DNA of 64,000 bases, taken from positions 1 to 64,000 of the forward strand of contig NZ_JADDJF010000016.1 in NCBI RefSeq assembly GCF_017811755.1. Reading direction: 5' to 3'. This document shows, piece after piece, positions 1 through 64,000 of the stretch. The notes beneath the pieces are model-generated. The model ran no database searches and was not told where the DNA came from. It was given only the letters and a program-made list of their open reading frames with translations. How positions within the stretch are numbered: position 1 is the stretch's first letter; each line of letters starts with the position of its first letter. Source of the stretch: Pararhodobacter sp. SW119 (GTDB taxonomy: Bacteria > Pseudomonadota > Alphaproteobacteria > Rhodobacterales > Rhodobacteraceae). The position numbers and the translations under genes are program-made.

Positions 1-182
1 TGTCCGAAAATATCCCGGGGGGTGAATTGGCGCAGCCAAGAGGGGGGCAGCGCCCCCCTGACCCGCCTCGTCCAAAGCCCGAAACCGGCGGGCGCAGACC
101 TTGCCAAATCCCTGCCGCACCGTTCGGAACTGCCATACGCTTGCCATACGCTTGCCAGCCCCTTGCCATACACTTTCCGGCA
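1..182 (+). repeat. Dispersed ~183-nt intergenic repeat, copy 1
   Basis: This stretch matches, in opposite orientation, positions 36997-37179, and its last 70 bases match 45118-45184. It starts at or before the window edge. It contains a strong hairpin at 41-59 (8-bp stem, AGGGGGGC with its complement, loop AGC) and ends in an array of 11-base units of the type GCCATACGCTT. The two ends are nearly identical between copies while the middle has diverged at similar length. It lies downstream of rnr. Open frames through it are not genes: all copies give the same spurious peptides. Confidence 0.8.
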
Positions 183-216
183 CCCTGCCGGCGGGCCGTG
201 CCGGGCGTTCCGCGCC

Positions 217-2472
217 TCAGCGTCGGCGGCGTTCCTTGCGCTGCAGCTTCGCCTTTCCGACGCGTGCCGCCCCTGGTTTGCGCGGGGTGTTGCGGCCTTT
301 TCCGCTGCGTTTCGGCCGCGCAACGGGCGTGTCCTCGACCTCCAGAAGCTCCAGCAGCAGCCCCCCGGTCACCGGCTCGGCCGAGGCCAGCTTGACCAGG
401 ACGCGTTGCCCCAAGCCCATGGTCTGGCCGGACTTTTCCCCGGTCAGCGTCTGCGTTTCGGGGTCATGGCGGAAGTACTCGTCGCCCAGGGTGCGGATCG
501 GCACCAGCCCGTCGGCGCCGGTTTCGTCCAGCTTCACGAAAAGCCCGAACCGCGCCACCCCGGCGATCCGGCCGGCGAAGGTCGCCCCCACCCGGTCGGC
601 CAGGAATGCCGCCAGGTAGCGGTCCGTCGTCTCCCGCTCCGCGGCCATCGATCGGCGCTCGGTCTCGGAAATTATCTGAGCGGTTTCAGTCAGATGCTCG
701 ATGTCCCAGGCACTCAGCCCGTCCTTGCGCTTCCCCTGCGGCCAGCGATGCGCGCTGATCAGCGCCCGATGCACGATCAGGTCCGAATACCGCCGGATGG
801 GCGAGGTGAAATGCGCGTAGTTCCGCAGCGACAACCCGAAATGCCCATAGTTTTCGGGGCTGTAGTAGGCCTGCGTCATGGCGCGCAGGGTCGACATGTT
901 GATCAGCTCGTCGAACGGGCTGCCCTCGGCCTGCGCCAGCAGCGCGTTCAGATGCCGCGTGTGCAGCACCTGCCCCTTGGCCAGCGTGAAGCCCGAGTTG
1001 ACCGCAATCTCCCGCAACGCCGCGATCTTTTCCGGGCTCGGTTCCTCGTGCACCCGAAACAGCAGCGCCGAACGGCGCTCGATCAGTTCCTCGGCCGCGG
1101 CGACATTCGCCTCGATCATGAATTCCTCGATCAGCCGGTGGGCATCCAGCCTGTCGCGAAACGCGACCGAGGCGACCTTGCCGTCCTCGGAAAGGACGAT
1201 CTTGCGCTCCGGCAGGTCCAGATCCAGCGGCTGGCGTTTTTCGCGCGCCGCCACGGTGGATCTCCACGCCGCATAAAGGTCCGCCAGCATCTCTGCCAGC
1301 GGCCCGGTCGCGTCGTCGTGCCGCCCCTCGAACGCGGCCTGCGCCTGCGCGTAATGAAGCGTCGCGTGCGAGCGCATCATGCCGCGCGTGAATCGATGCG
1401 CGATCTTGTGGCCATGCGCGTCCAGCACCATCCGCACGGCCAGCACCGCCCGGTCGACGCCCTCGTGAAGGCTGCAGAGGTCGGCCGACAGCCGTTCGGG
1501 CAGCATCGGCACCACGCGGTCGGGGAAGTAGGTGGAATTGCCGCGCTTTCGCGCCTCCCGGTCCAGCTCGGAACCCGGCCGGACGTAATGCGCGACATCG
1601 GCGATCGCCACCCAGACGACGAAACCGCCGGGGTTCTTCGGGTCCTTGTCGCGGGCCGCGAAGATCGCATCGTCATGATCGCGCGCATCCGATGGGTCGA
1701 TGGTGATCAGCGTCAAGTCGCGCAGATCCTCGCGCGTGTCCAGCGGGGCGGGCTCCATCGCCTCGGCTTCGGCCAGGACCTCCTCGGGAAACGCGTCGGG
1801 AATGCCATGCTGGTGAATGGCGATCAGCGAGACGGCCCTTGGCGCGGACGGATCACCCAGGACCGCGACCACCCGGGCCGGCGGCAGGCCCAGCCGGGCG
1901 GGGCCGGTCTGCTCGGCCTCGATCAACTCGCCGTCCTTGGCGTCCATCGCATCGGCGGCGGCGACGCGCCATTCCAGATTGGCGCCGCGGTCGATGGGCA
2001 CGATCCGCCCGCCGTCCGAGCCGCGCCGGTAGATGCCCAGGATGCGCCGCGGACCCGCGTCCAGCTTGCGGATCAGGCGCGCCTGATAGTCGTGATCCTC
2101 GCCCCGCACGGGCAGCAGTTTCGCCAGCACGCGATCTCCGGCGCCAAGGGCCGGGTCCTCGGTGCGCGTCGTCATCAGAATGCGCGGCGCCTTGCCGTTT
2201 TCATCCGTGTTCTGGGGTTCTGCGAACAGGTCCCCGGCCGCGTCGGGGCCCAGAATGCGCAGCACGCCGACGGGGGGCAGGCGATCCGATCCGCGCCGCC
2301 GTTTCCGGCGTTCGACAAGGCCCTCCTCCTCCATCTCGGCCAGCAGGCGCTTGAGTTCCGTGCGCGCCGACCCCTTCAGCCCGAACGCCCGCCCGATTTC
2401 GCGCAGGCCCGTCGTTCCCGGGTTCTCTGCCAGCCAGTCCTGAAGCTCTGATTTTGTCGGTATGCGGCTCAT
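217..2472 (-). CDS. rnr: Ribonuclease R (3'-5' exoribonuclease)
   Basis: RNase R degrades structured RNA processively from the 3' end in the cytoplasm and takes part in mRNA, rRNA and tmRNA quality control. The 751-residue protein has an N-terminal winged-helix region (about 1-60), cold-shock-type domains, the RNB catalytic domain with the acidic motif DPSDARDHDD near residue 260, and a C-terminal S1 domain (GRIAGVARFGLFVKL, near 625). It ends in a basic tail rich in K and R, as is usual for RNase R. Length fits the family. It is transcribed away from dapE, with 57 bp between its start and the dapE stop. SmpB, a functional partner in trans-translation, is encoded at 20.3 kb. Confidence 0.95.
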   Translation of the reverse strand: MSRIPTKSELQDWLAENPGTTGLREIGRAFGLKGSARTELKRLLAEMEEEGLVERRKRRRGSDRLPPVGVLRILGPDAAGDLFAEPQNTDENGKAPRILMTTRTEDPALGAGDRVLAKLLPVRGEDHDYQARLIRKLDAGPRRILGIYRRGSDGGRIVPIDRGANLEWRVAAADAMDAKDGELIEAEQTGPARLGLPPARVVAVLGDPSAPRAVSLIAIHQHGIPDAFPEEVLAEAEAMEPAPLDTREDLRDLTLITIDPSDARDHDDAIFAARDKDPKNPGGFVVWVAIADVAHYVRPGSELDREARKRGNSTYFPDRVVPMLPERLSADLCSLHEGVDRAVLAVRMVLDAHGHKIAHRFTRGMMRSHATLHYAQAQAAFEGRHDDATGPLAEMLADLYAAWRSTVAAREKRQPLDLDLPERKIVLSEDGKVASVAFRDRLDAHRLIEEFMIEANVAAAEELIERRSALLFRVHEEPSPEKIAALREIAVNSGFTLAKGQVLHTRHLNALLAQAEGSPFDELINMSTLRAMTQAYYSPENYGHFGLSLRNYAHFTSPIRRYSDLIVHRALISAHRWPQGKRKDGLSAWDIEHLTETAQIISETERRSMAAERETTDRYLAAFLADRVGATFAGRIAGVARFGLFVKLDETGADGLVPIRTLGDEYFRHDPETQTLTGEKSGQTMGLGQRVLVKLASAEPVTGGLLLELLEVEDTPVARPKRSGKGRNTPRKPGAARVGKAKLQRKERRRR

Positions 2473-2529
2473 GCGCTGCGGCTATCACTTCTGCTGCGCG
2501 GCGTCATCGGCTTTCTGACGCGGCGACGT

Positions 2530-3681
2530 TCAGGCGAAATAATCCTGCAGCAGGCGCCGATACACCGCCTTGAGTTTGTGGATGTCGGCGACCTCGGCGT
2601 ATTCGTCGACCTGGTGCATGGACTTGCCGACCAGTCCGAACTCGACCACCTCGCAGTGGCGGCGGATGAAGCGGGCGTCCGACGTCCCGCCCGAGGTGGA
2701 CAGGATCGGATCGACGCCGCATTCGGCCGTGACCGCCGCGGCGACGAGATCGGTGAACTCCCCCGGTTCGGTGACGAAAGGCTCGCCCGAGATGCGCGTA
2801 TCGACCTGAAAGTCGATGCCGCTCGCCGCGCTCGCGGCCTGGGCTTCGGCTTTCAGCCAGTCGGCAAGGCTTGCGCCGCTGTGGTGGTCGTTGAACCGGA
2901 TGTTGAGCACGGCCCGCGCAGTGGCGGGGATGACGTTCGACGCCGGGTTCCCCGTGTCGATCGTGGTCAGCGCCAGGGTGGTCGGGTGGAAACCTTCGCT
3001 CCCGCGGTCAAGTTCATGCGTCGCCAGCTTGTCGAGCAGGGCCACCAGCCCGTGCAGCGGGTTCTTCGCAAGGTGCGGGTAGGCGGAATGCCCTTGGACC
3101 CCGCGCGCGACAATCGTCGCGCTCATCGCGCCGCGGCGGCCGTTCTTGATCATCTGCCCCATGAACTCGGGGCAGGTCGGCTCGCCTACGACGCAATGCG
3201 TCATCCGCTCGCCGGTCTCCTCCATCCAGTCCAGCACGGCGACGGTCCCGTCGGTCGAGGTGCCTTCCTCGTCCCCGGTGACGGTCAGGATCACCGCCCC
3301 CTGCGGCGGGGTTTCGCGGACGAAGTCCACAGCCGCCGCGACGAAGGCTGCGACGCCCGATTTCATGTCGCACGCGCCGCGACCCCAGATGCGGCCGCCC
3401 TCGATCTCGCCGCCGAACGGATCGCGCGTCCAGTCCGCCGGATCACCGACGGGGACCACATCGGTATGCCCGTTGAACCCCAGCGCCCGGTTCGCCCCCT
3501 TCTCGCCCCAGTGCGCGAAAAGGTTCGGCACGCCCGCGCGGTCGACGCGCGTGCAGGTGAACCCCGCCGCGGCCAGTTCGGTTTCGAGGAGTTGCAGCGC
3601 CCCGCCTTCCTCCGGCGTGACCGAGGGGCAGCGGATCAGGCGGGCAGTGAGGTCGACCGGGTCGAGGGGTTCGTGCGGCAT
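2530..3681 (-). CDS. dapE: Succinyl-diaminopimelate desuccinylase
   Basis: DapE hydrolyses N-succinyl-LL-diaminopimelate to LL-diaminopimelate and succinate in the lysine/meso-DAP pathway. The 383-residue protein is an M20 dizinc peptidase: FNGHTDVVP carries the first metal His near residue 72, [10 protein letters not shown] the bridging Asp near 105, and [11 protein letters not shown] the catalytic Glu region near 135. Length is typical for DapE. dapD, which acts two steps earlier in the same pathway, lies 3.3 kb away at 7018, separated by a kinase and a LOG-family gene. The gene is divergent from the kinase at 3943, with a 261-bp gap between them. Confidence 0.95.
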
Positions 3682-3942
3682 GATGGCTCCGACAGCAACA
3701 GGTGGCGGAATTGCTACCGCGCCATGCCGGTGGCAGCAAGCCGGCGACCTCTTCGCGTGTGGATTGTATCGTTGACAAGTTGGCTCGCCCGTGTTGGGAA
3801 TTATAGCGGCAACGCGGGGCCCAGAGTGAAGCCAAGAGTTAAGGCTTTGCTAACACAGTCCGGCGATAACAGTGCAATCGGTCCTAAAAAACGGGAATGG
3901 CACCGGCCAGAAGGCTGACGCCGGAATGCGGCAGAGTCGACG

Positions 3943-6177
3943 ATGACCAGCATGCAGAGTGAAACGATCACCAACGAAACGCGGCTGACGCGGATTCAGG
4001 CGCTGGTCGTCGAGATCCTGAACGACCTGTTGCGCGCGCCGATCGACGAGATCGACGACGCGATCAACCGGGCGATGGCGCGCATCGGCGTCTACTGCAA
4101 GCGTGACCGCTCCTACGTCTTCGTGCGCGACGGCGAGATCGGCCACAACACGCACGAATGGTGCGGCCCCAATGTCGAGCCAATGATAGAGCATCTGCAG
4201 GGCCTGCCGATGTCGCTTTACGGCAGCATGCTCGACGATATTTTCGCCGGCCGTCCCTTCCAGGTGCCGGATGTCAGTGTCCTCGACCCGGAAGATCCGA
4301 CACGCCAGCTGCTGGAGATGCAGGGCATCCGCTCAATGGTGCTGGTGCCGATGCGCTCGGGCACCGAAACCTACGGGATGATGGGCTTCGACGGGGTCGA
4401 GCACACGCACGAATTCCTGCCGGGCGAGCTTTACCTGCTGCAATCGGTGGCGGACGTGATCTGCTCGGTCCTGCAGCGGCGCGAAAGCGATCGTGCCGCG
4501 CGCGCCGCACAGTCGGAACTTGCCGGCGAGCGCGCCTTTCTCGCCAGCATCCTCTCGACCTCTGCCATGGGCATTCTGGTGCTGGACGAGACGGGAAGCA
4601 TCCTTTTTGCCAACGACGCCGCCGAAGGGGTGCTGGGCGTTCCGGTCTACAAGATGCTGGGTGCCGGCCACCTGCCCGAGAACTGGGCCTATGCCCATAT
4701 CGACGGCAGCGAGTTGCAGCGAGGCGAAACCCCGTTCGAGAAGGTGATCGCCACGGGCGCCCCCGTCGTCGACCAGCGGTTCGCCCTGAATTGCCCCGAC
4801 GGCGTGCGCTATTGCTCGGTTCACGCGGCACCCGTGCCGTCCAGCGAACGCCAGCATGCGCGCGTGGTCTACGCCGTGATCGACGTCACCGAACAGGTCC
4901 GTGCCGAGCGCGCGCGCGAGGCCGCGCTGGACGAGGCCCGTCGGGCCAACATCGCCAAGTCGCATTTCCTCGCCAAGATGAGCCACGAGATGCGCACGCC
5001 GCTCAACGGCGTCCTGGGCATCGCCGAGGTTCTGGGGCGCCTTGTGCAGGACCCCGATCAGAAGCGCATGATCCGGTTGATGCACGATTCCGGCTCGCTT
5101 CTGCTCAGCATCATCAACGATCTGCTCGACATGTCGAAGATCGAGGCCGACCAGCTCTCGATCGAGGTCGTGCCGTTCGACATCCTCGACCTCGCGCATC
5201 GGCTGGAAGCGGTGCACACCCTGCGTGCGTCGGAAAAGCATCTGTCCTTCGGCGTCACCGTCAAGGGGATGCAGCACGTGACCAGGCTGGGCGATCCGCA
5301 CCGGCTTCTGCAGATATTGCACAACGTCATCAGCAACGCGATCAAGTTCACCGAGGAAGGCTCGGTCCATGTCGAGATCGACTGCACCGATGCCAAGCAG
5401 GTGTCGCTCAGGGTCACGGACACCGGCATCGGCATGACGCCCGAGGAACAGGTCCACGTCTTCGAGGACTTCGGCCAGGCCGACACCTCGATCGCGCGCA
5501 AGTACGGCGGAACCGGCCTCGGCATGGCGATCGTCAAGCGGCTGGTCGACATGATGGGCGGCAGGATCGAATTCAGTTCGGCGCGCGGCGAAGGGACCCG
5601 CTTCCTGATCTCGCTGCCCCTTGCGCTGCCCGATGCGAACACCACGGTTCTGCCGGTCGCCAAGGACGACGGCAGCCTGCCGGAGATCGACCTGTCCGGC
5701 ATCCGTGTCCTCGCCGCCGACGACAATCGGACCAACCGGATGATCCTCAGCGCGATGATGGGCCAATTGGGGATTTCGCCGCGCATGGTCGATGGTGGGA
5801 TGCAGGCGCTTGACTCGTTCGAGCGCGAGGAATTCGATGCCGTCATCCTCGACATATCGATGCCCGATATCGACGGCATCACCGTGCTGAACGAGATACG
5901 GGCGCGCGAGAAGGATCGCGGCGGGCGGCGGGTGCCGATCCTGGCCTTCACGGCCAATGCCATGGCCCATCAGGTCGAAAGCTACATGCAGGCGGGATTT
6001 GACGAATGCCTGACCAAGCCGCTGCAGCTTGATCGGTTGCGCGGCGCGCTCGGCGCCCTTTTGCCGGCCACGCGCAAGGTCGTGACCGGCCGCAAGATCG
6101 CTCAGGCGGGCGGTTCGGGCCGGTCGACGGGCCAGTCATCCATCGCGGCCAGGGCCTCCTCGGCGGTTTCGACGTAG
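3943..6177 (+). CDS. Cytoplasmic hybrid histidine kinase (GAF-PAS-HisKA-HATPase-REC)
   Basis: This 744-residue sensor kinase has no membrane segment. Domains in order are GAF (about 20-175), PAS (about 195-325), HisKA with the phospho-acceptor in KMSHEMRTPLNG (His348), HATPase_c with GIGMTPEEQ and GGTGLGMAI, and a C-terminal receiver with phospho-acceptor Asp637 in AVILDISMPDIDG. Its signal is unknown. No dedicated response regulator is adjacent. The final 25 or so residues look unrelated to a receiver and are encoded antisense to the next gene, suggesting a lost stop codon and readthrough into the convergent neighbour. It is related in the kinase/receiver half to the kinase at 29114-31828. 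Confidence 0.9.
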   Translation: MTSMQSETITNETRLTRIQALVVEILNDLLRAPIDEIDDAINRAMARIGVYCKRDRSYVFVRDGEIGHNTHEWCGPNVEPMIEHLQGLPMSLYGSMLDDIFAGRPFQVPDVSVLDPEDPTRQLLEMQGIRSMVLVPMRSGTETYGMMGFDGVEHTHEFLPGELYLLQSVADVICSVLQRRESDRAARAAQSELAGERAFLASILSTSAMGILVLDETGSILFANDAAEGVLGVPVYKMLGAGHLPENWAYAHIDGSELQRGETPFEKVIATGAPVVDQRFALNCPDGVRYCSVHAAPVPSSERQHARVVYAVIDVTEQVRAERAREAALDEARRANIAKSHFLAKMSHEMRTPLNGVLGIAEVLGRLVQDPDQKRMIRLMHDSGSLLLSIINDLLDMSKIEADQLSIEVVPFDILDLAHRLEAVHTLRASEKHLSFGVTVKGMQHVTRLGDPHRLLQILHNVISNAIKFTEEGSVHVEIDCTDAKQVSLRVTDTGIGMTPEEQVHVFEDFGQADTSIARKYGGTGLGMAIVKRLVDMMGGRIEFSSARGEGTRFLISLPLALPDANTTVLPVAKDDGSLPEIDLSGIRVLAADDNRTNRMILSAMMGQLGISPRMVDGGMQALDSFEREEFDAVILDISMPDIDGITVLNEIRAREKDRGGRRVPILAFTANAMAHQVESYMQAGFDECLTKPLQLDRLRGALGALLPATRKVVTGRKIAQAGGSGRSTGQSSIAARASSAVST

Positions 6178-6932
6178 CGAAACAGGTTCAGGTCCGACGG
6201 GCTGATCGTGCCGGCATCGGCCAGTGCCTGCCAGTTCAGGATCTTCTCCCAGAACGGGCGCCCGAACAGCAGGAACGGGATCCGCGCCATCCGCTCGGTC
6301 TGGATCAGCGTCAGCGTCTCGAACATTTCGTCCAGCGTGCCGAAGCCCCCGGGAAAGACGGTGATTGCCTCGGCTCGCATCAGGAAATGCATCTTGCGGA
6401 TGGCGAAATAGTGGAAGTTCAGGCTCAGTTCCGGGGTGACGTAGCGGTTGGGCGCCTGTTCGTGCGGCAGGACGATGTTCAGTCCGATGGAGATACCGCC
6501 CGCCTCGAGCGCGCCTCGGTTGCCGGCCTCCATGACGCCGGGGCCGCCGCCGGTGCAGATCACATGCTGCTGGCAGCCGGTCTTCACGCTGCGCTCGGTG
6601 ATCAGGCGTGCGAATTCCCGGGCCTGCTCGTAATAGGGCGCCAGCGCCGTCAGGCCGGCCGTCGCCCCCTCCAGTCCCGGCGCCGGGATCCGCGCACCGC
6701 CGAACATCACCACCGTCGTGGCGATCTTGCGTTCGGTCATGAGCATCTCGGGCTTGAGCAGTTCCAGCTGCAGCCGAACCGGGCGCAATTCGTGCCGCAT
6801 GATGAAGTCGGGATCGTCGAAGGCAAGGCGATAGGCCGGGCTGCGGGTCTGCGGCGTGTCGGGAATGCCGTGCCAGGCGCGGACGTCGTCCTCGGCATCG
6901 GGGAAGGGGCGGAAGCGGCCCTTTTCGTTCAT
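6102..6932 (-). CDS. LOG-family nucleotide 5'-monophosphate nucleosidase-like protein
   Basis: The 276-residue product carries the LOG/TIGR00730 signatures GGGPGVMEAGNRGA and PGGFGTLDE, a Rossmann-type fold that splits nucleoside monophosphates into base and ribose 5-phosphate. Bacterial relatives act on cytokinin nucleotides or ordinary nucleotides; the sequence alone does not decide which. I start at the ATG at 6932 (MNEKGRF). The frame stays open upstream, but that stretch lies antisense to dapD and looks like shadow sequence. The last 76 bp overlap the 3' end of the kinase gene on the other strand. Confidence 0.85.
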   Translation of the reverse strand: MNEKGRFRPFPDAEDDVRAWHGIPDTPQTRSPAYRLAFDDPDFIMRHELRPVRLQLELLKPEMLMTERKIATTVVMFGGARIPAPGLEGATAGLTALAPYYEQAREFARLITERSVKTGCQQHVICTGGGPGVMEAGNRGALEAGGISIGLNIVLPHEQAPNRYVTPELSLNFHYFAIRKMHFLMRAEAITVFPGGFGTLDEMFETLTLIQTERMARIPFLLFGRPFWEKILNWQALADAGTISPSDLNLFRYVETAEEALAAMDDWPVDRPEPPA

Positions 6933-7017
6933 CTCATCGGCCTGTCTGGATTGCGTGCTCGGGGCAGCAACGCTATAGCCTGCCGCAGCGCATGACCAGA
7001 GCCGCAGGAGCCGCCAG

Positions 7018-7842
7018 ATGACGAATGACGCCCTTGAAGCCGCCATCGAAGCCGCCTGGGAGGTGCGCGACACGATCAGCCCGGAAACCCGCGGCGACAC
7101 GCGTGACGCGATCGAGGCAACGCTGGACGCGCTCGATACCGGCACGCTGCGGGTGGCCGAGAAGCGCGGCGCCGACTGGCACGTCAACCAGTGGGCCAAG
7201 AAGGCCGTGTTGCTGGGCTTTCGCCTGCACAACATGGAACCGCATCCCGGCGGGCCGCAGGGCGGCACCTGGTGGGACAAGGTCGACTCGAAATTCCGCG
7301 GCTGGACCCCGGACCAGTGGAAGGCCGCGGGCTTTCGCGCCGTGCCCAGCTGCATCGTCCGCCGGTCGGCGCATATCGCCAAGGGCGTGGTGCTGATGCC
7401 CTGCTTCGTCAACCTTGGCGCCCATGTCGACGAGGGGACGATGGTCGATACATGGGCCACGGTCGGAAGCTGCGCGCAGATCGGCAAGAACGTGCATCTG
7501 TCGGGCGGGGTCGGCATCGGCGGCGTGCTGGAGCCGATGCAGGCCGGTCCCACGATCATCGAGGATCACTGCTTCATCGGCGCGCGGTCCGAGGTGGTCG
7601 AGGGCGTGATCGTGCGCGAGGGGTCGGTGCTGGGCATGGGGGTCTTCATCGGCCAGTCGACCAAGATCGTCGATCGCGAGACCGGCAAGGTCACGTATGG
7701 CGAGGTGCCGGCGGGATCGGTGGTCGTGGCAGGCTCGATGCCGTCTTCGGGGGGCGTGCATCTTTACTGCGCGGTGATCGTGAAGCGGGTCGATGCGAAG
7801 ACCCGCTCCAAGACCTCGATCAACGAGCTTCTGCGCGATTGA
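7018..7842 (+). CDS. dapD: 2,3,4,5-tetrahydropyridine-2,6-dicarboxylate N-succinyltransferase
   Basis: DapD transfers succinyl from succinyl-CoA to tetrahydrodipicolinate in the succinylase branch of lysine/meso-DAP synthesis. The 274-residue length is the family norm. The N-terminal helical domain (about 1-110) includes [14 protein letters not shown] and the C-terminal part is a left-handed beta-helix of hexapeptide repeats (residues about 115-225, for example [11 protein letters not shown] and [11 protein letters not shown]). Together with dapE at 2530 it covers two steps of the same route. Downstream lies a 378-bp gap holding two palindromic elements and the promoter of the Hsp20 gene. Confidence 0.96.
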
Positions 7843-7869
7843 GGCCGGCCGAGCGTGGGCGGGGCGAAT

Positions 7870-7937
7870 TCGTCGGTCCACGCGTGGACCGACGATGAAG
7901 CCATTGAAAACAAAAGAAACCCGAAAAAATGTTAACC
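7870..7937 (+). repeat. Palindrome + GTTAAC element, copy A
   Basis: A perfect 26-bp palindrome (7870-7895, left arm TCGTCGGTCCACG) has its centre exactly 48 bp before a GTTAACC box at 7931-7937. The intervening DNA is A-rich. It is the longest palindrome of the six copies in this window (see also 8035, 18253, 20171, 21906 and 54844). The sequence after GTTAACC diverges from the GAAACTTTC tail of other copies. It lies just downstream of dapD and could fold as a terminator hairpin in RNA, but the fixed spacing to GTTAAC is not explained by termination. Confidence 0.75.
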
Positions 7938-8034
7938 GATCTCAATTGGTTCCTGAAGGTCATGCCGCAAAGGGTTCTGGGACGAAAGAAGGCAGGGCCG
8001 GCCGGGCAATCGGCCCTGTCCACACCCGGTGCCA

Positions 8035-8108
8035 GAAGTTTCGTTGCGGTTAACGGGCCGGATTATCTGCTTGTTTCCAAGGACTTGCCGGGGCGCACAA
8101 TATTGTGC
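8035..8108 (-). repeat. Palindrome + GTTAAC element, copy A' (inverted)
   Basis: Read on the minus strand, a perfect 14-bp palindrome (8095-8108, left arm GCACAAT) has its centre 47 bp before GTTAACC (8054-8048), followed by GCAACGAAACTTC, close to the tail seen in copies B, D and E. It faces copy A, so the two GTTAAC boxes point towards each other about 110 bp apart. It lies immediately upstream of the Hsp20 promoter. Confidence 0.75.
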
Positions 8109-8142
8109 AGCGCCGTCGTCCGCGCGGTCCGGGTGGAAAAAT

Positions 8143-8191
8143 TTGACCCGGATCAATGCGCGGCGCAGCGCGCGCGCCTATATCCGTCCCG
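8143..8191 (+). promoter_or_regulatory. Candidate class II Crp/Fnr (FnrL-type) promoter
   Basis: TTGAC-CCGG-ATCAA (8143-8156) is a near-perfect inverted repeat of the FNR type. A -10-like TATATC sits at 8179-8184, which predicts a start near 8191. The box centre (8149.5) would then lie at -41.5, the standard spacing of class II FNR-activated promoters. It precedes the Hsp20 gene on the same strand. The box sequence and spacing are seen directly; activation by FnrL or a related regulator under low oxygen is inferred. Confidence 0.7.
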
Positions 8192-8220
8192 TTCGAAGCG
8201 TCGTTCGAATGGAGGAGAAC

Positions 8221-8637
8221 ATGGTCGAGAAATCCCCGATTGGCACCTTCTGGCCGCAGCTTTACGAACCCTTCCGCCAGTTCGGCGGCAAGCTGGCCGA
8301 ATGGATCGCGCCCGCATCCGAGGCGTCGTCCGCCGATGATGCCTACCGCATCACGATGGAACTTCCCGGCGTCGCCGAGGAGGATATCCACCTGACCGTC
8401 GAGAATGGCGTCATCGCCGTGCGCGGCGAGAAGAAGACCGAGCGCGAGGAAAAGGGCGACACCTGGTATTTCAGCGAACGCCAGTACGGCAGTTTCCAGC
8501 GCAGCTTCCGCGTGCCGACCGATTCCGACGAGGCGGGCGTTTCCGCCGATCTGCGGGACGGCGTGCTGACCATCACGATCCCGCGCAAGCCCCCCGCCGA
8601 GAAAAGCGGCAAGCGCGTGAAGATAAGCACGGGCTGA
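8221..8637 (+). CDS. Hsp20/alpha-crystallin small heat-shock protein
   Basis: The 138-residue protein has an alpha-crystallin domain (about residues 38-130): DDAYRITMELPGV, then ENGVIAVRGEKK, and the C-terminal strand GVLTITIPRKP. Such proteins hold unfolding clients in the cytoplasm without using ATP. I choose ATG 8221 because GGAGG lies 5 bases upstream; the in-frame ATG at 8209 would place that ribosome site inside the coding region. The upstream Crp/Fnr-type promoter suggests oxygen-linked rather than purely heat-shock control. The gene appears monocistronic; the next gene is convergent. Confidence 0.93.
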   Translation: MVEKSPIGTFWPQLYEPFRQFGGKLAEWIAPASEASSADDAYRITMELPGVAEEDIHLTVENGVIAVRGEKKTEREEKGDTWYFSERQYGSFQRSFRVPTDSDEAGVSADLRDGVLTITIPRKPPAEKSGKRVKISTG

Positions 8638-8661
8638 CGCGGGGCCGGTTCCCGTCCGGCA

Positions 8662-8991
8662 TCACTTGCCGGTAAAGGGCGTCATCTGCGCCACGATCAC
8701 GGCGTTCTCATCCAGCGCGCGCTGCATCAGCGCGCGCTCGTCCGCGTCGATCTCGTCGCCCGCGGCGAGGCGTTCATCCAGCGTGCCGTGGCCGGTGACT
8801 TCGAGCGGTGCAAGATCGGCCTGCTTCAGGATCGCCACGGTTTCGCGCACCGCCTCGGCCTCGTCGATGCCGGCGGCATAGATCAGAAATCCCGCGCCGG
8901 TCGCCTTGTCCGGCAGGCCATCGCCCGCCTTGCGGCCGACCTCGACCAGTAGGGTGTAGACCTGCGGGGATCGGTTCCTTGGGGCGGGCAT
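8662..8991 (-). CDS. Small conserved-looking protein of unknown function
   Basis: This 109-residue protein is not recognised. It begins MPAPRNRSPQVYTLLVEVGR and is predicted soluble, acidic and alpha/beta, with no signal peptide, membrane segment or cysteine. The start at 8991 is chosen because the frame upstream reads through low-complexity sequence and the neighbouring gene. It sits 44 bp downstream of the SGNH hydrolase on the same strand and may be cotranscribed with it. The text YTLLVEVGRKAGDGLPDKAT may describe a strand-turn motif, but no family can be named. Confidence 0.7.
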   Translation of the reverse strand: MPAPRNRSPQVYTLLVEVGRKAGDGLPDKATGAGFLIYAAGIDEAEAVRETVAILKQADLAPLEVTGHGTLDERLAAGDEIDADERALMQRALDENAVIVAQMTPFTGK

Positions 8992-9035
8992 CGGCGCGTC
9001 GTCCTTCCTGCAGTCCTGGCGGGTTTCGGGCCGGT

Positions 9036-9788
9036 TCACTTGCCGGTCGCGGTGTCTTCGGATCGGCGTGACCCGCTGGGCCGGAAATCGGCACGGATCG
9101 CGGTGGCGACCGTTTCGCCCCAGTGCCGGTAGATCGCGGGCCCGGGGTGGAAGCCGTCTTCGGCCATCATCGCCGGATCGAGCAAGCTGGAGTCGAACGG
9201 CAAGTGGCGCAGATAGAGCCGGCCGCGGACATGCGCCGCGAGCTGCGCATCGAAAGCCTCGGCACGCGCGCCGAGCATCGTACGCAGGGGGTCCGGCAAC
9301 AGCGGAAAGCGCCCCATCGGCGGCACGCCCGAAAGGTAGATGCGGCGAACCCCGAAACGCGCGCGCAGCAGTTCGGTCAACGCCTCTTGCCGGCTGCGCC
9401 ACCGCGCCAGCGGAACCTGACGCGCGACATCGTTCACGCCCAGGGCCACCACCGCCGCGTCGAACGAGGATGGCTGGATCCGGCGCAGGTTCTCGATGGT
9501 GCTGGCGGTGGTCGCGCCGATGCGGGCGTGAAGCTGCCACTGCACCGTGAAATCCGCGGCAAGCGCCCGGCCCAGCTGCCCGGCCAGCGCCTCGTCCTGA
9601 TGCGCGACGCCCACCCCGGCGGCCGATGAATCGCCCAGGACAAGCAGTCGCAGCACCGGCCCGTCGCCGACGACCCCGGCGCGGGCGCCCTCGGCTTCCG
9701 GCAAGCGGCTGGCGCGATGGCGGACGGCAAGCCCCTGCGCCAGAAACAGCGGCGACAGAAGCAACCGCAGCGCCGGATGTGCAAGCAT
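9036..9788 (-). CDS. SGNH/GDSL-family hydrolase (esterase-like)
   Basis: The 250-residue product has the ordered blocks of SGNH hydrolases: block I LVLGDSSAAGVGV with nucleophile Ser, block III ALGVNDV, and block V DGFHPGPAIYRHWGE carrying the Asp and His. The N-terminus (MLAHPALRLLLSPLFLAQ) is hydrophobic and may be a signal anchor, placing the enzyme in the envelope. Substrate cannot be read from sequence; relatives include lysophospholipases and acyl or acetyl esterases. I choose the ATG at 9788 because it precedes the hydrophobic segment; longer starts add low-complexity sequence. Confidence 0.85.
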   Translation of the reverse strand: MLAHPALRLLLSPLFLAQGLAVRHRASRLPEAEGARAGVVGDGPVLRLLVLGDSSAAGVGVAHQDEALAGQLGRALAADFTVQWQLHARIGATTASTIENLRRIQPSSFDAAVVALGVNDVARQVPLARWRSRQEALTELLRARFGVRRIYLSGVPPMGRFPLLPDPLRTMLGARAEAFDAQLAAHVRGRLYLRHLPFDSSLLDPAMMAEDGFHPGPAIYRHWGETVATAIRADFRPSGSRRSEDTATGK

Positions 9789-9817
9789 CGACACGCGAGG
9801 GGGCGCTGCGGCGACGG

Positions 9818-10255
9818 CTACCAAGCTGTCTCGACCGGCGCGATGAACGCCAGTTCGCTGCCCTCGCACAGAACACGCACACCGCGATACGCGCTTTCAG
9901 CGCCGGGCTGCGTGGAAAGGGCGGGCATGGAGAGGCGCAGGTCGATCTCGCTCAGCACCATCGCGGCGGGCCCGTCGGGTGGCGTAACCTCCAGCATGAC
10001 CGTCTGTACCGGCCGGGCGGAGCGATCTGTCGGCCCGGGCCGAAGTTCGGCGGCATAGCCGGCGGATGGCAGGGTGACGGTGCCGGTGACGATCAATTCG
10101 GGGCGCGCCTGCGGCCCGGGCATCGCGTTGACGAAGGCTGTCCAGTCGGCGGAGGCGATGACGGGGCAGGCCGTATCGCGGGGGGCCTGATCCTCTGGCA
10201 GGACGCAGGCGCCCAGTCCGAGCGTCAGGACGGCGGCAATCAGGGGGCGTGACAT
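9818..10255 (-). CDS. Small lipoprotein of unknown function
   Basis: The 145-residue protein starts MSRPLIAAVLTLGLGAC, a short signal peptide with an LGAC lipobox, so it should be lipidated at Cys17 and anchored in the envelope. The mature part contains two further cysteines (in DTACPVIA and RVLCEGSE), which could form a disulfide. No domain is recognised. I start at 10255 rather than at the longer frame because this start gives a clean lipoprotein signal. It lies between the SGNH hydrolase and the GGDEF gene on the same strand. Confidence 0.75.
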   Translation of the reverse strand: MSRPLIAAVLTLGLGACVLPEDQAPRDTACPVIASADWTAFVNAMPGPQARPELIVTGTVTLPSAGYAAELRPGPTDRSARPVQTVMLEVTPPDGPAAMVLSEIDLRLSMPALSTQPGAESAYRGVRVLCEGSELAFIAPVETAW

Positions 10256-10320
10256 GGGACCTCCGGCAGGGTGTTGCCGCAGGATACCGGGGGCGCGTGC
10301 CGCCGGCAATGCCGCACGGA

Positions 10321-11334
10321 TCAGGCCGCGCGCGTTTCCAGCCCGCCGTCGGTGGCCGTAAGCGTCAGCCGCCCGCGTCCCGCGGCCTTCGAGGCGTAGA
10401 GCGCACGGTCGGCATCGGAGAGCATGCGGTCCGCTTCCGGGGCGGCGTAGTGGCGAGACAGGACCGCGCCCATCGAGGTGCCGACCGAACAGGGCTGTCC
10501 GTCGAACAGGATGGGTCGTTGCAGAAGCTCCAGGATGCGCGCCGCGACACGCTCCAGCGGGGCGTAGTCGGCCAGTCCGGGAAAGAGCAGGATGAACTCG
10601 TCGCCACCGACACGCGTGACGATGTCCCCGGCCCGGACGCTGTCGCGCAGCATGCGGGCGAATTCGGTCAGCACATGATCGCCCGCGGCATGCCCCAGCG
10701 TGTCGTTGACCTGCTTGAAGCGGTCGAGGTCCAGATGCATCAGCGCGAAGTCGGCGCGCGTGGCCAGCAGGTTCGAGAGGGCGTGATCCATGCCGCGCCG
10801 GTTGCGCAGGCCGGTCAGCGAGTCGGTGATCGCCAGTTCCTCGGCGTTGCGCTTGGCGCCGTGCAGCCGGTCATTGGTCTTTTCCAGCTCGCCCATGACC
10901 GCGGCCTTGGCCTCGGCCAAATAGAGCAGTTCGATCGCCAGATCGGTCGCCGCGAAATCGGTGTCCGACAGCGCGTGGTCGCGCACCGCTTCGCGCACCG
11001 CATGCCCGAAGGAGAGATTGAGAAGGACTCCGTCCCCCCCGGCCAGCGGCACGGCGACGCCCCGCAGCGCGGTACAGGGCGGGATGCGCAGCGACAGCCG
11101 CAGCGCTGGCGCGCGCGTCAATTCGGCCGGCGCGCGGATGCGGCGGGGACGGCGCAGGTCGAAGACGCTTTCCAGCGACTTGCCGATGGAACCGCCGCCC
11201 ATGATCTTCACAAGGCTCGGCCCGGCCCCGCGGATGATGCCGTCAGCCGACAGCCAGAGGTAGAGCGGCATGAGATGTCCGAGGGCCCCCGGGGCAAGGC
11301 GAAAGGACAGTGGTGTCGCCGCCCCCTCCATCAT
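10321..11334 (-). CDS. HNOBA-GGDEF diguanylate cyclase
   Basis: This 337-residue protein probably makes cyclic di-GMP. Residues about 8-110 resemble the HNOBA domain (the PAS-like module after H-NOX in soluble guanylate cyclases), including SVFDLRRPRR. A helical linker follows (about 115-165), then a GGDEF domain with the intact motif GGDEF (243-247) and an inhibitory-site RxxD (Arg234-Asp237) five residues before it. There is no EAL domain. The start codon overlaps the stop of the upstream H-NOX gene as ATGA (11331-11334), so the two are translationally coupled, and the pair looks like a split sensor-cyclase. Confidence 0.88.
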   Translation of the reverse strand: MMEGAATPLSFRLAPGALGHLMPLYLWLSADGIIRGAGPSLVKIMGGGSIGKSLESVFDLRRPRRIRAPAELTRAPALRLSLRIPPCTALRGVAVPLAGGDGVLLNLSFGHAVREAVRDHALSDTDFAATDLAIELLYLAEAKAAVMGELEKTNDRLHGAKRNAEELAITDSLTGLRNRRGMDHALSNLLATRADFALMHLDLDRFKQVNDTLGHAAGDHVLTEFARMLRDSVRAGDIVTRVGGDEFILLFPGLADYAPLERVAARILELLQRPILFDGQPCSVGTSMGAVLSRHYAAPEADRMLSDADRALYASKAAGRGRLTLTATDGGLETRAA

Positions 11335-11990
11335 TGCGCCCCCGCGCCCGCCAGATCGAAGCGGCGACCGGCGTGAAAGTCCGGGTCGTGCACGGTGATC
11401 GACAGCAGTTCGTCCATGCGTCCCTGCACCCTTCGGTCGCCTTCGGCCCGGCGGTCGCTGTCGCGCTGAACCGGCGGTACCTGTCCGAGGTGTTCGAGCA
11501 CGACGAGCGCGCCGTAATCGTCCGCTAGCGCGCGCAGCACGCCGACCATGACATGACCGAAGCCGAGAGGGCAGGCGCGGCAGCGGAGCGTGAAGTGGCC
11601 GTCGCCGACCTCGTCCAGTTCGAGTTCGGGCAGGATGAATTCCGCAACGGCCAGCCGGGTGCGCCCTGGCAGATCCTCGAGCGAATAGAGAAACTCGGTG
11701 AAGCTGCGGCCGCCGAAGCGTAGAAGCCGGCGAAGGGGTTCCACGCGGTGGTTCCAGATCAGGTAGGTTCCTAGATCCTCGAGCAGCGAATCGCGGCTTC
11801 GGTTCAGCCGGGTGCAGGCGGCAGCGATCAGGGCCTCGCTCACGGCATCGTCGTAGACGCGCATCGCCTCGAAGGTTGCCGGCCCCGACCCGTTTCCCAG
11901 ACCGGCGGCGTCGGCCACGGCGGCCCACAGGTCTGCACCGAAGGAATCGGTCAGGAAGCACTGGAAAGCGCGATTGACCAGTCCATGCAT
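11331..11990 (-). CDS. H-NOX-like protein lacking heme-binding residues
   Basis: The 219-residue product matches H-NOX (heme nitric oxide/oxygen) domains over residues 1-170, from MHGLVNRAFQCFLTDSFG to GHVMVGVLRALADDYG. The proximal heme histidine expected after SLEDL is Pro108, and the YxSxR propionate clamp reads Cys137-x-Ala139-x-Pro141. By residue content it should not bind heme in the usual way. A tail of about 50 residues follows. The downstream cyclase overlaps by ATGA, and canonical H-NOX proteins regulate such partners. The fold assignment is good; the ligand is unknown. Confidence 0.82.
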   Translation of the reverse strand: MHGLVNRAFQCFLTDSFGADLWAAVADAAGLGNGSGPATFEAMRVYDDAVSEALIAAACTRLNRSRDSLLEDLGTYLIWNHRVEPLRRLLRFGGRSFTEFLYSLEDLPGRTRLAVAEFILPELELDEVGDGHFTLRCRACPLGFGHVMVGVLRALADDYGALVVLEHLGQVPPVQRDSDRRAEGDRRVQGRMDELLSITVHDPDFHAGRRFDLAGAGAQ

Positions 11991-12074
11991 GTCGCCAAAT
12001 CTCCCAGCAGCGCGGCGGAACCCCGGGGGGCTGACCGGACGGTAGGTGAGAGGCGTTAAAGAATCTCCAAGCGG

Positions 12075-12797
12075 CTATTGCCTGGGATCGAAGCCCAGAA
12101 GGTACGGGATATGGCTGATATCCTGGCAGACCGCATCGGCATAGGGCGCGAGGTCCGCGGCCTCGGCGACGCCGGTCAGAACGGCCAGCGTCGGCATCCC
12201 GGCGGCGCGTCCTGCTTCCAGATCGTGGCGGCTGTCGCCGACCATGAGCACCTGACGCGGAAGCAGCCCGGTATGCGCGACAAAGGCAAGAAGCATGCCG
12301 GGACCCGGCTTGGCGCCATGACCGGAATCGGCGCCTACGACGAAGTCGAAATGATCCAACGCGGAGGTCAGATGCGCGCGCGCGACCGATTCGTAGTCGT
12401 TGGTCGCCAATCCGAGGCGCAGCCCCGCCGATTGGAAACGCGACAGCAGCGGGCGCAGTGGCGTCGCCTCGACCATCGGCGCGCGCGCGGCGCAGGCAGC
12501 CAGCCAGTCTGCCAGCGCCGCAACCCCGCCCGGCCGATGCGGCAGGTGCGGAGCGAGCATTTCGGCGATTTCGTCCCCGGTACCCGCGATCACCGCGCTG
12601 TCGCGGTGAAAGCGCCCCGCCTCCTGATCGAAACGCAAGACCGTCGCCAGCCTGTCGGCGAGTGCGCGATCGGGACCGGCCAGTTCGTCCAGAACCTCGC
12701 GCGCCCAGACACCCCAGCTGGCCTGAAAGTCGAAAAGCGTGCCGTCCTTGTCGAACAGAAGCCCCCGAATGCCCAGGAACACCGGCGCCGTCATCAA
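12075..12797 (-). CDS. HAD-family phosphatase (phosphoglycolate phosphatase-like)
   Basis: The 240-residue protein has the HAD motif I DKDGTL with nucleophile Asp16 and acid/base Asp18, motif II near LGLATND, and motif IV VGDSRHDLEAG. A helical cap lies between motifs I and II (about 25-95). This fits class I HAD phosphatases such as Gph, which clears 2-phosphoglycolate; substrate is inferred only from family resemblance. It is 10 bp downstream of the DUF3572 gene on the same strand, so the two are probably cotranscribed. Confidence 0.85.
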   Translation of the reverse strand: MMTAPVFLGIRGLLFDKDGTLFDFQASWGVWAREVLDELAGPDRALADRLATVLRFDQEAGRFHRDSAVIAGTGDEIAEMLAPHLPHRPGGVAALADWLAACAARAPMVEATPLRPLLSRFQSAGLRLGLATNDYESVARAHLTSALDHFDFVVGADSGHGAKPGPGMLLAFVAHTGLLPRQVLMVGDSRHDLEAGRAAGMPTLAVLTGVAEAADLAPYADAVCQDISHIPYLLGFDPRQ

Positions 12798-12807
12798 CGC
12801 AATCCCT

Positions 12808-13086
12808 TCATGTCCAATGGACCTCCGCGCCGCCGGGCAGGGCCGCCCGCGCCGCGGCGGGCGTCTCGACCGGGGTTTCGAGCCCGGTGCAGCAGTCGAT
12901 CAGGAGCGCCTCGTCGGACATTAGGAAGTCGAGCACGCCGAGAAGGAAAACCGGATCGTCCAGGACGTTACGCAGGGCACCCGGCGCGGTTCCCGTGGTG
13001 GTCAGGAAAGCGCCGATGCGCGCGTGATCCTCGGCCAGCCACCCGAGGACCCGGGCGGCAAAAAGTTCGGCTTGCGCCTGGGTCAT
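12808..13086 (-). CDS. DUF3572 family protein
   Basis: The 92-residue protein (MTQAQAELFAARVLGWLAED) matches the alphaproteobacterial DUF3572 family: a short, mostly helical, acidic protein with a conserved core AEDHARIGAFL and a MSDEALL segment. It contains an adjacent cysteine pair (DCCTG). Function is unknown. It is divergent from pleD across a 212-bp gap, so the two may share regulatory DNA. Confidence 0.8.
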   Translation of the reverse strand: MTQAQAELFAARVLGWLAEDHARIGAFLTTTGTAPGALRNVLDDPVFLLGVLDFLMSDEALLIDCCTGLETPVETPAAARAALPGGAEVHWT

Positions 13087-13180
13087 TCGTCCCTCATTCG
13101 TGAATCGTTTTGCTTCCAGAGGCCGCCTGTTCCGATATCGGCGACAATACGCCGTTCCGATGGGCCGGATTTCGCCACTC

Positions 13181-13210
13181 GTTAACCAAGAGAAAGAAAT
13201 TGTTAACCAT
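13181..13210 (+). promoter_or_regulatory. Paired GTTAACC sites upstream of pleD (CtrA-like)
   Basis: Two GTTAACC heptamers start at 13181 and 13202, 21 bp apart, which is about two helical turns; the second reads TTAACCAT, the sequence of a known CtrA half-site motif. They lie 89-118 bp before the pleD start codon in the DUF3572/pleD divergent gap. A perfect 10-bp palindrome CCGATATCGG (13132-13141) is centred 44 bp before the first box, close to but not within the 47-48.5 bp spacing of the dispersed elements. Confidence 0.45.
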
Positions 13211-13298
13211 TCGCCCCGAGAAACAGCCTAAGTTCTGATGCAAGTGCAGCCACTCCGTCGTCACAGGTCCGGACCCGATTCTATGGACCATCTCGGAA

Positions 13299-14690
13299 AT
13301 GACCATGGTTGAAAAGATATTGATCGTCGACGACATGTCGGTCAACCGGATCATGCTGAAGGTCAAGCTCAAGGAAGCTTGCCACGACAGCATTCAGGCC
13401 GGCGACGGTGAATCCGCCCTGCGGATGGCGCGGAACGAGCAGCCCAAGCTCATCCTGCTCGACATGATGCTGCCCGACATCTCGGGGATCGAGGTGTGCC
13501 GTCGCTTGCGGGCGGATCCGGCGACCAGCCATATTCCGATCGTCATCATCACGGCCTCGACGGACCGTGCGCGCCGTCTGGAGGCCCTTCAGGCCGGCGC
13601 GGACGAGTTTCTGACGAAACCGCTGAACGAAATGATCCTGCTGGCGCGCATCCGCAGCCTGTTGCGCGCCTGCGAGACAGAGGACGAGTTGCGTCTGCGG
13701 GCGGCGACCTGCGGCGAGATGGGCTTTGCCGAGGCCGGCGGCACGTTCGAAATGCCGGATCACCTGGGACTTGTCGCGCCGGACCCGGCGACGGGGATGC
13801 AGTGGCGCGCTATGCTGTCGCCGTTCTTTTCCGGCAAGATCGACCTTCTGACGGCAAGCGACGCGCTGGCCGAGGCCGATGGTCAGCGGGTGCCCGATGT
13901 CTATGTGCTGGCCGCGGACCTGTCGGCGGCAGGGTCGGGGCTGCGGCTGGTATCCGACCTGCGCTCACGGGTGCAGAGCCGGCATTCGGCGATATGCCTG
14001 GTCTTGCCCGACGCCGTGGGCGAGGCGGCGGCCATGGCGCTTGACCTTGGCGCGACCGACCTGCTTCCGTTGCCGCTGGATCCCGAGGAGACGGCGCTGC
14101 GCCTGAAGCTGCATGCGGCGCGCAAGAAGCGGGCCGATCAGTTGCGCCGGCAGGTCCAGGATGGTCTGCGTCTGGCGGTCGCCGACCCGTTGACCGGGCT
14201 CTACAACCGTCGCTACGCACTGGCGCATCTGGAGCGGGTGGCGCAGCGCGCGCGCGAGACGGGGCGCCGCTACGCGGTGATGGTGCTCGACCTCGACCGG
14301 TTCAAGACGATCAACGACACCTTCGGGCACGCCGCCGGTGATAGCGTGCTGGAGACGGTAGCGCATCGGTTGCGCGATAATCTGCGGCCTTCCGATCTGG
14401 TCGCCCGGATCGGCGGCGAGGAGTTCCTGGTCGCGCTGCCGGACACCACGTTGGGGACCGCCCGGATCGCGGCCGAGCGGCTTTGCCGCGCGGTCCAGGC
14501 CGATCCCGTGGTTCTGCCGGACGGTCAGGATGTGCTGGTGACGATATCGGTCGGACTGGCGCTGGGGAACGACGACCCTCAATCCGGGACCGAAACCGTG
14601 CGCCAACTGATTGAGCGTGCGGACGAGGCGCTTTTCGCCGCAAAGACCGAAGGGCGCAATCAGGTCACGATTTCGGCCACCGCGGCCTGA
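13299..14690 (+). CDS. pleD: PleD-type response regulator / diguanylate cyclase (REC-REC-GGDEF)
   Basis: The 463-residue protein has an N-terminal receiver with phospho-acceptor Asp55 in LILLDMMLPDISG, a second degenerate receiver-like domain (about 150-285), and a GGDEF domain with active motif GGEEF (372-376) and inhibitory-site RxxD (Arg363-Asp366). This is the PleD architecture: phosphorylation of the first receiver promotes dimerisation and c-di-GMP synthesis. In Caulobacter PleD acts with DivJ and PleC in the flagellum-to-stalk switch; no such kinase is encoded nearby. Paired GTTAACC sites lie upstream. Confidence 0.92.
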   Translation: MTMVEKILIVDDMSVNRIMLKVKLKEACHDSIQAGDGESALRMARNEQPKLILLDMMLPDISGIEVCRRLRADPATSHIPIVIITASTDRARRLEALQAGADEFLTKPLNEMILLARIRSLLRACETEDELRLRAATCGEMGFAEAGGTFEMPDHLGLVAPDPATGMQWRAMLSPFFSGKIDLLTASDALAEADGQRVPDVYVLAADLSAAGSGLRLVSDLRSRVQSRHSAICLVLPDAVGEAAAMALDLGATDLLPLPLDPEETALRLKLHAARKKRADQLRRQVQDGLRLAVADPLTGLYNRRYALAHLERVAQRARETGRRYAVMVLDLDRFKTINDTFGHAAGDSVLETVAHRLRDNLRPSDLVARIGGEEFLVALPDTTLGTARIAAERLCRAVQADPVVLPDGQDVLVTISVGLALGNDDPQSGTETVRQLIERADEALFAAKTEGRNQVTISATAA

Positions 14691-14708
14691 GGGCGCTTGC
14701 GCGCCGGC

Positions 14709-15212
14709 TCAGCGGTGGCGTGAGCGGCGCTCGCGCCGGGCCTCGTAGCGATCGGCGACGGCGGCGCGTTCGGCCGGGTTGAGCGTGGCCAGCAGTGAAA
14801 CGAAGACCGACTGCGCGTCTTCGGCGCGAAGATCCATCATCCTGCGCCGGGCGTCCAGCAGGTCCACGAAAGCCGTTGCGTCGAACTCCTCGGCGCGGAG
14901 CAGCGCCAGCATCTCGGCCTCGCGTTCCGCCATCTCGGCGTGAAACGCCTCGCGGTCGGCCGGGCGCTGCGTGCCGCGACCCTCGCGGAATTGCGCGCGC
15001 ATCTCCTCGCGGCTTTTATCGGGGAGCGCCCGCCAGAGGGCGCGAAGATCCGGGCCGGCGGAGGGCGCGCCGCGGTGCTGCGGTCCCATGAAGGCGCTGC
15101 CGGCGATCAGGCCGAGAAAGAGCAGGTTCAGCGCCAGCGAGGCGATCAGCGCGAGACGCAGGAAGCGCCCCGACCGGGGAGGGGGGGCAGGCTGAAGGTC
15201 GGGTTCCGGCAT
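14709..15212 (-). CDS. Periplasmic Spy/CpxP-like (heavy-metal-resistance-type) protein
   Basis: The 167-residue protein has one N-terminal membrane segment (LALIASLALNLLFLGLIAG, about 19-37) followed by a charged helical periplasmic domain rich in Arg and Glu with LNPAERAAVADRYEARR near the end, as in Spy/CpxP/periplasmic heavy-metal-sensor families. Such proteins act as chaperones or modulate envelope stress signalling. It ends the run sigma factor, anti-sigma-like protein and this gene (12-bp gap to the previous one), so it is probably part of that regulon. Confidence 0.8.
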   Translation of the reverse strand: MPEPDLQPAPPPRSGRFLRLALIASLALNLLFLGLIAGSAFMGPQHRGAPSAGPDLRALWRALPDKSREEMRAQFREGRGTQRPADREAFHAEMAEREAEMLALLRAEEFDATAFVDLLDARRRMMDLRAEDAQSVFVSLLATLNPAERAAVADRYEARRERRSRHR

Positions 15213-15224
15213 TTTGCTATTCCC

Positions 15225-15638
15225 TCAGTTTTCTTGCAGAAGCGCCAGAAGCGGATCGATTTCAAAGCCGTCGGGGGCGTCCGCTTGCCAGTCGGCCAGA
15301 TCGGGGTTGACCAGCGCGGCACCCTGCCAGAGCGCGGTGGAGAGCCCGGAAACGGAATCCGGGTCCGCCGCCCCGATCCAGACACCGGCCAGCCCCGCCG
15401 TCGCCATCCCCGCGAAGCCCGGCACACCGCCGATCGCCTGCCAGATCCGCACCAGAAAGCCGCGGCGGGGCTGAGCGACACCAGGCCTGGGCGGCGGCAT
15501 TCGCGTCAGCGCGTCCGAAAGCAGGCGCGCGCGGAGCGCGTCGGACACCGGATCCGGTGCGCGCGCGGCCTCGCGGGCGAGCAGCGCGTCCAGCGCGTCG
15601 GGCTGCAGGGCAGGGGGGCGAGAATAGCGCTTGGTCAT
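15225..15638 (-). CDS. Probable anti-sigma factor (single-pass membrane protein)
   Basis: This 137-residue protein follows the ECF sigma gene with an ATGA overlap (15635-15638), the usual place for its anti-sigma factor. It has a soluble N-terminal part (1-70), a probable membrane segment around residues 75-95 (FAGMATAGLAGVWIG) and a short extracytoplasmic tail. There is no zinc-binding HxxxCxxC motif; in fact it has no Cys. The assignment rests mainly on position and topology, so it could be another small membrane protein. Confidence 0.65.
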   Translation of the reverse strand: MTKRYSRPPALQPDALDALLAREAARAPDPVSDALRARLLSDALTRMPPPRPGVAQPRRGFLVRIWQAIGGVPGFAGMATAGLAGVWIGAADPDSVSGLSTALWQGAALVNPDLADWQADAPDGFEIDPLLALLQEN

Positions 15639-16204
15639 GTGTCATATCCTAGGTCGGTGCGCCGCGGTGCAAGCAGTTCGGCCAACCGGCGCTTGCCGCG
15701 CGCCGTCAGGCTTTCGACCGCTTCGACGCCGATGTCCATCTGCGCGGCGATCTCGGGGTTCGACAGCCCTTCGAGGTGGCGCAGGACGACAGCCTGCCGC
15801 TGACGGTCGGGCAGTTGCGCCAGGGCGGCATTCAGCGCGCGTCCGCGATCGGCATCGAGCATCGCCTGCAGCGGCGGCGGTGCCCCGTCGGCGGGTTCGG
15901 GAACTGAATCGAGCGCCACGCTCCGCCGGCGGCGCAGTCGGTCCGTGGCAAGGTTCATCGCCACGCGGTAGACCCATGTTCCCGGCTGCGCGGCGCCGGA
16001 CTGCCAGTCGGGGGCGATCTTCCAGAGCTTCAGCATCGCTTCCTGAACCACGTCTTCGGCTTCGGTGGGGTCCGCCAGCAAGCGCTGGGCCAGACGGTAG
16101 AGCCTCGGCGCCAGGCGGTCCAGCAGGATGCGTGCCGCCTCGGGATCGCCGGTGGCATAGCGCTGCAGGAGCGCCTCGTCTGTCGGGCTGGCGGCATCGC
16201 GCAT
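15635..16204 (-). CDS. ECF-family RNA polymerase sigma factor
   Basis: The 189-residue protein has sigma region 2 (about 20-90, with DPTEAEDVVQEAMLKLW and TWVYRVAMNLATDRLRRR) and region 4 (about 125-180, with LPDRQRQAVVLRHLEGLSN and the helix-turn-helix up to VEAVESLTARGKRRL). It should direct transcription of an extracytoplasmic stress regulon. Downstream, the anti-sigma-like gene overlaps it by 4 bp and a Spy-like gene follows. An EF-hand gene lies 80 bp upstream on the same strand, so calcium or envelope stress is a possible input, by inference only. Confidence 0.9.
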   Translation of the reverse strand: MRDAASPTDEALLQRYATGDPEAARILLDRLAPRLYRLAQRLLADPTEAEDVVQEAMLKLWKIAPDWQSGAAQPGTWVYRVAMNLATDRLRRRRSVALDSVPEPADGAPPPLQAMLDADRGRALNAALAQLPDRQRQAVVLRHLEGLSNPEIAAQMDIGVEAVESLTARGKRRLAELLAPRRTDLGYDT

Positions 16205-16284
16205 GAGGCAAGGGCGGTCCGGCGGCGAGTGGCGGAAGAGCCGCGCCGGGACCTAGCGCCCCGGCGCGGCCGACGCAAGGCGGC

Positions 16285-16863
16285 TCAGTCCGCGCGACGC
16301 TCCCCGCCACGTTCGGACCGTTCCTGCCAGCGCGCCTGCGCCTCGGCGAATTCCTCGGCGCTGATCGTGCCGTCGCCGTCGGCGTCGATGCGGTCGAACA
16401 TCCGCTCATGCCTTTGCTCCATCGATCCGCGGTCCATGCGGCCATGCCGCCCCGGCCGCATGCCGTCATGGTGCCCGCGGCGTTCAGCCCGGTTTTCGCT
16501 CCGCTGGGCATCGCGGGAGCTGCTGCGGCGTTCGCGCCATTCGGCACGCCGTTCCTTGCGCGCCTCGGCGACGGCTTCAAGTCCGGTGCGCAGTTCCTCG
16601 GCGGTGAGCATCCCGTCACCATCGGTATCGCCGGCTTCCATGATCGCGGTGACGCGGCGATCGCGCATTTCGTCGCGTGCTGCGGCCATCCGGTCCTGCA
16701 TGTAGGCGGTGAACTCGGCGCGCGACAGGGCGCCGTCGCCGTCGGTATCGGCGGCGTTGAAATCGAACGACGGCAACGCGCCGCGCATTCCGGTTGCGTG
16801 CGAGGCGGCGAGGGCGGGCGCGGCGATCAGTGCGAGCACTGCGGTGAGGGTAATCAATCGCAT
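16285..16863 (-). CDS. Secreted EF-hand calcium-binding protein
   Basis: The 192-residue protein starts with a signal peptide (MRLITLTAVLALIAAPALA) and carries three canonical EF-hand loops at about 39-50 (DTDGDGALSRAE), 79-90 (DTDGDGMLTAEE) and 160-171 (DADGDGTISAEE). Between the second and third loops is a basic Arg/Ser/His-rich linker. It should bind calcium in the periplasm or outside the cell. It lies 80 bp before the ECF sigma gene on the same strand and may be cotranscribed. The start at 16863 gives the signal peptide directly. Confidence 0.88.
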   Translation of the reverse strand: MRLITLTAVLALIAAPALAASHATGMRGALPSFDFNAADTDGDGALSRAEFTAYMQDRMAAARDEMRDRRVTAIMEAGDTDGDGMLTAEELRTGLEAVAEARKERRAEWRERRSSSRDAQRSENRAERRGHHDGMRPGRHGRMDRGSMEQRHERMFDRIDADGDGTISAEEFAEAQARWQERSERGGERRAD

Positions 16864-17015
16864 CTTCTTCTCCTGGATCGGCGGCGGTTGCGAGTCCGCC
16901 GCGGTTGCGATGACTGTGATACGCGCGAGTTGCGCCGTTCCGTCGCGCGGGGTCGCGCTTGACCTTCCGGGTGGTAGGCATAGAGTCGCGCCAGCCCGAA
17001 GAATGGAGATCCCGC

Positions 17016-17432
17016 GTGTCCCAAGCCGCATCGCAGACCGTTGACGACCGCCCGCTGGGCATGGCCCTGTCGCGCGGATGGCGCCGGCGTTGCCCCGCGT
17101 GCGGCGAAGCGTCGATGATGCACGGCTACCTGAAGGTGCGCGAGGCCTGCCCGGAGTGCGGTGAGGCCTTGCATCATCAACGCGCGGACGACGGGCCGGC
17201 CTATCTGACCATCCTGATCGTCGCGAAGGTGTCGATGGCCTTCTACATGACCGTCTTTCTTGCCTTCGAGTTTGCGCCCTGGGTGATGATCCTGCTGACC
17301 TGGTCGGTCGCGCTGGGGATGATCGCGTATCTGCTGCCACGGCTGAAGGGGGCGATCGTCGCCTTCCAGTGGGCGCGGCGCATGCATGGCTTCGAAGGGG
17401 ACGAGCGCGCGGTGGCTCGCCCGGCAGGATGA
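17016..17432 (+). CDS. DUF983 family membrane protein
   Basis: The 138-residue product has an N-terminal zinc-ribbon-like pair (CPACGEA and CPECGEA) and two membrane segments (about residues 62-82 and 86-106), typical of DUF983. Function is unknown. I choose the GTG at 17016, which has GGAG 7 bases upstream; the ATG at 17061 would also keep the cysteines. The stop overlaps the Nudix gene start as ATGA (17429-17432), so the two are coupled. Confidence 0.8.
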   Translation: MSQAASQTVDDRPLGMALSRGWRRRCPACGEASMMHGYLKVREACPECGEALHHQRADDGPAYLTILIVAKVSMAFYMTVFLAFEFAPWVMILLTWSVALGMIAYLLPRLKGAIVAFQWARRMHGFEGDERAVARPAG

Positions 17433-18130
17433 GCGACGCTCCGCCGGCGCCCGACAAGGCCGCGCTGCGCGATGCCGCGACTATCGTGCTGGTGCGCGAT
17501 GCGCAGACATCCGATCCGAAGGTGCTGATGGGCCAGCGCGGGGCGGGGGCGGTCTTCATGCCCAACAAGTTCGTCTTTCCCGGCGGCGCGCTGGACCCCG
17601 ACGATTCCCGCATCACGCTGGACCATCCGCTAGAGCCGGCGATGCACCGGCAACTGGCCGCGATGCCGGTAACCGACGCCGCGCCCCGACCCGAGGCGAT
17701 GGTCGCCGCCGCGATCCGGGAGCTTTGGGAAGAGGCGGGGCTGATGCTGGCGCGTCCCGGCGCATGGGACGGGCCGCTGCCCCAGGACTGGCGTGCCTTT
17801 GCCGAGATGGGCATGCGTCCCTCGCCGCGCGGGCTGCGCTACATCTTCCGGGCGATCACCCCCGCGGGACGGCCGCGGCGGTTCGATGCGCGCTTCTTTC
17901 TGGCCGATGCCGCGACGATCGATGCCGACCTGGACGATTTCGGACGCGCCTGCGACGAACTCAGCCATCTGCACTGGATCGAGATCGCCGAGGCGCGGCG
18001 GCTGGACCTGCCGTTCATCACCGAGGTGGTGCTGGCCGAGGCCGAGGAGGTGCTGCGCCGCGGCCTGCCGGAAAGCGTGCCGTTCTTCGACAACTCCGGT
18101 CCGGTCTCGACCTTTCGCCGGATTGCCTGA
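17429..18130 (+). CDS. Nudix hydrolase
   Basis: The 233-residue protein has a split Nudix box: GGALDPDDS, a long insertion, then AAAIRELWEEAGLML, the core REXXEEXG helix that binds the divalent metal. This spaced arrangement is typical of NUDT7/NUDT19-like enzymes that hydrolyse CoA derivatives or other nucleoside diphosphates linked to another group; the precise substrate cannot be read here. It overlaps the preceding DUF983 gene by 4 bp. Two strong hairpins follow its stop codon. Confidence 0.87.
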   Translation: MSDAPPAPDKAALRDAATIVLVRDAQTSDPKVLMGQRGAGAVFMPNKFVFPGGALDPDDSRITLDHPLEPAMHRQLAAMPVTDAAPRPEAMVAAAIRELWEEAGLMLARPGAWDGPLPQDWRAFAEMGMRPSPRGLRYIFRAITPAGRPRRFDARFFLADAATIDADLDDFGRACDELSHLHWIEIAEARRLDLPFITEVVLAEAEEVLRRGLPESVPFFDNSGPVSTFRRIA

Positions 18131-18163
18131 GGGCGGGCGCTACGGGTGAGGGGGGGCGCCCTT

Positions 18164-18207
18164 CCACCCCGTCGAGGGGTGGTCGGGCGAGCGGGCCTTC
18201 GGCCCGC
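18164..18207 (+). terminator. Tandem hairpins after the Nudix gene
   Basis: Two adjacent hairpins follow the stop codon: CCACCCC/GGGGTGG with loop GTCGA (18164-18182) and GCGGGCC/GGCCCGC with loop TTC (18191-18207). Neither has a T-tract on the plus strand. They lie between the convergent Nudix and gltX genes and could end transcription in both directions; this is inferred from structure and position only. Confidence 0.45.
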
Positions 18208-18252
18208 CGCACGATCGCGGGCGTCGGTTGGTGGCGCTGACCAACAAGGCGG

Positions 18253-18328
18253 TGCGCAAATTTGCGCAATCCAGTAACCATCGGATATGATTTGACAAAT
18301 ATCGCGCGTTAACCGCAGCGAAACTTTC
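18253..18328 (+). repeat. Palindrome + GTTAAC element, copy B
   Basis: A perfect 16-bp palindrome (18253-18268, left arm TGCGCAAA) is centred 47 bp before GTTAACC (18308-18314), followed by GAAACTTTC (18320-18328). It lies in the convergent gap between the Nudix gene and gltX, with gltX ending 33 bp further on. The core AAATTT is shared with copy E, but the flanks differ (GCGC here, GTCC there). Confidence 0.8.
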
Positions 18329-18360
18329 GCGCGGGCGTGACGGCGCGGCAGGTCGCGGGT

Positions 18361-19686
18361 TTACGCCTTGGCGGGAACCCGCTGCAGGAGGGGCATCAGC
18401 GCGGCCATGTCGGGGCCGTCGTCGCGGCCGGTCAGCGCCTTGCGCAGTGGCATGAACAGCGCCCGTCCCTTGCGCCCGGTCGCCTCCTTCACGGCGGCGG
18501 TCCAGTCGGCCCAAGCGGTGGGGCCATAGGGCGGCGGCGGCAGCAGCGCCAGCGCCTGGGCGACGAACTCGGCATCCTCGGGGGCGATGGCGGGGTCGGC
18601 GCCGTCGCGGCAGAGCCGCCACCAGTCGCCGAGATCGTCGAGCCGGGTGATGTTCTGGCGCGCGACATCCCAGAAGGCCGGCGCCAGGTCGTCGGGGATG
18701 CCGATCTCGGCGAGGCGGTCCCCCACCGCCGCGTAGGGCAGCGCCTGGACATGGGCGCGGGTCAGTGGCCACAGATCCTCGGCGTCGAACTTGGTGGGGG
18801 CGGCGCCGAACTGCGCGAGGTCGAAGCCCGCCGCGATCTCGTCGAGATCGGCGGCGAGTTCCACGGGTTGCGACGACCCGAGCCGTGCCATCAGCGACAG
18901 GAGCGCCATGCGTTCGACGCCTTGCGCGCGCAGGTCGCGCAGGGAAAGCGTGCCGAGGCGTTTCGACAGCGCCTCGCCCTGCGGGCCGGTGAGCAGGCTG
19001 TGATGGGCGAAGTCGGGCGGTGTGCCGCCCATCGCGCGGATGATCTGGATCTGCGTAGCGGTGTTGGTGACGTGGTCGTTGCCGCGCACGATATGGGTGA
19101 TGCCCATGTCCATGTCGTCGACCGAGGAGGCGAAGGTGTAAAGCACCTGCCCGTCGGCGCGGATCAGCACCGGGTCGGAGACGGAGGCCGCGTCGATGGA
19201 GACCGGGCCGAGGATGCCATCGGTCCATTCGATGCGTTCCTGGTCGAGGCGGAAGCGCCAGTAGCCCTCGCGCCCCTCGGCGCGCAGTCTTTCGCGGGCG
19301 GCGTCGTCGAGCGCAAGCGCGGCGCGGTCGTAGACCGGGGGCTTGCCCATGTTGAGCTGTTTCTTGCGCTTGAGGTCCAGTTCGGTCGGCGTCTCAAAGC
19401 ATTCGTAGAAGCGGCCGGCCGCGCGCAGCGTGTCCGCCATCTCGGTGTAGCGGTCGAGGCGTTCGGACTGGCGTTCGACGCGGTCCCAGTGCAGGCCCAG
19501 CCAGTCGAGATCGGCCTTGATCCCGTCGACATATTCCTCTTTCGAGCGGGCGCGATCGGTGTCATCTAGGCGCAGGACGAACTGGCCCCCGGTCTTGCGC
19601 GCGATCAGGTAGTTGAAAAGCGCGGTGCGCAGGTTGCCGATATGCAAGTAGCCGGTGGGTGAGGGGGCGAAACGGGTGACGGTCAT
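18361..19686 (-). CDS. gltX: Glutamyl-tRNA synthetase
   Basis: GltX charges tRNA with glutamate, a class I aminoacyl-tRNA synthetase. The 441-residue protein has the HIGH signature as SPTGYLHIGNLRTALFN near the N-terminus and the KMSKS-type loop as EALSKRLGT near residue 240. The C-terminal anticodon-binding domain is shorter than in the usual 460-480-residue enzymes. Alphaproteobacteria often carry a second gltX, which may differ in tRNA preference; this copy alone does not show which it is. Confidence 0.93.
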   Translation of the reverse strand: MTVTRFAPSPTGYLHIGNLRTALFNYLIARKTGGQFVLRLDDTDRARSKEEYVDGIKADLDWLGLHWDRVERQSERLDRYTEMADTLRAAGRFYECFETPTELDLKRKKQLNMGKPPVYDRAALALDDAARERLRAEGREGYWRFRLDQERIEWTDGILGPVSIDAASVSDPVLIRADGQVLYTFASSVDDMDMGITHIVRGNDHVTNTATQIQIIRAMGGTPPDFAHHSLLTGPQGEALSKRLGTLSLRDLRAQGVERMALLSLMARLGSSQPVELAADLDEIAAGFDLAQFGAAPTKFDAEDLWPLTRAHVQALPYAAVGDRLAEIGIPDDLAPAFWDVARQNITRLDDLGDWWRLCRDGADPAIAPEDAEFVAQALALLPPPPYGPTAWADWTAAVKEATGRKGRALFMPLRKALTGRDDGPDMAALMPLLQRVPAKA

Positions 19687-19756
19687 GCGCGAACTCCTGA
19701 TCGCGGCTCTTTTTCACAAGGGGCGGATTTTGTCCATGCCCCGAACGGGGTGAGTC

Positions 19757-20164
19757 ATGGCTGACTGGAACGGTCCTTACGCGCCGAGCCTCGATGACAT
19801 CGCAGCGCTGGCCGAGGCGGCGCGGGCGCGGCTGGAGGCCCCCTTCGCGGACGCGGCGGCCGGGGTCGCGGTGCAGGTGGTCGACCTCGCGCCGGACGCG
19901 ATACTGGACGAGATGGAGATCGAGGATCCGTTCGAGTTGACCGGGCTTTACGACGGGGTGCCGCTGATCGAGAAATCGGCCTTCGACAGCCCGGACCGGC
20001 CCGATGTCATCTGGCTGTTCCGGCTGGCGATCCTGAACGAGTGGATCGAGCGGGGCGATGTCGCGCTGGACCACCTGGTGGCGCATATCTATGTCCACGA
20101 ACTGGCCCATCACCTGGGCTGGTCGGACGACGATATCGCGGCGATCGACCGCTGGTGGGAGTGA
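19757..20164 (+). CDS. Zincin-like metallopeptidase family protein
   Basis: The 135-residue protein has a zinc-metallopeptidase motif HELAHHLGWSDDDI near its C-terminus, of the HExxH...H/D kind found in the small 'metallopeptidase family protein' group (PF06262-like). No signal peptide is present, so it should be cytoplasmic. Peptidase activity is inferred from the motif, and the role is unknown. It is divergent from gltX (70 bp) and convergent with smpB, with an intergenic element between. Confidence 0.85.
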   Translation: MADWNGPYAPSLDDIAALAEAARARLEAPFADAAAGVAVQVVDLAPDAILDEMEIEDPFELTGLYDGVPLIEKSAFDSPDRPDVIWLFRLAILNEWIERGDVALDHLVAHIYVHELAHHLGWSDDDIAAIDRWWE

Positions 20165-20170
20165 ACGGCC

Positions 20171-20235
20171 GGCTGCGCAATTTGCGCAGCCTATCCAAGT
20201 TCCTGACAAGAAAGACAAACGTATTTTTTGTTAAC
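20171..20235 (+). repeat. Palindrome + GTTAAC element, copy C
   Basis: An inverted repeat with 10-bp perfect arms and a single central T (20171-20191, left arm GGCTGCGCAA) is centred 48.5 bp before GTTAAC (20230-20235). The tail after GTTAAC differs from the GAAACTTTC tail of other copies. It lies six bases after the metallopeptidase stop, between convergent genes (smpB ends at 20276). The arm core TGCGCAA is shared with copy B. Confidence 0.7.
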
Positions 20236-20275
20236 TCGATATTTACCCCGATCTCGCGGCGGGCAGAGACCGAGT

Positions 20276-20749
20276 TCAGCCGTGTTCCTTCAGGAGCCGG
20301 CGTTTCTGACGGTCCCAGTCGCGCTTGGCCTGGGTGGCGCGCTTGTCGACGTTCTTCTTGCCCTTGGCGATGCCGATCTTCAGCTTCACCAGCCCGCGAT
20401 GGTTGAAATACATCACCAGCGGCACCAGCGTCATGCCGTCCTTGGCGGTGGCCGACCAGAGCCGCGCCAGTTCCTTGCGGGCGACCAGCAACTTGCGTTT
20501 GCGCCGTTCGTCGTGGCCCCAGGTCTTGGCCGGGGCGAAGGGGGCGATGTAGCTGTTGATCAGCCACAGCTCGCCATTCTCGACGCTGGCGTAGCTTTCG
20601 GCGATGTTCGCCTTGCCTTCGCGCAGCGACTTCACCTCGGAGCCCTGCAGCATGATCCCGCATTCGAGATCGCTCTCGATGAAGTAGTCGTACCGCGCGC
20701 GGCGGTTTTCGGCGACGATCCGGTAGTTGGGGTCGGACATCTTGGACAT
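20276..20749 (-). CDS. smpB: SsrA-binding protein SmpB
   Basis: SmpB binds tmRNA and delivers it to stalled ribosomes in trans-translation. The 157-residue protein shows the family landmarks: [22 protein letters not shown] near the start (quoted here in two parts, [10 protein letters not shown] and [10 protein letters not shown]), [14 protein letters not shown], then [11 protein letters not shown], and a basic C-terminal tail rich in Lys/Arg (about 135-157) that becomes helical on the ribosome. Length is normal. tmRNA itself is not visible in this window. RNase R, another partner of the system, is encoded at the left end. Confidence 0.95.
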
Positions 20750-20864
20750 GCGGGCGTGATATTGCCTTGTCCGCGCCCTGTCCAGCCTGCCGCGTGCGCG
20801 GTCCTGACCGGCGATCGGGATCAGCGGGCTTGATTTGTCGCGGCGCAGCGGGCAGGTTGGCGGG

Positions 20865-21206
20865 ATGAATGTGCAGTCCCTGGTCCCGCTGCGCTCCGCA
20901 CAGACCGAGATCGTGAGCTTCGACCGACTGGAACTGGGGGTGATCCTCTCGGTCTATGGTCGTTTCGTTGCGGCGGGTTTGTGGCGCGATTACGCGATCT
21001 CCTGCCTGTCCGACCGTGCGGTCTTCGCGATCTTCCGTCGGACCGCCGAAAATCCCCTCTATCGGGTGGAGAAGACGCCGCAGTTGCGCAAGCGGCAGGG
21101 GCTCTATGCGCTGCATGGGCAGAACGGGCAGGTGCTCAAGCGCGGCGGCGATCTGCGGTCGGTGCTGTCGCCGCTGGAACGGAAGCTGCTGCGCGCGCTG
21201 GATTGA
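20865..21206 (+). CDS. DUF2794 family protein
   Basis: The 113-residue protein belongs to the alphaproteobacterial DUF2794 family, with [20 protein letters not shown] and the C-terminal [18 protein letters not shown]. Function is unknown. It looks soluble with no signal. The ATG at 20865 is chosen over the upstream in-frame start because the extra residues come from the gap to smpB. The RluA-type gene begins 43 bp further on in the same direction. Confidence 0.82.
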
Positions 21207-21249
21207 GGGAACGGTTGCCCCGCGCGCCGTTTTCGCCCATCCCGGCGGC

Positions 21250-21900
21250 ATGAGCGAGTTCATCTATTCCCCGCCGCAGGCCGACGCGCCGATCCTGCAT
21301 GTCGATGACGATCTGCTGGTGGTGGACAAGCCCGCCGGGCTGCTGAGCGTGCCGGGGCGGGGGGAGGATCGGGCGGATTGCCTGATCGCGCGGCTGCGGG
21401 CGGAGTTTCCGCAGGTGCTGCTGGTGCATCGGCTGGATCTGGACACGTCGGGGGTGATCGTCTTTGCGTTGACGCCGCAGGCGCAGGCGCATCTGGGGCG
21501 CCAGTTCGAGAACCGGCGCGTGCAGAAGCGCTATGTCGCGGTGGTGTCCGGCCGGCCGGCCGAGGCGAAGGGGCGGGTCGACCTGCCGCTGATCGTCGAC
21601 TGGCCGAACCGGCCGCGCCAGAAGGTCTGCCACGAGACCGGCCGTCCCGCGCAGACCGACTGGCGCGTGCTGCGACCCGAGGGGGCGAACACCCGGTTGC
21701 GGCTGTCGCCGCTGACCGGCCGCAGCCACCAGTTGCGGGTCCACATGCTGGCGTTGGGGCATCCGATCCTCGGCGATCCGCTTTATGCCGAGGAGGAGGC
21801 GGCGGACTGGCCGAGGCTGATGCTGCATGCCGAGGAATTGCGCCTGACCCATCCGCAGACCGGTGCGCCGCTGCGGCTGCGCGCCCCGGCCCCGTTCTGA
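21250..21900 (+). CDS. RluA-family RNA pseudouridine synthase
   Basis: The 216-residue enzyme has the RluA catalytic motif HRLDLDTSGVIVFA with the nucleophilic Asp of the RLD triad, followed by KRYVAVVSGRP and the C-terminal GRSHQLRVHMLALGHPI. It lacks an S4 domain, as in RluA (23S rRNA U746 and tRNA U32) rather than RluC/D. The exact target is inferred. An intergenic palindromic element starts 6 bp after the stop. Confidence 0.88.
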   Translation: MSEFIYSPPQADAPILHVDDDLLVVDKPAGLLSVPGRGEDRADCLIARLRAEFPQVLLVHRLDLDTSGVIVFALTPQAQAHLGRQFENRRVQKRYVAVVSGRPAEAKGRVDLPLIVDWPNRPRQKVCHETGRPAQTDWRVLRPEGANTRLRLSPLTGRSHQLRVHMLALGHPILGDPLYAEEEAADWPRLMLHAEELRLTHPQTGAPLRLRAPAPF

Positions 21901-21905
21901 GCGGC

Positions 21906-21983
21906 AGCGTCCGCATGCGGACGCTTTGCCATGTCATTGATATAACGTGACGAATCGGCGCCGTTAACCGCAATGAAACTTTC
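21906..21983 (+). repeat. Palindrome + GTTAAC element, copy D
   Basis: A perfect 20-bp palindrome (21906-21925, left arm AGCGTCCGCA) is centred 47 bp before GTTAACC (21963-21969), followed by GCAATGAAACTTTC (21970-21983). It begins 6 bp after the pseudouridine synthase stop and lies between convergent genes, with ptsN ending at 22029. Confidence 0.8.
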
Positions 21984-22028
21984 GCCCGGGCGCGATTGCA
22001 GCGCGGTCGGACGGCAGGCGGGGTCCGG

Positions 22029-22493
22029 TCAGGCGGCCTTGGTGTCGGGGTTCGAGGTCAGGATGGCATAGAGCGTGTCCGGCGCGTCGTTGGCGCGCAG
22101 CTTGCTGCACAGCGCGTCGTCGCGCAGTCGGCGCGAGACAAGCGCCAGCGCCTTCAGATGCTCGACCCCGGCATCGCGCGGCGCGAAGAGGGCGAAGACC
22201 AGGTCGACCGGCGCGCGGTCGACCGATCCGTAATCCATCGGCTTTTCCAGCCGGATGAAAACGCCGACGACCTTGTCGAGACTGTCGAGCCGGGCATGGG
22301 GCAGCGCGACGCCGTGCCCGACGCCGGTCGGGCCCAGGCTTTCACGCTCCTGCAGGGCGTCGATGGCCTCGTCCTGGGCGATGCCGTGGACCTTGGCGGC
22401 CAGTTCGGCCAGGTCCTGGAACAGTCGCTTCTTGCTCTTGACGACGCTGTTGACGCGTATCGCCTCGGGTTTCAGCAAATTCGCCAATTCCAT
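22029..22493 (-). CDS. ptsN: PTS EIIA-Ntr protein (PtsN)
   Basis: PtsN is the terminal phosphoacceptor of the nitrogen-related phosphotransferase system (PtsP-PtsO-PtsN), used for regulation rather than sugar transport. The 154-residue protein has the phospho-His in GVGHGVALPHARLDS, within a PTS EIIA type 2 domain covering most of the length. It follows hpf and rpoN on the same strand, the conserved alphaproteobacterial order, and probably belongs to that operon. Confidence 0.94.
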   Translation of the reverse strand: MELANLLKPEAIRVNSVVKSKKRLFQDLAELAAKVHGIAQDEAIDALQERESLGPTGVGHGVALPHARLDSLDKVVGVFIRLEKPMDYGSVDRAPVDLVFALFAPRDAGVEHLKALALVSRRLRDDALCSKLRANDAPDTLYAILTSNPDTKAA

Positions 22494-22594
22494 AGGCTAC
22501 TCCATACGATTTCCAAGAGACCCGGCGTTGCGCGCGACCCTGCTTTCGAGGTGCGGCGATGCCGTCCGGTCTGGGGATGCATCACCCCTGTGAT

Positions 22595-23158
22595 CTATTG
22601 CGGGTCGATCCAGCCGATGTTGCCGTCATCGCGGCGATAGACGACGTTCAGCCCGCCATGACGCTCGTTGCGGAAAACGAGCACATTGGCATGCGTCAGG
22701 TCCATCTGCATGACAGCCTCGCCTGCCGACAGTGCGGGAATCCGCATCTCCGTTTCGGCGATGATGATCGGTTGAAGCGAATCGGGTTCCTCGGCCTCGG
22801 TCTGGTCGGAGGCGAGGATATACGAGGGGGCACCGGCGAATTCAACCGGGCTCAGGCGTTCGCGGTGATGGTCCTTCAGCCGGCGCTTGTAGCGGCGCAG
22901 CTGCTTGTCCATCTTCTCGCAGCAGGCGTCGAAGGCGGCGTAGATCTCGGTCGCCTGGCCCTTCGCCTGCGCGGTCAGGCCCGAGGACAGGTGCACCGTG
23001 GCTTCGCAGACATGGTTGTACGCATCGCGCGAGAAGACGATGTTGGCGTCGGTCGGGCGTTGCGAGTACTTCTCCATCACGGCGCCAAGCTCGTCCTTGA
23101 CCCGGGTCTGCAAGGCATCGCCGATGTCGATCTGTTTGCCGCTGATCTGGTACCGCAT
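22595..23158 (-). CDS. hpf: Long-form ribosome hibernation promoting factor
   Basis: HPF binds the 30S subunit and dimerises ribosomes into inactive 100S particles under starvation. The 187-residue length, with an N-terminal S30AE/YfiA domain (about 1-100) and a C-terminal dimerisation domain (about 130-187, HANVLVFRNERHGGLNVVYRR in two parts, HANVLVFRNE and GGLNVVYRR), marks the long form. I use the ATG at 23158 (MRYQISGKQIDIGDAL); longer starts add unrelated residues. It lies between rpoN and ptsN. Confidence 0.94.
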   Translation of the reverse strand: MRYQISGKQIDIGDALQTRVKDELGAVMEKYSQRPTDANIVFSRDAYNHVCEATVHLSSGLTAQAKGQATEIYAAFDACCEKMDKQLRRYKRRLKDHHRERLSPVEFAGAPSYILASDQTEAEEPDSLQPIIIAETEMRIPALSAGEAVMQMDLTHANVLVFRNERHGGLNVVYRRDDGNIGWIDPQ

Positions 23159-23229
23159 GGGCCTCTCCTCGGTTGTCGCGGCGCCGCCGAGTGTGAACGG
23201 GCGCCGCATTTCGGTCTGTCGTTAGCTTC

Positions 23230-24507
23230 CTAGCCCGCCACCCGGTCGGTCGACAGTCGCCGCCGCGTGGAGGTCGCCGGAATGCGCAGCCCCTGGCGGT
23301 ATTTGGCGACAGTTCGCCGGGCGATGTCAACGCCTTCTGCGCGCAACGCTTCGGTCAGCGCGGCGTCGCTGAGCGGTCGGCCGGGGGGTTCGGCGGCGAC
23401 CAGCGACAGGATGCGGCGCTGAACCGCCCGCGCCGAGACCGTGCCATCCGGGCCCGGCAAGGCCGTGGAAAAGAAATGCGAGAGCGGCCAGAGCCGGCCG
23501 TCGATATCGACCGACTTGCCGGCGACGGCGCGCCCCACGGTGGCCGGGTGCAGGCCCAGATCGCCCGCCAGTTCGGCGCGGGTGGCCGGCTTGATCGCCT
23601 GCGGGCCGCGGATGAAGAAGGCCGCCTGGTGCGTGATCAGCCAGTCGCCGATTCGCTTCAGGGTGCGGCCACGCTGGTCGAGTGCCGCGATCAGCGCGCG
23701 CGCGCGTTCCAGCAGTTCGGGCGCGAAGCCGTCCTTGCGGGCGCGCGCGACCAGCGCCTGGTCGAGCGCGATGCGGGGCAGGTGGCGGTCGCCGACATTG
23801 ACCGCGAGGACGCCCGACGCGTCGCGGGTGACGATCAGGTCGGGGTGCGAAAGCAGGGTCGCGGTGTCGGTGGCGCGCACTGGGCGCGGGCTGAGCCGGC
23901 GCAGAAGCGCGGCGCGGCGCTCGGCCTCGGGGCGGTCGATGCCCAGGCGCCGTGTGATCGTCGCCCAGTCGCGGGCGGCGAAAAGCGACATCGCCGCGAC
24001 CGTCGCCCCGGCCTCGGCGGGCGGCAGCCCGAGGTCGATCAGCTGCAGCTTCAGGCATTCGGCCAGATCGCGCGCGCCGATGCCCACGGGGTCGCAGGAT
24101 TGCAGCGCGGCCAGGGCGGTCTGCAAGCCCGAAAGCGGGGCGCCGGTTTCCTCGGCCAGTTCGTCCAGGGTGACATCGAGGATGCCGTCCTCGCGCAGTT
24201 CCGAGACCAGAAGCAGCGCCAGCGCCTCGACCGGGGGGGCGAGATCCATCTGCGACAGCTGGCTGCGCAAGGCCTCCTGGAAGGACGATTCGCGTGCCTC
24301 GGGTTCCGGCAGGCTGGCGGCGGGGGCGGCGCCGACGGTGCCGCGGTTGCGCGGCGCCTCGTGGCGCAGGAAGGGGTTGCGCCCGGCTTCGCGCGCGATC
24401 TCCTCGGACAGGTCGCCCGGGGCCATGCGCAGGATCGACAGCGACATCCGCACGACCGGCGTGAGCGCAAGCTGCTGGGTCTGACGAAGGCCGAGGGTCT
24501 GCTTCAT
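23230..24507 (-). CDS. rpoN: RNA polymerase sigma-54 factor
   Basis: Sigma-54 directs RNA polymerase to -24/-12 promoters that need bacterial enhancer-binding proteins. The 425-residue protein has the Gln/Leu-rich region I (LGLRQTQQLALTPVVRMSL), a core-binding middle region, a helix-turn-helix, and the C-terminal RpoN box ARRTVAKYRQGL. It is about 50 residues shorter than E. coli RpoN, within the alphaproteobacterial range. lptB lies 15 bp upstream and hpf and ptsN follow. Confidence 0.95.
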   Translation of the reverse strand: MKQTLGLRQTQQLALTPVVRMSLSILRMAPGDLSEEIAREAGRNPFLRHEAPRNRGTVGAAPAASLPEPEARESSFQEALRSQLSQMDLAPPVEALALLLVSELREDGILDVTLDELAEETGAPLSGLQTALAALQSCDPVGIGARDLAECLKLQLIDLGLPPAEAGATVAAMSLFAARDWATITRRLGIDRPEAERRAALLRRLSPRPVRATDTATLLSHPDLIVTRDASGVLAVNVGDRHLPRIALDQALVARARKDGFAPELLERARALIAALDQRGRTLKRIGDWLITHQAAFFIRGPQAIKPATRAELAGDLGLHPATVGRAVAGKSVDIDGRLWPLSHFFSTALPGPDGTVSARAVQRRILSLVAAEPPGRPLSDAALTEALRAEGVDIARRTVAKYRQGLRIPATSTRRRLSTDRVAG

Positions 24508-24522
24508 CGACCGCGCCGTCCG

Positions 24523-25263
24523 TCAGCGGAAACTGTCGCCGAGATAGACGCGGCGTACGTTCTCATCCTGCACGACCTCCGCGGGCGTACCGCTCATCAG
24601 TACGCTTCCATCGTGCAGGATATAGGCACGGTCCACGATCTCAAGCGTTTCGCGCACGTTGTGGTCGGTGATCAGCACCCCGATGCCGCGATCGCGCAGA
24701 TCGCTGACCAGATGCCGGATATCGGCGACCGCGATCGGGTCGACGCCAGCGAAGGGTTCGTCGAGAAGCACGTAGCGCGGGTTGGAGGCGAGGCAGCGCG
24801 CGATCTCGGTGCGCCGCCGCTCGCCGCCCGAAAGCGCGAGTGCCGGGGCGTCGCGCAGATGGTCGATGGAAAACTCGCCCAGCAACTCCTCCAGCCGGGC
24901 GGCGCGGCGGCGGCGGTCGGGCTCGGCGATCTCGAGGATGGCCATGATGTTGCCGGCGACCGTGAGGCCGCGAAAGATCGACATCTCTTGCGGCAGGTAG
25001 CCGATGCCGAGGCGCGCGCGGCGATACATCGGCAGGCCCGTCGCATCGACGCCGTCGATGCCGACGCGGCCGGCGTCCGAGGCGACGAGCCCGGCGATGC
25101 AGTAGAAGCAGGTGGTCTTGCCCGAGCCGTTGGGTCCCAGCAGCGCCACCACCTCGCCGCGATCGAGCGTGAGTTCGACCCCGCGCAGCACCAGCCGGCT
25201 GCCGTATGCCTTGGCGAGGCCGGAGACCGTCAGCCCGGTCCGGTTGGGGGCGGCGTCCTGCAT
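24523..25263 (-). CDS. lptB: LPS export ABC transporter ATP-binding protein LptB
   Basis: LptB is the ATPase that, with LptF and LptG, extracts lipopolysaccharide from the inner membrane and pushes it through LptC-LptA-LptD. The 246-residue protein has a Walker A GPNGSGKTTCF, an ABC signature LSGGERRRTEIAR and Walker B YVLLDEPFAGVD. It follows lptA with a 3-bp gap. lptF and lptG are at 60.4-62.6 kb in this window. Confidence 0.96.
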   Translation of the reverse strand: MQDAAPNRTGLTVSGLAKAYGSRLVLRGVELTLDRGEVVALLGPNGSGKTTCFYCIAGLVASDAGRVGIDGVDATGLPMYRRARLGIGYLPQEMSIFRGLTVAGNIMAILEIAEPDRRRRAARLEELLGEFSIDHLRDAPALALSGGERRRTEIARCLASNPRYVLLDEPFAGVDPIAVADIRHLVSDLRDRGIGVLITDHNVRETLEIVDRAYILHDGSVLMSGTPAEVVQDENVRRVYLGDSFR

Positions 25264-25266
25264 CGT

Positions 25267-25794
25267 TCAGTCCAGCTGGATGATGGTGCGCACACCGCCG
25301 GACATCGCCCCCGTGCCGCGCGCCAGATCGGCGCGAAAGACCTGTCCGGACAGCACGTTCGGCCCCTGAACGAAGACGACGTCGCCGCGCATCTCCAGCG
25401 TCTGCTCGGCGAGGGAATAGATGGCCTCCTCAGCCTCGACCGCTTCGGCGGGGGTGGCGAGGGTGACGCCGCCGCCGGCGATCAGGCGGTTGATCCGCGT
25501 GCGCCCGCCCTCGGCCTCGCGGCTGTATTCCAGGCGCAGGCTGTCGGCGGTCAGGACCATCTCACCCTGCTCGACCCGCACGTTGCCGCGAAAGACGCTG
25601 GCGCCGGTCGGCTGATCGACCTCCAGTTCGTCCGAGTTGATCTCCAGCGGGGCGTCGCTGAGTTGGAGTGACTGGCCCAGCCGGATCTGCGTGTCCTGCG
25701 CCACCGCCGGCGCTGCGGCCAGTAGAAGCGCCACCAGCGCGGCCGGCAGTCGGCCGAGGGGGGCAGCAAGGGTCTTGCGGGTTGCACGCGGCAT
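25267..25794 (-). CDS. lptA: LPS transport periplasmic protein LptA
   Basis: LptA forms the periplasmic bridge that carries lipopolysaccharide from LptC to LptD. The 175-residue protein has an N-terminal signal peptide (about 1-32, ending AAPAVAQ) and an OstA-type beta-jellyroll with LEINSDELEVDQPTGASVFRGNV (in parts, LEINSDELEVDQ and ASVFRGNV) and repeated short strands. It sits between lptC and lptB with 3-bp gaps, so translation is probably coupled. Confidence 0.93.
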   Translation of the reverse strand: MPRATRKTLAAPLGRLPAALVALLLAAAPAVAQDTQIRLGQSLQLSDAPLEINSDELEVDQPTGASVFRGNVRVEQGEMVLTADSLRLEYSREAEGGRTRINRLIAGGGVTLATPAEAVEAEEAIYSLAEQTLEMRGDVVFVQGPNVLSGQVFRADLARGTGAMSGGVRTIIQLD

Positions 25795-25797
25795 CGG

Positions 25798-26421
25798 TCA
25801 CTCCTGATCCAGCGGCTGGTATAGAAGCCTGACGCCGCCCGAGAAGACAAGACGCTGGCTGTTGGAGGCGGCGGGGTCCTGGGTGACGTGGAGCGCGCCC
25901 GCCCGCAGGTTGCCCGCGGGCGCTTCGCCCGATACCGGGCCGGGCGAGTGCAGCCAGGTCCGGTCGAGCGCGCCCTCGATCAGGGCGCTTTCCAGCGTGT
26001 AGCCGGGCGTCGCCGTGATTTCGATCGCGCCGCGCATGTCGAAGGTGCCGCTGCCGCGGTCGATGGCGCCCGAATCGGCGCGGGCGGTGACCTGGCCGCC
26101 CGATTGGTCCTCCAGCGCCAGCGTCAGTCCCGACACCTCCAGCCGCAGGACGGCATCGGGGTCGGTGCGCGCGGTCTCGGCGGTCAGGCGCAGCGCCGCG
26201 CCGCCGTCGGTCACGCCCGCGAAGCTTGCGCCCGAAACGCGCGGGTCGCGCGCGCGTTCCTCGACGTCGATCTCGGCCAGCGGGATGGCGCGGCTGGGGT
26301 CCACGGTTTCGGCCAGAAGAAAGACCATCGACAGAAGCGCCAGGGCCACCAGGGGGAGCGTCACCTTGAGTACCCAGACCAGGCGCGTGTGGCGGCGATC
26401 GAAGCGGGCGGGCGCGTCCAT
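25798..26421 (-). CDS. lptC: LPS export protein LptC
   Basis: LptC is a bitopic inner-membrane protein that receives lipopolysaccharide from LptBFG and passes it to LptA. The 207-residue product has a basic N-terminus and one membrane segment (LVWVLKVTLPLVALALLSMVF, about 14-34, given here only as LKVTLPLVALALLSMVF), then a periplasmic beta-jellyroll. I start at ATG 26421, directly before this segment; the longer frame reads into rnd. It is 8 bp downstream of rnd. Confidence 0.9.
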   Translation of the reverse strand: MDAPARFDRRHTRLVWVLKVTLPLVALALLSMVFLLAETVDPSRAIPLAEIDVEERARDPRVSGASFAGVTDGGAALRLTAETARTDPDAVLRLEVSGLTLALEDQSGGQVTARADSGAIDRGSGTFDMRGAIEITATPGYTLESALIEGALDRTWLHSPGPVSGEAPAGNLRAGALHVTQDPAASNSQRLVFSGGVRLLYQPLDQE

Positions 26422-26429
26422 CGGGGCGA

Positions 26430-27041
26430 TCAGTGCGCGAAGATGTCGGTTTCCGGCCATCCCGCGAGGTCGAGCGCCGCGCGCGCCGGCAGGAAGTCGA
26501 AACAGGCCTGGGCCAGGGCGACGCGCCCCTCGCGCGCGAGCATTCCCTCCAGCGCGGCCTTGATCCGGTGCAGGTGCAGCACGTCCGAGGCGGCGTATTC
26601 CATCTGCGCGCTGCTCAACTCGGCCGCGCCCCAGTCGGAGCTTTGCTGCTGCTTCGAGATGTCGACGCCGGCCAGTTCCGACACGAGGTATTTCAGGCCG
26701 TGACGGTCGGTATAGGTGCGCGTCAGCTTCGAGGCGATCTTGGTGCACCAGACCGGCGCGGTCAGCACGTCGAACCGCTGGAGCAGAACCGCGATGTCGA
26801 AGCGCCCGAAGTGAAAGAGCTTCAGGACATCGGGATCGCCCAGAAGCGCCGACAGGTTCGGCGCGGAGGCCCCCCCCTGGGCGATCTGCACCAGATGCGC
26901 GTCGCCATCACCGGCAGACAACTGCACCAGGCAAAGCCGGTCGCGGTGCGGGTTGAGTCCCATCGTCTCGCAGTCGATGGCGACGATCGGGCCCAGGTCC
27001 AGCCCGTCGGGCAGGTCGTTGCGGTGCAGGTGGATGCTCAT
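26430..27041 (-). CDS. rnd: Ribonuclease D-type 3'-5' exonuclease
   Basis: The 203-residue protein has the DEDD exonuclease motifs: Exo I VAIDCETMGL, Exo II in FGRFDIAVL, and Exo III in MEYAASDVLHLHRI. It lacks the HRDC domains of full-length RNase D, as is usual for the short alphaproteobacterial form. It should trim RNA 3' ends. It starts the lptC-lptA-lptB-rpoN-hpf-ptsN run, where gaps are small. The ATG at 27041 (MSIHLHRNDL) is used because the extra upstream residues are not conserved-looking. Confidence 0.9.
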   Translation of the reverse strand: MSIHLHRNDLPDGLDLGPIVAIDCETMGLNPHRDRLCLVQLSAGDGDAHLVQIAQGGASAPNLSALLGDPDVLKLFHFGRFDIAVLLQRFDVLTAPVWCTKIASKLTRTYTDRHGLKYLVSELAGVDISKQQQSSDWGAAELSSAQMEYAASDVLHLHRIKAALEGMLAREGRVALAQACFDFLPARAALDLAGWPETDIFAH

Positions 27042-27173
27042 GCGGTGGTCCCTGGAAGCGGCCGGTGGCGTGATAAGACGCACATAAATCAGTGTCTTAG
27101 GTTGTAAGTGGTGCTGCGGTGATAACAGCTTGTCGGGCGTGGCGCAACTGTGGGCGGCGGCCGGGTCGCGGCG

Positions 27174-28283
27174 TCAGCCGGGCAGGAGGCCGCGCTGGCG
27201 CAGGTCGGCCAGGACCTCGGCGCGGTGGGCGTCGCGCGTGGGGACCGGGCCGGGGGCGGGTGCTGCGCTGGCGAAGCGCGGGGCGGGGGCGGGCTCCAGC
27301 GTGCCGTCGCGTTCGATCCAGCCGGCGCGGGCGACGATGTGGGGGTCGTGCGCGGCCTCCCACGGGCTGAGGACCGGGGCGACGCAGGCGTCGCTGCCGG
27401 CGAAGAGCGCGGCCCAGTGATCGCGCGGTTGTGCGGCGAAGATCGTGGCCAGGCGTTCGGTGGCGCGCGGCCAGCCTGCCGGATCATACTGGCGGGCGAA
27501 GTCGGGATCGTCGGTCAGGCCGAGCCGGGCGAGGAATTCGGCGTAGAACTTCGCCTCGAGGCACTGGACCGACAGGAAGCCGCCGTCGGCGCAGGCGTAG
27601 CTGCGCGACCAGTGCGGGCCGTCGAGCAGGCTCTGGCCGCGCGCCTCGGTCAGCATGCCGGTGGGTGCCATCGACATCAGAAGTGCCAGCATATGCGCCG
27701 AGCCGTCGACGATGGCGGCATCGACCACGCTGCCTTCGCCGGTGCGCTGCGCGCGCAGAAGCCCGGCGAGCAGCCCCGCGACCAGATACATCGCGCCGCC
27801 GCCGATGTCGCCGACCAGCGTGGCCGGCGTGACTGGCGGCTGCCCGGGCAGGCCGGCATACCAGAGCGCGCCCGAGGCCGCGATGTAGTTCAGGTCATGC
27901 CCGGCCTGCGCGGCGCGCGGCCCGTCCTGGCCCCAGCCGGTCATCCGCCCGTAGACCAGCCGCGGATTGACCCTGTGGATCTGCTCGGGGCCGAGGCCGA
28001 GGCGTTCCATCACGCCGGGCCGGAACCCTTCGACCAGGGCGTCGGCCGAGGACAGCAGCGCGTCGATCAGCGGGCGGTCGGCGGGCGCCTTGAGGTCGAG
28101 TGCGATGGTTTTCTTGCCGCGGTTGAGGATCGATCGGTCGGGCACGCCGGGGGTCCCGGCGCCGCCGGGTCGCTGGATGCAGATCACCTCGGCGCCCTGA
28201 TCGGCCAGCCACATGGCGGCGAAGGGGCCGGGGCCCAGCCCCTCGAACTCGATGATGCGCAATCCGTCCAGCATGCCGCTCAT
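27174..28283 (-). CDS. CaiB/BaiF family CoA-transferase
   Basis: The 369-residue protein is a class III CoA-transferase or alpha-methylacyl-CoA racemase: LDGLRIIEFEGLGPGPFAAM near the start, then GADVICIQ-like GAEVICIQRPGG, and KTIALDLKAPADR. Family members move CoA between carboxylates or racemise 2-methylacyl-CoA; I cannot tell which. The start ATG at 28283 overlaps the GDPD stop as ATGA, so the two are coupled, although a metabolic link is not obvious. Confidence 0.87.
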   Translation of the reverse strand: MSGMLDGLRIIEFEGLGPGPFAAMWLADQGAEVICIQRPGGAGTPGVPDRSILNRGKKTIALDLKAPADRPLIDALLSSADALVEGFRPGVMERLGLGPEQIHRVNPRLVYGRMTGWGQDGPRAAQAGHDLNYIAASGALWYAGLPGQPPVTPATLVGDIGGGAMYLVAGLLAGLLRAQRTGEGSVVDAAIVDGSAHMLALLMSMAPTGMLTEARGQSLLDGPHWSRSYACADGGFLSVQCLEAKFYAEFLARLGLTDDPDFARQYDPAGWPRATERLATIFAAQPRDHWAALFAGSDACVAPVLSPWEAAHDPHIVARAGWIERDGTLEPAPAPRFASAAPAPGPVPTRDAHRAEVLADLRQRGLLPG

Positions 28284-29050
28284 GCAGGCCTCCATTCGCC
28301 GCGACCGATCAGAAGTTCTTTCAGCAGCGTCGGCCGGTCGGTCATGATCCCGTCGACGCCCATGTCGAGCAGCCGCGTCATCTCGGCGCGGTCGTTCACC
28401 GTCCAGACCTGAACGCGGATGCCGGCGTCATGGGCGGCGCGAACGAATCGCGGCGTGACGATGGGAACCCCGCGGTAGGAGACCGGCACCTGCACCAGCG
28501 CGAAATCGCCGGGCGGCAGCGGCAGCCCCCTGCCGCGCAGCCACAACCGGGCGACCCCGGCATGGGCCGGCGACCAGATCAGGCGTGCGCCGAAGCGCGC
28601 GCGCAACCGCCGTGTCGGGGCGGCGCTGAAGGACCCGATGCAGACGCGGTCCAGCGCGCCCGATCGGCGAATGACCTCGGCCAGGGGGTCGATGACCCTG
28701 TCGGTCTTCACCTCGATCGTGAAGCAGAGCCGGGGGAAGGCGGCGAGCACCTCGGCAAGGCGCGGAATGCCCGCCCCGCCGTGCGTGCGCAACTGTGCGA
28801 CCTGTGTCCAGTCGAGGGTGCGCACGGCGCGCCTGTCGCCGGTCATCCGCGCGAAGGTCGGGTCGTGATGAACGACGACCTCGCCGTCGCGGGTGGCGTG
28901 CACGTCGAGTTCGATGTGGGTGTAGCCCAGCGCCTCGGCATGGGCGAAGGCGGGCAGGGTGTTCTCCTCGACCTCGAGCGAACCGCCGCGATGCGCGATG
29001 GCAAGCGGCGGGACGTGATCGAGGAAGGCGGGTGGCGGGGCGGCACTCAT
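28280..29050 (-). CDS. Glycerophosphodiester phosphodiesterase
   Basis: The 256-residue protein has the GDPD motifs IAHRGGSLEVEENTLPAF with the metal His and Glu, HIELDVHATRDGEVVVHHD (in parts, HIELDVHATRDG and VVVHHD), and FTIEVKTD, in a TIM-barrel fold. It should hydrolyse glycerophosphodiesters to glycerol 3-phosphate and an alcohol. No signal peptide is seen. It is followed without a gap by the CoA-transferase gene. The start at 29050 precedes the conserved core by only about 15 residues. Confidence 0.9.
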   Translation of the reverse strand: MSAAPPPAFLDHVPPLAIAHRGGSLEVEENTLPAFAHAEALGYTHIELDVHATRDGEVVVHHDPTFARMTGDRRAVRTLDWTQVAQLRTHGGAGIPRLAEVLAAFPRLCFTIEVKTDRVIDPLAEVIRRSGALDRVCIGSFSAAPTRRLRARFGARLIWSPAHAGVARLWLRGRGLPLPPGDFALVQVPVSYRGVPIVTPRFVRAAHDAGIRVQVWTVNDRAEMTRLLDMGVDGIMTDRPTLLKELLIGRGEWRPA

Positions 29051-29113
29051 GGCGCCATCATCCGCATCGCGCGGCAACTGTCGAGGCGCACGCGAACTTT
29101 TTTCAGGCGACCC

Positions 29114-31828
29114 TTATTGTGCGGCCGCGCTGGGCACCCCGCCTGGCCTGGCGGCGGCCGCCGGTCGCGTGACGCGCGATATCTCCTCGATCAGCCGGGT
29201 GGACTGGAAGGGCTTGCCGACATGGCCGGCAAAGCCTGCGCGGAAGTATTCGTCGACCTGATGGGTCATCACGTTGGCGGTGATCGCCAGGGCGACCGGC
29301 GCGGGCACGCCCAGATCCGCCGCCTTCGTCCGCAAGGCCGCGAGCGTCGAGAACCCGTCGAGATCGGGCATCGAGATGTCGAGAAGCACGAGCGCGAACT
29401 CCTCCGGCGCCCAGAGCGCGCGCGCGGCCTCGCCCCCCTCGACCATGGTCACGCGGGCGCCGGCGCGTTCGAGCATCAGCCCGAGGACCCGGCGGTTGAC
29501 CGCGTTGTCGTCGGCGGCAAGGATCGTCAGGCCGGCCAGCGGGGCGGCAGGATCGTCCGAGGCCGACGCGCGGGGGGTGTCATGCGGGGCGGTCGTTGGG
29601 GCGGCTTCCACCTCGTCCAGCGGCAGGGTGACGATGATGCAGGTGCCGCGCACGGGTTCGGTGTCGAGGGCGATGTCGCCCTTCATCTGCTCGACCAGCG
29701 CCTTGGTGATGGTCATGCCCAGACCGGTGCCGCCGAAGCGTCGCGCGACCGTGCCGTCGCCCTGTTCGAACTCGGTGAATACCCTGTCGGCCTGTTCGGG
29801 GGTCATGCCGATGCCGGTGTCGCGCACCGCGATGCGGATGGGCGCGCCCCGTGCTGCGTCGAAGCGGACATGGACGCCGCCGGTTTCGGTGAACTTGATC
29901 GCATTGCCGACGATGTTGTGCACGACCTGAAGGATGCGATGCGGGTCGCCCTGGCGCGCGGGGGAAGCGGGGTCGGGGCCCGCCACCTCGAACGCGAGGC
30001 CCTTGTCGCGGGCGGCGGTCGCGTGCAGCGCGCGGATCCGCGTGGCGATCTGCGCAGGATCGAAGGCGACAGATTCGATCTGCATCTTGCCGGCCTCGAT
30101 CTTGGACATGTCGAGGATGTCGTTGAGAATGCTCAGGAGCGTGGCGCCGCTGTCGCGGATGGTGCGCGCCATGGCGCGGGTTCCGGGTTCGTCGAGCGCG
30201 TCCTCCAGCACCTCGGCCATGCCGAGGACGCCGTTGAGTGGCGTGCGGATTTCGTGGCTCATGTTGGCGAGAAACTGGGACTTGGTGCGATTGGCGGCCT
30301 CGGCCCTGTCGCGGGCGGCCTTGAGCGAGCGTGCGGTTTCCAGCTGCTCGGTCATGTCGGCCATCGCGCAAACCACGCGCGTGCCGACCCCGTCCCGGTC
30401 GATGCGAGCGACATTGACCGAGAGCATGCGCACCGCCCCGTCGGCGCGCCGAAAGGCGAGCTGCACGCCGCGCAGGCGGGTGCCGGCGGCGAGGATCTCG
30501 CCGAAGCCGCCCTCGGGCAGCTGGTCGTCGAGGGGGACGGGCGGAAAGATCGCGGCATGGTCCATGCCCAGAAGTTCGCGCGCGGATATCCGGGTCAGCT
30601 TGCCGGCCTCGGGATTGGCGAAGATCGCGCAGCCGCCCTCATCGAAGGCGATGATCGCGGTCATCGTGGTCTGCATCAGAAGCTGCAGGTAGTCGCGTTC
30701 GGCGGCGAGCCGCGCTTCGAGGCTTTCGCGCTCGGTGACGTCGTTGAAGACCAGCACGCGACCCATCTCGGCCCGGCTGTCCAGCGGCTTTTCCATCGGC
30801 AGGATGCGCAGGTCGTAGCGGCGGTTGCCCAGGGCGAAGGTCCGCATGGGCAGGGTATCGGGCTGCAGGAGCGACTTCAGATGCGGAGCCAGTTCGGGCC
30901 AGTCCTTCAGATGCCGGGCGTCACCGGCGTCCGTGGCAAGCGCCAGCGCGGCGGGGTTTGCGCCGGCCACGCCCCCGTCGGGCGTGACGATCAGGATGGG
31001 GCCGGGCGTGTTGAGAAAGAGCACCTCGGTCGCCACGGCGCGCAGGTCGAGCATGCGGTCGGTGATGACGAACCAGGCGAAGATCATCATTGCCAGCGCA
31101 TAGGCATAGGCGGTGGGATCGATGCCGGAAACTGTGAAGCGCGCGAAGATGTAGCCCAGGTTTGCCGCGATCGGGGTGATCAGGATGATGAGCCAGGCCG
31201 CGAAGAACGGCCGATGCGCCGGATGCGTGCGCAGCAGGCCGCGCACCAGAAGCGCCACGCCGGAAACGATGAAGCCATAGAGCCAGAGCGCGGCCAGCAT
31301 GAAAAGCGGCCCATGATCGTAATGGACCTGGCCGGTCGGATCCCGAGGGTCGATGCCGGTCTCGGGCCCATAGAAGGCGCCGTGCCAGTCATTGGTCGCG
31401 GCCATCGCGCCGATGACGATGGGGCCGCCCAGAAGCGCCAGCCGACGGCGGCGCGAGCGCCAGCGATTGCGCGCGCGCGCATAGTCGTCGACGAAGAAGC
31501 ACAGCGCGACGGGAAGGAATGCGATCCCCAGCCAGGCGACCTGCGCCCAGCGGATCTTGCACGCTTCGCCGATGACGCGGTGTTCCAGCGTCACCGCGCC
31601 GAGCCAGAAAATGGCGCCGATCAGGCTGGCGATGAAGAAGGGTTTGCCATGAAAACGCCGGTTCCAGCCGAGCCACACGGCGATCGCCGCAAGCCCCGTC
31701 AGGAATACCGCCGCGACTGTGTCGATCGGCAGGGGCGGGTTCAACTGGAAGCACTCAGCCACGGTCGAGCCCCGCCAGCGAGGTGTCAGACGCGCTACAT
31801 CCGGTTGCGGCCACTGGAAAGTCTCCAA
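29114..31828 (-). CDS. Membrane hybrid histidine kinase (7TM-type sensor, PAS, HisKA, HATPase, REC)
   Basis: This 904-residue kinase starts with about seven hydrophobic segments (residues 35-255), resembling the 7TM N-terminal domain of histidine kinases. PAS-like regions follow (about 285-500), then HisKA with KSQFLANMSHEIRTPLNG (phospho-acceptor His525), HATPase_c with GIGMTPEQADRVF and a C-terminal receiver with phospho-acceptor Asp817 in LVLLDISMPDLDG. It lacks a separate histidine phosphotransfer domain, so signalling must continue through another protein. Its ligand is unknown. nagA lies upstream on the same strand, with a 78-bp gap. Confidence 0.9.
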   Translation of the reverse strand: METFQWPQPDVARLTPRWRGSTVAECFQLNPPLPIDTVAAVFLTGLAAIAVWLGWNRRFHGKPFFIASLIGAIFWLGAVTLEHRVIGEACKIRWAQVAWLGIAFLPVALCFFVDDYARARNRWRSRRRRLALLGGPIVIGAMAATNDWHGAFYGPETGIDPRDPTGQVHYDHGPLFMLAALWLYGFIVSGVALLVRGLLRTHPAHRPFFAAWLIILITPIAANLGYIFARFTVSGIDPTAYAYALAMMIFAWFVITDRMLDLRAVATEVLFLNTPGPILIVTPDGGVAGANPAALALATDAGDARHLKDWPELAPHLKSLLQPDTLPMRTFALGNRRYDLRILPMEKPLDSRAEMGRVLVFNDVTERESLEARLAAERDYLQLLMQTTMTAIIAFDEGGCAIFANPEAGKLTRISARELLGMDHAAIFPPVPLDDQLPEGGFGEILAAGTRLRGVQLAFRRADGAVRMLSVNVARIDRDGVGTRVVCAMADMTEQLETARSLKAARDRAEAANRTKSQFLANMSHEIRTPLNGVLGMAEVLEDALDEPGTRAMARTIRDSGATLLSILNDILDMSKIEAGKMQIESVAFDPAQIATRIRALHATAARDKGLAFEVAGPDPASPARQGDPHRILQVVHNIVGNAIKFTETGGVHVRFDAARGAPIRIAVRDTGIGMTPEQADRVFTEFEQGDGTVARRFGGTGLGMTITKALVEQMKGDIALDTEPVRGTCIIVTLPLDEVEAAPTTAPHDTPRASASDDPAAPLAGLTILAADDNAVNRRVLGLMLERAGARVTMVEGGEAARALWAPEEFALVLLDISMPDLDGFSTLAALRTKAADLGVPAPVALAITANVMTHQVDEYFRAGFAGHVGKPFQSTRLIEEISRVTRPAAAARPGGVPSAAAQ

Positions 31829-31906
31829 CGAGATACCGCCGCACTCTAGGAGGGGGATGGTTTGCGACCGGTTACCAGATCCCGCGAAATTCGCGGGGTG
31901 CGGCGA

Positions 31907-33046
31907 TCAGGCGACCGGCTGACCGTCCCGCCAGACCGCGCGAAGCGCCAGGTCCGGCGCCAGGTGGACGAAGTCGGCCCGGGCCCCAGGGACGAGGATG
32001 CCGCGGTCCGCGGCGCCGATCAGTTGTGCGGGCAGACGCGTGGCCATGGCCAGCGCGCGATCCGTCGGGCAGCCGAGGCGGTGCAGATGCGCCAGCGCCT
32101 GCGGCAGCGTGATGTCGGCCCCGGCGAGCGTGCCGTCGGCAAGCGTCAACCGGCCCTGAAGGCGACGGATCCGGCGGTCCCCGAGGGTGAATTCCGCCAG
32201 ATCGGTGCCGGCGACGGCCATCGCGTCTGACACGAGGAACAGCCGATCCGGGCCCTTGGCGGCCAGCGCCGTGCGCAGCGCGGCATCGGCGACATGCACG
32301 CCGTCGGCGATGATGCCCGCCGAAACCGGGGCCGCCAGCGCCGCCCCGACAAGCCCCGGAGATCGGGCCGAAAGCTGGCTCATGGCGTTGAAGAGGTGGG
32401 TCACGGCACGGGCGCCAGCGGCAAACGCGGCCTCGGCGGCGTCGGCCGTGCAGTCGCTGTGACCGAGGCTGACCACCGCCCCCGCGCGGCAAAGCCGGGC
32501 GATCTGGTCGGGACTCGCGGCCTCGGGCGCGAGGGTGATCAGCAGCGCGGGCAGGGCGCGCGCCGCGGATTCGAGGGCGTGCAGATCGGCGTCTTCCATC
32601 GGCCGGATCAAAGCGGGATCGTGCGCGCCGGCCCGGCGCGGGTCCAGATGCGGCCCTTCCAGATGCAGGCCCAGGAAGCCCGGGACGCGCGCGCGGTGCG
32701 CGGCGATTGCGGCGGCGACGACCTGGGCGGTGACCGCGGGCGTGTCGGTGATCAGCGTCGGCAGGATGCCGGTGGCGCCGAGGCGGGCATGCGCGGCGCA
32801 GATGCGGGCGATCCGGTCGGCATCGGCGCCCTTGCCCAGCATGATCCCGTCGCCGCCATTGACCTGCAAGTCGATCAGGCCGGGTGCGAGGATGCCTTCG
32901 CCGAGGTCCACCAGTTGCACGCCCGCCGGCAGCGGGTTTTCGGCGCGCAGGATCGCGGCGACGCGTTCGCCTTCGACCAGCAGCGTGGCGTGTCGGCTCA
33001 GGTGCGTGCCGTCGAACAGCCGGGCGGCGCGGAAGGCCCGGATCAT
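31907..33046 (-). CDS. nagA: N-acetylglucosamine-6-phosphate deacetylase
   Basis: NagA removes acetate from GlcNAc-6-phosphate to give glucosamine-6-phosphate. The 379-residue amidohydrolase has HLEGPHLDPRRAGAH with metal-binding residues and, near the end, GALADGTLAG-like NADGTLAGADITL. The start overlaps the stop of the upstream kinase gene as ATGA (33043-33046). With that kinase and the divergent murQ, it forms an amino-sugar recycling cluster. No NagB or glucosamine-6-phosphate deaminase is visible here. Confidence 0.92.
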   Translation of the reverse strand: MIRAFRAARLFDGTHLSRHATLLVEGERVAAILRAENPLPAGVQLVDLGEGILAPGLIDLQVNGGDGIMLGKGADADRIARICAAHARLGATGILPTLITDTPAVTAQVVAAAIAAHRARVPGFLGLHLEGPHLDPRRAGAHDPALIRPMEDADLHALESAARALPALLITLAPEAASPDQIARLCRAGAVVSLGHSDCTADAAEAAFAAGARAVTHLFNAMSQLSARSPGLVGAALAAPVSAGIIADGVHVADAALRTALAAKGPDRLFLVSDAMAVAGTDLAEFTLGDRRIRRLQGRLTLADGTLAGADITLPQALAHLHRLGCPTDRALAMATRLPAQLIGAADRGILVPGARADFVHLAPDLALRAVWRDGQPVA

Positions 33047-33909
33047 GCCGCGCCCAGCCGTTCGGCCCGCCAGAGCGCGCCATCGAGGATGGAACCGCGC
33101 GGGCTGACCAGCGGCCAGCGCCCGCCGGCCGGGCCGAGGCGCGCGGCGATGACCGGACCCACCCCCCCCATCAGGGCGACCGGCAGAAGGCGGTCTTCGG
33201 GTTGCAGGCGGTCGATCGCGCGGATGACCCAGGCGGTTGCCGTGTCCAGCACGTCCGCGGCGACGGGACAGCCCTGGGCGGCGTTTTCGATCACCAGCGG
33301 GGCCATCGCGGCGAAATTGGTGGGCCGGGAATCGCGGGCGAAGATCATCATCGCGCCCGGATCGGCGAAGCGCGCCCAGAGTGCCGCGGTCAGCGGGCCG
33401 GCGGGTCCCAGACCGTCGCGCGCGTAGAGCGCTCGGCGCATCGCTTCGCGCCCGATCCAGGCGCCGCTGGCCTCATCCCCCAGCTGGAACCCGTAGCCGC
33501 CCACCCGCTGCATCTGACCGGACAGCTGTCGCGCAAAGACCGAGCCGGTGCCAAGCGCGGCGATGATTCCGTCGTCGCCTTCGAAGGCGCCCGAGAGCGC
33601 CAGATCGACGTCGCCCACGACCGCCACCCTTGGCAGGTCGAGGGCCGCGACGATGCGGGGGCCCGCCCCGATTTCGACCGCGCCGGCGATGCCCAGGACC
33701 GCCTGTACCTCGGCGTGCCCTGCGGCCATTGCCTGCGCCTCGGCCAAGGTCTCGGCGACCAGGGCGCGGATCGTGGCGATGGCGCCGTCGGGGTCGGTAT
33801 GGACATTGGCGGGACCGGCGCGATGTTCCGCCGTCGTGCGCCCGTCGGACAGGCGCGCCCGCGCGCGACATCCCGTTCCACCCCCATCCAGCCCGAGGAA
33901 GATTTTCAT
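33043..33909 (-). CDS. BadF/BadG-type ATPase, probable N-acetylglucosamine kinase
   Basis: The 288-residue protein has the acetate/sugar-kinase fold of the BadF/NagK group: LGLDGGGTGCRARA at the N-terminus (phosphate 1), IAALGTGSVFARQL (phosphate 2) and GYGFQLGDEASGAWIG. In this context it probably phosphorylates GlcNAc to GlcNAc-6-phosphate for NagA. Other substrates, such as anhydro-MurNAc or glucosamine, cannot be excluded. It is followed by nagA with a 4-bp overlap and is divergent from murQ across a 119-bp gap. Confidence 0.85.
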   Translation of the reverse strand: MKIFLGLDGGGTGCRARARLSDGRTTAEHRAGPANVHTDPDGAIATIRALVAETLAEAQAMAAGHAEVQAVLGIAGAVEIGAGPRIVAALDLPRVAVVGDVDLALSGAFEGDDGIIAALGTGSVFARQLSGQMQRVGGYGFQLGDEASGAWIGREAMRRALYARDGLGPAGPLTAALWARFADPGAMMIFARDSRPTNFAAMAPLVIENAAQGCPVAADVLDTATAWVIRAIDRLQPEDRLLPVALMGGVGPVIAARLGPAGGRWPLVSPRGSILDGALWRAERLGAA

Positions 33910-34028
33910 GCGGTTCCCTTTCGCGGCACCCATAGCAAGCCGGCACCGGGCCGGAAAGCCCGTTGACAGTACTGGCCGGGCGCGGTTCGCTGCCATTGAC
34001 CGGATGCAATCAGGAAGGGCACCGCGCG

Positions 34029-34925
34029 ATGAGCGAAGCCGCAGATCCGCGCTACCGCGACCTCGATCTCTGGGACGACCGGACCGCGCTTGCCGCGATG
34101 TGGGAGGGACAGTTGGCCGCGGTCGCCGCGATCGGTCCCGCCCTGCCGGATATCGCCGCCGGCGTCGCCGCGATTGCCGACCGGCTCGCCCGCGGGGGGC
34201 GGTTGTTCTACGCCGGTGCCGGGACCTCCATCCGCATCGCGGTGCAGGACGGCACCGAACTGGGCCCGACCTTCGACTGGCCCGAGGCGCGCACGGGCTA
34301 TCTGATCGCCGGCGGGGAGGGCGCGCTGCGCGAAGCCGTGGAGGGTGCCGAAGACGACGCCACGGATGCCGCGGCGCAGGTCGTCGGCGCGGCGATCGGA
34401 CCGCCGGATGCGGTGATCGGGATTGCAGCCAGCGGCCGGACGCCGTTCACCGTCGCCGCGGTGCGCGCAGCGCGCGCGGCCGGTGCGCTGACCGTCGGCA
34501 TTGCCGGGACCGCGAAAGCCCCGCTGCTGGAGGTCGCCGAGCACGCGATCTGCCTTGGCACTGGACCCGAGGTGCTGGCCGGCTCGACGCGGATGAAGGC
34601 GGGGACGGCGCAGAAGGTCGCGCTCAACCTGATCTCCACGCAGGTCATGATGCGGCTGGGGCGCGTGCATGGCGGACTGATGGTCGACATGCGCCCCGCC
34701 AACGCCAAGCTGCGCACCCGCGCGAATGCCATGGTGCAGCAACTGTCGGGGGTGGATGCCGCGCAGGCGGAGGCCGCGTTGCAGACCGTCGGCAGGAGGG
34801 TCAAGCCCGCGGTGCTGGTCGCGTTAGGGCTGAGCCCCGCGGACGCGCGCCGCGCGCTGGCCGAGAGCGACGACGTCCTGCGCCGCGCGCTCAGTCAAGT
34901 CCCGAGAAGGGAACCCGACAACTGA
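34029..34925 (+). CDS. murQ: N-acetylmuramic acid 6-phosphate etherase
   Basis: MurQ cleaves the lactyl ether of MurNAc-6-phosphate to give GlcNAc-6-phosphate and D-lactate in cell-wall recycling, which then feeds NagA. The 298-residue protein equals the E. coli length and has the SIS fold with LFYAGAGTSIRIAVQDGTEL and the signature AGSTRMKAGTAQK. An AGGAAGG ribosome site lies upstream. The last 35 bp overlap the convergent anti-sigma-type kinase gene. No AnmK is visible here, unless the NagK-like protein fills that role. Confidence 0.9.
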   Translation: MSEAADPRYRDLDLWDDRTALAAMWEGQLAAVAAIGPALPDIAAGVAAIADRLARGGRLFYAGAGTSIRIAVQDGTELGPTFDWPEARTGYLIAGGEGALREAVEGAEDDATDAAAQVVGAAIGPPDAVIGIAASGRTPFTVAAVRAARAAGALTVGIAGTAKAPLLEVAEHAICLGTGPEVLAGSTRMKAGTAQKVALNLISTQVMMRLGRVHGGLMVDMRPANAKLRTRANAMVQQLSGVDAAQAEAALQTVGRRVKPAVLVALGLSPADARRALAESDDVLRRALSQVPRREPDN

Positions 34926-35367
34926 GCACGTTCCAGGCGCCCTCGCGCCGGTAGCGCAGATCGGTGGTCAGGCAGCGGATGATGTGCCAGCCGAAGCCGC
35001 CCTCCGGCAACTCGAGCGGCGGCTCCATTTCCGGCAACGGGGGATCGGGCGGATAGCCGATGGGGGCCTCGCGCCCCTGATCGCGCAGCATGCAATCCAG
35101 CCCGTCGCGTCCGATCGTGACGGTCAGGTCGACCGGGCCTTCGGTGCCGGCATAGGCATGCTCCACGATGTTGTTCATCGCCTCGGCCAGGATCAGTTCG
35201 GCGTTGGCCACGTCGTCCTCGGACAGCCCCGCGGCGGCCAGTGCCTCGGTCACGTGGACCAGTGTCTCGCGCGTGGCCTTGTCGCCCGAGGTGAATCGGC
35301 GACGGATGGGGCCGGCCGCGCCTGCCTGTTCACGATCCGTCATCGCAGGGGACCCCTGGGCGACCAT
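34891..35367 (-). CDS. RsbW-type ATP-binding anti-sigma kinase (RbaW-like)
   Basis: The 158-residue protein is a GHKL ATPase of the RsbW/SpoIIAB type: ANAELILAEAMNNIVEHAY (N-box), GFGWHIIRCL (G-box), and no histidine kinase dimerisation domain. It should bind or phosphorylate the STAS protein encoded 4 bp upstream, forming a partner switch. Rhodobacterales lack sigma-B; the comparable pair in Rhodobacter capsulatus is RbaV/RbaW, which controls motility and gene transfer agent. The start may be 35367 or 35343. Its 3' end overlaps murQ by 35 bp. Confidence 0.8.
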   Translation of the reverse strand: MVAQGSPAMTDREQAGAAGPIRRRFTSGDKATRETLVHVTEALAAAGLSEDDVANAELILAEAMNNIVEHAYAGTEGPVDLTVTIGRDGLDCMLRDQGREAPIGYPPDPPLPEMEPPLELPEGGFGWHIIRCLTTDLRYRREGAWNVLSCRVPFSGLD

Positions 35368-35371
35368 TGTC

Positions 35372-35722
35372 TCAGCCTGCCGCCTTCAGCGCACCGGGAA
35401 CGGTTTCATGAATGGTGAAGATGCTGTCCATCCGCGTCAGGCGGAAGACCTTGGCCACCGACGGCGTCAGCCCGGCCAGTTGCAGCGGGCGCTCGGGGCC
35501 GAGCAGTTTCAGGACGGCCACCACGGCTCCCAACCCGCTGCTGTCCAGAAAGGTGACCTTCGACAGATCGAGGATGATCGGATTGCCCGGCGCGTCGACC
35601 GCGGCGCGCACGGCTTCCTTGAATTCGATGGCGACGGCGGCGTCGATGCGCGCCTCATTGACGCGGATCACCAGCCCCGTGGGGTTGAGTGTTGCGGAGA
35701 TGTCCACGATTTCCCCTCGCAT
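35372..35722 (-). CDS. STAS-domain anti-sigma factor antagonist (RbaV-like)
   Basis: The 116-residue STAS protein has ILDLSKVTFLDSSGLGAV, where the first Ser of DSSG is the usual phosphorylation site of RsbV/SpoIIAA antagonists. Phosphorylated by the RsbW-type kinase downstream, it would be inactive; dephosphorylated, it binds the kinase. No dedicated phosphatase (RsbU/RbaY-like) is encoded nearby. It is divergent from the thiolase gene, with a 69-bp gap. Confidence 0.85.
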   Translation of the reverse strand: MRGEIVDISATLNPTGLVIRVNEARIDAAVAIEFKEAVRAAVDAPGNPIILDLSKVTFLDSSGLGAVVAVLKLLGPERPLQLAGLTPSVAKVFRLTRMDSIFTIHETVPGALKAAG

Positions 35723-35791
35723 TCCGTCCGGTTTCGTGGTGAGCCTAGAGGCTGATCGTTTCGAAATCGTTCATGAACGGAAGGTGGCAGC

Positions 35792-36970
35792 ATGCAAGAG
35801 GTGGTGATCATCGGCGCAGCGCGGACCCCGATGGGCGGGTTCCAGGGTGTTTTTGCGGGCGTGCCGGCGGCAGAACTGGGCGGCCAGGCGATTGCCGCGG
35901 CGCTGAAGGGCGCGGGGGTTTCGGCCGAACGGGTCGAGGAACTGGTGATGGGCTGCGTGTTGCCTGCCGGGCAGGGACAGGCGCCGGCGCGGCAGGCGGG
36001 CTTCATCGCCGGGCTGGGCGAGGGGGTGCCGGCGACGACGCTCAACAAGATGTGCGGCTCGGGGATGAAGGCGGCGATGGTGGTCGCCGACCAGATCGCG
36101 CTGGGCCGGGTCGGTATCGCGGTCGCCGGCGGCATGGAAAGCATGACCGAGGCGCCGTATCTGCTGCCGGAGATGCGCGGCGGCGCACGGATCGGGCATC
36201 AACAGGTGGTCGACCACATGTTCCTCGACGGGCTGGAGGATGCCTATGACAAGGGCCGCCTGATGGGCACCTTCGCCGAGGATTGCGCCGAGGCCTTCCA
36301 GTTCACCCGCGAAGCGCAGGACGACTACGCGCTGCGTTCGCTCTCGAACGCGCTGGAGGCGACGGAAAGCGGCGCGTTCGAGCACGAGGTCGCGCCGGTG
36401 ACGGTGAAGGGGCGCAAGGGTGAAGTCGTTGTTTCCGTTGACGAACAGCCGCAAAGCGCGCGGCCCGAGAAGATCCCGACGCTGAAGCCCGCCTTTCGCA
36501 AGGACGGCACGGTGACGGCCGCCAATGCCTCGTCGATCTCGGACGGGGCGGCGGCGCTGGTGCTGGCCTCGCGCGCCGCCGCCGAGGCCGCGGGCGCGCC
36601 GATCCGGGCGGTGATCCGGGGGCATGCAAGCCACGCGCAGGCGCCGGGCTGGTTCACCACCGCCCCCGTGCCCGCTGCCCGCAAGCTGCTGGATTCGCTA
36701 GGCTGGTCGGTCTCGGACGTGGACCTCTGGGAGGTCAACGAGGCCTTCGCGGTGGTCCCCATGGCCTTCATGCACGAGATGGGGATCGCGCGCGAGAAGA
36801 TGAACGTGAACGGCGGGGCCTGCGCGCTGGGCCATCCCATCGGGGCCTCGGGGGCGCGGATCATGGTGACGCTGCTGAACGCGCTGGAAAAGCGCGGGCT
36901 GCGGCGCGGCGTGGCGGCGATCTGCATCGGTGGCGGCGAGGGCACGGCGATTGCGATCGAGCGCGTCTGA
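35792..36970 (+). CDS. Acetyl-CoA C-acetyltransferase (thiolase)
   Basis: The 392-residue thiolase has the N-terminal active-site motif LNKMCGSGMKAAM with nucleophile Cys, and the C-terminal NGGACALGHPIGASGAR and IGGGEGTAIAI loops carrying the second Cys and His. It condenses two acetyl-CoA to acetoacetyl-CoA or runs in reverse. Alphaproteobacteria often pair it with phbB for polyhydroxybutyrate, but no phbB is adjacent. It is the last gene before the second 183-nt repeat. Confidence 0.92.
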   Translation: MQEVVIIGAARTPMGGFQGVFAGVPAAELGGQAIAAALKGAGVSAERVEELVMGCVLPAGQGQAPARQAGFIAGLGEGVPATTLNKMCGSGMKAAMVVADQIALGRVGIAVAGGMESMTEAPYLLPEMRGGARIGHQQVVDHMFLDGLEDAYDKGRLMGTFAEDCAEAFQFTREAQDDYALRSLSNALEATESGAFEHEVAPVTVKGRKGEVVVSVDEQPQSARPEKIPTLKPAFRKDGTVTAANASSISDGAAALVLASRAAAEAAGAPIRAVIRGHASHAQAPGWFTTAPVPAARKLLDSLGWSVSDVDLWEVNEAFAVVPMAFMHEMGIAREKMNVNGGACALGHPIGASGARIMVTLLNALEKRGLRRGVAAICIGGGEGTAIAIERV

Positions 36971-36996
36971 GGGCGCGGAAATCCCGCGGACAGCGC

Positions 36997-37179
36997 TGCC
37001 GGAAAGCGTATGGCAAGGGGCTGGCAAGCGTATGGCAAGCGTATGGCAGTTCCGAACGCTGCGGCAGGGTTTTGGTAACGCATGAGCCCAAGGTGTTCGG
37101 GCTTTGGGTGAAGCGCAGAAAGGGGGGCGCTGCCCCCCTTTTGGCTGCGCCAATTCACCCCCCGGGATACTTTCGGACA
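36997..37179 (-). repeat. Dispersed ~183-nt intergenic repeat, copy 2 (inverted)
   Basis: Read on the minus strand, this matches 1-182: the same start TGTCCGAAA, the same GC-rich hairpin (37121-37139, 8-bp stem, loop GCT) and the same array of GCCATACGCTT units. It lies 26 bp after the thiolase stop. The 183-bp length equals that of copy 1 almost exactly, which suggests a defined unit rather than random similarity. No coding capacity or terminal inverted repeats are evident. Confidence 0.85.
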
Positions 37180-37710
37180 GGAAAAGTCCGAGGCAGGAAG
37201 GGCCAGACCACCCTTTACGGCATGGCCTCTTTTCGCCGCGCGCGAAGCGTGCGGCGCCCGGCCCAACGCGAGGAAGGTTGCACGCGCAGCGTGCAGCTTG
37301 ACGAGGGGCGGGAGAACTCCCGTCGCCTTGGGCGCAGGGCCGGTCTGCGGCGGCGTCGATCGGTGCGTTGGGGCGGGAATTCCCGGAGGGCGTGGTCGGT
37401 CTCAGGCCGCCGCAGGAAGCGGATGGGGGATCGATCGCGACCCGTGGACAGCGCGCAGCGCAGCCGCTGGTATCGGCATTCTCGGACGACCAGCGGGGTT
37501 GTGGTCCAGTTGATCGCGTCGCAAGCCCTGCCGCCGGCAAGCCTTGGCGAGCTCGCAAGTCTTGGCACAAGGCAGAGCGTGGCGAGGGTGTCGCGGACGG
37601 GCGGCCGCTATGGGGTCGGAAGGGCTCCGCTACGGTCTGTGCCGTCGCGGCGTGTCCCGCGCGCCGCACCGGCGCGGGCAGGGGCCGGCGGGGAAGGTCA
37701 CGGTCCCGCC
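37180..37710. other. Gene-free region of about 530 nt
   Basis: Between repeat copy 2 and the alpha/beta-hydrolase-OsmC gene no convincing gene is seen. Open frames here lack ribosome sites and are compositionally biased, as expected in GC-rich DNA. Short inverted repeats occur (for example GCACGCG/CGCGTGC-type at 37280-37305). No known RNA family could be recognised. Confidence 0.5.
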
Positions 37711-38931
37711 TCAGCCGGCCAGTTCGGTCTCGATCCGCGCCTGGGCTTCCAGCGTGCGGTGGACCGGGCATCTGTCGGCGATGCGCAGCAGGTCGGCACG
37801 GTCCTCGGCGGAGAGATCGCCTTCGAGCCGGATGCGGCGGGTGAAGACGTCGATCCGGGCGCCGGGGTTTTCGCAATCGGCACAATCCTCGGCGTGGCGC
37901 CTGTCGTGCGAGACGTCGCAGGCGACATGCGCCAGTGCCAGTTCCTTGCGCCTCGCGTAGATCCGCAGCGTCATGGTGGTGCAGGCCCCCAGCGCCGCGG
38001 CGAGGTACTGGTAGGGGCTGGGTCCGCGGTCGGTGCCGCCCATCGCGGCTGGCTCGTCGGCGACCAGCGCATGCCGGCCCTCGACGCTGATGTCCTGGCG
38101 GAAGCCGCCGCCCTCGGCCTCGGCCACGCGCACCACGCCTTCGGGGGCGTCGGCGGGGGCGGGTGGATCGGCGAGGTCCAGGTAGTGCGTCGACCAGGCG
38201 GCGATCACCCCGGCGGCGTAGTCGGCGTCACGCTCGGCGGTGATCAGGTGGTCGGCGGCGTCGAGGGCGACGAAGCTCTTGGGGTGTTTCGCCGCCGCGA
38301 AGATCCGTCGCGCGTTGTCGATCCCGACGATCGCGTCGCGCGGCGCGTGCAGCACCAGAAGCGCGGCCTTCAGCCGGCCCAGCGCCTCGGTCAGCTTCGC
38401 TTCGCGCACGTCCTCGACGAAGTCGCGGCGGATGGTGAAGTCGCGCCCGGCCAGGCTGACCGTCGCTTCGCCGGTCTCGGCGATGGTGTCGAGCGCGGCG
38501 CCGAAGTTGCCCAGAACATGCGCCGGGTCGGCGGGCGCGTTCAGCGTCGCCACCGCGCGCACGCCGGCGATGCCCGGCGCCGCCGCCAGCACCGCCGCGC
38601 CGCCCAGCGAATGGCCGATCAGCAGTTGCGGGGCCAGGCCGTTCTCGGCCATCCAGGCCGCCGCCGCCCCGAGATCGGCGATGTTCGACGAGAAATCGGT
38701 GTTGGCGAACTCGCCCCCGGAATGGCCGAGCCCGGTAAAGTCGAAGCGCATCGTGGCGATGCTGCGCGCGGCCAGGGCGCCGGCGATGCGGCGCGCGGCG
38801 GCGATGTCCTTGGAACAGGTGAAGCAATGCGCGAAGAGAGCGGCGGCGCGCACCGCCCCCTCCGGCCGGTCGAGCCGGGCGGCCAGCATCGTGCCGCCGG
38901 CTCCGGCGAATTCGATCCTCTCGCTGCGCAT
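37711..38931 (-). CDS. Alpha/beta-hydrolase fused to OsmC-like domain
   Basis: The 406-residue protein joins an alpha/beta-hydrolase (about 1-250: FDFTGLGHSGGEFANTDFSS, then nucleophile elbow IGHSLGGAAV) to an OsmC/Ohr-type domain (about 265-400: GGTDRGPSPYQYLAAALGAC and a second Cys in IADRCPVHRTLE). OsmC proteins reduce hydroperoxides through two cysteines; the hydrolase half may supply or process the substrate, by inference. The start at 38931 is used; the frame is open upstream through a tRNA gene, which is not coding. Confidence 0.88.
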   Translation of the reverse strand: MRSERIEFAGAGGTMLAARLDRPEGAVRAAALFAHCFTCSKDIAAARRIAGALAARSIATMRFDFTGLGHSGGEFANTDFSSNIADLGAAAAWMAENGLAPQLLIGHSLGGAAVLAAAPGIAGVRAVATLNAPADPAHVLGNFGAALDTIAETGEATVSLAGRDFTIRRDFVEDVREAKLTEALGRLKAALLVLHAPRDAIVGIDNARRIFAAAKHPKSFVALDAADHLITAERDADYAAGVIAAWSTHYLDLADPPAPADAPEGVVRVAEAEGGGFRQDISVEGRHALVADEPAAMGGTDRGPSPYQYLAAALGACTTMTLRIYARRKELALAHVACDVSHDRRHAEDCADCENPGARIDVFTRRIRLEGDLSAEDRADLLRIADRCPVHRTLEAQARIETELAG

Positions 38932-39153
38932 CGCGAAACCTCCACTGGACCGCGGCCGAGTAAACCCGCGCCGGGGGGACATGTCCACCGGGCAACCGCC
39001 GCTTGCACCGCAACGCGACGCGCCCCCCCCCGCGGTCACCGGGCGCCTGCGCGGAGGTGCCGCCGCGCGGTGGCAACCCGGCACGCGACCGCGGTGCTTT
39101 TTCCCCTTCACAAGCCCCGGGTGAACGTCTATGAGCAGGCCACCAATTCGAGT

Positions 39154-39240
39154 GCGGTCGTGGCGGAATTGGTAGACGCGCAGCGTTGAGGTCGCTGTGG
39201 GGTAACTCCCGTGGAAGTTCGAGTCTTCTCGACCGCACCA
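39154..39240 (+). tRNA. tRNA-Leu (GAG)
   Basis: This 87-nt cloverleaf has an acceptor stem GCGGTCG pairing with CGACCGC, a D-arm with GGTAGACGCG, an anticodon stem CAGCG/CGCTG with loop TTGAGGT (anticodon GAG), a long variable arm as expected for leucine, a TTCGAGT T-arm, discriminator A and an encoded CCA. It is convergent with tRNA-Leu(CAA), 271 bp away. Confidence 0.95.
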
Positions 39241-39511
39241 ATCTTCCACCTTACGCGTTGAACGCCAATTCGTTGGGCGTGGTCAACGGCTTGTGGTTGA
39301 ACCTGACGAAGGGCGATCAAGGTGACCCCGTGCGACCGGCTTTCCTGGCGTTGGGTTGCCCGGCCTGGCCGTTTGTTAGCGGCTCTTCCTGGTTGGGCAG
39401 CGTCGCTACACTAGCCCGCCGGACACCATCCGCCCTCCAGCCGAGCGCCGGCATCCCCCGGGGAGGGACGAAAGCCTGAAGTGCCGGAGGGACAGGGCCG
39501 CGCGGGCGGCT

Positions 39512-39596
39512 TGGTGCGGGCGGTGGGACTCGAACCCACACGTCTTTTGGACAAAGGTGTTTGAGACCTTCGCGTCTACCGTTCCGCCACGCCCGC
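39512..39596 (-). tRNA. tRNA-Leu (CAA)
   Basis: On the minus strand this 85-nt cloverleaf has acceptor GCGGGCG/CGCCCGC, anticodon stem AAGGT/ACCTT with loop CTCAAAC (anticodon CAA), a long variable arm, T-arm with GGTTCGAGTC, discriminator A and an encoded CCA. The 271-nt gap between it and tRNA-Leu(GAG) shows no other gene. Confidence 0.95.
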
Positions 39597-39820
39597 GGGA
39601 GGGTAGGCGCAGATATGGCACAGTCCGCGGGGGCTGTCACGACCCCTCGAGCGTCCTCGGAATACAGCTCTGTCGGACGCTTCTGGAAATCACGGCGCCG
39701 CCGTGTCTGCCTTGCCGGGTCGCCGGCACCGGCGACGGCGCGTCCCGGCCCGCGCGCAGATAGCACTTGCCTTGTAGCGAAAGCCTGCGAACACTCGGCC
39801 GGCCTTGCAGGGGGATGGCG

Positions 39821-39986
39821 ATGAGACCGGACCGTGAACCGAAGAAGCGTATCGTCAGCGATTTCGCGGCGCAGCTGGCGCGTGCCGGTGCGCCGTTGCC
39901 GACCTTCGGGCAGGTGTCGGCGGGCACCGACGCCTCGCGCCAGTTGATCGGCTACCATTTCGACGATCCGAGCGAGATGATGGTGA
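39821..39986 (+). pseudogene. N-terminal fragment of a TetR-type regulator
   Basis: From ATG 39821, preceded by AGGGGG, the reading frame gives RIVSDFAAQLARAGAPLPTF then DASRQLIGYHFDDPSEMM, the helix-turn-helix head of a TetR-family repressor. At about 39985 the family likeness stops and the DNA changes to the tail of an unrelated surface-protein gene. Only about 55 residues of an expected 190 or so remain. The ligand-binding half is missing, so it cannot be a working repressor. Confidence 0.65.
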
Positions 39987-40214
39987 CTCTTTTCGTTCGG
40001 ATCGGTCTCATCGCCAACCGGGATCGAACTGCTATTCACTGGCGACGTCGATCGCTGGGGCGTTGGCATCGACAAGATCCGCTATTCGGTAACGACCGCC
40101 GGGTCGGAGCCAACCGACCCGACCGTGCCGATCCCGCTGCCCGCGACGGGGTGGCTCTTGATCGCCGCCTTCGGGGGGGTGGCGGCGATGCACCGCCGCC
40201 GCAAGGCCGCCTGA
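39987..40214 (+). pseudogene. C-terminal fragment of a VPLPA-CTERM-type surface protein
   Basis: In a frame different from the TetR head, 39987-40214 encodes a short piece of an extracytoplasmic domain (GIELLFTGDVDRWGVGIDKI) and a sorting tail: a VPIPLPATGW signature, one hydrophobic segment and the basic end HRRRKAA before the stop. This is the VPLPA variant of PEP-CTERM signals, read by exosortase-type sorting systems. The frame is closed by a stop at 39984-39986 and lacks a start, so the N-terminal part of the gene is absent. Confidence 0.7.
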
Positions 40215-40419
40215 GAGGTCCGTTCCTGCTGCCTTGCCAGTCACCTGTCGTGCCGGTTCAGCCCGCCCCGCATCCTGCCGGGGTGGGTTACGCCTTTCCG
40301 GCGGGCCGACGCGCGCCGCGCCCGCCGACACGCCGTCACCATCCGTTAAGCACACGCGCATAACGCTTGACGCTGCATCGGCCGCCGTCTAGCCGGGGCC
40401 TGATTGTCAGGAGTTTCGC

Positions 40420-40998
40420 GTGATCCGGGCGCTTTACGATTGGACGTTGTCGCTGGCCGCCCATCCCCGCGCGCTCTGGGCGCTGGCCTTCGTCGCCTTC
40501 ATCGAATCCTCGGTCTTTCCCATCCCGCCCGATGTGCTGATGATCGCCATGATCATTGCCACGCCCACGCGCGCGTTTCTCATCGCCGGGGTCGCCATGG
40601 TGGCCTCGGTCGCAGGCGGAATGCTGGGCTACGCCATCGGCGCCTTCGCCTTCGAGACGGTGGGCTACCCGGCGCTGTCGGCTTTGGGCAAGGGCCCGGC
40701 GGTCGAGGCGTTCAACACCCGCTTCAACGACTTCGGCTTCTGGTCGGTGCTGATCGCGGGACTCACGCCCTTTCCCTACAAGGTCATCACCATCATGTCG
40801 GGCTGGACCGGCCTGCCGCTGATGACCTTCGTCGTCACCTCGATCATCGCGCGCGGGCTGCGCTTCTTCATCGTCGCAGCACTGCTGTGGAAGTTCGGCG
40901 CACCGATTCGTGACTTCATCGAAAAGCGGCTCGGCTTGATGTTCACGCTCTTCGTCGTATTGCTGATCGGCGGTTTCTACGTCCTGAGGTACCTGTGA
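40420..40998 (+). CDS. YqaA/DedA-type (VTT-domain) membrane protein
   Basis: The 192-residue protein has about five membrane segments and the VTT-domain marks FIESSVFPIPPDVLMIAM and AGLTPFPYKVITIMSGW (Arg/Lys-containing re-entrant type). DedA/YqaA proteins are thought to flip lipids or support membrane homeostasis. It uses a GTG start at 40420 with CAGGAG upstream. Its stop overlaps the dsbB start as GTGA (40995-40998), suggesting coupled expression. Confidence 0.85.
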   Translation: MIRALYDWTLSLAAHPRALWALAFVAFIESSVFPIPPDVLMIAMIIATPTRAFLIAGVAMVASVAGGMLGYAIGAFAFETVGYPALSALGKGPAVEAFNTRFNDFGFWSVLIAGLTPFPYKVITIMSGWTGLPLMTFVVTSIIARGLRFFIVAALLWKFGAPIRDFIEKRLGLMFTLFVVLLIGGFYVLRYL

Positions 40999-41456
40999 CC
41001 CGCACCACCCTGGCCCTTGCCGCGGCGCTTGGTTCCGCCTTCCTGCTGATCGCGGCGCTGGTCTTCCAGTACGGCTTCGGCATGGCGCCCTGCGCGCTTT
41101 GCATCTGGCAGCGCTGGCCGCATCTGGCGGCGGTGGTGCTGGGCGGGCTGGCGCTGGCCGCGCCTGCGCTGCCGGTGCTGCTGGCGGGGGCGGCGGCTGC
41201 GGCCACCTCGGGCGGGATCGGCGTCTACCACACGGGGGTGGAGCGCGGCTGGTTCGACGGCCCCTCCGCCTGTTCGGGCGGGGGCGGGGTGACGGGACAG
41301 TCCATCGACGATCTTCTGAACTTCGAGCAGTCCTTCCAGGTCGTGCGCTGCGACGAGGTGCCGTGGGAAATGCTGGGCCTGTCGATGGCCAGTTGGAACG
41401 CGGCGGCCTCCTTCGCGCTGGCGGGTGTCTGGCTGATTGCCGCCGCCCGGCGCTGA
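40995..41456 (+). CDS. dsbB: Disulfide bond formation protein DsbB
   Basis: DsbB reoxidises DsbA using quinone in the inner membrane. The 153-residue protein has four membrane segments and the two conserved cysteine pairs: Cys33/Cys36 in APCALCIWQRWPH and Cys93/Cys119 in the second periplasmic loop (SACSGGGG and VVRCDEVPW). The GTG start overlaps the preceding gene's stop. It is followed by the convergent exoD gene 8 bp on. Confidence 0.9.
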   Translation: MTRTTLALAAALGSAFLLIAALVFQYGFGMAPCALCIWQRWPHLAAVVLGGLALAAPALPVLLAGAAAAATSGGIGVYHTGVERGWFDGPSACSGGGGVTGQSIDDLLNFEQSFQVVRCDEVPWEMLGLSMASWNAAASFALAGVWLIAAARR

Positions 41457-41464
41457 ACGCGCGT

Positions 41465-42121
41465 TCAGCTCAGCGCCGCCCAGGCCAGCGTCGGCAGGCC
41501 CAGGCTGACCGCGCCGCCCAGCGTCAGCAGCAGCCCGTCGCGCATCAGCAGCCCCGCTGCCAGGAACGAGATCGCCAGCCCGGCGAGCGAGCCGCTCATC
41601 GGCACGAATTCCATCAACGGCATGCAGAGCGCGATGACCAGCACCATGCCCAGCGGCAGGGTGGCCAGCGGCCCCTCGGCCAGCGCGCGCAGGCGTGGGC
41701 GGAACCAGCGGTCGGCGCGCGCCACCGGGCCGGACAGATACGCCGAGGCCGCGGCCAGCCGTTTCGCCGCGATGCGTCGATCGCCCATCCAGCGCGGCAG
41801 CCAGAGCGTGCGCCGCCCGGCCAGGATCTGCACCGCGACCAGCGCGATGAAGATCCCCATCAGCGAGGTCATCCCCGGAAGCGCGCTGAGCGGCGAGACC
41901 AGGATCAGCGCCGGGAAGAGCAAGAGCGCGAAGAACGAATCCCGCCCCAGCCGCTCGACCAGCGCCGCCAGCGTCACCTCCCCGTCCTCCGCCCGCTCCT
42001 GCGCAAGTTCGCCGATCTGCGCGACGACACGCGACAGCTTCCCGCGCGCGTCCCCGGTCGGGTCCGCATCGGCGCGCGGCGGGCCGCGCTCCTCTGGCGG
42101 TTGCGGAAAGGGTGCTGGCAT
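41465..42121 (-). CDS. exoD: ExoD family exopolysaccharide-related membrane protein
   Basis: The 218-residue protein matches ExoD: an N-terminal cytoplasmic part with LAALVERLGRDSFFALLL, then several membrane segments (PALILVSPLSALPGMTSLMG in parts LILVSPLSALPGMTSL). In Sinorhizobium ExoD affects exopolysaccharide and symbiosis. Biochemical role is not known. It is convergent with dsbB and is divergent from maiA across a 182-bp gap. Confidence 0.85.
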   Translation of the reverse strand: MPAPFPQPPEERGPPRADADPTGDARGKLSRVVAQIGELAQERAEDGEVTLAALVERLGRDSFFALLLFPALILVSPLSALPGMTSLMGIFIALVAVQILAGRRTLWLPRWMGDRRIAAKRLAAASAYLSGPVARADRWFRPRLRALAEGPLATLPLGMVLVIALCMPLMEFVPMSGSLAGLAISFLAAGLLMRDGLLLTLGGAVSLGLPTLAWAALS

Positions 42122-42303
42122 GCGCAGTCCGGGCTGACGGGGTTGCCGCCTTGATCTGGCGGCGCGCGCGCGACTTTCAAGGCCGCCGGCTCTACGACCA
42201 GCGGGGGCGGGCCTTGCGCCCCCGGCCCTGCGGACTATCCTGCGGGACGCAGTTTCGCGCGGCCGGGCGCGCCGGGACGGGACGGGGACGGGACGGAGGC
42301 GAC

Positions 42304-42936
42304 ATGAAACTTCACACCTACTGGCGGTCCTCGGCGGCCTATCGCGTGCGCATCGCGCTCAACCTCAAGGGGCTCGAGTGCGAGCAGGTCTTCGTCTCGC
42401 TGATCGCGGGCGAGCAGGCGCAGCCGGGCTACCTGGCGCTGAACCCGCAGGGCCTCTTGCCGGCGCTGGAGTTCGACGACGGCAGCGTCCTCAGCCAGTC
42501 GCTGGCGATCCTCGACTGGCTGGAGGCCGCGCATCCCCGCCCGCCGCTGCTGCCCGCCGACCCGCTGTCCCGCGCCCGGGTGCTGGAGATCGCGCATGTG
42601 ATCGCCATGGACATCCACCCGGTCAACAACCTGCGCGTGCTCGGCGCGCTGGGCGCGCGCTTCGGCGCCGATGCCGCGGCCAGGCGCGACTGGATGCAGC
42701 ACTGGATGCGCCTCGGCTTCGACGCGATTGAGCCGCGCCTGCCCGGCACCCGCTACGCGCTCTCCGACGCGGGGCCGGGGCTTGCGGATTGCTGCCTGAT
42801 CCCGCAGGTGTACAATGCACGCCGATGGGGGCTGGATCTGACCCCCTGGCCGAACATTTCCGCGGTCGAGGGGGCCTGCCTCGACCTTCCCGCCTTCGCC
42901 GCGGCCGCGCCCGAGGCGCAGCCCGACGCAAGCTGA
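42304..42936 (+). CDS. maiA: Maleylacetoacetate isomerase (zeta-class GST)
   Basis: This GST-fold enzyme isomerises maleylacetoacetate to fumarylacetoacetate with glutathione, in tyrosine/phenylalanine breakdown. The 210-residue protein has LHTYWRSSAAYRVRIALNLK with the zeta-class SSAAYRVRIA catalytic motif, and NPQGLLPALEFDDG with the cis-Pro of thioredoxin folds. It precedes fahA by 13 bp, the next enzyme in the pathway. The ATG at 42304 is used; upstream sequence in frame is the gap to exoD. Confidence 0.93.
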   Translation: MKLHTYWRSSAAYRVRIALNLKGLECEQVFVSLIAGEQAQPGYLALNPQGLLPALEFDDGSVLSQSLAILDWLEAAHPRPPLLPADPLSRARVLEIAHVIAMDIHPVNNLRVLGALGARFGADAAARRDWMQHWMRLGFDAIEPRLPGTRYALSDAGPGLADCCLIPQVYNARRWGLDLTPWPNISAVEGACLDLPAFAAAAPEAQPDAS

Positions 42937-42949
42937 CAAAGGAGTCGCC

Positions 42950-44215
42950 ATGCCGCTGCTGTCGTCCTGGATCGAGGCCGCCAACGATCCCGCCTGTCCC
43001 TTCCCGCTCAACAACCTGCCCTGCGGGGTCTTCTCGGTGGCCGGCGGGCCGCGCCACTGCGGCGTGGCCATCGGCGACCAGGTGCTCGACGTCACCGCCA
43101 TGGAACGCGCCGGGCTGATCTCGCTCGCCGACCGGGCGGTGCTGGACCGGCCCGAATGGAACGCCGTCATGGCGCTGGGCCCGGCCGCCTGGACGCGGTT
43201 GCGCAACCTGCTTTTCGGCTTCCTGCGCGCGGGATCGGACCTGCACAGTAGCGTCTCGCGCTACCTGCATCCGCTCTCGGCGGTGGAACTGCACCTGCCG
43301 TTCTCGGTGACCGAGTTCACCGATTTCTACGCCTCGCACCACCACGCGCAGAACGTCGGCACGATGTTCCGCGGGGCCGAGAATGCGCTGCCGCCGAACT
43401 GGCGGCACCTGCCCATCGGCTACAACGGGCGCGCCTCCTCGGTCGTCGTGTCGGGCACCGACCTGCACCGCCCCTGGGGCCAGCTGAAGGGGCCGAACGA
43501 CGCCGCGCCCCGCTTCGCCCCCTGCGAGCGCTTCGATTTCGAACTGGAGATGGGCGCCGTCGTCGGCACCCCCTCGCGCCTGGGCCGCCCGGTGACGGTG
43601 GCGCAGGCCGATGCGATGATCTTCGGCTATGTGCTGCTCAACGACTGGTCGGCGCGCGACATCCAGGCCTGGGAATACCAGCCGCTGGGCCCCTTCCAGG
43701 CCAAGGCGACGGCGACCACGATCAGCCCCTGGATCGTGACCCGCGCCGCGCTCGACCCGTTCCGCGTCGCCGCGCCCGAGCGCGAGCCCGAGTTGCTACC
43801 CTATCTGCACGAGCCCGGCCCCATGAACTACGACATCGAGCTCGAGGTCGAACTGACCCCGCAGGGCGGCGCGCCGGTGGTGATCACCCGCACGAACTAC
43901 CGCGAGATGTACTATTCCGCCGCCCAGCAACTGGCCCATCACACCACCGCCGGCGCGCCGATGCGCCCCGGCGACCTGCTGGGATCTGGCACCGTCTCGG
44001 GGCCCGAGCGCGACAACCGCGGCTCGCTTCTGGAACTCGCCTGGGGCGGCAAGGAGCCGCTGGACCTCGGCGGCGGCGTCACCCGCAGCTTCCTCGAGGA
44101 CAACGACCGCCTGACGCTGCGCGGCTGGGCCAGGGCCGAGGATTACACCATCGGCTTCGGCGAGTGTTCCGGCATCCTGCGCCCGGCCATCGCGCCGCCC
44201 TGGCCGGTGGACTGA
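42950..44215 (+). CDS. fahA: Fumarylacetoacetase
   Basis: Fumarylacetoacetase splits fumarylacetoacetate to fumarate and acetoacetate, the last step of homogentisate breakdown. The 421-residue protein has the metal-binding and catalytic sequences FTDFYASHHHAQNVG, FELEMGAVVG and LLNDWSARDIQAWEYQPLG of the FAH family, with length close to the family norm. A ribosome site AAGGAG lies 5 bases before the start. hmgA, the preceding enzyme, is not visible here. Confidence 0.95.
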   Translation: MPLLSSWIEAANDPACPFPLNNLPCGVFSVAGGPRHCGVAIGDQVLDVTAMERAGLISLADRAVLDRPEWNAVMALGPAAWTRLRNLLFGFLRAGSDLHSSVSRYLHPLSAVELHLPFSVTEFTDFYASHHHAQNVGTMFRGAENALPPNWRHLPIGYNGRASSVVVSGTDLHRPWGQLKGPNDAAPRFAPCERFDFELEMGAVVGTPSRLGRPVTVAQADAMIFGYVLLNDWSARDIQAWEYQPLGPFQAKATATTISPWIVTRAALDPFRVAAPEREPELLPYLHEPGPMNYDIELEVELTPQGGAPVVITRTNYREMYYSAAQQLAHHTTAGAPMRPGDLLGSGTVSGPERDNRGSLLELAWGGKEPLDLGGGVTRSFLEDNDRLTLRGWARAEDYTIGFGECSGILRPAIAPPWPVD

Positions 44216-44509
44216 CGCCGCCGCCGGAACCCGCCCTCCGGCCGGCGGGCGACCGGGTCGCGCCCGCACCACGGCCCACCCACCCGCCCCCGTGGCGCGG
44301 GCGCGACCCGTCCCGACGCCGATCAGGTTTCCCGCGCCCCGGGACCCTGGCGCTGCGCCGGACCCCGGGGCCGGGGCCCGCAGGGCCACGGGCGGGGGCG
44401 GGCAGCCCCCGGCGCGGCGCGCCCCCTCGATGGGGGCAAGCCGCGCACGCCCTTGTCTCGAGGATGCGCCCATCGAGGGGACACCGCGCGGTTGACCCCG
44501 CGGCCCGCG
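44216..44509. other. Very GC-rich gene-free stretch
   Basis: No gene is supported between fahA and the BrnA-like gene. The DNA is almost entirely G and C, with repeated short inverted repeats such as CCGGCCGGCGGG near 44237, so open frames here are compositional artefacts. Confidence 0.5.
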
Positions 44510-45043
44510 CTACTTCGTGAATTCCGCCACCACATCCGGCCTCAGCGCGCGCAATTCCGGCGGCAGGTCCAGGGCGATCTCTTCGTCCAGCAGCCAGGCG
44601 CACTTTTGCCGCAGCGCCAGTTCCTCGCGCCGGTCGACGCGGCCCTGGGCCATCCGCTCGTTCTGCCGGGTGATGCGCAGGAAGAATTTATGCGCCTCGG
44701 TGTAGTAGCGCTCCAGCCGGGCCGGGCGGTAGACCACGGACTCGGGCCCGTTCAGCGCCCGCGACAGTCGCGCCAGCATGAAGGCCCGCAGCACCTGGTT
44801 GATCCGGCCGTGGAAATTGATCCCCATCAGCCGGAAGAAGCGCACCACGTCCTCGTCCAGCCGGATGGTCATCTTGGTGCGCCGCGGCTCGGGCGCGGCC
44901 TGGGCGACCGCCTGCCACTCCTCGGGGATGAACCCGCCCTCGCGCAGGCCGCGGTTCAGCGCGCGCTCCAGATCCTTCATCGTGTCGGCGAGGTGGTGAT
45001 AATGCGCGCGTTCGGCGGCGACGGCCTTGGTCATCCGGGTCAT
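44510..45043 (-). CDS. BrnA-like antitoxin-family protein without BrnT
   Basis: The 177-residue protein carries a BrnA-type domain in its middle: RTKMTIRLDEDVVRFFRLMG followed by RINQVLRAFMLARL, a ribbon-helix-helix DNA-binding region. The N-terminal 55 residues and a C-terminal extension of about 70 residues (to EIALDLPPELRALRPDVV) are not part of the usual 80-100-residue BrnA. No BrnT toxin lies next to it. It may act as a stand-alone regulator. Starts at 45043 and 45034 are both possible. Confidence 0.75.
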   Translation of the reverse strand: MTRMTKAVAAERAHYHHLADTMKDLERALNRGLREGGFIPEEWQAVAQAAPEPRRTKMTIRLDEDVVRFFRLMGINFHGRINQVLRAFMLARLSRALNGPESVVYRPARLERYYTEAHKFFLRITRQNERMAQGRVDRREELALRQKCAWLLDEEIALDLPPELRALRPDVVAEFTK

Positions 45044-45117
45044 TCGAAGTCCTGCTCGGCAGAGGGTGCAGCGGTTTGCGACGGGTATGCCCGCCGCGCC
45101 TTTCCATATGGTGAGCG

Positions 45118-45184
45118 CAGCGTTCGGAACTGCCATACGCTTGCCATACGCTTGCCAGCCACTTGCCATACGCTTTCCGGCACC
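45118..45184 (+). repeat. Dispersed repeat, copy 3 (partial)
   Basis: This matches the last 70 bases of the repeats at 1-182 and 36997-37179: GTTCGGAACT, then GCCATACGCTT twice, a degenerate unit, and CTTTCCGGCACCC. The hairpin half is absent. It lies in the divergent gap between the BrnA-like gene and the cytochrome c' gene, where it could overlap promoter DNA. Confidence 0.8.
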
Positions 45185-45312
45185 CTTGCCAGCCCGCCGC
45201 AAGCGCCGTTTTCTCGCCCCCACCGCGTCTTCACGATCCTGTGACGCGCCCAGCCCCGGCTTCCATTGTCACCCCGGCGCGGTAAGCTTTCCCCAGCCAA
45301 CGGGAGAAAGCC

Positions 45313-45774
45313 ATGCATCGTCCACTGATCGCCGCCGCCCTTGCCACCAGCCTCTGCGCGCCCTTCGCAGCCCACGCGAACGAGGCCGGGGAAGCCGCTG
45401 TAAAGGCAAGACAATCCCTGATGACGCTGATCGCCTACAACCTCGGCCCGATGGCCCAGATGGCGCAGGGACGCGTCGATTACGACGCCGAGGTTGCGCA
45501 GGCCGCCGCCGACAATCTCTACACTCTCACCCGCCACTCGCAGGAACGGCTCTGGCCCGAGGGCACGGCCCACGGCATCTTCGAGGGCACCGCCGCCCGC
45601 CCCGAGATCTGGCAGAACCTCGAAGAATTCTCCAATCTTTACGCGACCTTGCAAGGCGCAGCTGCCACGATGCAGGGAGCCGCTGGCGACGGACTGCAGG
45701 CGCTGCAGGGCGCGCTGGGCGATGTCGGCGGCGCGTGCCGGTCCTGCCACGACGACTTCCGCGTATCAGACTGA
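45313..45774 (+). CDS. Cytochrome c'
   Basis: The 153-residue protein has a signal peptide (to about residue 22, ATSLCAPFAAHA) and the C-terminal heme motif CRSCHDDFR (Cys142, Cys145, His146), as in cytochromes c', which are four-helix bundles that bind NO or CO. In Rhodobacter such proteins protect against nitric oxide. The diheme cytochrome gene starts 4 bp after its stop, so the two are probably cotranscribed. Confidence 0.88.
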   Translation: MHRPLIAAALATSLCAPFAAHANEAGEAAVKARQSLMTLIAYNLGPMAQMAQGRVDYDAEVAQAAADNLYTLTRHSQERLWPEGTAHGIFEGTAARPEIWQNLEEFSNLYATLQGAAATMQGAAGDGLQALQGALGDVGGACRSCHDDFRVSD

Positions 45775-45778
45775 GGGC

Positions 45779-46675
45779 ATGCGACGTATAGGCTGGCTCG
45801 TCCTCATCGCCGCAAGTCTCGGTGCGCTCCTCTGGTGGCTTGCCCGCCCCTCCGACCTGCCCGACGCGACCCGCGCCGCCCTTGATGCCCACAGGCCCGA
45901 TCCCGCGCACGGTGAACGGATCTTCTGGGCCACCGGCTGCGCCGGCTGCCACGCCCCCCCCGACCTCGACTCCGGGGCCCCGCCCGAGGCACGCCTCGTC
46001 CTTTCCGGCGGCCGCCGCCTCGAAAGCCCCTTCGGCACCTTCGTCGCCCCCAATGTCTCGCCCGACCCGGTCAACGGGATCGGCGACTGGAGCCTGCATG
46101 ATTTCGCCCGCGCCATGCTGCGCGGCGTGTCACCGGAGGGCGCGCACTACTATCCCGCCTTTCCCTATACCAGCTACCTGCGCGCCCGACCCGAGGATGT
46201 CGCCGACCTCTGGGCGTTCTGGCAGACGCTGCCGGCGGTCGAAACGCCCTCCGCGGCGCATGAGCTGCCCTTTCCATTCACTATCCGAAGTGGCTTGGGG
46301 ATATGGAAGTTCCTGAACATGAACGAGGATTTCGTTTTCCCCGGGGATGGTGCGGCCCCGGTCATGCGCGGCCGGTACCTGGTTGAAGCCCTGGGCCACT
46401 GCGCCGAATGCCATACGCCGCGGAACCTGGCGGGTGGGCTCGACGTCGGGCGCTGGATGGCGGGGGCGCCAAACCCGTCCGGCGACGGGCGCATCCCGCG
46501 CATCCCGGATCCGAGCTGGTCAGCCGAGGATATCGAGGCCTACCTGTTCAGCGGGTTCACCCCCGATTTCGACGTGGTTGGGGGATCGATGGCCGATGTC
46601 GTGCAGCACATGGCCCAGCTTCCCGCTGAAGATCGCGCCGCAATCGCCGCCTATCTGCGCGCACTGGTGGAGTGA
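45779..46675 (+). CDS. Membrane-anchored diheme cytochrome c
   Basis: The 298-residue protein has an N-terminal anchor (WLVLIAASLGALLWWLA) and two heme sites: CAGCH (Cys54, Cys57, His58) and CAECH (Cys208, Cys211, His212). The layout resembles the cytochrome subunit of alcohol or aldehyde dehydrogenases and similar electron-transfer c-type proteins. Electron partner is unknown. It follows the cytochrome c' gene closely, and alr starts 67 bp after it. Confidence 0.88.
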   Translation: MRRIGWLVLIAASLGALLWWLARPSDLPDATRAALDAHRPDPAHGERIFWATGCAGCHAPPDLDSGAPPEARLVLSGGRRLESPFGTFVAPNVSPDPVNGIGDWSLHDFARAMLRGVSPEGAHYYPAFPYTSYLRARPEDVADLWAFWQTLPAVETPSAAHELPFPFTIRSGLGIWKFLNMNEDFVFPGDGAAPVMRGRYLVEALGHCAECHTPRNLAGGLDVGRWMAGAPNPSGDGRIPRIPDPSWSAEDIEAYLFSGFTPDFDVVGGSMADVVQHMAQLPAEDRAAIAAYLRALVE

Positions 46676-46742
46676 TCGCCCCGGACCGAACAGAGCGGCG
46701 AAGGCGACTTGACTTGCCCATCGCGCAATGGCCAAAGGCGTC

Positions 46743-47786
46743 ATGGGTGCCGCGCGTCTGACAATCGATCTCGACTCCATCGCCGCCAACTGGGAGCGTC
46801 TGGCCGAACGCTCCGCCGGCGCTGCCGGCGTGACGATCAAGGCGGACGCCTATGGGTTGGGTGCCGCGCCCGTCGCGCGCCGCCTCGCCCGATCCGGCGC
46901 CCGCCAGTTCTTCGTTGCCCTGGCGGAAGAGGGCGCAGCGATCCGGCAGGCTGTCGGGGCCAGCGCAGAAATATTCATTTATTCCGGACACATGGAAGGT
47001 GATGCTCAGACCATACGTAACCTTGGCCTGATCCCTCTCGTGAACTCCGCCGAACAACTCGCCCGGCATCTGGAGGCGTTGCCGGGTCTTCCTTTCGGTA
47101 TCCAGCTCGATTCAGGGATGAACCGGCTAGGGATGGAGCCGGCGGAATGGGCGGCGGTGCGCGATCTGGCGCTGCGGGCGCAACCGCGCCTGCTCCTCTC
47201 GCATCTCGCCTGTTCCGATGAACCCGATCACCCGATGAATGCGGCGCAGCTTCGCAGTTTCACGCAAATGACCGAGGGTTGCGACGTCCCGCGCTCGTTG
47301 TCGGCGACCGGCGGCATCCTGCTTGGACCGGACTATCACTTCGACCTCACCCGCCCGGGGATCGGCGTCTACGGTGGCGCGCCCTTTAGCGAGGCTTATC
47401 CGGTCGTGACCCTTGATTTGCCGGTGATCCAGGTGCGCGATCTGGCCGCCGGAGAACCCGTGGGGTATGGCTGCACCTGGACTGCGTCCGCGCCTACACG
47501 CGTGGCGACGCTTGGGGCGGGCTATGCCGACGGCATTCTGCGATATCTCTCAAATCGCGCAACGCTTTGGGCAGGCAGCGTTCCTTGCCCCCTCGTAGGG
47601 CGCGTTTCGATGGATCTGGTGACGGTCGATGTGACCCATCTAGCGGATATTCCGGACTCGATGGAGCTGCTCGGCGCGCATCAGGGCATCGACGATCTGG
47701 CGGATGCCGCCGGGACCATCGGTTACGAGATCCTGTCCGCGCTTGGTGCGCGTTATCGCCGACGATACCTCGGTCAGCGTCCCTGA
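46743..47786 (+). CDS. alr: Alanine racemase
   Basis: Alr interconverts L- and D-alanine with pyridoxal phosphate, supplying D-Ala for peptidoglycan. The 347-residue protein has the PLP-Lys motif VTIKADAYGLG (Lys33 from this start) and downstream YGCTWTASAPTRVATLGAGYADG (in parts, YGCTWTASAPT and LGAGYADG) around the second catalytic region. I prefer ATG 46743, which has AAAGG upstream, over the in-frame ATG at 46728. It is convergent with the glycosyltransferase gene 55 bp on. Confidence 0.9.
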   Translation: MGAARLTIDLDSIAANWERLAERSAGAAGVTIKADAYGLGAAPVARRLARSGARQFFVALAEEGAAIRQAVGASAEIFIYSGHMEGDAQTIRNLGLIPLVNSAEQLARHLEALPGLPFGIQLDSGMNRLGMEPAEWAAVRDLALRAQPRLLLSHLACSDEPDHPMNAAQLRSFTQMTEGCDVPRSLSATGGILLGPDYHFDLTRPGIGVYGGAPFSEAYPVVTLDLPVIQVRDLAAGEPVGYGCTWTASAPTRVATLGAGYADGILRYLSNRATLWAGSVPCPLVGRVSMDLVTVDVTHLADIPDSMELLGAHQGIDDLADAAGTIGYEILSALGARYRRRYLGQRP

Positions 47787-47841
47787 TATTTTTCCTTTTC
47801 ATCGGGGCTGCGGACGTCGCGGGCAGACGGAGCAATCTCGG

Positions 47842-50388
47842 TTACCTTGCGCGCGTCGCGCGGAGGACTTTGGCCACGCGTTCTGCAAGGCACTCCGGGG
47901 TGCGCTCGTCCTTCTCGAAGGGCACCGGGATGCCGTTTGCGGCGTTGCGCACGGCCTCTCCCTGCGCGCCGAGGTCGAACGCGAGCGTGGGCAGGCCGGT
48001 GGCAAGGCATTCATGCACCGTGTAGGAAAATGTCTCGGGCCAGATTGAAGGGATCAGCCAATGGGTTACCCCGTAGCGCGCGGCCAGGTGGGGGATATCC
48101 TCGATCGCGTAGATGCCGTGCACCGGCACATCGTCGGCGAGCGGATACCCCGGCGCGATGCGTCCGATCAGCGCAAGGCTGGCATCCTGTTCGGCGTGCA
48201 TCTTCCTTGAAAGCGCGGAAAGGACGGCGGCGCCTTTCTGCGGACCGATCGCCCCCAGCACCCCGAGGACGATACGCCCGTCCTTCGGCGCTGTAAGCCG
48301 GGGTATCGCGTGCGGAAGCGCATGGGGGTTGAAGTGGAGGCGATCCTTCGCCTTGGGATAGACGCTTTCAACGATCCGCGCGCTCTCCCGAGAAAAGACT
48401 ATCAGGCGATCGGAGGCGTCGATCACGCGACCCCATGCAGCGCGCCAGTCGGCCAGTGACATCGTGCTTCCATCCGCGCGCCGATACTGATGAGCCGGGT
48501 CGTCGGAATCGATCGGCGGAATCCCGCGATAGATCCCGTCATGATCCAGAAGCGTGTAGGAGGGGCTGAGGGGGAGGAAGTCATGGAAAAGGATGTCGAG
48601 TGCGGCGCCGTCGGACAATCGCAACAGAAGGTCCGGTATGTCACCAAGGTCCGGGTCGCCGACAGCGCAGGAATAGACGATCCGTCGCTTGCGCAGGGGC
48701 GTCAGCAAACGCACGGCGAGATCGATATCGTCGCTGTTGCCGATCACCCTGCCCAGCGGCGTATCCAGCTCCAGCCGATACCGCCAGGCCCCGCCGAGTC
48801 GCAGGACGAGGGAGACGGTTTCGGAGCGCACGCGATCCTGCAGGTAGTTCTCGGCGCCGCCGCCCAACGAGTGCGCGATATGGATCGGGATCCTGTCGAT
48901 CGTTCTCAGGCTGTCCGCCCAGGCTAAGGCAGTGACCAAGCGTGGGGTAATGAGCGGGTCGTCGCGGATGAAGTCCTGCACGATGCGATCGTAGCCAGGA
49001 TAGCGCTCTGAAATGATGGCGTTGTTTTTCTGGACAAGCGCCAGTTTGCTGGGGCCGAAGCTGGCGCCGCCACGGTGTTCGACGAAAAGGTTCGGCACAG
49101 CCACATGTCGCCCGCCCTTCGCCACTGCGCGCCGGCACCAATCGACCTCTTCTCCATAGCCGCGACCGAAAACCGGGTCGAAGCCGCCGAGGCGCTGCAA
49201 CCATTCGCGCTGCACGGCGATGCAGAACCCGACACCCGTGGGTGTGACGACTTGCGGCGATGTTTTGGCGATCCGTTCGCGCAGGGTGACATCGATTGCG
49301 TCCAGTTGTCCTGGCTCCAGAGCGGCGCGCGCGCAGATCACCGGGGCAGTGTAGATTTCCGCGTCGTTGGATAGCGGCGTCGTCGTGGCGATCGAGGGAT
49401 CGCCGAGCGGCGCGACAAGCCTGCTCGCCCATCTCGGCGGTACCATCGCATCGCTGTTGAGCAGAATGACGGGGCCGCTGTCGTGCTGAGCCGCCGCGAA
49501 GCCGCGATTGACCGAACCGATAAATCCCAGGTTGGTCTCGTTCTCACGCAGTTCAATCTTGTCTGCGTCCGGGTGTCTGGCAACCCAATCGCGCAGCCAT
49601 GGCCGTACGCGAGGGTCGGTGGACTGGTCCTCGATCAAGATCAGCCGAAACGGAAGGTCCGTATGGGCCATGACACGATCAAGCATTTCTGCCAGCAATT
49701 CGAACGCGTTGAAGACTGGAATGATGACGGTGATCATCTCGGGCGGAGGAGAAGGCGACGCGGTTCGATCGGCGGGCTCAAGGAATCGAGGGTCCAGCAT
49801 CGCTTCGGACTCGGTCTGTCCCAAGCGAAGGGCCGTCTTTATACGCCGGGGCAGGTCGGGATCATTGCGCAACAAACCCTTCGCGATAATCGGAAGCAGC
49901 GGGACTGCGTCGCGCCAGAAGCGCAGCTTCAGCCGGCGCTCGGCCAGATACCTTGCTCGCGTGACATGCAGCTCGACGCGTATCGATTCAGTCTTTTCCT
50001 CGACGCCCTCAAGCTCCAGCAGCAGCGGACCTTCCTCGAACGGTAGACTGGCGCGGAAGCCGACATGCTTGTCGCACCCGAGAGCGGCGGCCACATCGTC
50101 GCGTTCTTCTCGTGGTTGGCGCCAGATCTGCGTTCTGCCCAGGCGAATTCCAATCCCCGACGCGAGCGTCCAACCGCGCAGATGAAGTCGGCCTTGGTGC
50201 AAGCGGACCGCTTCCAGATAACCCAGCGTAGCGTTGTTGCCGTCCGCAAGTCGGCATCCCGGCAGGGTCAGGTCCAGGTGATGGTCCTTGTAGTAGGCGC
50301 GCAACCACCGATACCGGGACAGCTGATATCGCGCCTTGTCGCGCCAGACATGCAATCGGTTCGCGGGCGGATCGGTGAAGAAACTCAT
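47842..50388 (-). CDS. Bifunctional glycosyltransferase (GT2 plus GT4-like)
   Basis: The 848-residue protein has an N-terminal region (1-200) without a recognised domain, a GT2 domain (about 215-450; VIIPVFNAFELLAEML, then LLNSDAMVP) and a C-terminal GT4-type part (about 690-840; ALIGRIAPGYPLADDVP and FSYTVHECLATGLPTLAFDL). No membrane segments are evident. It probably adds two sugars to a cell-surface or secreted glycan. The GT2 gene upstream (50398) lies 9 bp away, so the two form one unit. Confidence 0.85.
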   Translation of the reverse strand: MSFFTDPPANRLHVWRDKARYQLSRYRWLRAYYKDHHLDLTLPGCRLADGNNATLGYLEAVRLHQGRLHLRGWTLASGIGIRLGRTQIWRQPREERDDVAAALGCDKHVGFRASLPFEEGPLLLELEGVEEKTESIRVELHVTRARYLAERRLKLRFWRDAVPLLPIIAKGLLRNDPDLPRRIKTALRLGQTESEAMLDPRFLEPADRTASPSPPPEMITVIIPVFNAFELLAEMLDRVMAHTDLPFRLILIEDQSTDPRVRPWLRDWVARHPDADKIELRENETNLGFIGSVNRGFAAAQHDSGPVILLNSDAMVPPRWASRLVAPLGDPSIATTTPLSNDAEIYTAPVICARAALEPGQLDAIDVTLRERIAKTSPQVVTPTGVGFCIAVQREWLQRLGGFDPVFGRGYGEEVDWCRRAVAKGGRHVAVPNLFVEHRGGASFGPSKLALVQKNNAIISERYPGYDRIVQDFIRDDPLITPRLVTALAWADSLRTIDRIPIHIAHSLGGGAENYLQDRVRSETVSLVLRLGGAWRYRLELDTPLGRVIGNSDDIDLAVRLLTPLRKRRIVYSCAVGDPDLGDIPDLLLRLSDGAALDILFHDFLPLSPSYTLLDHDGIYRGIPPIDSDDPAHQYRRADGSTMSLADWRAAWGRVIDASDRLIVFSRESARIVESVYPKAKDRLHFNPHALPHAIPRLTAPKDGRIVLGVLGAIGPQKGAAVLSALSRKMHAEQDASLALIGRIAPGYPLADDVPVHGIYAIEDIPHLAARYGVTHWLIPSIWPETFSYTVHECLATGLPTLAFDLGAQGEAVRNAANGIPVPFEKDERTPECLAERVAKVLRATRAR

Positions 50389-50397
50389 AGCGCGCCC

Positions 50398-51333
50398 TTA
50401 CAGCTTGCCGATCGCAGCGGCCAGATGGATCAGGGCTGTCTCGGCGGAAGACTGTCGGTGGACACCGAATTCGCGCATCAGCTGCAACCTGGTCAGGGGT
50501 GTGGCGCTGGGCCAACGGCGCGCGAATTCCTCGGCCACGGGTGTCAGCGGCACATTCGCTGCATTCAGCGCGGCCATGTTCGCAGCGATCCAGTCACGCA
50601 ACCTGCCATCCAGCAGGGACGCAAGGCGCGCGCTGCGCGCCTGATGGGTAGACCGAATGCCCATCGCGTTCGTGTCGTGCTGACGATAGTCTAGCACGAC
50701 GTTTCCATCGGCCACGATCCGGGCGTCGCACGCGGCGAATAGCAGGTAGAGCCACCAGTCATGATGCGGCACGGCCTGAACACCGGCGCGACGCACGATC
50801 TGCACGGCGGCTCGATTCATCGTCAGGGTGTGACCTGACAGGATGTTCTGCACCACGGCATTCGCAAAAGACGGCCCGCGTGCCCATCGCGCTGACAGGA
50901 TTTCTCCGCGCGTTTCGATGTCGACGACCCGGTATCGTGCGGCCCAGGCGCAGGGGCTGTCGGCCGATTGGCGCAGAACCTGCAGCGCGCTCGAAAGCTT
51001 GTGCGGGAACCAGACGTCGTCCTGATCGGCCAAGGCCACGATGCCCGCGGGCAGCTCTGGATGGCACAGAAGCTGAAGGAAATTTGCTGCGCTTCCTTTC
51101 TGCGGACCTTTCAGGATGCGCGCGACGCGCCCGGGATGGCGGTTGGCAAATTCCGCGAGCACGGCGTGTGTACCATCGATCGATCCGTCATCACTGACCC
51201 ACAGGGACCAGTCCTGGTGGCTCTGACCCAACAGCGAGTCGAGTTGTGCCGGCAGCCAGCGCGCGCCGTTCAAGGTGCACATGAGGATGCTGACATGCTC
51301 GCGCGGGGGGCAAGACGAATGCACGGTCACCAT
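50398..51333 (-). CDS. Family 2 glycosyltransferase
   Basis: The 311-residue protein is a GT2 enzyme with SILMCTLNGARWLPAQLDSL at the start, LWVSDDGSIDGT (the nucleotide-sugar binding DDGS) and IVALADQDDVWFPHKL with a DxD-type metal site. This resembles rhamnosyl- and related transferases. It precedes the bifunctional glycosyltransferase gene by 9 bp on the same strand. Neither flippase nor polymerase genes are in the window, so the glycan is unknown. Confidence 0.88.
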   Translation of the reverse strand: MVTVHSSCPPREHVSILMCTLNGARWLPAQLDSLLGQSHQDWSLWVSDDGSIDGTHAVLAEFANRHPGRVARILKGPQKGSAANFLQLLCHPELPAGIVALADQDDVWFPHKLSSALQVLRQSADSPCAWAARYRVVDIETRGEILSARWARGPSFANAVVQNILSGHTLTMNRAAVQIVRRAGVQAVPHHDWWLYLLFAACDARIVADGNVVLDYRQHDTNAMGIRSTHQARSARLASLLDGRLRDWIAANMAALNAANVPLTPVAEEFARRWPSATPLTRLQLMREFGVHRQSSAETALIHLAAAIGKL

Positions 51334-51434
51334 GATCGAAGGTTATGGCAGCCCCCAAGCGACACGGCAACGCGACGAAATCGGGTCGCGATCACGCACG
51401 CGGTCGGCATGAACCGAAGCCTTGAGTTGCTGTC

Positions 51435-52664
51435 TCACCGGGTGTTTGCGAGGCGTCCTGCCGCGTCAGCGAGTGCCTCGAGTGCAACACAAAGATCTTC
51501 GCGCCGGGTATCTTCATTCGGATTATGGCTGATGCCACCGATCGACGGCGCGAACAGCATCGCTGTCGGCAAGACCCGCGCCACGTTCGACGCATCGTGC
51601 AGCGCGCCCGAAGGCATTGACCGCCAGCGACCCGGCGCGACGGTCTCGGCCGCGACTTCAAGCGCGTGCTGCAGGCGCGGGTCCATCGGCACGGGTTCCA
51701 CCGGCGATCCCCGCGTCGCCTGCAGGATCAGCCCGCGCTCGCTTGCCACCTGCCGGGCGAGCGTGTGAGCCGCAGCTGCCATCGCGTCCAGCCGAGATAC
51801 CTCTGCATCGCGTATCTGCACCGTAAAGCTGGCCGCGCCGGGTACGATCGAATTGGCATTCGGTTCAACGACGATCCGGCCCAGGGTCCAGACGGTGCGT
51901 TCACTGACCATCGGCGCAAAGACCTCGTTCAGGGCGACGGAATAGGACGCAAACCCCTGCAACGCATCGCGGCGAAGCTGCATCGGCGTGGTCCCGGCGT
52001 GATTGGCTTCGCCCTCGAAGCGGAAACTCCATTGCCGCACACCGACGATGGCTCCGACCACACCCAAGGCTTCGCCGGCGCTGTCCAGCACGGGTCCCTG
52101 CTCGATATGCGGTTCGATATACGCCGTGAATCGATCAGGCGATACGCTGCCAAGTGGACCGATATCCTTCGCGCGCTCTCGCGCCGTCGCGAAGGTTATG
52201 GGATCGTCCAGTGCGTCCTCGTCAAGGCAGGCATCGGCTTCCGCCAAGCTCAACTGTCCGGTCCAGACCGAACTGCCTGTGAGTCTGCCGAAGCGTCCCT
52301 CCTCGTCCTGGAAAGAGACGACGGCGAATGGCGGGCCACCATTTGCTTGCGCTGCACGCGCCAGTTCCAGCCCACACGCGACCCCCCAGATCCCGTCGAG
52401 CCACCCACCCAGCGGCTGCGTGTCGCTGTGCGAGCCGACCAGCAGGCACGGGCCGTCACCTGGCGGCAGGCCGAAAAGATTGCCGCAAGGATCGACGATG
52501 ACCTCCAGACCGGCCGCCTGCATCTGATCGGCCAGCCACTTGCGCGCGGCGATGTCGGGATCGGAAAAGGCCCGTCGCGCGACGCCCGTTCCCTGACCCC
52601 CGATGGTGCGCAGGTGATCCAGATCCGAAAGCATGCGGGCGGGATCGACGTGAATACGGGTCAT
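51435..52664 (-). CDS. M20-type amidohydrolase (N-carbamoyl-amino-acid hydrolase / allantoate amidohydrolase-like)
   Basis: The 409-residue protein belongs to the M20 dizinc group of hydantoinase/carbamoylase enzymes: LLVGSHSDTQPLGGWLDG with metal His and Asp, SFQDEEGRFGRLTGS with the catalytic Glu pair, and GEANHAGTTPMQLRRDAL with the family's substrate-binding His/Arg. It cleaves N-carbamoyl amino acids, allantoate or ureidoglycolate; sequence alone does not decide. It lies downstream of the XRE-cupin regulator on the same strand (27-bp gap). Confidence 0.88.
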   Translation of the reverse strand: MTRIHVDPARMLSDLDHLRTIGGQGTGVARRAFSDPDIAARKWLADQMQAAGLEVIVDPCGNLFGLPPGDGPCLLVGSHSDTQPLGGWLDGIWGVACGLELARAAQANGGPPFAVVSFQDEEGRFGRLTGSSVWTGQLSLAEADACLDEDALDDPITFATARERAKDIGPLGSVSPDRFTAYIEPHIEQGPVLDSAGEALGVVGAIVGVRQWSFRFEGEANHAGTTPMQLRRDALQGFASYSVALNEVFAPMVSERTVWTLGRIVVEPNANSIVPGAASFTVQIRDAEVSRLDAMAAAAHTLARQVASERGLILQATRGSPVEPVPMDPRLQHALEVAAETVAPGRWRSMPSGALHDASNVARVLPTAMLFAPSIGGISHNPNEDTRREDLCVALEALADAAGRLANTR

Positions 52665-52691
52665 GAAACCTCCAGGTCGTCAGCGAAGCCG

Positions 52692-53285
52692 TCACAGATA
52701 CGGCGGAGTGCAGGCCGAGACCACGACGGCCTCTTCCTCGTGCGGGTTTCGAAAGCGATGCGGCAAGGTCGAGTTGAACAGATAGCTGTCACCGGCGCGC
52801 AGAATCTCGGTCCGCTCACCGACCGTCAGTTCGATCGCGCCCGAGATCACGACGCCGCCTTCGGATCCCGGATGGTCCAGCCGCGCACGCCCGGTATCGG
52901 CGCCGGGCTCATAACGCTCATAGAGGATCTGCAGATTGTGCGCCCGGGCGTCGCCAACCTGCGCCAGATGAATTCGCCCCGTGCGCCCCGGCGCCGCACC
53001 TGGCAGAAGCGAGGATAGGTCGCGCAACTCTTCCGGACGGAACACGATGGCCTCGGTCACCGGGCGGTCGGGCTCGAAAAACTCCGCCAGTGTTACGCCC
53101 AATCCGCCTAGAATCCTGCGCAGGCTCGCGACCGAGGGGCTGGAACGGTTGGTTTCGATCATCGCGACCTGGCCATGCGGCACGCCGGAAAGCTCGGCCA
53201 GGCGGCGCTGCGACAGGGCCGCGGCCTGCCGCATCGACCGCAGACGGGCCCCGACATCGAAGTCGCCATTCTGGAAACCGCTCAT
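52692..53285 (-). CDS. XRE-cupin transcriptional regulator (PuuR-like)
   Basis: The 197-residue protein has an N-terminal XRE helix-turn-helix (about 10-70; ALSQRRLAELSGVPHGQVAM) and a C-terminal cupin barrel (about 110-190; RLDHPGSEGGVVISGAIEL), the layout of PuuR and other amino-acid-catabolism regulators. I choose ATG 53285 because MSGFQNGDFDVGARLR resembles family starts, and the ATG at 53318 lies in a candidate operator. It is divergent from gabT and probably controls both gabT and the amidohydrolase. Confidence 0.85.
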   Translation of the reverse strand: MSGFQNGDFDVGARLRSMRQAAALSQRRLAELSGVPHGQVAMIETNRSSPSVASLRRILGGLGVTLAEFFEPDRPVTEAIVFRPEELRDLSSLLPGAAPGRTGRIHLAQVGDARAHNLQILYERYEPGADTGRARLDHPGSEGGVVISGAIELTVGERTEILRAGDSYLFNSTLPHRFRNPHEEEAVVVSACTPPYL

Positions 53286-53312
53286 CCGTTCGTCCATGGT
53301 AAGGAATCGCTT

Positions 53313-53328
53313 GCTCATGATATTGAGC
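53313..53328. promoter_or_regulatory. Candidate operator between the XRE-cupin gene and gabT
   Basis: GCTCA-TGATAT-TGAGC is a perfect 5-bp inverted repeat with a 6-bp AT-rich core, in the divergent gap. It is a plausible dimer site for the neighbouring regulator. No second copy was found nearby, so it rests on position and symmetry. Confidence 0.4.
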
Positions 53329-53367
53329 GGGACTAGGAAGGAAAGCGGAAAAGTCCAGGAGACGACC

Positions 53368-54669
53368 ATGACTGCTACGTCCGAACTTCAGGCCCGCAAG
53401 ACCGCCGCCGTATCGCGCGGCGTTGCGACCCGCAACATCTATGCCGTCCGTGCCGAGAACGCCGAGCTTTGGGACGCCGAGGGCCGCCGCTATCTCGATT
53501 TCGCGGTTGGGATCGCGGTGAACAACACTGGGCATCGCCACCCAAAGGTAATGGCGGCCGTTGCGGAGCAGGCGCAGGCCTTCACGCATACCTGTTTCCA
53601 CGTCGCGCCCTACGAAAGCTACATCCGTCTGGCGGAGCGTTTGAACGAAATCACGCCGGGCGACTTTCCGAAGAAGACGATGCTGGTGTCTTCGGGCGCC
53701 GAGGCGGTGGAGAACGCGATCAAGATGGCGCGCGCGCATACCGGGCGGTCGGGCGTGATCGCCTTTACCGGGGCGTTCCATGGCCGCACGCTTCTGGGGA
53801 TGGCGCTGACCGGCAAGGTCATGCCCTACAAGAAGAGCTTTGGCGCCATGCCGGCCGAGGTCGTGCATGCCCCGTTCCCCAACGAGTTCCACGGCATCAG
53901 CGAGGCCGAGGCGCTGCGCACGCTGGAGGGTATGTTCGCCTCGACCGTCGATCCCGAGCGGATCGCGGCGATGATCGTCGAGCCGGTGCAGGGCGAGGGC
54001 GGGTTCAACATCGCCCCCGCGGGCTTCCTGCGCGCGCTGCGCGAGATCTGCGACAAATACGGGATCGTGCTGATCGCGGACGAGGTGCAGGCGGGCATGG
54101 CGCGGACCGGCACGATGTTCGGTTTCGATCACTCCGGCGTCGTGCCGGACGTGGTCACCATGGCCAAGGGGCTGGCGGGCGGGTTCCCGCTGTCGGCGGT
54201 CACGGGTCGGGCCGAGATCGTCGACGCGCCGCATCCGGGCGGGGTCGGCGGCACCTATGGCGGCAACCCGATCGCGGTGGCGGCGAGTCATGCGGTGCTC
54301 GACGTGATCAAGGAAGAGGATCTGTGCCAGCGCGCGGCCGAGATCGGTGAGAAGATCCGGGCGCGGCTTTCGGCGATTGCCGAGCGGCAGGGGATGGAGT
54401 GCATCGGCGATGTTCGTGGCTTGGGTGCTATGAACGCGTTCGAATTGGTCAAGGACCGTTCGAGCCGCGCGCCGGATGCGGAACTGACCGCCGCGATCGT
54501 GGCCGAGGCCGAGGCGCGCGGGTTGATCCTGCTGTCCTGCGGGACCCGCTACAACGTGATCCGCCTGCTGCCGCCGCTGACCATCCCGTGGGACCAGTTG
54601 GACGAGGCGCTGGACATGATCGAGGCCTCGGTCGAGGCGGCCGTGCAGAAGACTGCCGCCGCGGCCTGA
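53368..54669 (+). CDS. gabT: 4-aminobutyrate-2-oxoglutarate aminotransferase
   Basis: GabT transfers the amino group of GABA to 2-oxoglutarate, giving succinate semialdehyde. The 433-residue class III aminotransferase has SSGAEAVENAIKMARAHTG, GAFHGRTLLGMALTGK and the PLP lysine in TMAKGLAGGFPLSAV (Lys267). AGGAG precedes the ATG at 53368. GabD is not adjacent. The divergent XRE-cupin regulator and M20 amidohydrolase suggest a nitrogen-compound breakdown locus; beta-alanine or putrescine-derived substrates are also possible. Confidence 0.92.
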   Translation: MTATSELQARKTAAVSRGVATRNIYAVRAENAELWDAEGRRYLDFAVGIAVNNTGHRHPKVMAAVAEQAQAFTHTCFHVAPYESYIRLAERLNEITPGDFPKKTMLVSSGAEAVENAIKMARAHTGRSGVIAFTGAFHGRTLLGMALTGKVMPYKKSFGAMPAEVVHAPFPNEFHGISEAEALRTLEGMFASTVDPERIAAMIVEPVQGEGGFNIAPAGFLRALREICDKYGIVLIADEVQAGMARTGTMFGFDHSGVVPDVVTMAKGLAGGFPLSAVTGRAEIVDAPHPGGVGGTYGGNPIAVAASHAVLDVIKEEDLCQRAAEIGEKIRARLSAIAERQGMECIGDVRGLGAMNAFELVKDRSSRAPDAELTAAIVAEAEARGLILLSCGTRYNVIRLLPPLTIPWDQLDEALDMIEASVEAAVQKTAAAA

Positions 54670-54691
54670 GCCGGACGAATGCAGGAAGATT

Positions 54692-54716
54692 GCGGCGGGG
54701 GCATGTCCCCCGCCGC
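54692..54716 (+). terminator. Strong hairpin after gabT
   Basis: A perfect 10-bp stem (GCGGCGGGGG and its complement) with loop CATGT lies 22 bp after the gabT stop. No long T-tract follows (GTTCGTTTGC), as is usual for GC-rich genomes. It is probably the transcription terminator of gabT. Confidence 0.6.
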
Positions 54717-54843
54717 GTTCGTTTGCGGGGTGAGAGTGCCGACGGTTTTCCGCGAGCTCGCCGGACCGAGCGGCGAGCGACGGGTGTTTTTCAGGACTCG
54801 CTGATCCTGCCCGGTGGGGTGATGGGATGGCTTCGGTGGGCAG

Positions 54844-54920
54844 TGTCCAAATTTGGACAATTTGACAACCCACTCATATAATTCGGAAAAAGTTGTGATG
54901 TTAACCTCATTGAAACTTTC
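54844..54920 (+). repeat. Palindrome + GTTAAC element, copy E
   Basis: A perfect 16-bp palindrome (54844-54859, left arm TGTCCAAA) is centred 48 bp before GTTAACC (54900-54906), followed by GAAACTTTC (54912-54920). It lies between convergent gabT and rsmA, 128 bp downstream of the gabT hairpin. The rest of this 364-bp gap shows no gene. Confidence 0.8.
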
Positions 54921-55033
54921 TCAAAAAGGGTCGTCGGCACGGGTTTCAAGCGACACAAACCGTCGGTCCGCACCGGCAAGCCAAGGCGCGGGGGGAGAGC
55001 CAGGTTTCGTTCCGCCAACGGTTCTGCCGATCG

Positions 55034-55864
55034 TCAGGTGAGGTCGCGGGCGAGCGCGCAGAAGGCTTCGAGACCGATTTCCTCGGCCCGCGCGGTGGGC
55101 GGGATGCCCAGCCGTTCCAGCCGCGCCTCGATCTGCGGATCGAGGCCGCGCAGGCTGGCGCGCAGCATCTTACGGCGCTGGTTGAAGGCGGCGGCGACGA
55201 CGCGTTCCAGCACCTTCGCGTCAGCGGGAAACCGCGGCGCCGGCAGCGCGGTCAGGTGGACCACGGCCGAGGCCACCTTGGGCGGGGGCGTGAAGGCGGA
55301 CGGGGGAAGGGTAAGCACGATCCGCGCCTCGCACCGCCACTGCGCCAGCAGGGCGAGCCGACCGTAGGCCTTGCCGCCCGGTTTTGCCACGATCCGCTCG
55401 GCGACTTCGCGCTGGAACATCAGTGTGAGGCTTTCCCAGAACGGCGGCCAGTCGCGCGGGGTGAGCCAGCGCACCAGAAGCTCGGTGCCGACGTTGTAGG
55501 GCAGATTCGCCACCACCTTGATCGGCGGGTTGAGGTGCGCGAGCGGGTCGATCTTCAGCGCGTCGCCCTGCAGGACGGTCAGCCGGCCGGGGTGAGCCGC
55601 GGCAATCTCGGCCAGCGCCGGCAGGCAGCGGGGATCCTTCTCGATCGCCAGGACGTGGCGCGCGCCCTCGGCCAGAAGGCCGCGCGTCAACCCGCCGGGG
55701 CCGGGGCCGACCTCCAGCACGTCTGATTGCGTCAAATCACCCGCGGCGCGGGCGATGCGGGCCGTCAGGTTCAGATCCAGAAGGAAGTTCTGCCCCAGCG
55801 CCTTGCGCGCACGCAGATCGTGCCGCGCGATGACGTCGCGCAGGGGCGGAAGGCTGTCGATCAC
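55034..55864 (-). CDS. rsmA: 16S rRNA dimethyladenosine transferase
   Basis: RsmA (KsgA) dimethylates A1518 and A1519 near the 3' end of 16S rRNA. The 276-residue protein has the SAM motif [15 protein letters not shown] and the target motif NLPYNVGT, with the N-terminal [10 protein letters not shown] typical of KsgA. It uses a GTG start at 55864 that overlaps the pdxA stop as GTGA. It lies at the end of the lptF-to-rsmA run. Confidence 0.95.
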
Positions 55865-56868
55865 CGCGTCGCCCGGCGCGCGGCCATGCTGGCGGCCATG
55901 CCAACGGCGGCGCGCAGGCTTGACGGGTCGGCGACACCGGTGCCGGCAATGTCGAAGGCGGTGCCGTGATCGGGCGAGGTGCGCACGAAGGGCAGTCCCA
56001 GCGTGACGTTGACCCCGCCGGCAAAATCGATGGTCTTGATCGGGATGAGCGCCTGATCGTGATACATGCATATCGCCGCGTCGTAGCGACTCCGGGCCTC
56101 CGGGTGGAACATCGTGTCGGCGGGCAGGGGGCCGGCCAGATCGAACCCCTCGGCGCGCAGTTCCTCGAGCAGCGGGATGATCAGCGCGCCCTCCTCGGCG
56201 CCCATCACGCCGCCTTCGCCGGCATGCGGGTTCAGACCTGCAACGGCGATGCGCGGCGCCCGCACCCCGAAGTCGCGGACCAGCCCGGCATGGGTCAGGC
56301 GGATCGTGCGCGCAAGGCCCTCGCGGGTCAGCGCCTGCGGGACGGCGGCCAGCGGAATGTGGATCGTCGCGGGCACGACGCGCAATTCGGGGCAGGCGAG
56401 CATCATCACGACGTCGCAGCCGCCGGCGAGATGGGCCAGAAACTCGGTATGGCCGGGAAAGGCGAAGCGCGCCCCTTCGACCAGCGCGCGCTTGTTGATC
56501 GGGCAGGTGACAAGGCCGGCCGCCGCGCCGCCGACAACCAGTCCGACGGCGCGTTCGATCACCGCGATGACGGCGGCCGCATTGGCAGGATCGGGGCGGC
56601 CCGCGCGTACCGGCGCGGGAAAGTCGTGGCGCAGGACGGGCAGGGTGCCTGCGGGAAGCGCCGTCGCCTCGGCGGGCGCGCTGATTTCGTGCCAGGGGGT
56701 ACCGGCCGGCAAATGCGTCGGATCACCGATCCAGGCGAAGGGCGCTTCGTCCAGACGCGCCAGCTTGGCCGCGATTTCAGGCCCGATCCCTGCGGGGTCG
56801 CCGCAGGTCATCACCAGAACGGGAGGCGCCATAGCCGGCGGATCGGGCGGGATCGGGGCGGGCGACAT
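55861..56868 (-). CDS. pdxA: 4-hydroxythreonine-4-phosphate dehydrogenase
   Basis: PdxA oxidises 4-phosphohydroxy-L-threonine in pyridoxal phosphate synthesis. The 335-residue protein has [16 protein letters not shown] at the N-terminus and the metal-binding HTEFLAHL and [12 protein letters not shown] of the family. It sits between surA and rsmA in the conserved order; its stop overlaps the rsmA start. PLP enzymes encoded in the window (alr, gabT) would use the product. Confidence 0.95.
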
Positions 56869-56889
56869 CGGCGGGGGCGCCTCGCGGGA

Positions 56890-58254
56890 TCAGGGCGTGC
56901 GGATTTCGGCCTCTGCGCGCAGGGTTTGCAGCCAGACCTCGGCCCGGCGTTCGATCTGCTGGCCGAAGACCGCGAAACGCGCCTGTTCGCGCGTCGGTTG
57001 CGGATCGGCGACGAAGCGGCGGGCGCAAAGCTGCAGGACGATCAGTTGGCCGTTGTCGACCAGATTGGCGGAAATCTCTCCCGGATCAAGGCGCGCGAGT
57101 TCCGTCGCCAGGCCGGTCGACAGCTGCGGTTGGCGCAGCGTCACGGTCTCGACGGCCTCCATCGGCAGGGTCGGGGCCAGGTCGCCGATCACCGGGCCGA
57201 AATCCGCGCAGCGTTCGGCGCGGATACGCAACTCGGCGACGCGGGTCAGGTTCGCCTCGGTCCGCCCGCCGGGGAGGGTGGCGCGGCGGAACTCCAACTC
57301 GATCTGGCCGGGCGGCACGTTGCGGGTTTCGCGCTTGGCGCGAAGCTGGAAGATGGCAAACGCGCCGGGCACGTCGACCGGTCCGATGATCTGGCCGGGC
57401 ACGGCGGTTTCGAACTGCGCTGCGATCGGTTCGGGCAGGCTGCGCAGGGGCAGCCAGTTGTCGACCCGGCCGCCCGCCTGTCCGGACGGGGCCGCCGAAA
57501 CCTCGCGCGCGGCGAGCGCGAATTCTTCCAAAGTGTCGATTTCAAGGATCTGGGGGATCAGTTGCTGGACGATCTCCGCGAACTGCGGGTCGGCGGGCAG
57601 GAAGATCTCGGAGATCAGGATCTCTGGCACCGGGCGCACATTCTCGACCGACAGGGCGCGGTCGATCTGCGGCTCGGTCACCACGATTTCGGGGCCGAAG
57701 CGGCCCTGCACCAACTCGCGCCACACGATGCCGGCGTGGACGAATTCGCGGAAGGTTTCCTGCGACACCCCGGCCTGCTGCAACCGGGACAGGAATTCCG
57801 GCGTGGAAAGCTCGACGCGGCTGGCGAATTCCGCCATCCCTTCGGTGATCTGCTCGGGGGTCGCGCGCAGTCCGAAACGGCGCCCGACCTGCAGTTGCAG
57901 CCGATCCTCGATCAGACGCTCGCGCGCGATGGTGCGCACGTCCGGACCGCCGCCGCCGATGAACTCCAGAAATCGGCTGCGCTGGTCGATCTCGTGGAAG
58001 GTGATGGCGTCGTCGTTGACCCAGACCGCCGCCGAGAAGGGCGACTGCGCGGTGGCGGGCGCGGTGAGCGCGGCGCACAGCGCCAGCGGCAGGGCGCGTC
58101 TGAACAGGCGCCTGAGACCGGTGATCCAGGGGCGGCCCTGGGCGGCCGGCATCGGGCGGGTCGGGGCGGGGCGGGGGGTCGTCAGGGGCATTCGCAACGG
58201 TCCGTCTGCTTCCTCGTCCTGACCGGGGCGCGTGGCCCCGGCAACTGAATTCAT
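56890..58254 (-). CDS. surA: Periplasmic peptidyl-prolyl isomerase / chaperone SurA
   Basis: SurA assists folding of outer-membrane proteins, above all LptD. The 454-residue protein has a signal sequence around residues 50-72 (LPLALCAALTAPATAQ), an N-terminal chaperone region, and a parvulin-type domain (about 200-310; IFLPADPQFAEIVQQLI). The ATG at 58254 overlaps the lptD stop as ATGA. A start closer to the signal peptide, such as the ATG 21 codons later, is possible. Confidence 0.9.
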   Translation of the reverse strand: MNSVAGATRPGQDEEADGPLRMPLTTPRPAPTRPMPAAQGRPWITGLRRLFRRALPLALCAALTAPATAQSPFSAAVWVNDDAITFHEIDQRSRFLEFIGGGGPDVRTIARERLIEDRLQLQVGRRFGLRATPEQITEGMAEFASRVELSTPEFLSRLQQAGVSQETFREFVHAGIVWRELVQGRFGPEIVVTEPQIDRALSVENVRPVPEILISEIFLPADPQFAEIVQQLIPQILEIDTLEEFALAAREVSAAPSGQAGGRVDNWLPLRSLPEPIAAQFETAVPGQIIGPVDVPGAFAIFQLRAKRETRNVPPGQIELEFRRATLPGGRTEANLTRVAELRIRAERCADFGPVIGDLAPTLPMEAVETVTLRQPQLSTGLATELARLDPGEISANLVDNGQLIVLQLCARRFVADPQPTREQARFAVFGQQIERRAEVWLQTLRAEAEIRTP

Positions 58255-60428
58255 GTCGCGCAGCTCCGGCCGGAACCTGCCGCGCTTCGTCCACCGATGC
58301 CCAGCAGCTCGATCCGAAGATCGAAGCGCGTCGACGGCGTCACATTAGTGGAGGTTGCGAAGCGACGCGAGAGGGAAAGATCGACAAGCAGGCATTCGTT
58401 GCGGAATTCCAACCCCGCGCGGGCGACACCGAAGCGCGATTGCTGGAAGTCGTAGCTTCCGCCGACCCGACCGGCCCAGCCCGAAGTGAAGCGATGACCG
58501 ACATCAACGGTCCAGTCGCGCAGATCGTCGGGGCGGTCCTCGAAGTCGCTGGCCGGAAGACGCAGCAAGGCGGTGCTGATCTCGGTCCGCCGGTTGGACC
58601 AGGACAGGCGCGCCTCGCCCCGGTCGAGGCCGCCGTCGGGGTCGACAAGCGCGCGGACGCCGAAGGACAACCCCTCGGGCAGGGAGAGTCGCGCCGCGAC
58701 CAGCCAGTTCGACTGACGGTCACCGAGGGCCTGGCGCGTGCCGGGCGGAAAGCCCGCGTAGGAGTCGCGCCGCCAGATGCGTCCGACGAGGGTGTCCAGC
58801 GACCATCCGTCCGGGTCGAAGCGCGACCATTGCAGGCCCAGATTGACGCGCGTGCCGTCGTCGCGCGCATCATGGCCCCAGTACCGGTCCAGCGCGAAGA
58901 GGTTGCCCGCGTCGAATTCGGGCATGCGGTTGTCGTCGTTGGGCAGCGCGACGTCTCGCTGATGGCTGGCCACGACCTGTGCGATGGGCTGAATCACATG
59001 CCGGCCCCCCCGCGCATCGACGGCCGACCAAGGCCAGCGCAGTTCGATCATCGCCTGCGCCGCATGGCGGGTGAGCGGATCGGGAAAGCGCGGATCGCCG
59101 TCGACCCTGACGTGATCCAGCCGCCCTTGCGCGGCGCCGGTCATCAGCACGCCGCCGGCAAGAAACCATTGCCGCCGCCATTCGGCCTGCGCATGGAGTC
59201 GGAGGAGCGCGCGGGCGGGATATTCGCTGGGAACCGAGGCATCGGCGGCGGCACGGCCGTGGGCCTGCGCGCCGAAATCCAGGTTCAGCGCGCCGCCGAT
59301 GGGCAGATGCGCCAGCCCGATCCGTTCCTGCCAGCGCATCTGCAGAGCGGCGCGCGGCAACCGCCGGTTCCGGTCGATCTGGCGCAGCGAATAGAAGCCG
59401 AGCGCGCGCGCGCGGATCGCCTGATCGCGTCGGATCCGTTCGAGCGTGACATCGGAGGTCAGCCGGGCGCCGGGGACCACGTCGTAATCCTCCAGATAGT
59501 CGCGGTCGCTGCCGGCCAGAATGTCGAAACGGAGCGTGAAGTCCTGCGGAAGCTGGAACTGGCCGCGGGTGAACAGATGGCCGCGGGTCCGCCCGGGGCG
59601 TAGCCGGTCGCGGGCAACCTGCCCGCCGATTTCCAGTCCTCCGCGGGCGAAGGCCTGCCGGTAGCGGAACGACAGGGCAACCAGCCGGTCGGTCGTCAGC
59701 GTCGGGGCAAGCGTGATGTCCCGCTGCGCGTCGAGCGGGATGAAATAGGGCAGGGTCGCGCCGTAACCGAGCCGGCTGGAGGCGCGAAATCGCGGAACGA
59801 GAAAGCCCCGCGCACGGGTCTGGGTCGGATCGGGCAGGCGAAGCGATGGCAGATAGACCAGCGGAACGCCGGCAAAGCGAAACTGCGCGCCTTCGAAGCG
59901 CAATTCGCGCTGCGCCTGATCGTGGGTGACACGGGCTGCGCGGATTTCCCACAGCGGTGTCGGATTCTCGGCGCAGACCGAACAGGAGGAGGCGATGACC
60001 GCGTCCATCTGCGTCAGGTTGGCGTCGCGCCGGCGCAATTCGGCGGCGGCGATCTGCATCTGCCGGTCAAGCACGAGCCGCGCGGATCGGACGATCCCGT
60101 CACGCAGGTTGGCCGAGAGTTCGGCTTCGTCGGCCAGAAAGATGCGGTCCGGCCCGTCCTGCATCACGATCGGCCCGGAAATCTGCAGCTGTCGGGTGCG
60201 CGGATCGTACCCGATACGGCTTGCGGTCAGACGGATCGAGCCATGCCAGACCTCGACCGAGCCCTCGGCGATCAGTCGCCCGGCGGGATCGACCTCGACC
60301 CGGTCAGCGGTCAGCGTCGCCGGTGACTGGGCATAGGCAGGCACCGCCGGAAGCAGCAGAACAAGCGACAGAACGGCCGCGGCAAGATGCGTCCCGAGCC
60401 CCGCGATCTGCCACCATGCGCGCTGCAC
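58251..60428 (-). CDS. lptD: LPS assembly outer-membrane protein LptD
   Basis: LptD is the beta-barrel that inserts lipopolysaccharide into the outer leaflet, together with LptE. The 725-residue protein has a signal peptide (VLSLVLLLPAVPAYAQ), an OstA N-terminal jellyroll (about 35-150), the cysteine pair of SSCSVCAENPT, and a long C-terminal barrel. It uses a GTG start at 60428, overlapping the last base of the lptG stop. LptE is not encoded in the window. Confidence 0.93.
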   Translation of the reverse strand: MQRAWWQIAGLGTHLAAAVLSLVLLLPAVPAYAQSPATLTADRVEVDPAGRLIAEGSVEVWHGSIRLTASRIGYDPRTRQLQISGPIVMQDGPDRIFLADEAELSANLRDGIVRSARLVLDRQMQIAAAELRRRDANLTQMDAVIASSCSVCAENPTPLWEIRAARVTHDQAQRELRFEGAQFRFAGVPLVYLPSLRLPDPTQTRARGFLVPRFRASSRLGYGATLPYFIPLDAQRDITLAPTLTTDRLVALSFRYRQAFARGGLEIGGQVARDRLRPGRTRGHLFTRGQFQLPQDFTLRFDILAGSDRDYLEDYDVVPGARLTSDVTLERIRRDQAIRARALGFYSLRQIDRNRRLPRAALQMRWQERIGLAHLPIGGALNLDFGAQAHGRAAADASVPSEYPARALLRLHAQAEWRRQWFLAGGVLMTGAAQGRLDHVRVDGDPRFPDPLTRHAAQAMIELRWPWSAVDARGGRHVIQPIAQVVASHQRDVALPNDDNRMPEFDAGNLFALDRYWGHDARDDGTRVNLGLQWSRFDPDGWSLDTLVGRIWRRDSYAGFPPGTRQALGDRQSNWLVAARLSLPEGLSFGVRALVDPDGGLDRGEARLSWSNRRTEISTALLRLPASDFEDRPDDLRDWTVDVGHRFTSGWAGRVGGSYDFQQSRFGVARAGLEFRNECLLVDLSLSRRFATSTNVTPSTRFDLRIELLGIGGRSAAGSGRSCAT

Positions 60429-61528
60429 TAGCCGTCCTCCAGGTGCAGCAGAATCCCCAGCGCCAGCAGGATCGTCGCGAAAGGTGGCGTCCAGACCGCA
60501 AGCAGGAGGGGAATCTGCCCGTTCTCTCCCAGAACCTGCGCGAAGTTGCGCAGAAAGAACAGGGCAAATCCGGCGATCACGGTCAGCAGGATGCGCCCGC
60601 CCGCGCCGCCCGCGCGGCTGTGGCGCAGGCAAAGCACGGTGCCGACCAGCATCATCCCCGCCATCATGATTGGCAGCGCGAGTTCACTCTGCAGTTGCAC
60701 GCGCAGGGACCGCGTGGCCAGACCGGCGCGCTCGAGCGCCGAGATGAACTCGGGCAGGGCCCAGACCGAGATCGTGCCTTCGCGGGCGAAACTGTCGCGG
60801 ATCCTCTCGGGCGTGAGGTCGGTCGGCAGGTCGAGGCGCGGCTGGGACTGTGCCTCGCGCTCGGGATTGGGGGCGGTCAGATCCCAGCGCTTGGCGTCCT
60901 GCAAAAACCAGCTTCCCGAGCCGAGTCGTGCGTGCGCCGCCTCGATCCGGACCACGGGGGCGCCGGTGTCCCGGTCGAAGGCGATGAAGCCCGTATTTCG
61001 GAAGGTGAGCCCGTCGGGTCCGACCGATTCGGCACGGATGACCGTCTGTCCCAGGCTGTCGCCCTGGCGCAGCCAGATCCCGCTGCTGCCCACGGCGAAC
61101 TGCAGCGTCAGGTCGGGTGCGGTCATCGCCTGGGTCTGCGCCTGGTAGAGCCGGGCAGCCGCCGCCACGACCGGGTTGAGCGCGGCCACGATCAGGGCGC
61201 CGAAAAGAACGGTCGCCAGGACGGGTTCAAGAAGCGTTCGCAAGGCCGAACGCCCCGCCGCGCGGATCACGATCAGTTCGGACGAGCGCGCGAGGGCCAG
61301 GAACAGGGCCATCGCCGAAAGGATCGTCAGCAACGGCAGCACCTGGTAGAACGTCGTGGGCACGCGCAGCGCCGCAAGCCAGAGGATATGCCGCAACTCC
61401 GTCTCGCCGCCACCGAAGCGGCGCATCATCTCGACCAGTTCGAAGAGGAATAGGATGCCGAGGAAGACCGAGGCGATGATGCCGAAGGTGCCCGCCAGCC
61501 GACGCGTCAGGTAAAGGCCGAGCGTCAT
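60428..61528 (-). CDS. lptG: LPS export permease LptG
   Basis: LptG and LptF form the membrane part of the LptB2FG transporter. The 366-residue protein has six predicted membrane segments, three at each end, with a large periplasmic domain between (about 105-270). The N-terminal LGLYLTRRLAGTFGIIA is typical of YjgP/YjgQ permeases. The ATG at 61528 overlaps the lptF stop as ATGA. Confidence 0.92.
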   Translation of the reverse strand: MTLGLYLTRRLAGTFGIIASVFLGILFLFELVEMMRRFGGGETELRHILWLAALRVPTTFYQVLPLLTILSAMALFLALARSSELIVIRAAGRSALRTLLEPVLATVLFGALIVAALNPVVAAAARLYQAQTQAMTAPDLTLQFAVGSSGIWLRQGDSLGQTVIRAESVGPDGLTFRNTGFIAFDRDTGAPVVRIEAAHARLGSGSWFLQDAKRWDLTAPNPEREAQSQPRLDLPTDLTPERIRDSFAREGTISVWALPEFISALERAGLATRSLRVQLQSELALPIMMAGMMLVGTVLCLRHSRAGGAGGRILLTVIAGFALFFLRNFAQVLGENGQIPLLLAVWTPPFATILLALGILLHLEDG

Positions 61529-62646
61529 GTCGGGCCTGCCACGGCACGAGCTTTCGCCTGCCGACCCGAGGCGCGGAGCAGAAGGACGAAGCCGGCAAGG
61601 ATGCCCAGCCCGATCGGGACCGCGCCCAACCAGGACAATGCCACCGAGCGCATGGCCTGGCCCGCCGCGGCATTGATCAGAAGTTGCATCAGCGCCAGCG
61701 TGACGACCGCCAGCACGATGGGTTTCCACGCCCCCAGTCGGTTGAAACCGCCCGCGATCAGCGCGGCGAAGCCGATCAGCGCGGCGGCGACCGCGGTAAA
61801 GGGCTCGACGAAGCGCGACACAAGCTCGAAGCGAACCTGCGCCGGCGTGGCGCGCGTTTCGTCCAGCAGGTCGGGCGTCGGGGCGAACAGTTCGGCTGTC
61901 GACAACTCCTCGATCCGGCGCTGGCGCCCGGCAGGGCCGATCAGCCCGCTCAGGTCATAGGTGAAATCCGCGAAGGTCGTCACCGCCAGACGCCCGGTCT
62001 GCGCGCCCAGCATCTGCGCGTATCCGTCGATCATCACCAGTTTCGGCCCCGTCTGTTCGGGCACGATCAGCGCTGTCCGCGCGGTGTAGTCGACCCGTTG
62101 CGCCATGGTTCGCGCGTCGGACAGATAGACCCCGCGCATGACACCGTCCGGCGTGATCTCGGCGACGTAGAGGGTGATGCCCTCGGTCGGGTGGTGAAAG
62201 ACGCCATCCTGAAGAAGACCCGCCGTCACGTTCTCGGCGATCTCGGCCTGACGCTGGGCAAGTTGCGCGCGCGCGCCGGGCACCAGGAAATGCGCCAGCA
62301 CCATCAGGAACGCGGCGACGATCAGCCCGAAGATCAGCACCGGCCGTGCCAGGCGAAAGGGTGAGACACCCGCCGCTTGCAGCACGGTGACCTCGCTCGC
62401 GCGGATCAGCTGAACGGTGACGTAGGTCGCCGCGACGAAGGCCGCGATGGGCAGGACCGTGCGGATCAGCATCGGCAGGCTGAGCGCCGTGAACTCGAGA
62501 AACACGATCATCGGCTGGCCGTCGCTGATCAGCCGGTCGAACAACCGCACCGCACGATTGACCCAGTAGACCGAGACCAGGACCAGCGAAAAGAAGCCGA
62601 AGACCCACAGCAGCTGCGACAGGATGTACCGATCTAGCCGCCCCAC
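61525..62646 (-). CDS. lptF: LPS export permease LptF
   Basis: The partner of LptG, this 373-residue YjgP/YjgQ permease has the same topology: MGRLDRYILSQLLWVFGFFS at the N-terminus, three membrane segments, a periplasmic beta-jellyroll and three more segments. I use the GTG at 62646 because it puts the conserved RLDRYI close to the start. It is divergent from pepA across a 170-bp gap that should contain the promoter of the lptF-lptG-lptD-surA-pdxA-rsmA run. Confidence 0.92.
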   Translation of the reverse strand: MGRLDRYILSQLLWVFGFFSLVLVSVYWVNRAVRLFDRLISDGQPMIVFLEFTALSLPMLIRTVLPIAAFVAATYVTVQLIRASEVTVLQAAGVSPFRLARPVLIFGLIVAAFLMVLAHFLVPGARAQLAQRQAEIAENVTAGLLQDGVFHHPTEGITLYVAEITPDGVMRGVYLSDARTMAQRVDYTARTALIVPEQTGPKLVMIDGYAQMLGAQTGRLAVTTFADFTYDLSGLIGPAGRQRRIEELSTAELFAPTPDLLDETRATPAQVRFELVSRFVEPFTAVAAALIGFAALIAGGFNRLGAWKPIVLAVVTLALMQLLINAAAGQAMRSVALSWLGAVPIGLGILAGFVLLLRASGRQAKARAVAGPT

Positions 62647-62816
62647 GATGTCGTCCCTCTGCTTCGGCGATTGCCGGGCACGATATACCGGATCGGCGCG
62701 CGGGAACAACGCCCCCTGCCGCCCTCTGGTCAAGGCGGGGTGTGCCGGGTAGGGTCCGCGCGAATACGCGAGACTGGTCGGCCCGCGCGCCGCCCATCGA
62801 CAAGGAGAGACCTTTC

Positions 62817-64000
62817 ATGCCGCTCGTTCCGATGACATTTGTCAAAGCCGAAAACGACACAAAGGCGCTGGCCGCACATGCCGGCCGCGTCGTCGTTTTC
62901 GCCGATGCCGAGCCCGACACGGTGGCGCGCCGGGTAGACCGGCTGACCAAGGGCGCCATCAAGCGCGCGATCGAAAGCCCCGCCTGGAAGAAGATCAAGC
63001 CGGGGCAGGGGCTTGAGCTGGCTTTCCCGGCCGGGATGGCGGCGTCCGCGGTGCAGTTGATCCGGCTTCCGAAGCGCGCCAAGCCGGATGCCTTGCGCAA
63101 GGCTGGCGCGACAATCGGCAAGGCCCTGGGCGAAGAGGGCGCGCTGGTCGCAGCGGCGGCGGTCAAGGGGGCCGAGTATCTGGCCGAGGGGGTGGCGCTT
63201 CGCGCCTATCAGTTCGCCCGCAAGGCCGAGGCCCCCAAGGCGCAGGGCGAGGTGACAGTGGCCTGCGCCGACCCGGACGCGGTCAAGGCCGCCTCGGCCG
63301 ATCTGCTGGCGACCGCGGACGGCGTGCATTTCACCCGCGATCTGGTCAACGAACCCGCGAACATCCTCACCACCACCGAATTCGCCGAGCGCTGCGTCGC
63401 GATGCGCGAGCTCGGCCTGGAAGTCGAGGTTCTCGAAGAGCCGGAACTGGAAAAGCTGGGCATGCGCGCGCTGCTGGCAGTGGGGCAGGGTTCGGACAGC
63501 CCGTCGAAGGTCGTGGTGATGCGCTGGCAGGGGGGCGGATCGGAAAAGCCCTTCGCGCTGATCGGAAAGGGCGTCGTGTTCGATACGGGCGGGATCTCGA
63601 TCAAGTCCGCCAGCGGCATGGAAGACATGGTGATGGACATGGGCGGCGCGGGCGTCGTTGCCGGCGCGATGCGCGCCCTGGCCGGGCGCAAGGCGAAGGC
63701 CAATGTCGTGGGCGTGATCGGCCTGGTCGAGAACATGCCCGACGGTCGCGCGCAGCGGCCGGGCGACGTGGTGACCTCGATGAAGGGCGACACGATCGAG
63801 GTGATTAATACCGATGCCGAGGGGCGCTTGGTGCTGGCCGATATCATGTGGTACGCGCAGGATCGGTTCGAGCCGGTCGGCATGGTCGATCTGGCAACCC
63901 TGACCGGCGCGATCATCGTCGGGCTGGGGCACGAAAAAGCCGGCGTCTTCGCCAATGACGACGCGCTGTGCGACGGGTTCCTCAAGGCCGCGGCCGATAC
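62817..64000 (+). CDS. pepA: Leucyl aminopeptidase (3'-truncated by window end)
   Basis: PepA is an M17 dizinc aminopeptidase that releases N-terminal amino acids and in some bacteria binds DNA. The frame from ATG 62817 (AAGGAGAG upstream) runs open to the window end, about 394 residues, so the gene is partial. It has the N-terminal macro-like domain (1-160), the DLVNEPANILTTTEFA linker, GKGVVFDTGGISIKSASG with metal ligands, and the M17 signature NTDAEGRL (331-338). It is divergent from lptF, the conserved arrangement in this group. Confidence 0.96.
   Translation, partial: MPLVPMTFVKAENDTKALAAHAGRVVVFADAEPDTVARRVDRLTKGAIKRAIESPAWKKIKPGQGLELAFPAGMAASAVQLIRLPKRAKPDALRKAGATIGKALGEEGALVAAAAVKGAEYLAEGVALRAYQFARKAEAPKAQGEVTVACADPDAVKAASADLLATADGVHFTRDLVNEPANILTTTEFAERCVAMRELGLEVEVLEEPELEKLGMRALLAVGQGSDSPSKVVVMRWQGGGSEKPFALIGKGVVFDTGGISIKSASGMEDMVMDMGGAGVVAGAMRALAGRKAKANVVGVIGLVENMPDGRAQRPGDVVTSMKGDTIEVINTDAEGRLVLADIMWYAQDRFEPVGMVDLATLTGAIIVGLGHEKAGVFANDDALCDGFLKAAAD

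Follow-up and report, generated by a model that had tools for sequence, protein, structure and literature searches.

A palindrome, an IHF-type site and a TTAAC-type box recur together at gene ends in Pararhodobacter and may form a folded boundary

What kind of element places a palindrome of ever-changing sequence at a fixed distance from GTTAAC? Gene ends have for decades been known to carry short palindromic repeats, and the function of these is disputed. Six such elements, copies A to F, had been described in the window, the whole stretch of 64,000 nucleotides of Pararhodobacter sp. SW119 DNA analysed here. All six were found where the preliminary description had put them, with palindrome centres 47, 48 or 48.5 bp from GTTAAC and with perfect arms of the lengths that it gave. 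Copy A begins with a palindrome of arm 13 (7870..7895, + strand), followed by an IHF-like core assigned by position (+14 to +26 from the palindrome centre), the reverse of WATCAANNNNTTR (7897..7909, - strand), and by a GTTAACC box with a divergent tail (7931..7951, +). A model search of the genome delimits the whole copy as 7866-7953 (E 4.2e-6). Copy B lies tail to tail with A, with its palindrome of arm 7 at 8095..8108 (-), its IHF-like core, also assigned by position, at 8075..8087 (+) and its GTTAACCGCAACGAAACTTCT box and tail at 8034..8054 (-).

The other four copies are all on the + strand, with cores, again assigned by position, on the - strand. Copy C has a palindrome of arm 8 (18253..18268), a degenerate IHF-like core (18275..18287) and a GTTAACCGCAGCGAAACTTTC box with tail (18308..18328). 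The palindrome of copy D has arms of 10 around one central base (20171..20191), and is followed by an IHF-like core (20196..20208) and the GTTAACTCGATATTTACC box, of the form TTAAC-N6-TTTAC (20230..20247). In copy E the palindrome of arm 10 (21906..21925) precedes a core at 21930..21942 and a GTTAACCGCAATGAAACTTTC box with tail at 21963..21983, and in copy F a palindrome of arm 8 (54844..54859) precedes a core at 54866..54878 and a GTTAACCTCATTGAAACTTTC box with tail at 54900..54920. A tail like GAAACTTTC is present in B, C, E and F and absent from A and D. At the Rfam gathering score the window yields two tRNAs only and no RNA family for the element.

The pairing of palindrome and GTTAAC was claimed to be no accident, and it exceeds chance by a wide margin. 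Counting GTTAAC sides with an even-centred palindrome of arm at least 7 at 46-49 bp, which leaves out the odd-centred copy D, the window holds five cases, whereas 200 dinucleotide shuffles averaged 0.005 and never gave more than 1. The refuting check named in the preliminary description therefore did not overturn the claim. The GTTAAC sites at 13181 and 13202 have no even-centred palindrome at the distance seen in the copies. The same spacing holds across the genome. There are 29 exact matches to the tail, of which 27 have usable upstream sequence and two lie at contig ends. A perfect palindrome (arm at least 7) is found at 45-50 bp in 23 of the 27, and pairs 2-8 are all Watson-Crick at that distance in 26, compared with no palindrome in any of the 27 at control distances of 20-44, 51-75, 76-100 or 101-150 bp. 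With up to three mismatches allowed, the tail pattern has 121 matches in the genome and the reversed pattern has 4. In all, the model search finds at least 150 copies of the element in this genome; five of the six window copies are among the matches listed, and copy D is not among them.

The element packs three parts into about 80 bp: first a palindrome without a gap, then an IHF-type site, and last a TTAAC-type box that contains an 11-bp repeat. Column conservation extends from about -11 to +70 relative to the palindrome centre and ends on both sides. Of the suggestions made in the preliminary description, a protein-DNA site fits best, but with three parts rather than two, as the spacer holds the IHF-type site at a fixed place. 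Scored against the IHF consensus, the spacer has a match with at most one mismatch in 80 of 136 copies from this genome, 24 of 26 from G335 (a distant carrier), 11 of 15 from G396 and 24 of 47 from the sister species G297, compared with 1.3-3.2% of shuffled spacers. The site is inverted in G335, and its first base nonetheless keeps its position (16 or 17 of 38). The match to the consensus, the fixed position and the retention of the hinge in another genus despite the inversion of the site lead us to infer IHF binding, and the middle site is probably where the DNA is bent double. In 800 kb of G335, its 14-bp palindrome occurs 30 times, where 0.01 would be expected; 26 of these have a tail score of at least 7/9 and the other four score 6/9. 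In some genomes a third half-site stands at a constant place: at +42 in 15 of 15 copies in G396 and in 3 of 4 in G229 (leaving out three further copies without an exact core), at +52/53 in 6 of 6 in G335 and at +52 in the one copy in G498. No such constant-place half-site is visible in G584, G375, G125 or G073, or, by eye, in the genome studied here, where the second box half of the main subtype is GAAAC.

The copies are positioned with respect to genes. By the gene calls of the present analysis, four of the five window loci lie between convergent genes, as the preliminary description had it, and the A/B locus is flanked by two + strand genes. Among 136 copies in the genome, 88 lie between convergent genes, 42 between co-directional and 2 between divergent genes, with 4 at contig ends or overlapping genes. 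Most (120/136) have no neighbour within 400 bp, and all eight close pairs are arranged tail to tail. In 57 of 74 single convergent copies the palindrome is the part nearer the stop codon (p 3e-6), and 14 of the 136 point in reverse in co-directional gaps. In G335, 10 of 24 usable copies are in convergent gaps, compared with 26 among 253 gaps of the background (p 2e-4), and two further copies are overlapped by predicted genes. The argument that such a setting speaks against promoters of neighbouring genes is borne out in the genome itself, with its two divergent copies in 136; in G335, gaps between divergent genes hold 5 of 26.

The box raises the possibility that CtrA binds it, with the element driving or blocking transcription that leads away from the gene end. 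In several genera the box, TTAAC-N6-TTAAC, equals CtrA motifs as given in published accounts, TTAA-N7-TTAA (PMC6180460) and TTAAC-N5-GTTAAC (PMC7232146), and exact TTAA-N7-TTAA is found in 17 of 26 G335 copies, themselves chosen for a good tail. However, only 2 of 136 copies in the genome studied here have the exact motif, neither conservation nor promoter-like sequence is found past about +70, and gene ends are an odd location for promoters. A role as a CtrA-type site is quite improbable.

Placement at gene 3' ends, in a set orientation, also suits a palindrome that acts in RNA, as an mRNA 3'-end hairpin that terminates or protects the transcript, with the other parts secondary. In G335 the palindrome begins 0-7 bp past the stop codon in 13 of the 16 copies behind a co-oriented gene, and over pairs 2-8 there are 27 wobbles compatible with pairing in the sense RNA and 11 of the opposite kind, most of them at pair 8. 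Across 180 copies, however, covariation within the palindrome follows Watson-Crick pairing almost strictly. Pair 2 is Watson-Crick in 176 of 180, though in RNA it could not pair without a 2-nt loop, and pairs 3, 5 and 6 have 1, 1 and 2 wobbles, where independence predicts 36, 18 and 44. By eye, no long T run follows the palindrome, and the IHF-type site and the box are conserved as well. The strictly paired palindrome centre disfavours an ordinary hairpin as the sole cause, and action in RNA is on the whole unlikely. Replacement of terminators by the element was also considered. Canonical terminator-like sites are about equally frequent at gene ends with or without an element in their own orientation (23-32%), so no exchange between element and terminator is seen; gene ends with an own-orientation element show no terminator deficit, a comparison that includes only 15 element-free convergent ends, and the idea was rejected. 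An exception is formed by co-directional gene ends whose only element is an opposite one, which have terminator-like sites at 8 of 13.

In the literature searched, in which subscription journals are mostly lacking, no named family has this design, in keeping with the preliminary description. The BIME or RIB elements of E. coli combine REP units with an IHF site. Like the present element, they are extragenic, present in high copy number, and found at gene 3' ends and in convergent gaps, with a palindrome and an IHF site, for which the present element has a consensus match at a fixed place. They differ in having two imperfect REP units in opposite orientation, rather than one gapless palindrome per element, and the present element has no GTAG tag, adds a TTAAC-type box at a fixed distance and belongs to a different bacterial family. 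Binding of REPs by IHF, gyrase and Pol I has been reported (PMC1525189). The CGTC-tagged REPs of alphaproteobacteria are likewise palindromic, extragenic, at convergent or co-directional gene ends and without an associated transposase; as described, they have an unpaired CGTC tag, stems of 8-9 bp, loops of 4-5 nt, CCA tails and a mostly head-to-head pairing (PMC3733652). The present element, a composite of about 80 bp, has no loop and no unpaired tag, any CGTC in it being paired, and its close pairs are all tail to tail if the box end is taken as the tail, which the published account defines otherwise. Correia elements of Neisseria also carry an IHF site, and their long form is nearly only intergenic, but they are described as MITEs with terminal inverted repeats (PMC2229807), and the column profiles of the present element have no such ends. 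The CIR repeats of Caulobacter are alphaproteobacterial, intergenic and about 110 bp long, as reported in the same paper, which defines them by GANTC methylation sites and, in that account, mentions neither IHF nor a TTAAC box (PMC2229807).

GTAG REPs with a RAYT are high-copy extragenic palindromes of genome-specific sequence, as here. The element is nonetheless no classic GTAG REP: the column profiles of copies from this genome, G335 and G396 hold no conserved GTAG tag. Identity with a RAYT/REP system was raised by a RAYT gene beside a G396 element, and was rejected because the RAYTs of G396, G229 and G299 adjoin classic GTAG-type repeats. At locus L378 one element lies upstream of a RAYT gene (NF047646, E 1.3e-48) and GTAGGGTGGGT-type repeats follow the gene; the RAYTs of L359 and L253 also adjoin repeats of that kind.

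Within the genus the element is clear in 2 of 17 other genomes, or 3 of 18 with its own, and its function is therefore dispensable. Fourteen other genera have matches, and related sets extend to genera of the family that are only distantly related. The chromosome-organising signal that was also proposed is a possible reading; one carrier chromosome has a copy in 21 of 40 evenly spaced samples. The palindrome count in the sampled carrier chromosome was 119 with masked N bases excluded. Under strict filters, with 11 candidates scored per genome, model R2 had matches at E <= 0.001 in its own genome only among 385 genomes of Alphaproteobacteria. When 291 other genomes of the order were searched for the tail pattern with at most one mismatch, G154 and G230 had a single match each; the reversed tail has one in each of five genomes, so the true pattern is no commoner. 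Searches with element E found no match in phages and a single weak one, covering a third of the element, in plasmids, and plasmid searches with one element each from G335, G396 and G584 found none. An origin from plasmids or phages was rejected on these results.

Such patchy presence would suit a REP-like mobile element, in which palindrome and tail are recombinase sites, IHF aids assembly and gene ends are merely harmless places. Occupied places also differ between the sister species, since copies B and C have no counterpart seen in G297 or G298, and copy E has none seen in G298; in every distant genome read in numbers the palindrome is mostly uniform and particular to that genome; and REPs are typically biased to gene ends (PMC3733652, PMC1525189). 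However, the 136 copies of this genome include no near-identical pair, their best spacer identity of 0.75 being slightly above the mean shuffled maximum of 0.69, and neither do the 26 of G335, whose observed maximum was reached by 39 of 200 shuffles. Recent transposition is thus not supported. The RAYT genes found have GTAG repeats alongside rather than the TTAAC-box element, the genome itself has only short IS200-like pieces, and neither sister species, both incomplete genomes, has a Y1 transposase match. The proposal of a small mobile repeat is thus not supported for the present day, and patchy presence and turnover of places leave room for a mobile origin.

Comparison with the sister species also argues against a purely mobile repeat. 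Both carry an element where copy A stands, and G298 has a like element at the place of copy D. At shared places palindrome and box have been retained and the spacer sequence is randomised. Outside the core, spacer identity at 11 shared places is 0.486, compared with 0.459 for unrelated copies, and tail identities are 0.87 and 0.885. The IHF cores at these places have 0-3 mismatches, with at most one in 7 copies of this genome and 5 of G297. In the G297 counterpart of copy E, three palindrome pairs are altered, each on both sides. Palindrome symmetry and box are therefore conserved against a saturated spacer, a pattern of change that suggests a useful, so far undescribed structure at gene ends. 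With symmetry and box retained in this way, we regard the mobile element as a doubtful explanation.

The reading we prefer, tentatively and at somewhat less than even probability, is that IHF folds the element so that the palindrome meets the box, forming a gene-end boundary that is kept by selection. Counted from the stop codon, the usual order would be the palindrome, as the two-fold target of a dimeric protein, the IHF site as a hinge some 27 bp on, and the box, as a pair of TTAAC-type half-sites spaced by 11 bp. IHF would bend the DNA in roughly a U-turn and lay the palindrome alongside the box, such that proteins at the two ends could touch; the same half-site at both ends in some genomes suggests that one protein may hold both. 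The folded complex would most likely mark the ends of transcription units as a boundary with an orientation, limiting read-through and separating transcription-driven supercoiling between neighbours, above all between convergent genes. A single spread in an ancestor is probable for the element, which selection would have kept since. We infer the fold, the bound proteins and the boundary function; the three parts, their spacing, the placement and orientation at gene ends, the covariation of pairs and the conservation of symmetry and box are observed.

These elements could represent a class of boundary at bacterial gene ends that is new, a bolder and rather unlikely proposal, in which IHF-folded complexes would stand at well above 100 transcription-unit ends, and in which a two-fold site would drift pair by pair with its symmetry enforced. 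A fast-drifting site with enforced symmetry would imply a binding protein that co-evolves rapidly with it, or else continual repair of palindromes to perfection, and strict symmetry in a fast-changing palindrome is therefore a puzzle of protein-DNA co-evolution or of palindrome repair. Given crisp parts, fixed spacing, saturated neutral positions, and both carriers and non-carriers in one genus, the utility of the element to its host is directly testable.

All six copies that the preliminary description placed in the window, A at 7870, B at 8035 (inverted), C at 18253, D at 20171, E at 21906 and F at 54844, were found at those positions. Palindromes at the spacing from GTTAAC that it had reported are more frequent than in shuffled DNA. 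The window holds eight GTTAAC sequences, and five GTTAAC sides have a perfect even-centred palindrome with arms of at least 7 bp at a distance of 46-49 bp, versus 0.005 on average and at most 1 in 200 dinucleotide shuffles of the window; in D, the sixth copy, the palindrome is centred on a base. A GTTAAC pair 21 bp apart at 13181-13207, upstream of the gene at 13299 and without a palindrome, is possibly a promoter site. Rfam matches in the window are limited to two tRNA genes, at 39154-39237 and 39515-39596.

In the whole SW119 genome (4.51 Mb in 192 contigs), the tail pattern with up to three mismatches has 121 matches, and the reversed pattern has 4. There are 29 exact tail matches, 27 of them with upstream sequence; at 45-50 bp from the tail, palindrome pairs 2-8 are intact in 26/27 and the palindrome is perfect in 23/27, and at four other distance ranges it is found in 0/27. 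A covariance model trained on 31 copies finds at least 150 copies, 149 of them at E <= 0.01, from 150 scored of 778 candidates; copy D, though a member of the training set, is absent among the 150 matches listed. Of the at least 150 copies, 138 were located in sequence and 136 measured, leaving out 12 unlocated and two at contig starts.

Column profiles of 77 SW119 copies, 26 from G335 and 15 from G396 (both distant genera of the Rhodobacteraceae) show conserved columns between about -11 and +70 relative to the palindrome centre, with little or no conservation outside. The distance from centre to box is 47 or 48 bp in 112/136 SW119 copies with strict arms, and in 176/183 copies from SW119 and its sister species G297 when imperfect pairs are allowed. 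In the spacer between palindrome and box lies an IHF-type core, identified with WATCAANNNNTTR, which we take to be the IHF consensus. This is present with at most one mismatch in 80/136 SW119, 24/47 G297, 11/15 G396 and 24/26 G335 spacers, and in 1.3-3.2% of shuffled spacers. The G335 core is inverted, and its first base stays at position 16 or 17 of 38, which keeps the hinge about midway from palindrome to box. By family-level assignment, SW119 has three HU/IHF-family genes; one element copy lies downstream of such a gene (G000:C127:59058-59583). The box consists of two half-sites 11 bp apart, TTAAC-N6-GAAAC in the main SW119 subtype and TTAAC-N6-TTAAC-like in SW119 subtype II and several distant genera. 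Exact TTAA-N7-TTAA occurs in 17/26 G335 copies, which were selected for a good tail, and in 2/136 SW119 copies. In several G335 copies (L390-L429) the palindrome begins directly after the stop codon, as in TGAGCGTCCGAG and TAGGCGTCCGAG, and a further TTGTCCGAG half-site closes the tail.

Pairing was analyzed in the 180/183 SW119 and G297 copies with at least six of nine pairs. Pairs 2-7 are Watson-Crick in 173-179/180 copies, and the central pair is looser (155/180). All four pair types occur at pair 5 (CG 73, GC 57, TA 29, AT 14), and wobbles at pairs 3, 5 and 6 are far fewer than independence predicts. At 11 places common to both species in the same orientation, 32 pairs among pairs 2-8 differ; both species keep Watson-Crick pairing in 23 of them, and in the other 9 one species has a broken pair. 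At site A, a different palindrome follows the same gene in each of the three carriers in the genus. Sense-strand wobbles number 27 versus 11 of the other kind (p 0.014), largely at pair 8, which weakly hints at a role for the RNA form as well.

Non-core spacer identity at places shared between species is 0.486, versus 0.459 for unrelated copies, with tail identities of 0.87 and 0.885. Spacers are thus as different as those of unrelated copies and tails are alike, which indicates that palindrome symmetry and box are kept while neutral positions are scrambled; the IHF-type core at places shared with G297 has 0-3 mismatches. Among the 136 SW119 copies, no two share much similarity outside the motif: the best spacer identity is 0.75, and the maximum in column-shuffled spacers averages 0.69. 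A slight excess of similarity remains, given 99.9% points of 0.69 observed versus 0.63 shuffled. The best G335 pair is inside the shuffled range, its identity being reached by 39/200 shuffles.

Place turnover counts against stability of element positions. At least 12/47 G297 copies have an SW119 counterpart, one in opposite orientation, in a comparison with SW119 element regions only. Site A is occupied in all three carriers, B in SW119 alone, D in SW119 and the sister species G298, and E in SW119 and G297; for C, no counterpart was seen in G297 or G298. At L227:2409-3727, G297 has about 1.3 kb with a first element, versus gaps of about 40 bp in SW119 and G298. At the place of the second, whole G297 element, SW119 has only the palindrome TGTGCAAGCTTGCACA, with neither IHF core nor box (G000:C138, between 9630 and 10200, L256), and G298 has a box-like GTCAACCGCAACC with the palindrome absent; these are perhaps decayed copies.

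Besides SW119, the carriers in the genus are G297 (at least 150 copies) and G298 (90). Matches in five other genus genomes are weak and number 1-3 each (best E 0.056), and the element model has no match in the other ten. The exact tail was found in 17 contigs (three soda-lake MAGs). With 11 candidates scored per genome, model R1 matches 15/394 family genomes at E <= 0.001, SW119 included; a class-wide search of 385 genomes with model R2 at the same threshold gave no match except in SW119. Model R2, built from subtype II and distant copies, has matches in G335 (115), G396 (46), G375 (34), G584 (26), G229 (24), G007 (22), G073 (16), G490 (12) and G047 (10), 1-5 in five further genomes, one in G306 (E 0.009) and none in 16 chosen non-carriers. 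Eight of these counts are not fully independent because one or two copies from each genome trained R2; G229, G340, G345, G141, G498 and G047 are outside the training set. The 14-mer GTCCGAGCTCGGAC has 30 occurrences in 800 kb of G335 (0.01 expected); the tail is good in 26 of these and degraded in 4. A search at a control distance of 75-81 bp gave no pair of palindrome and tail. After the orthologue of window gene 7018-7842, the non-carriers G187 and G299 (L278, L279) have a long GC hairpin and T run, then GTTAACCCCGCAATAACC, so a box-like sequence is present there without the palindrome-IHF module.

RAYT genes were considered as the element's partner. In G396 such a gene adjoins an element (NF047646, E 1.3e-48; PDB 4er8, E 1.2e-45), in G229 one lies about 0.5 kb away with one gene between, and a third is in the non-carrier G299. 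This candidate was rejected because all three adjoin GTAGGG-type repeats. These three genes, from three Rhodobacteraceae genomes, lie at L378:1680-2234 (+), L359:461-1048 (-) and L253:1444-1902 (+), with adjoining REP repeats of type GTAGGGTGGGT or GTAGGGTGCGTGG. In a search for the Y1 family, SW119 had only short pieces, to which the G396 RAYT has no match, and the incomplete genomes of G297 and G298 had no hit.

With genes called from codon usage, 88/136 SW119 copies lie between convergent genes, 2 between divergent genes, and 28 and 14 in two co-directional settings; the other 4 overlap or lie at a contig end. The median distance from stop codon to palindrome is 39.5 bp (n = 118), the palindrome end is nearer the stop codon in 57/74 single convergent copies, and close pairs are tail to tail (8/8). 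Of 40 copies from distant genera, 15 lie between convergent and 3 between divergent genes, 18 are in co-directional settings, and 4 are cut or overlapping. In G335, 10/24 usable copies are convergent versus 26/253 background gaps of at least 100 bp, and five copies lie between divergent genes.

Repeats and motifs covered by the comparison literature are Correia/CIR (PMC2229807), CtrA motifs (PMC7232146, PMC6180460), CGTC REPs (PMC3733652) and E. coli REP/BIME (PMC1525189). No published description of the element was found in the titles and abstract openings searched, a coverage with most subscription journals outside it. An IHF U-turn with its hinge near +27 would bring the palindrome alongside the box. 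The palindrome half-site recurs at +42 or +52/53 in G396, G229, G335 and G498, near whole helical turns away, which suggests that one protein may occupy both ends. From the proposed fold, the half-site recurrence, and the position and orientation at gene ends, the favoured reading is that the element would form a boundary complex.
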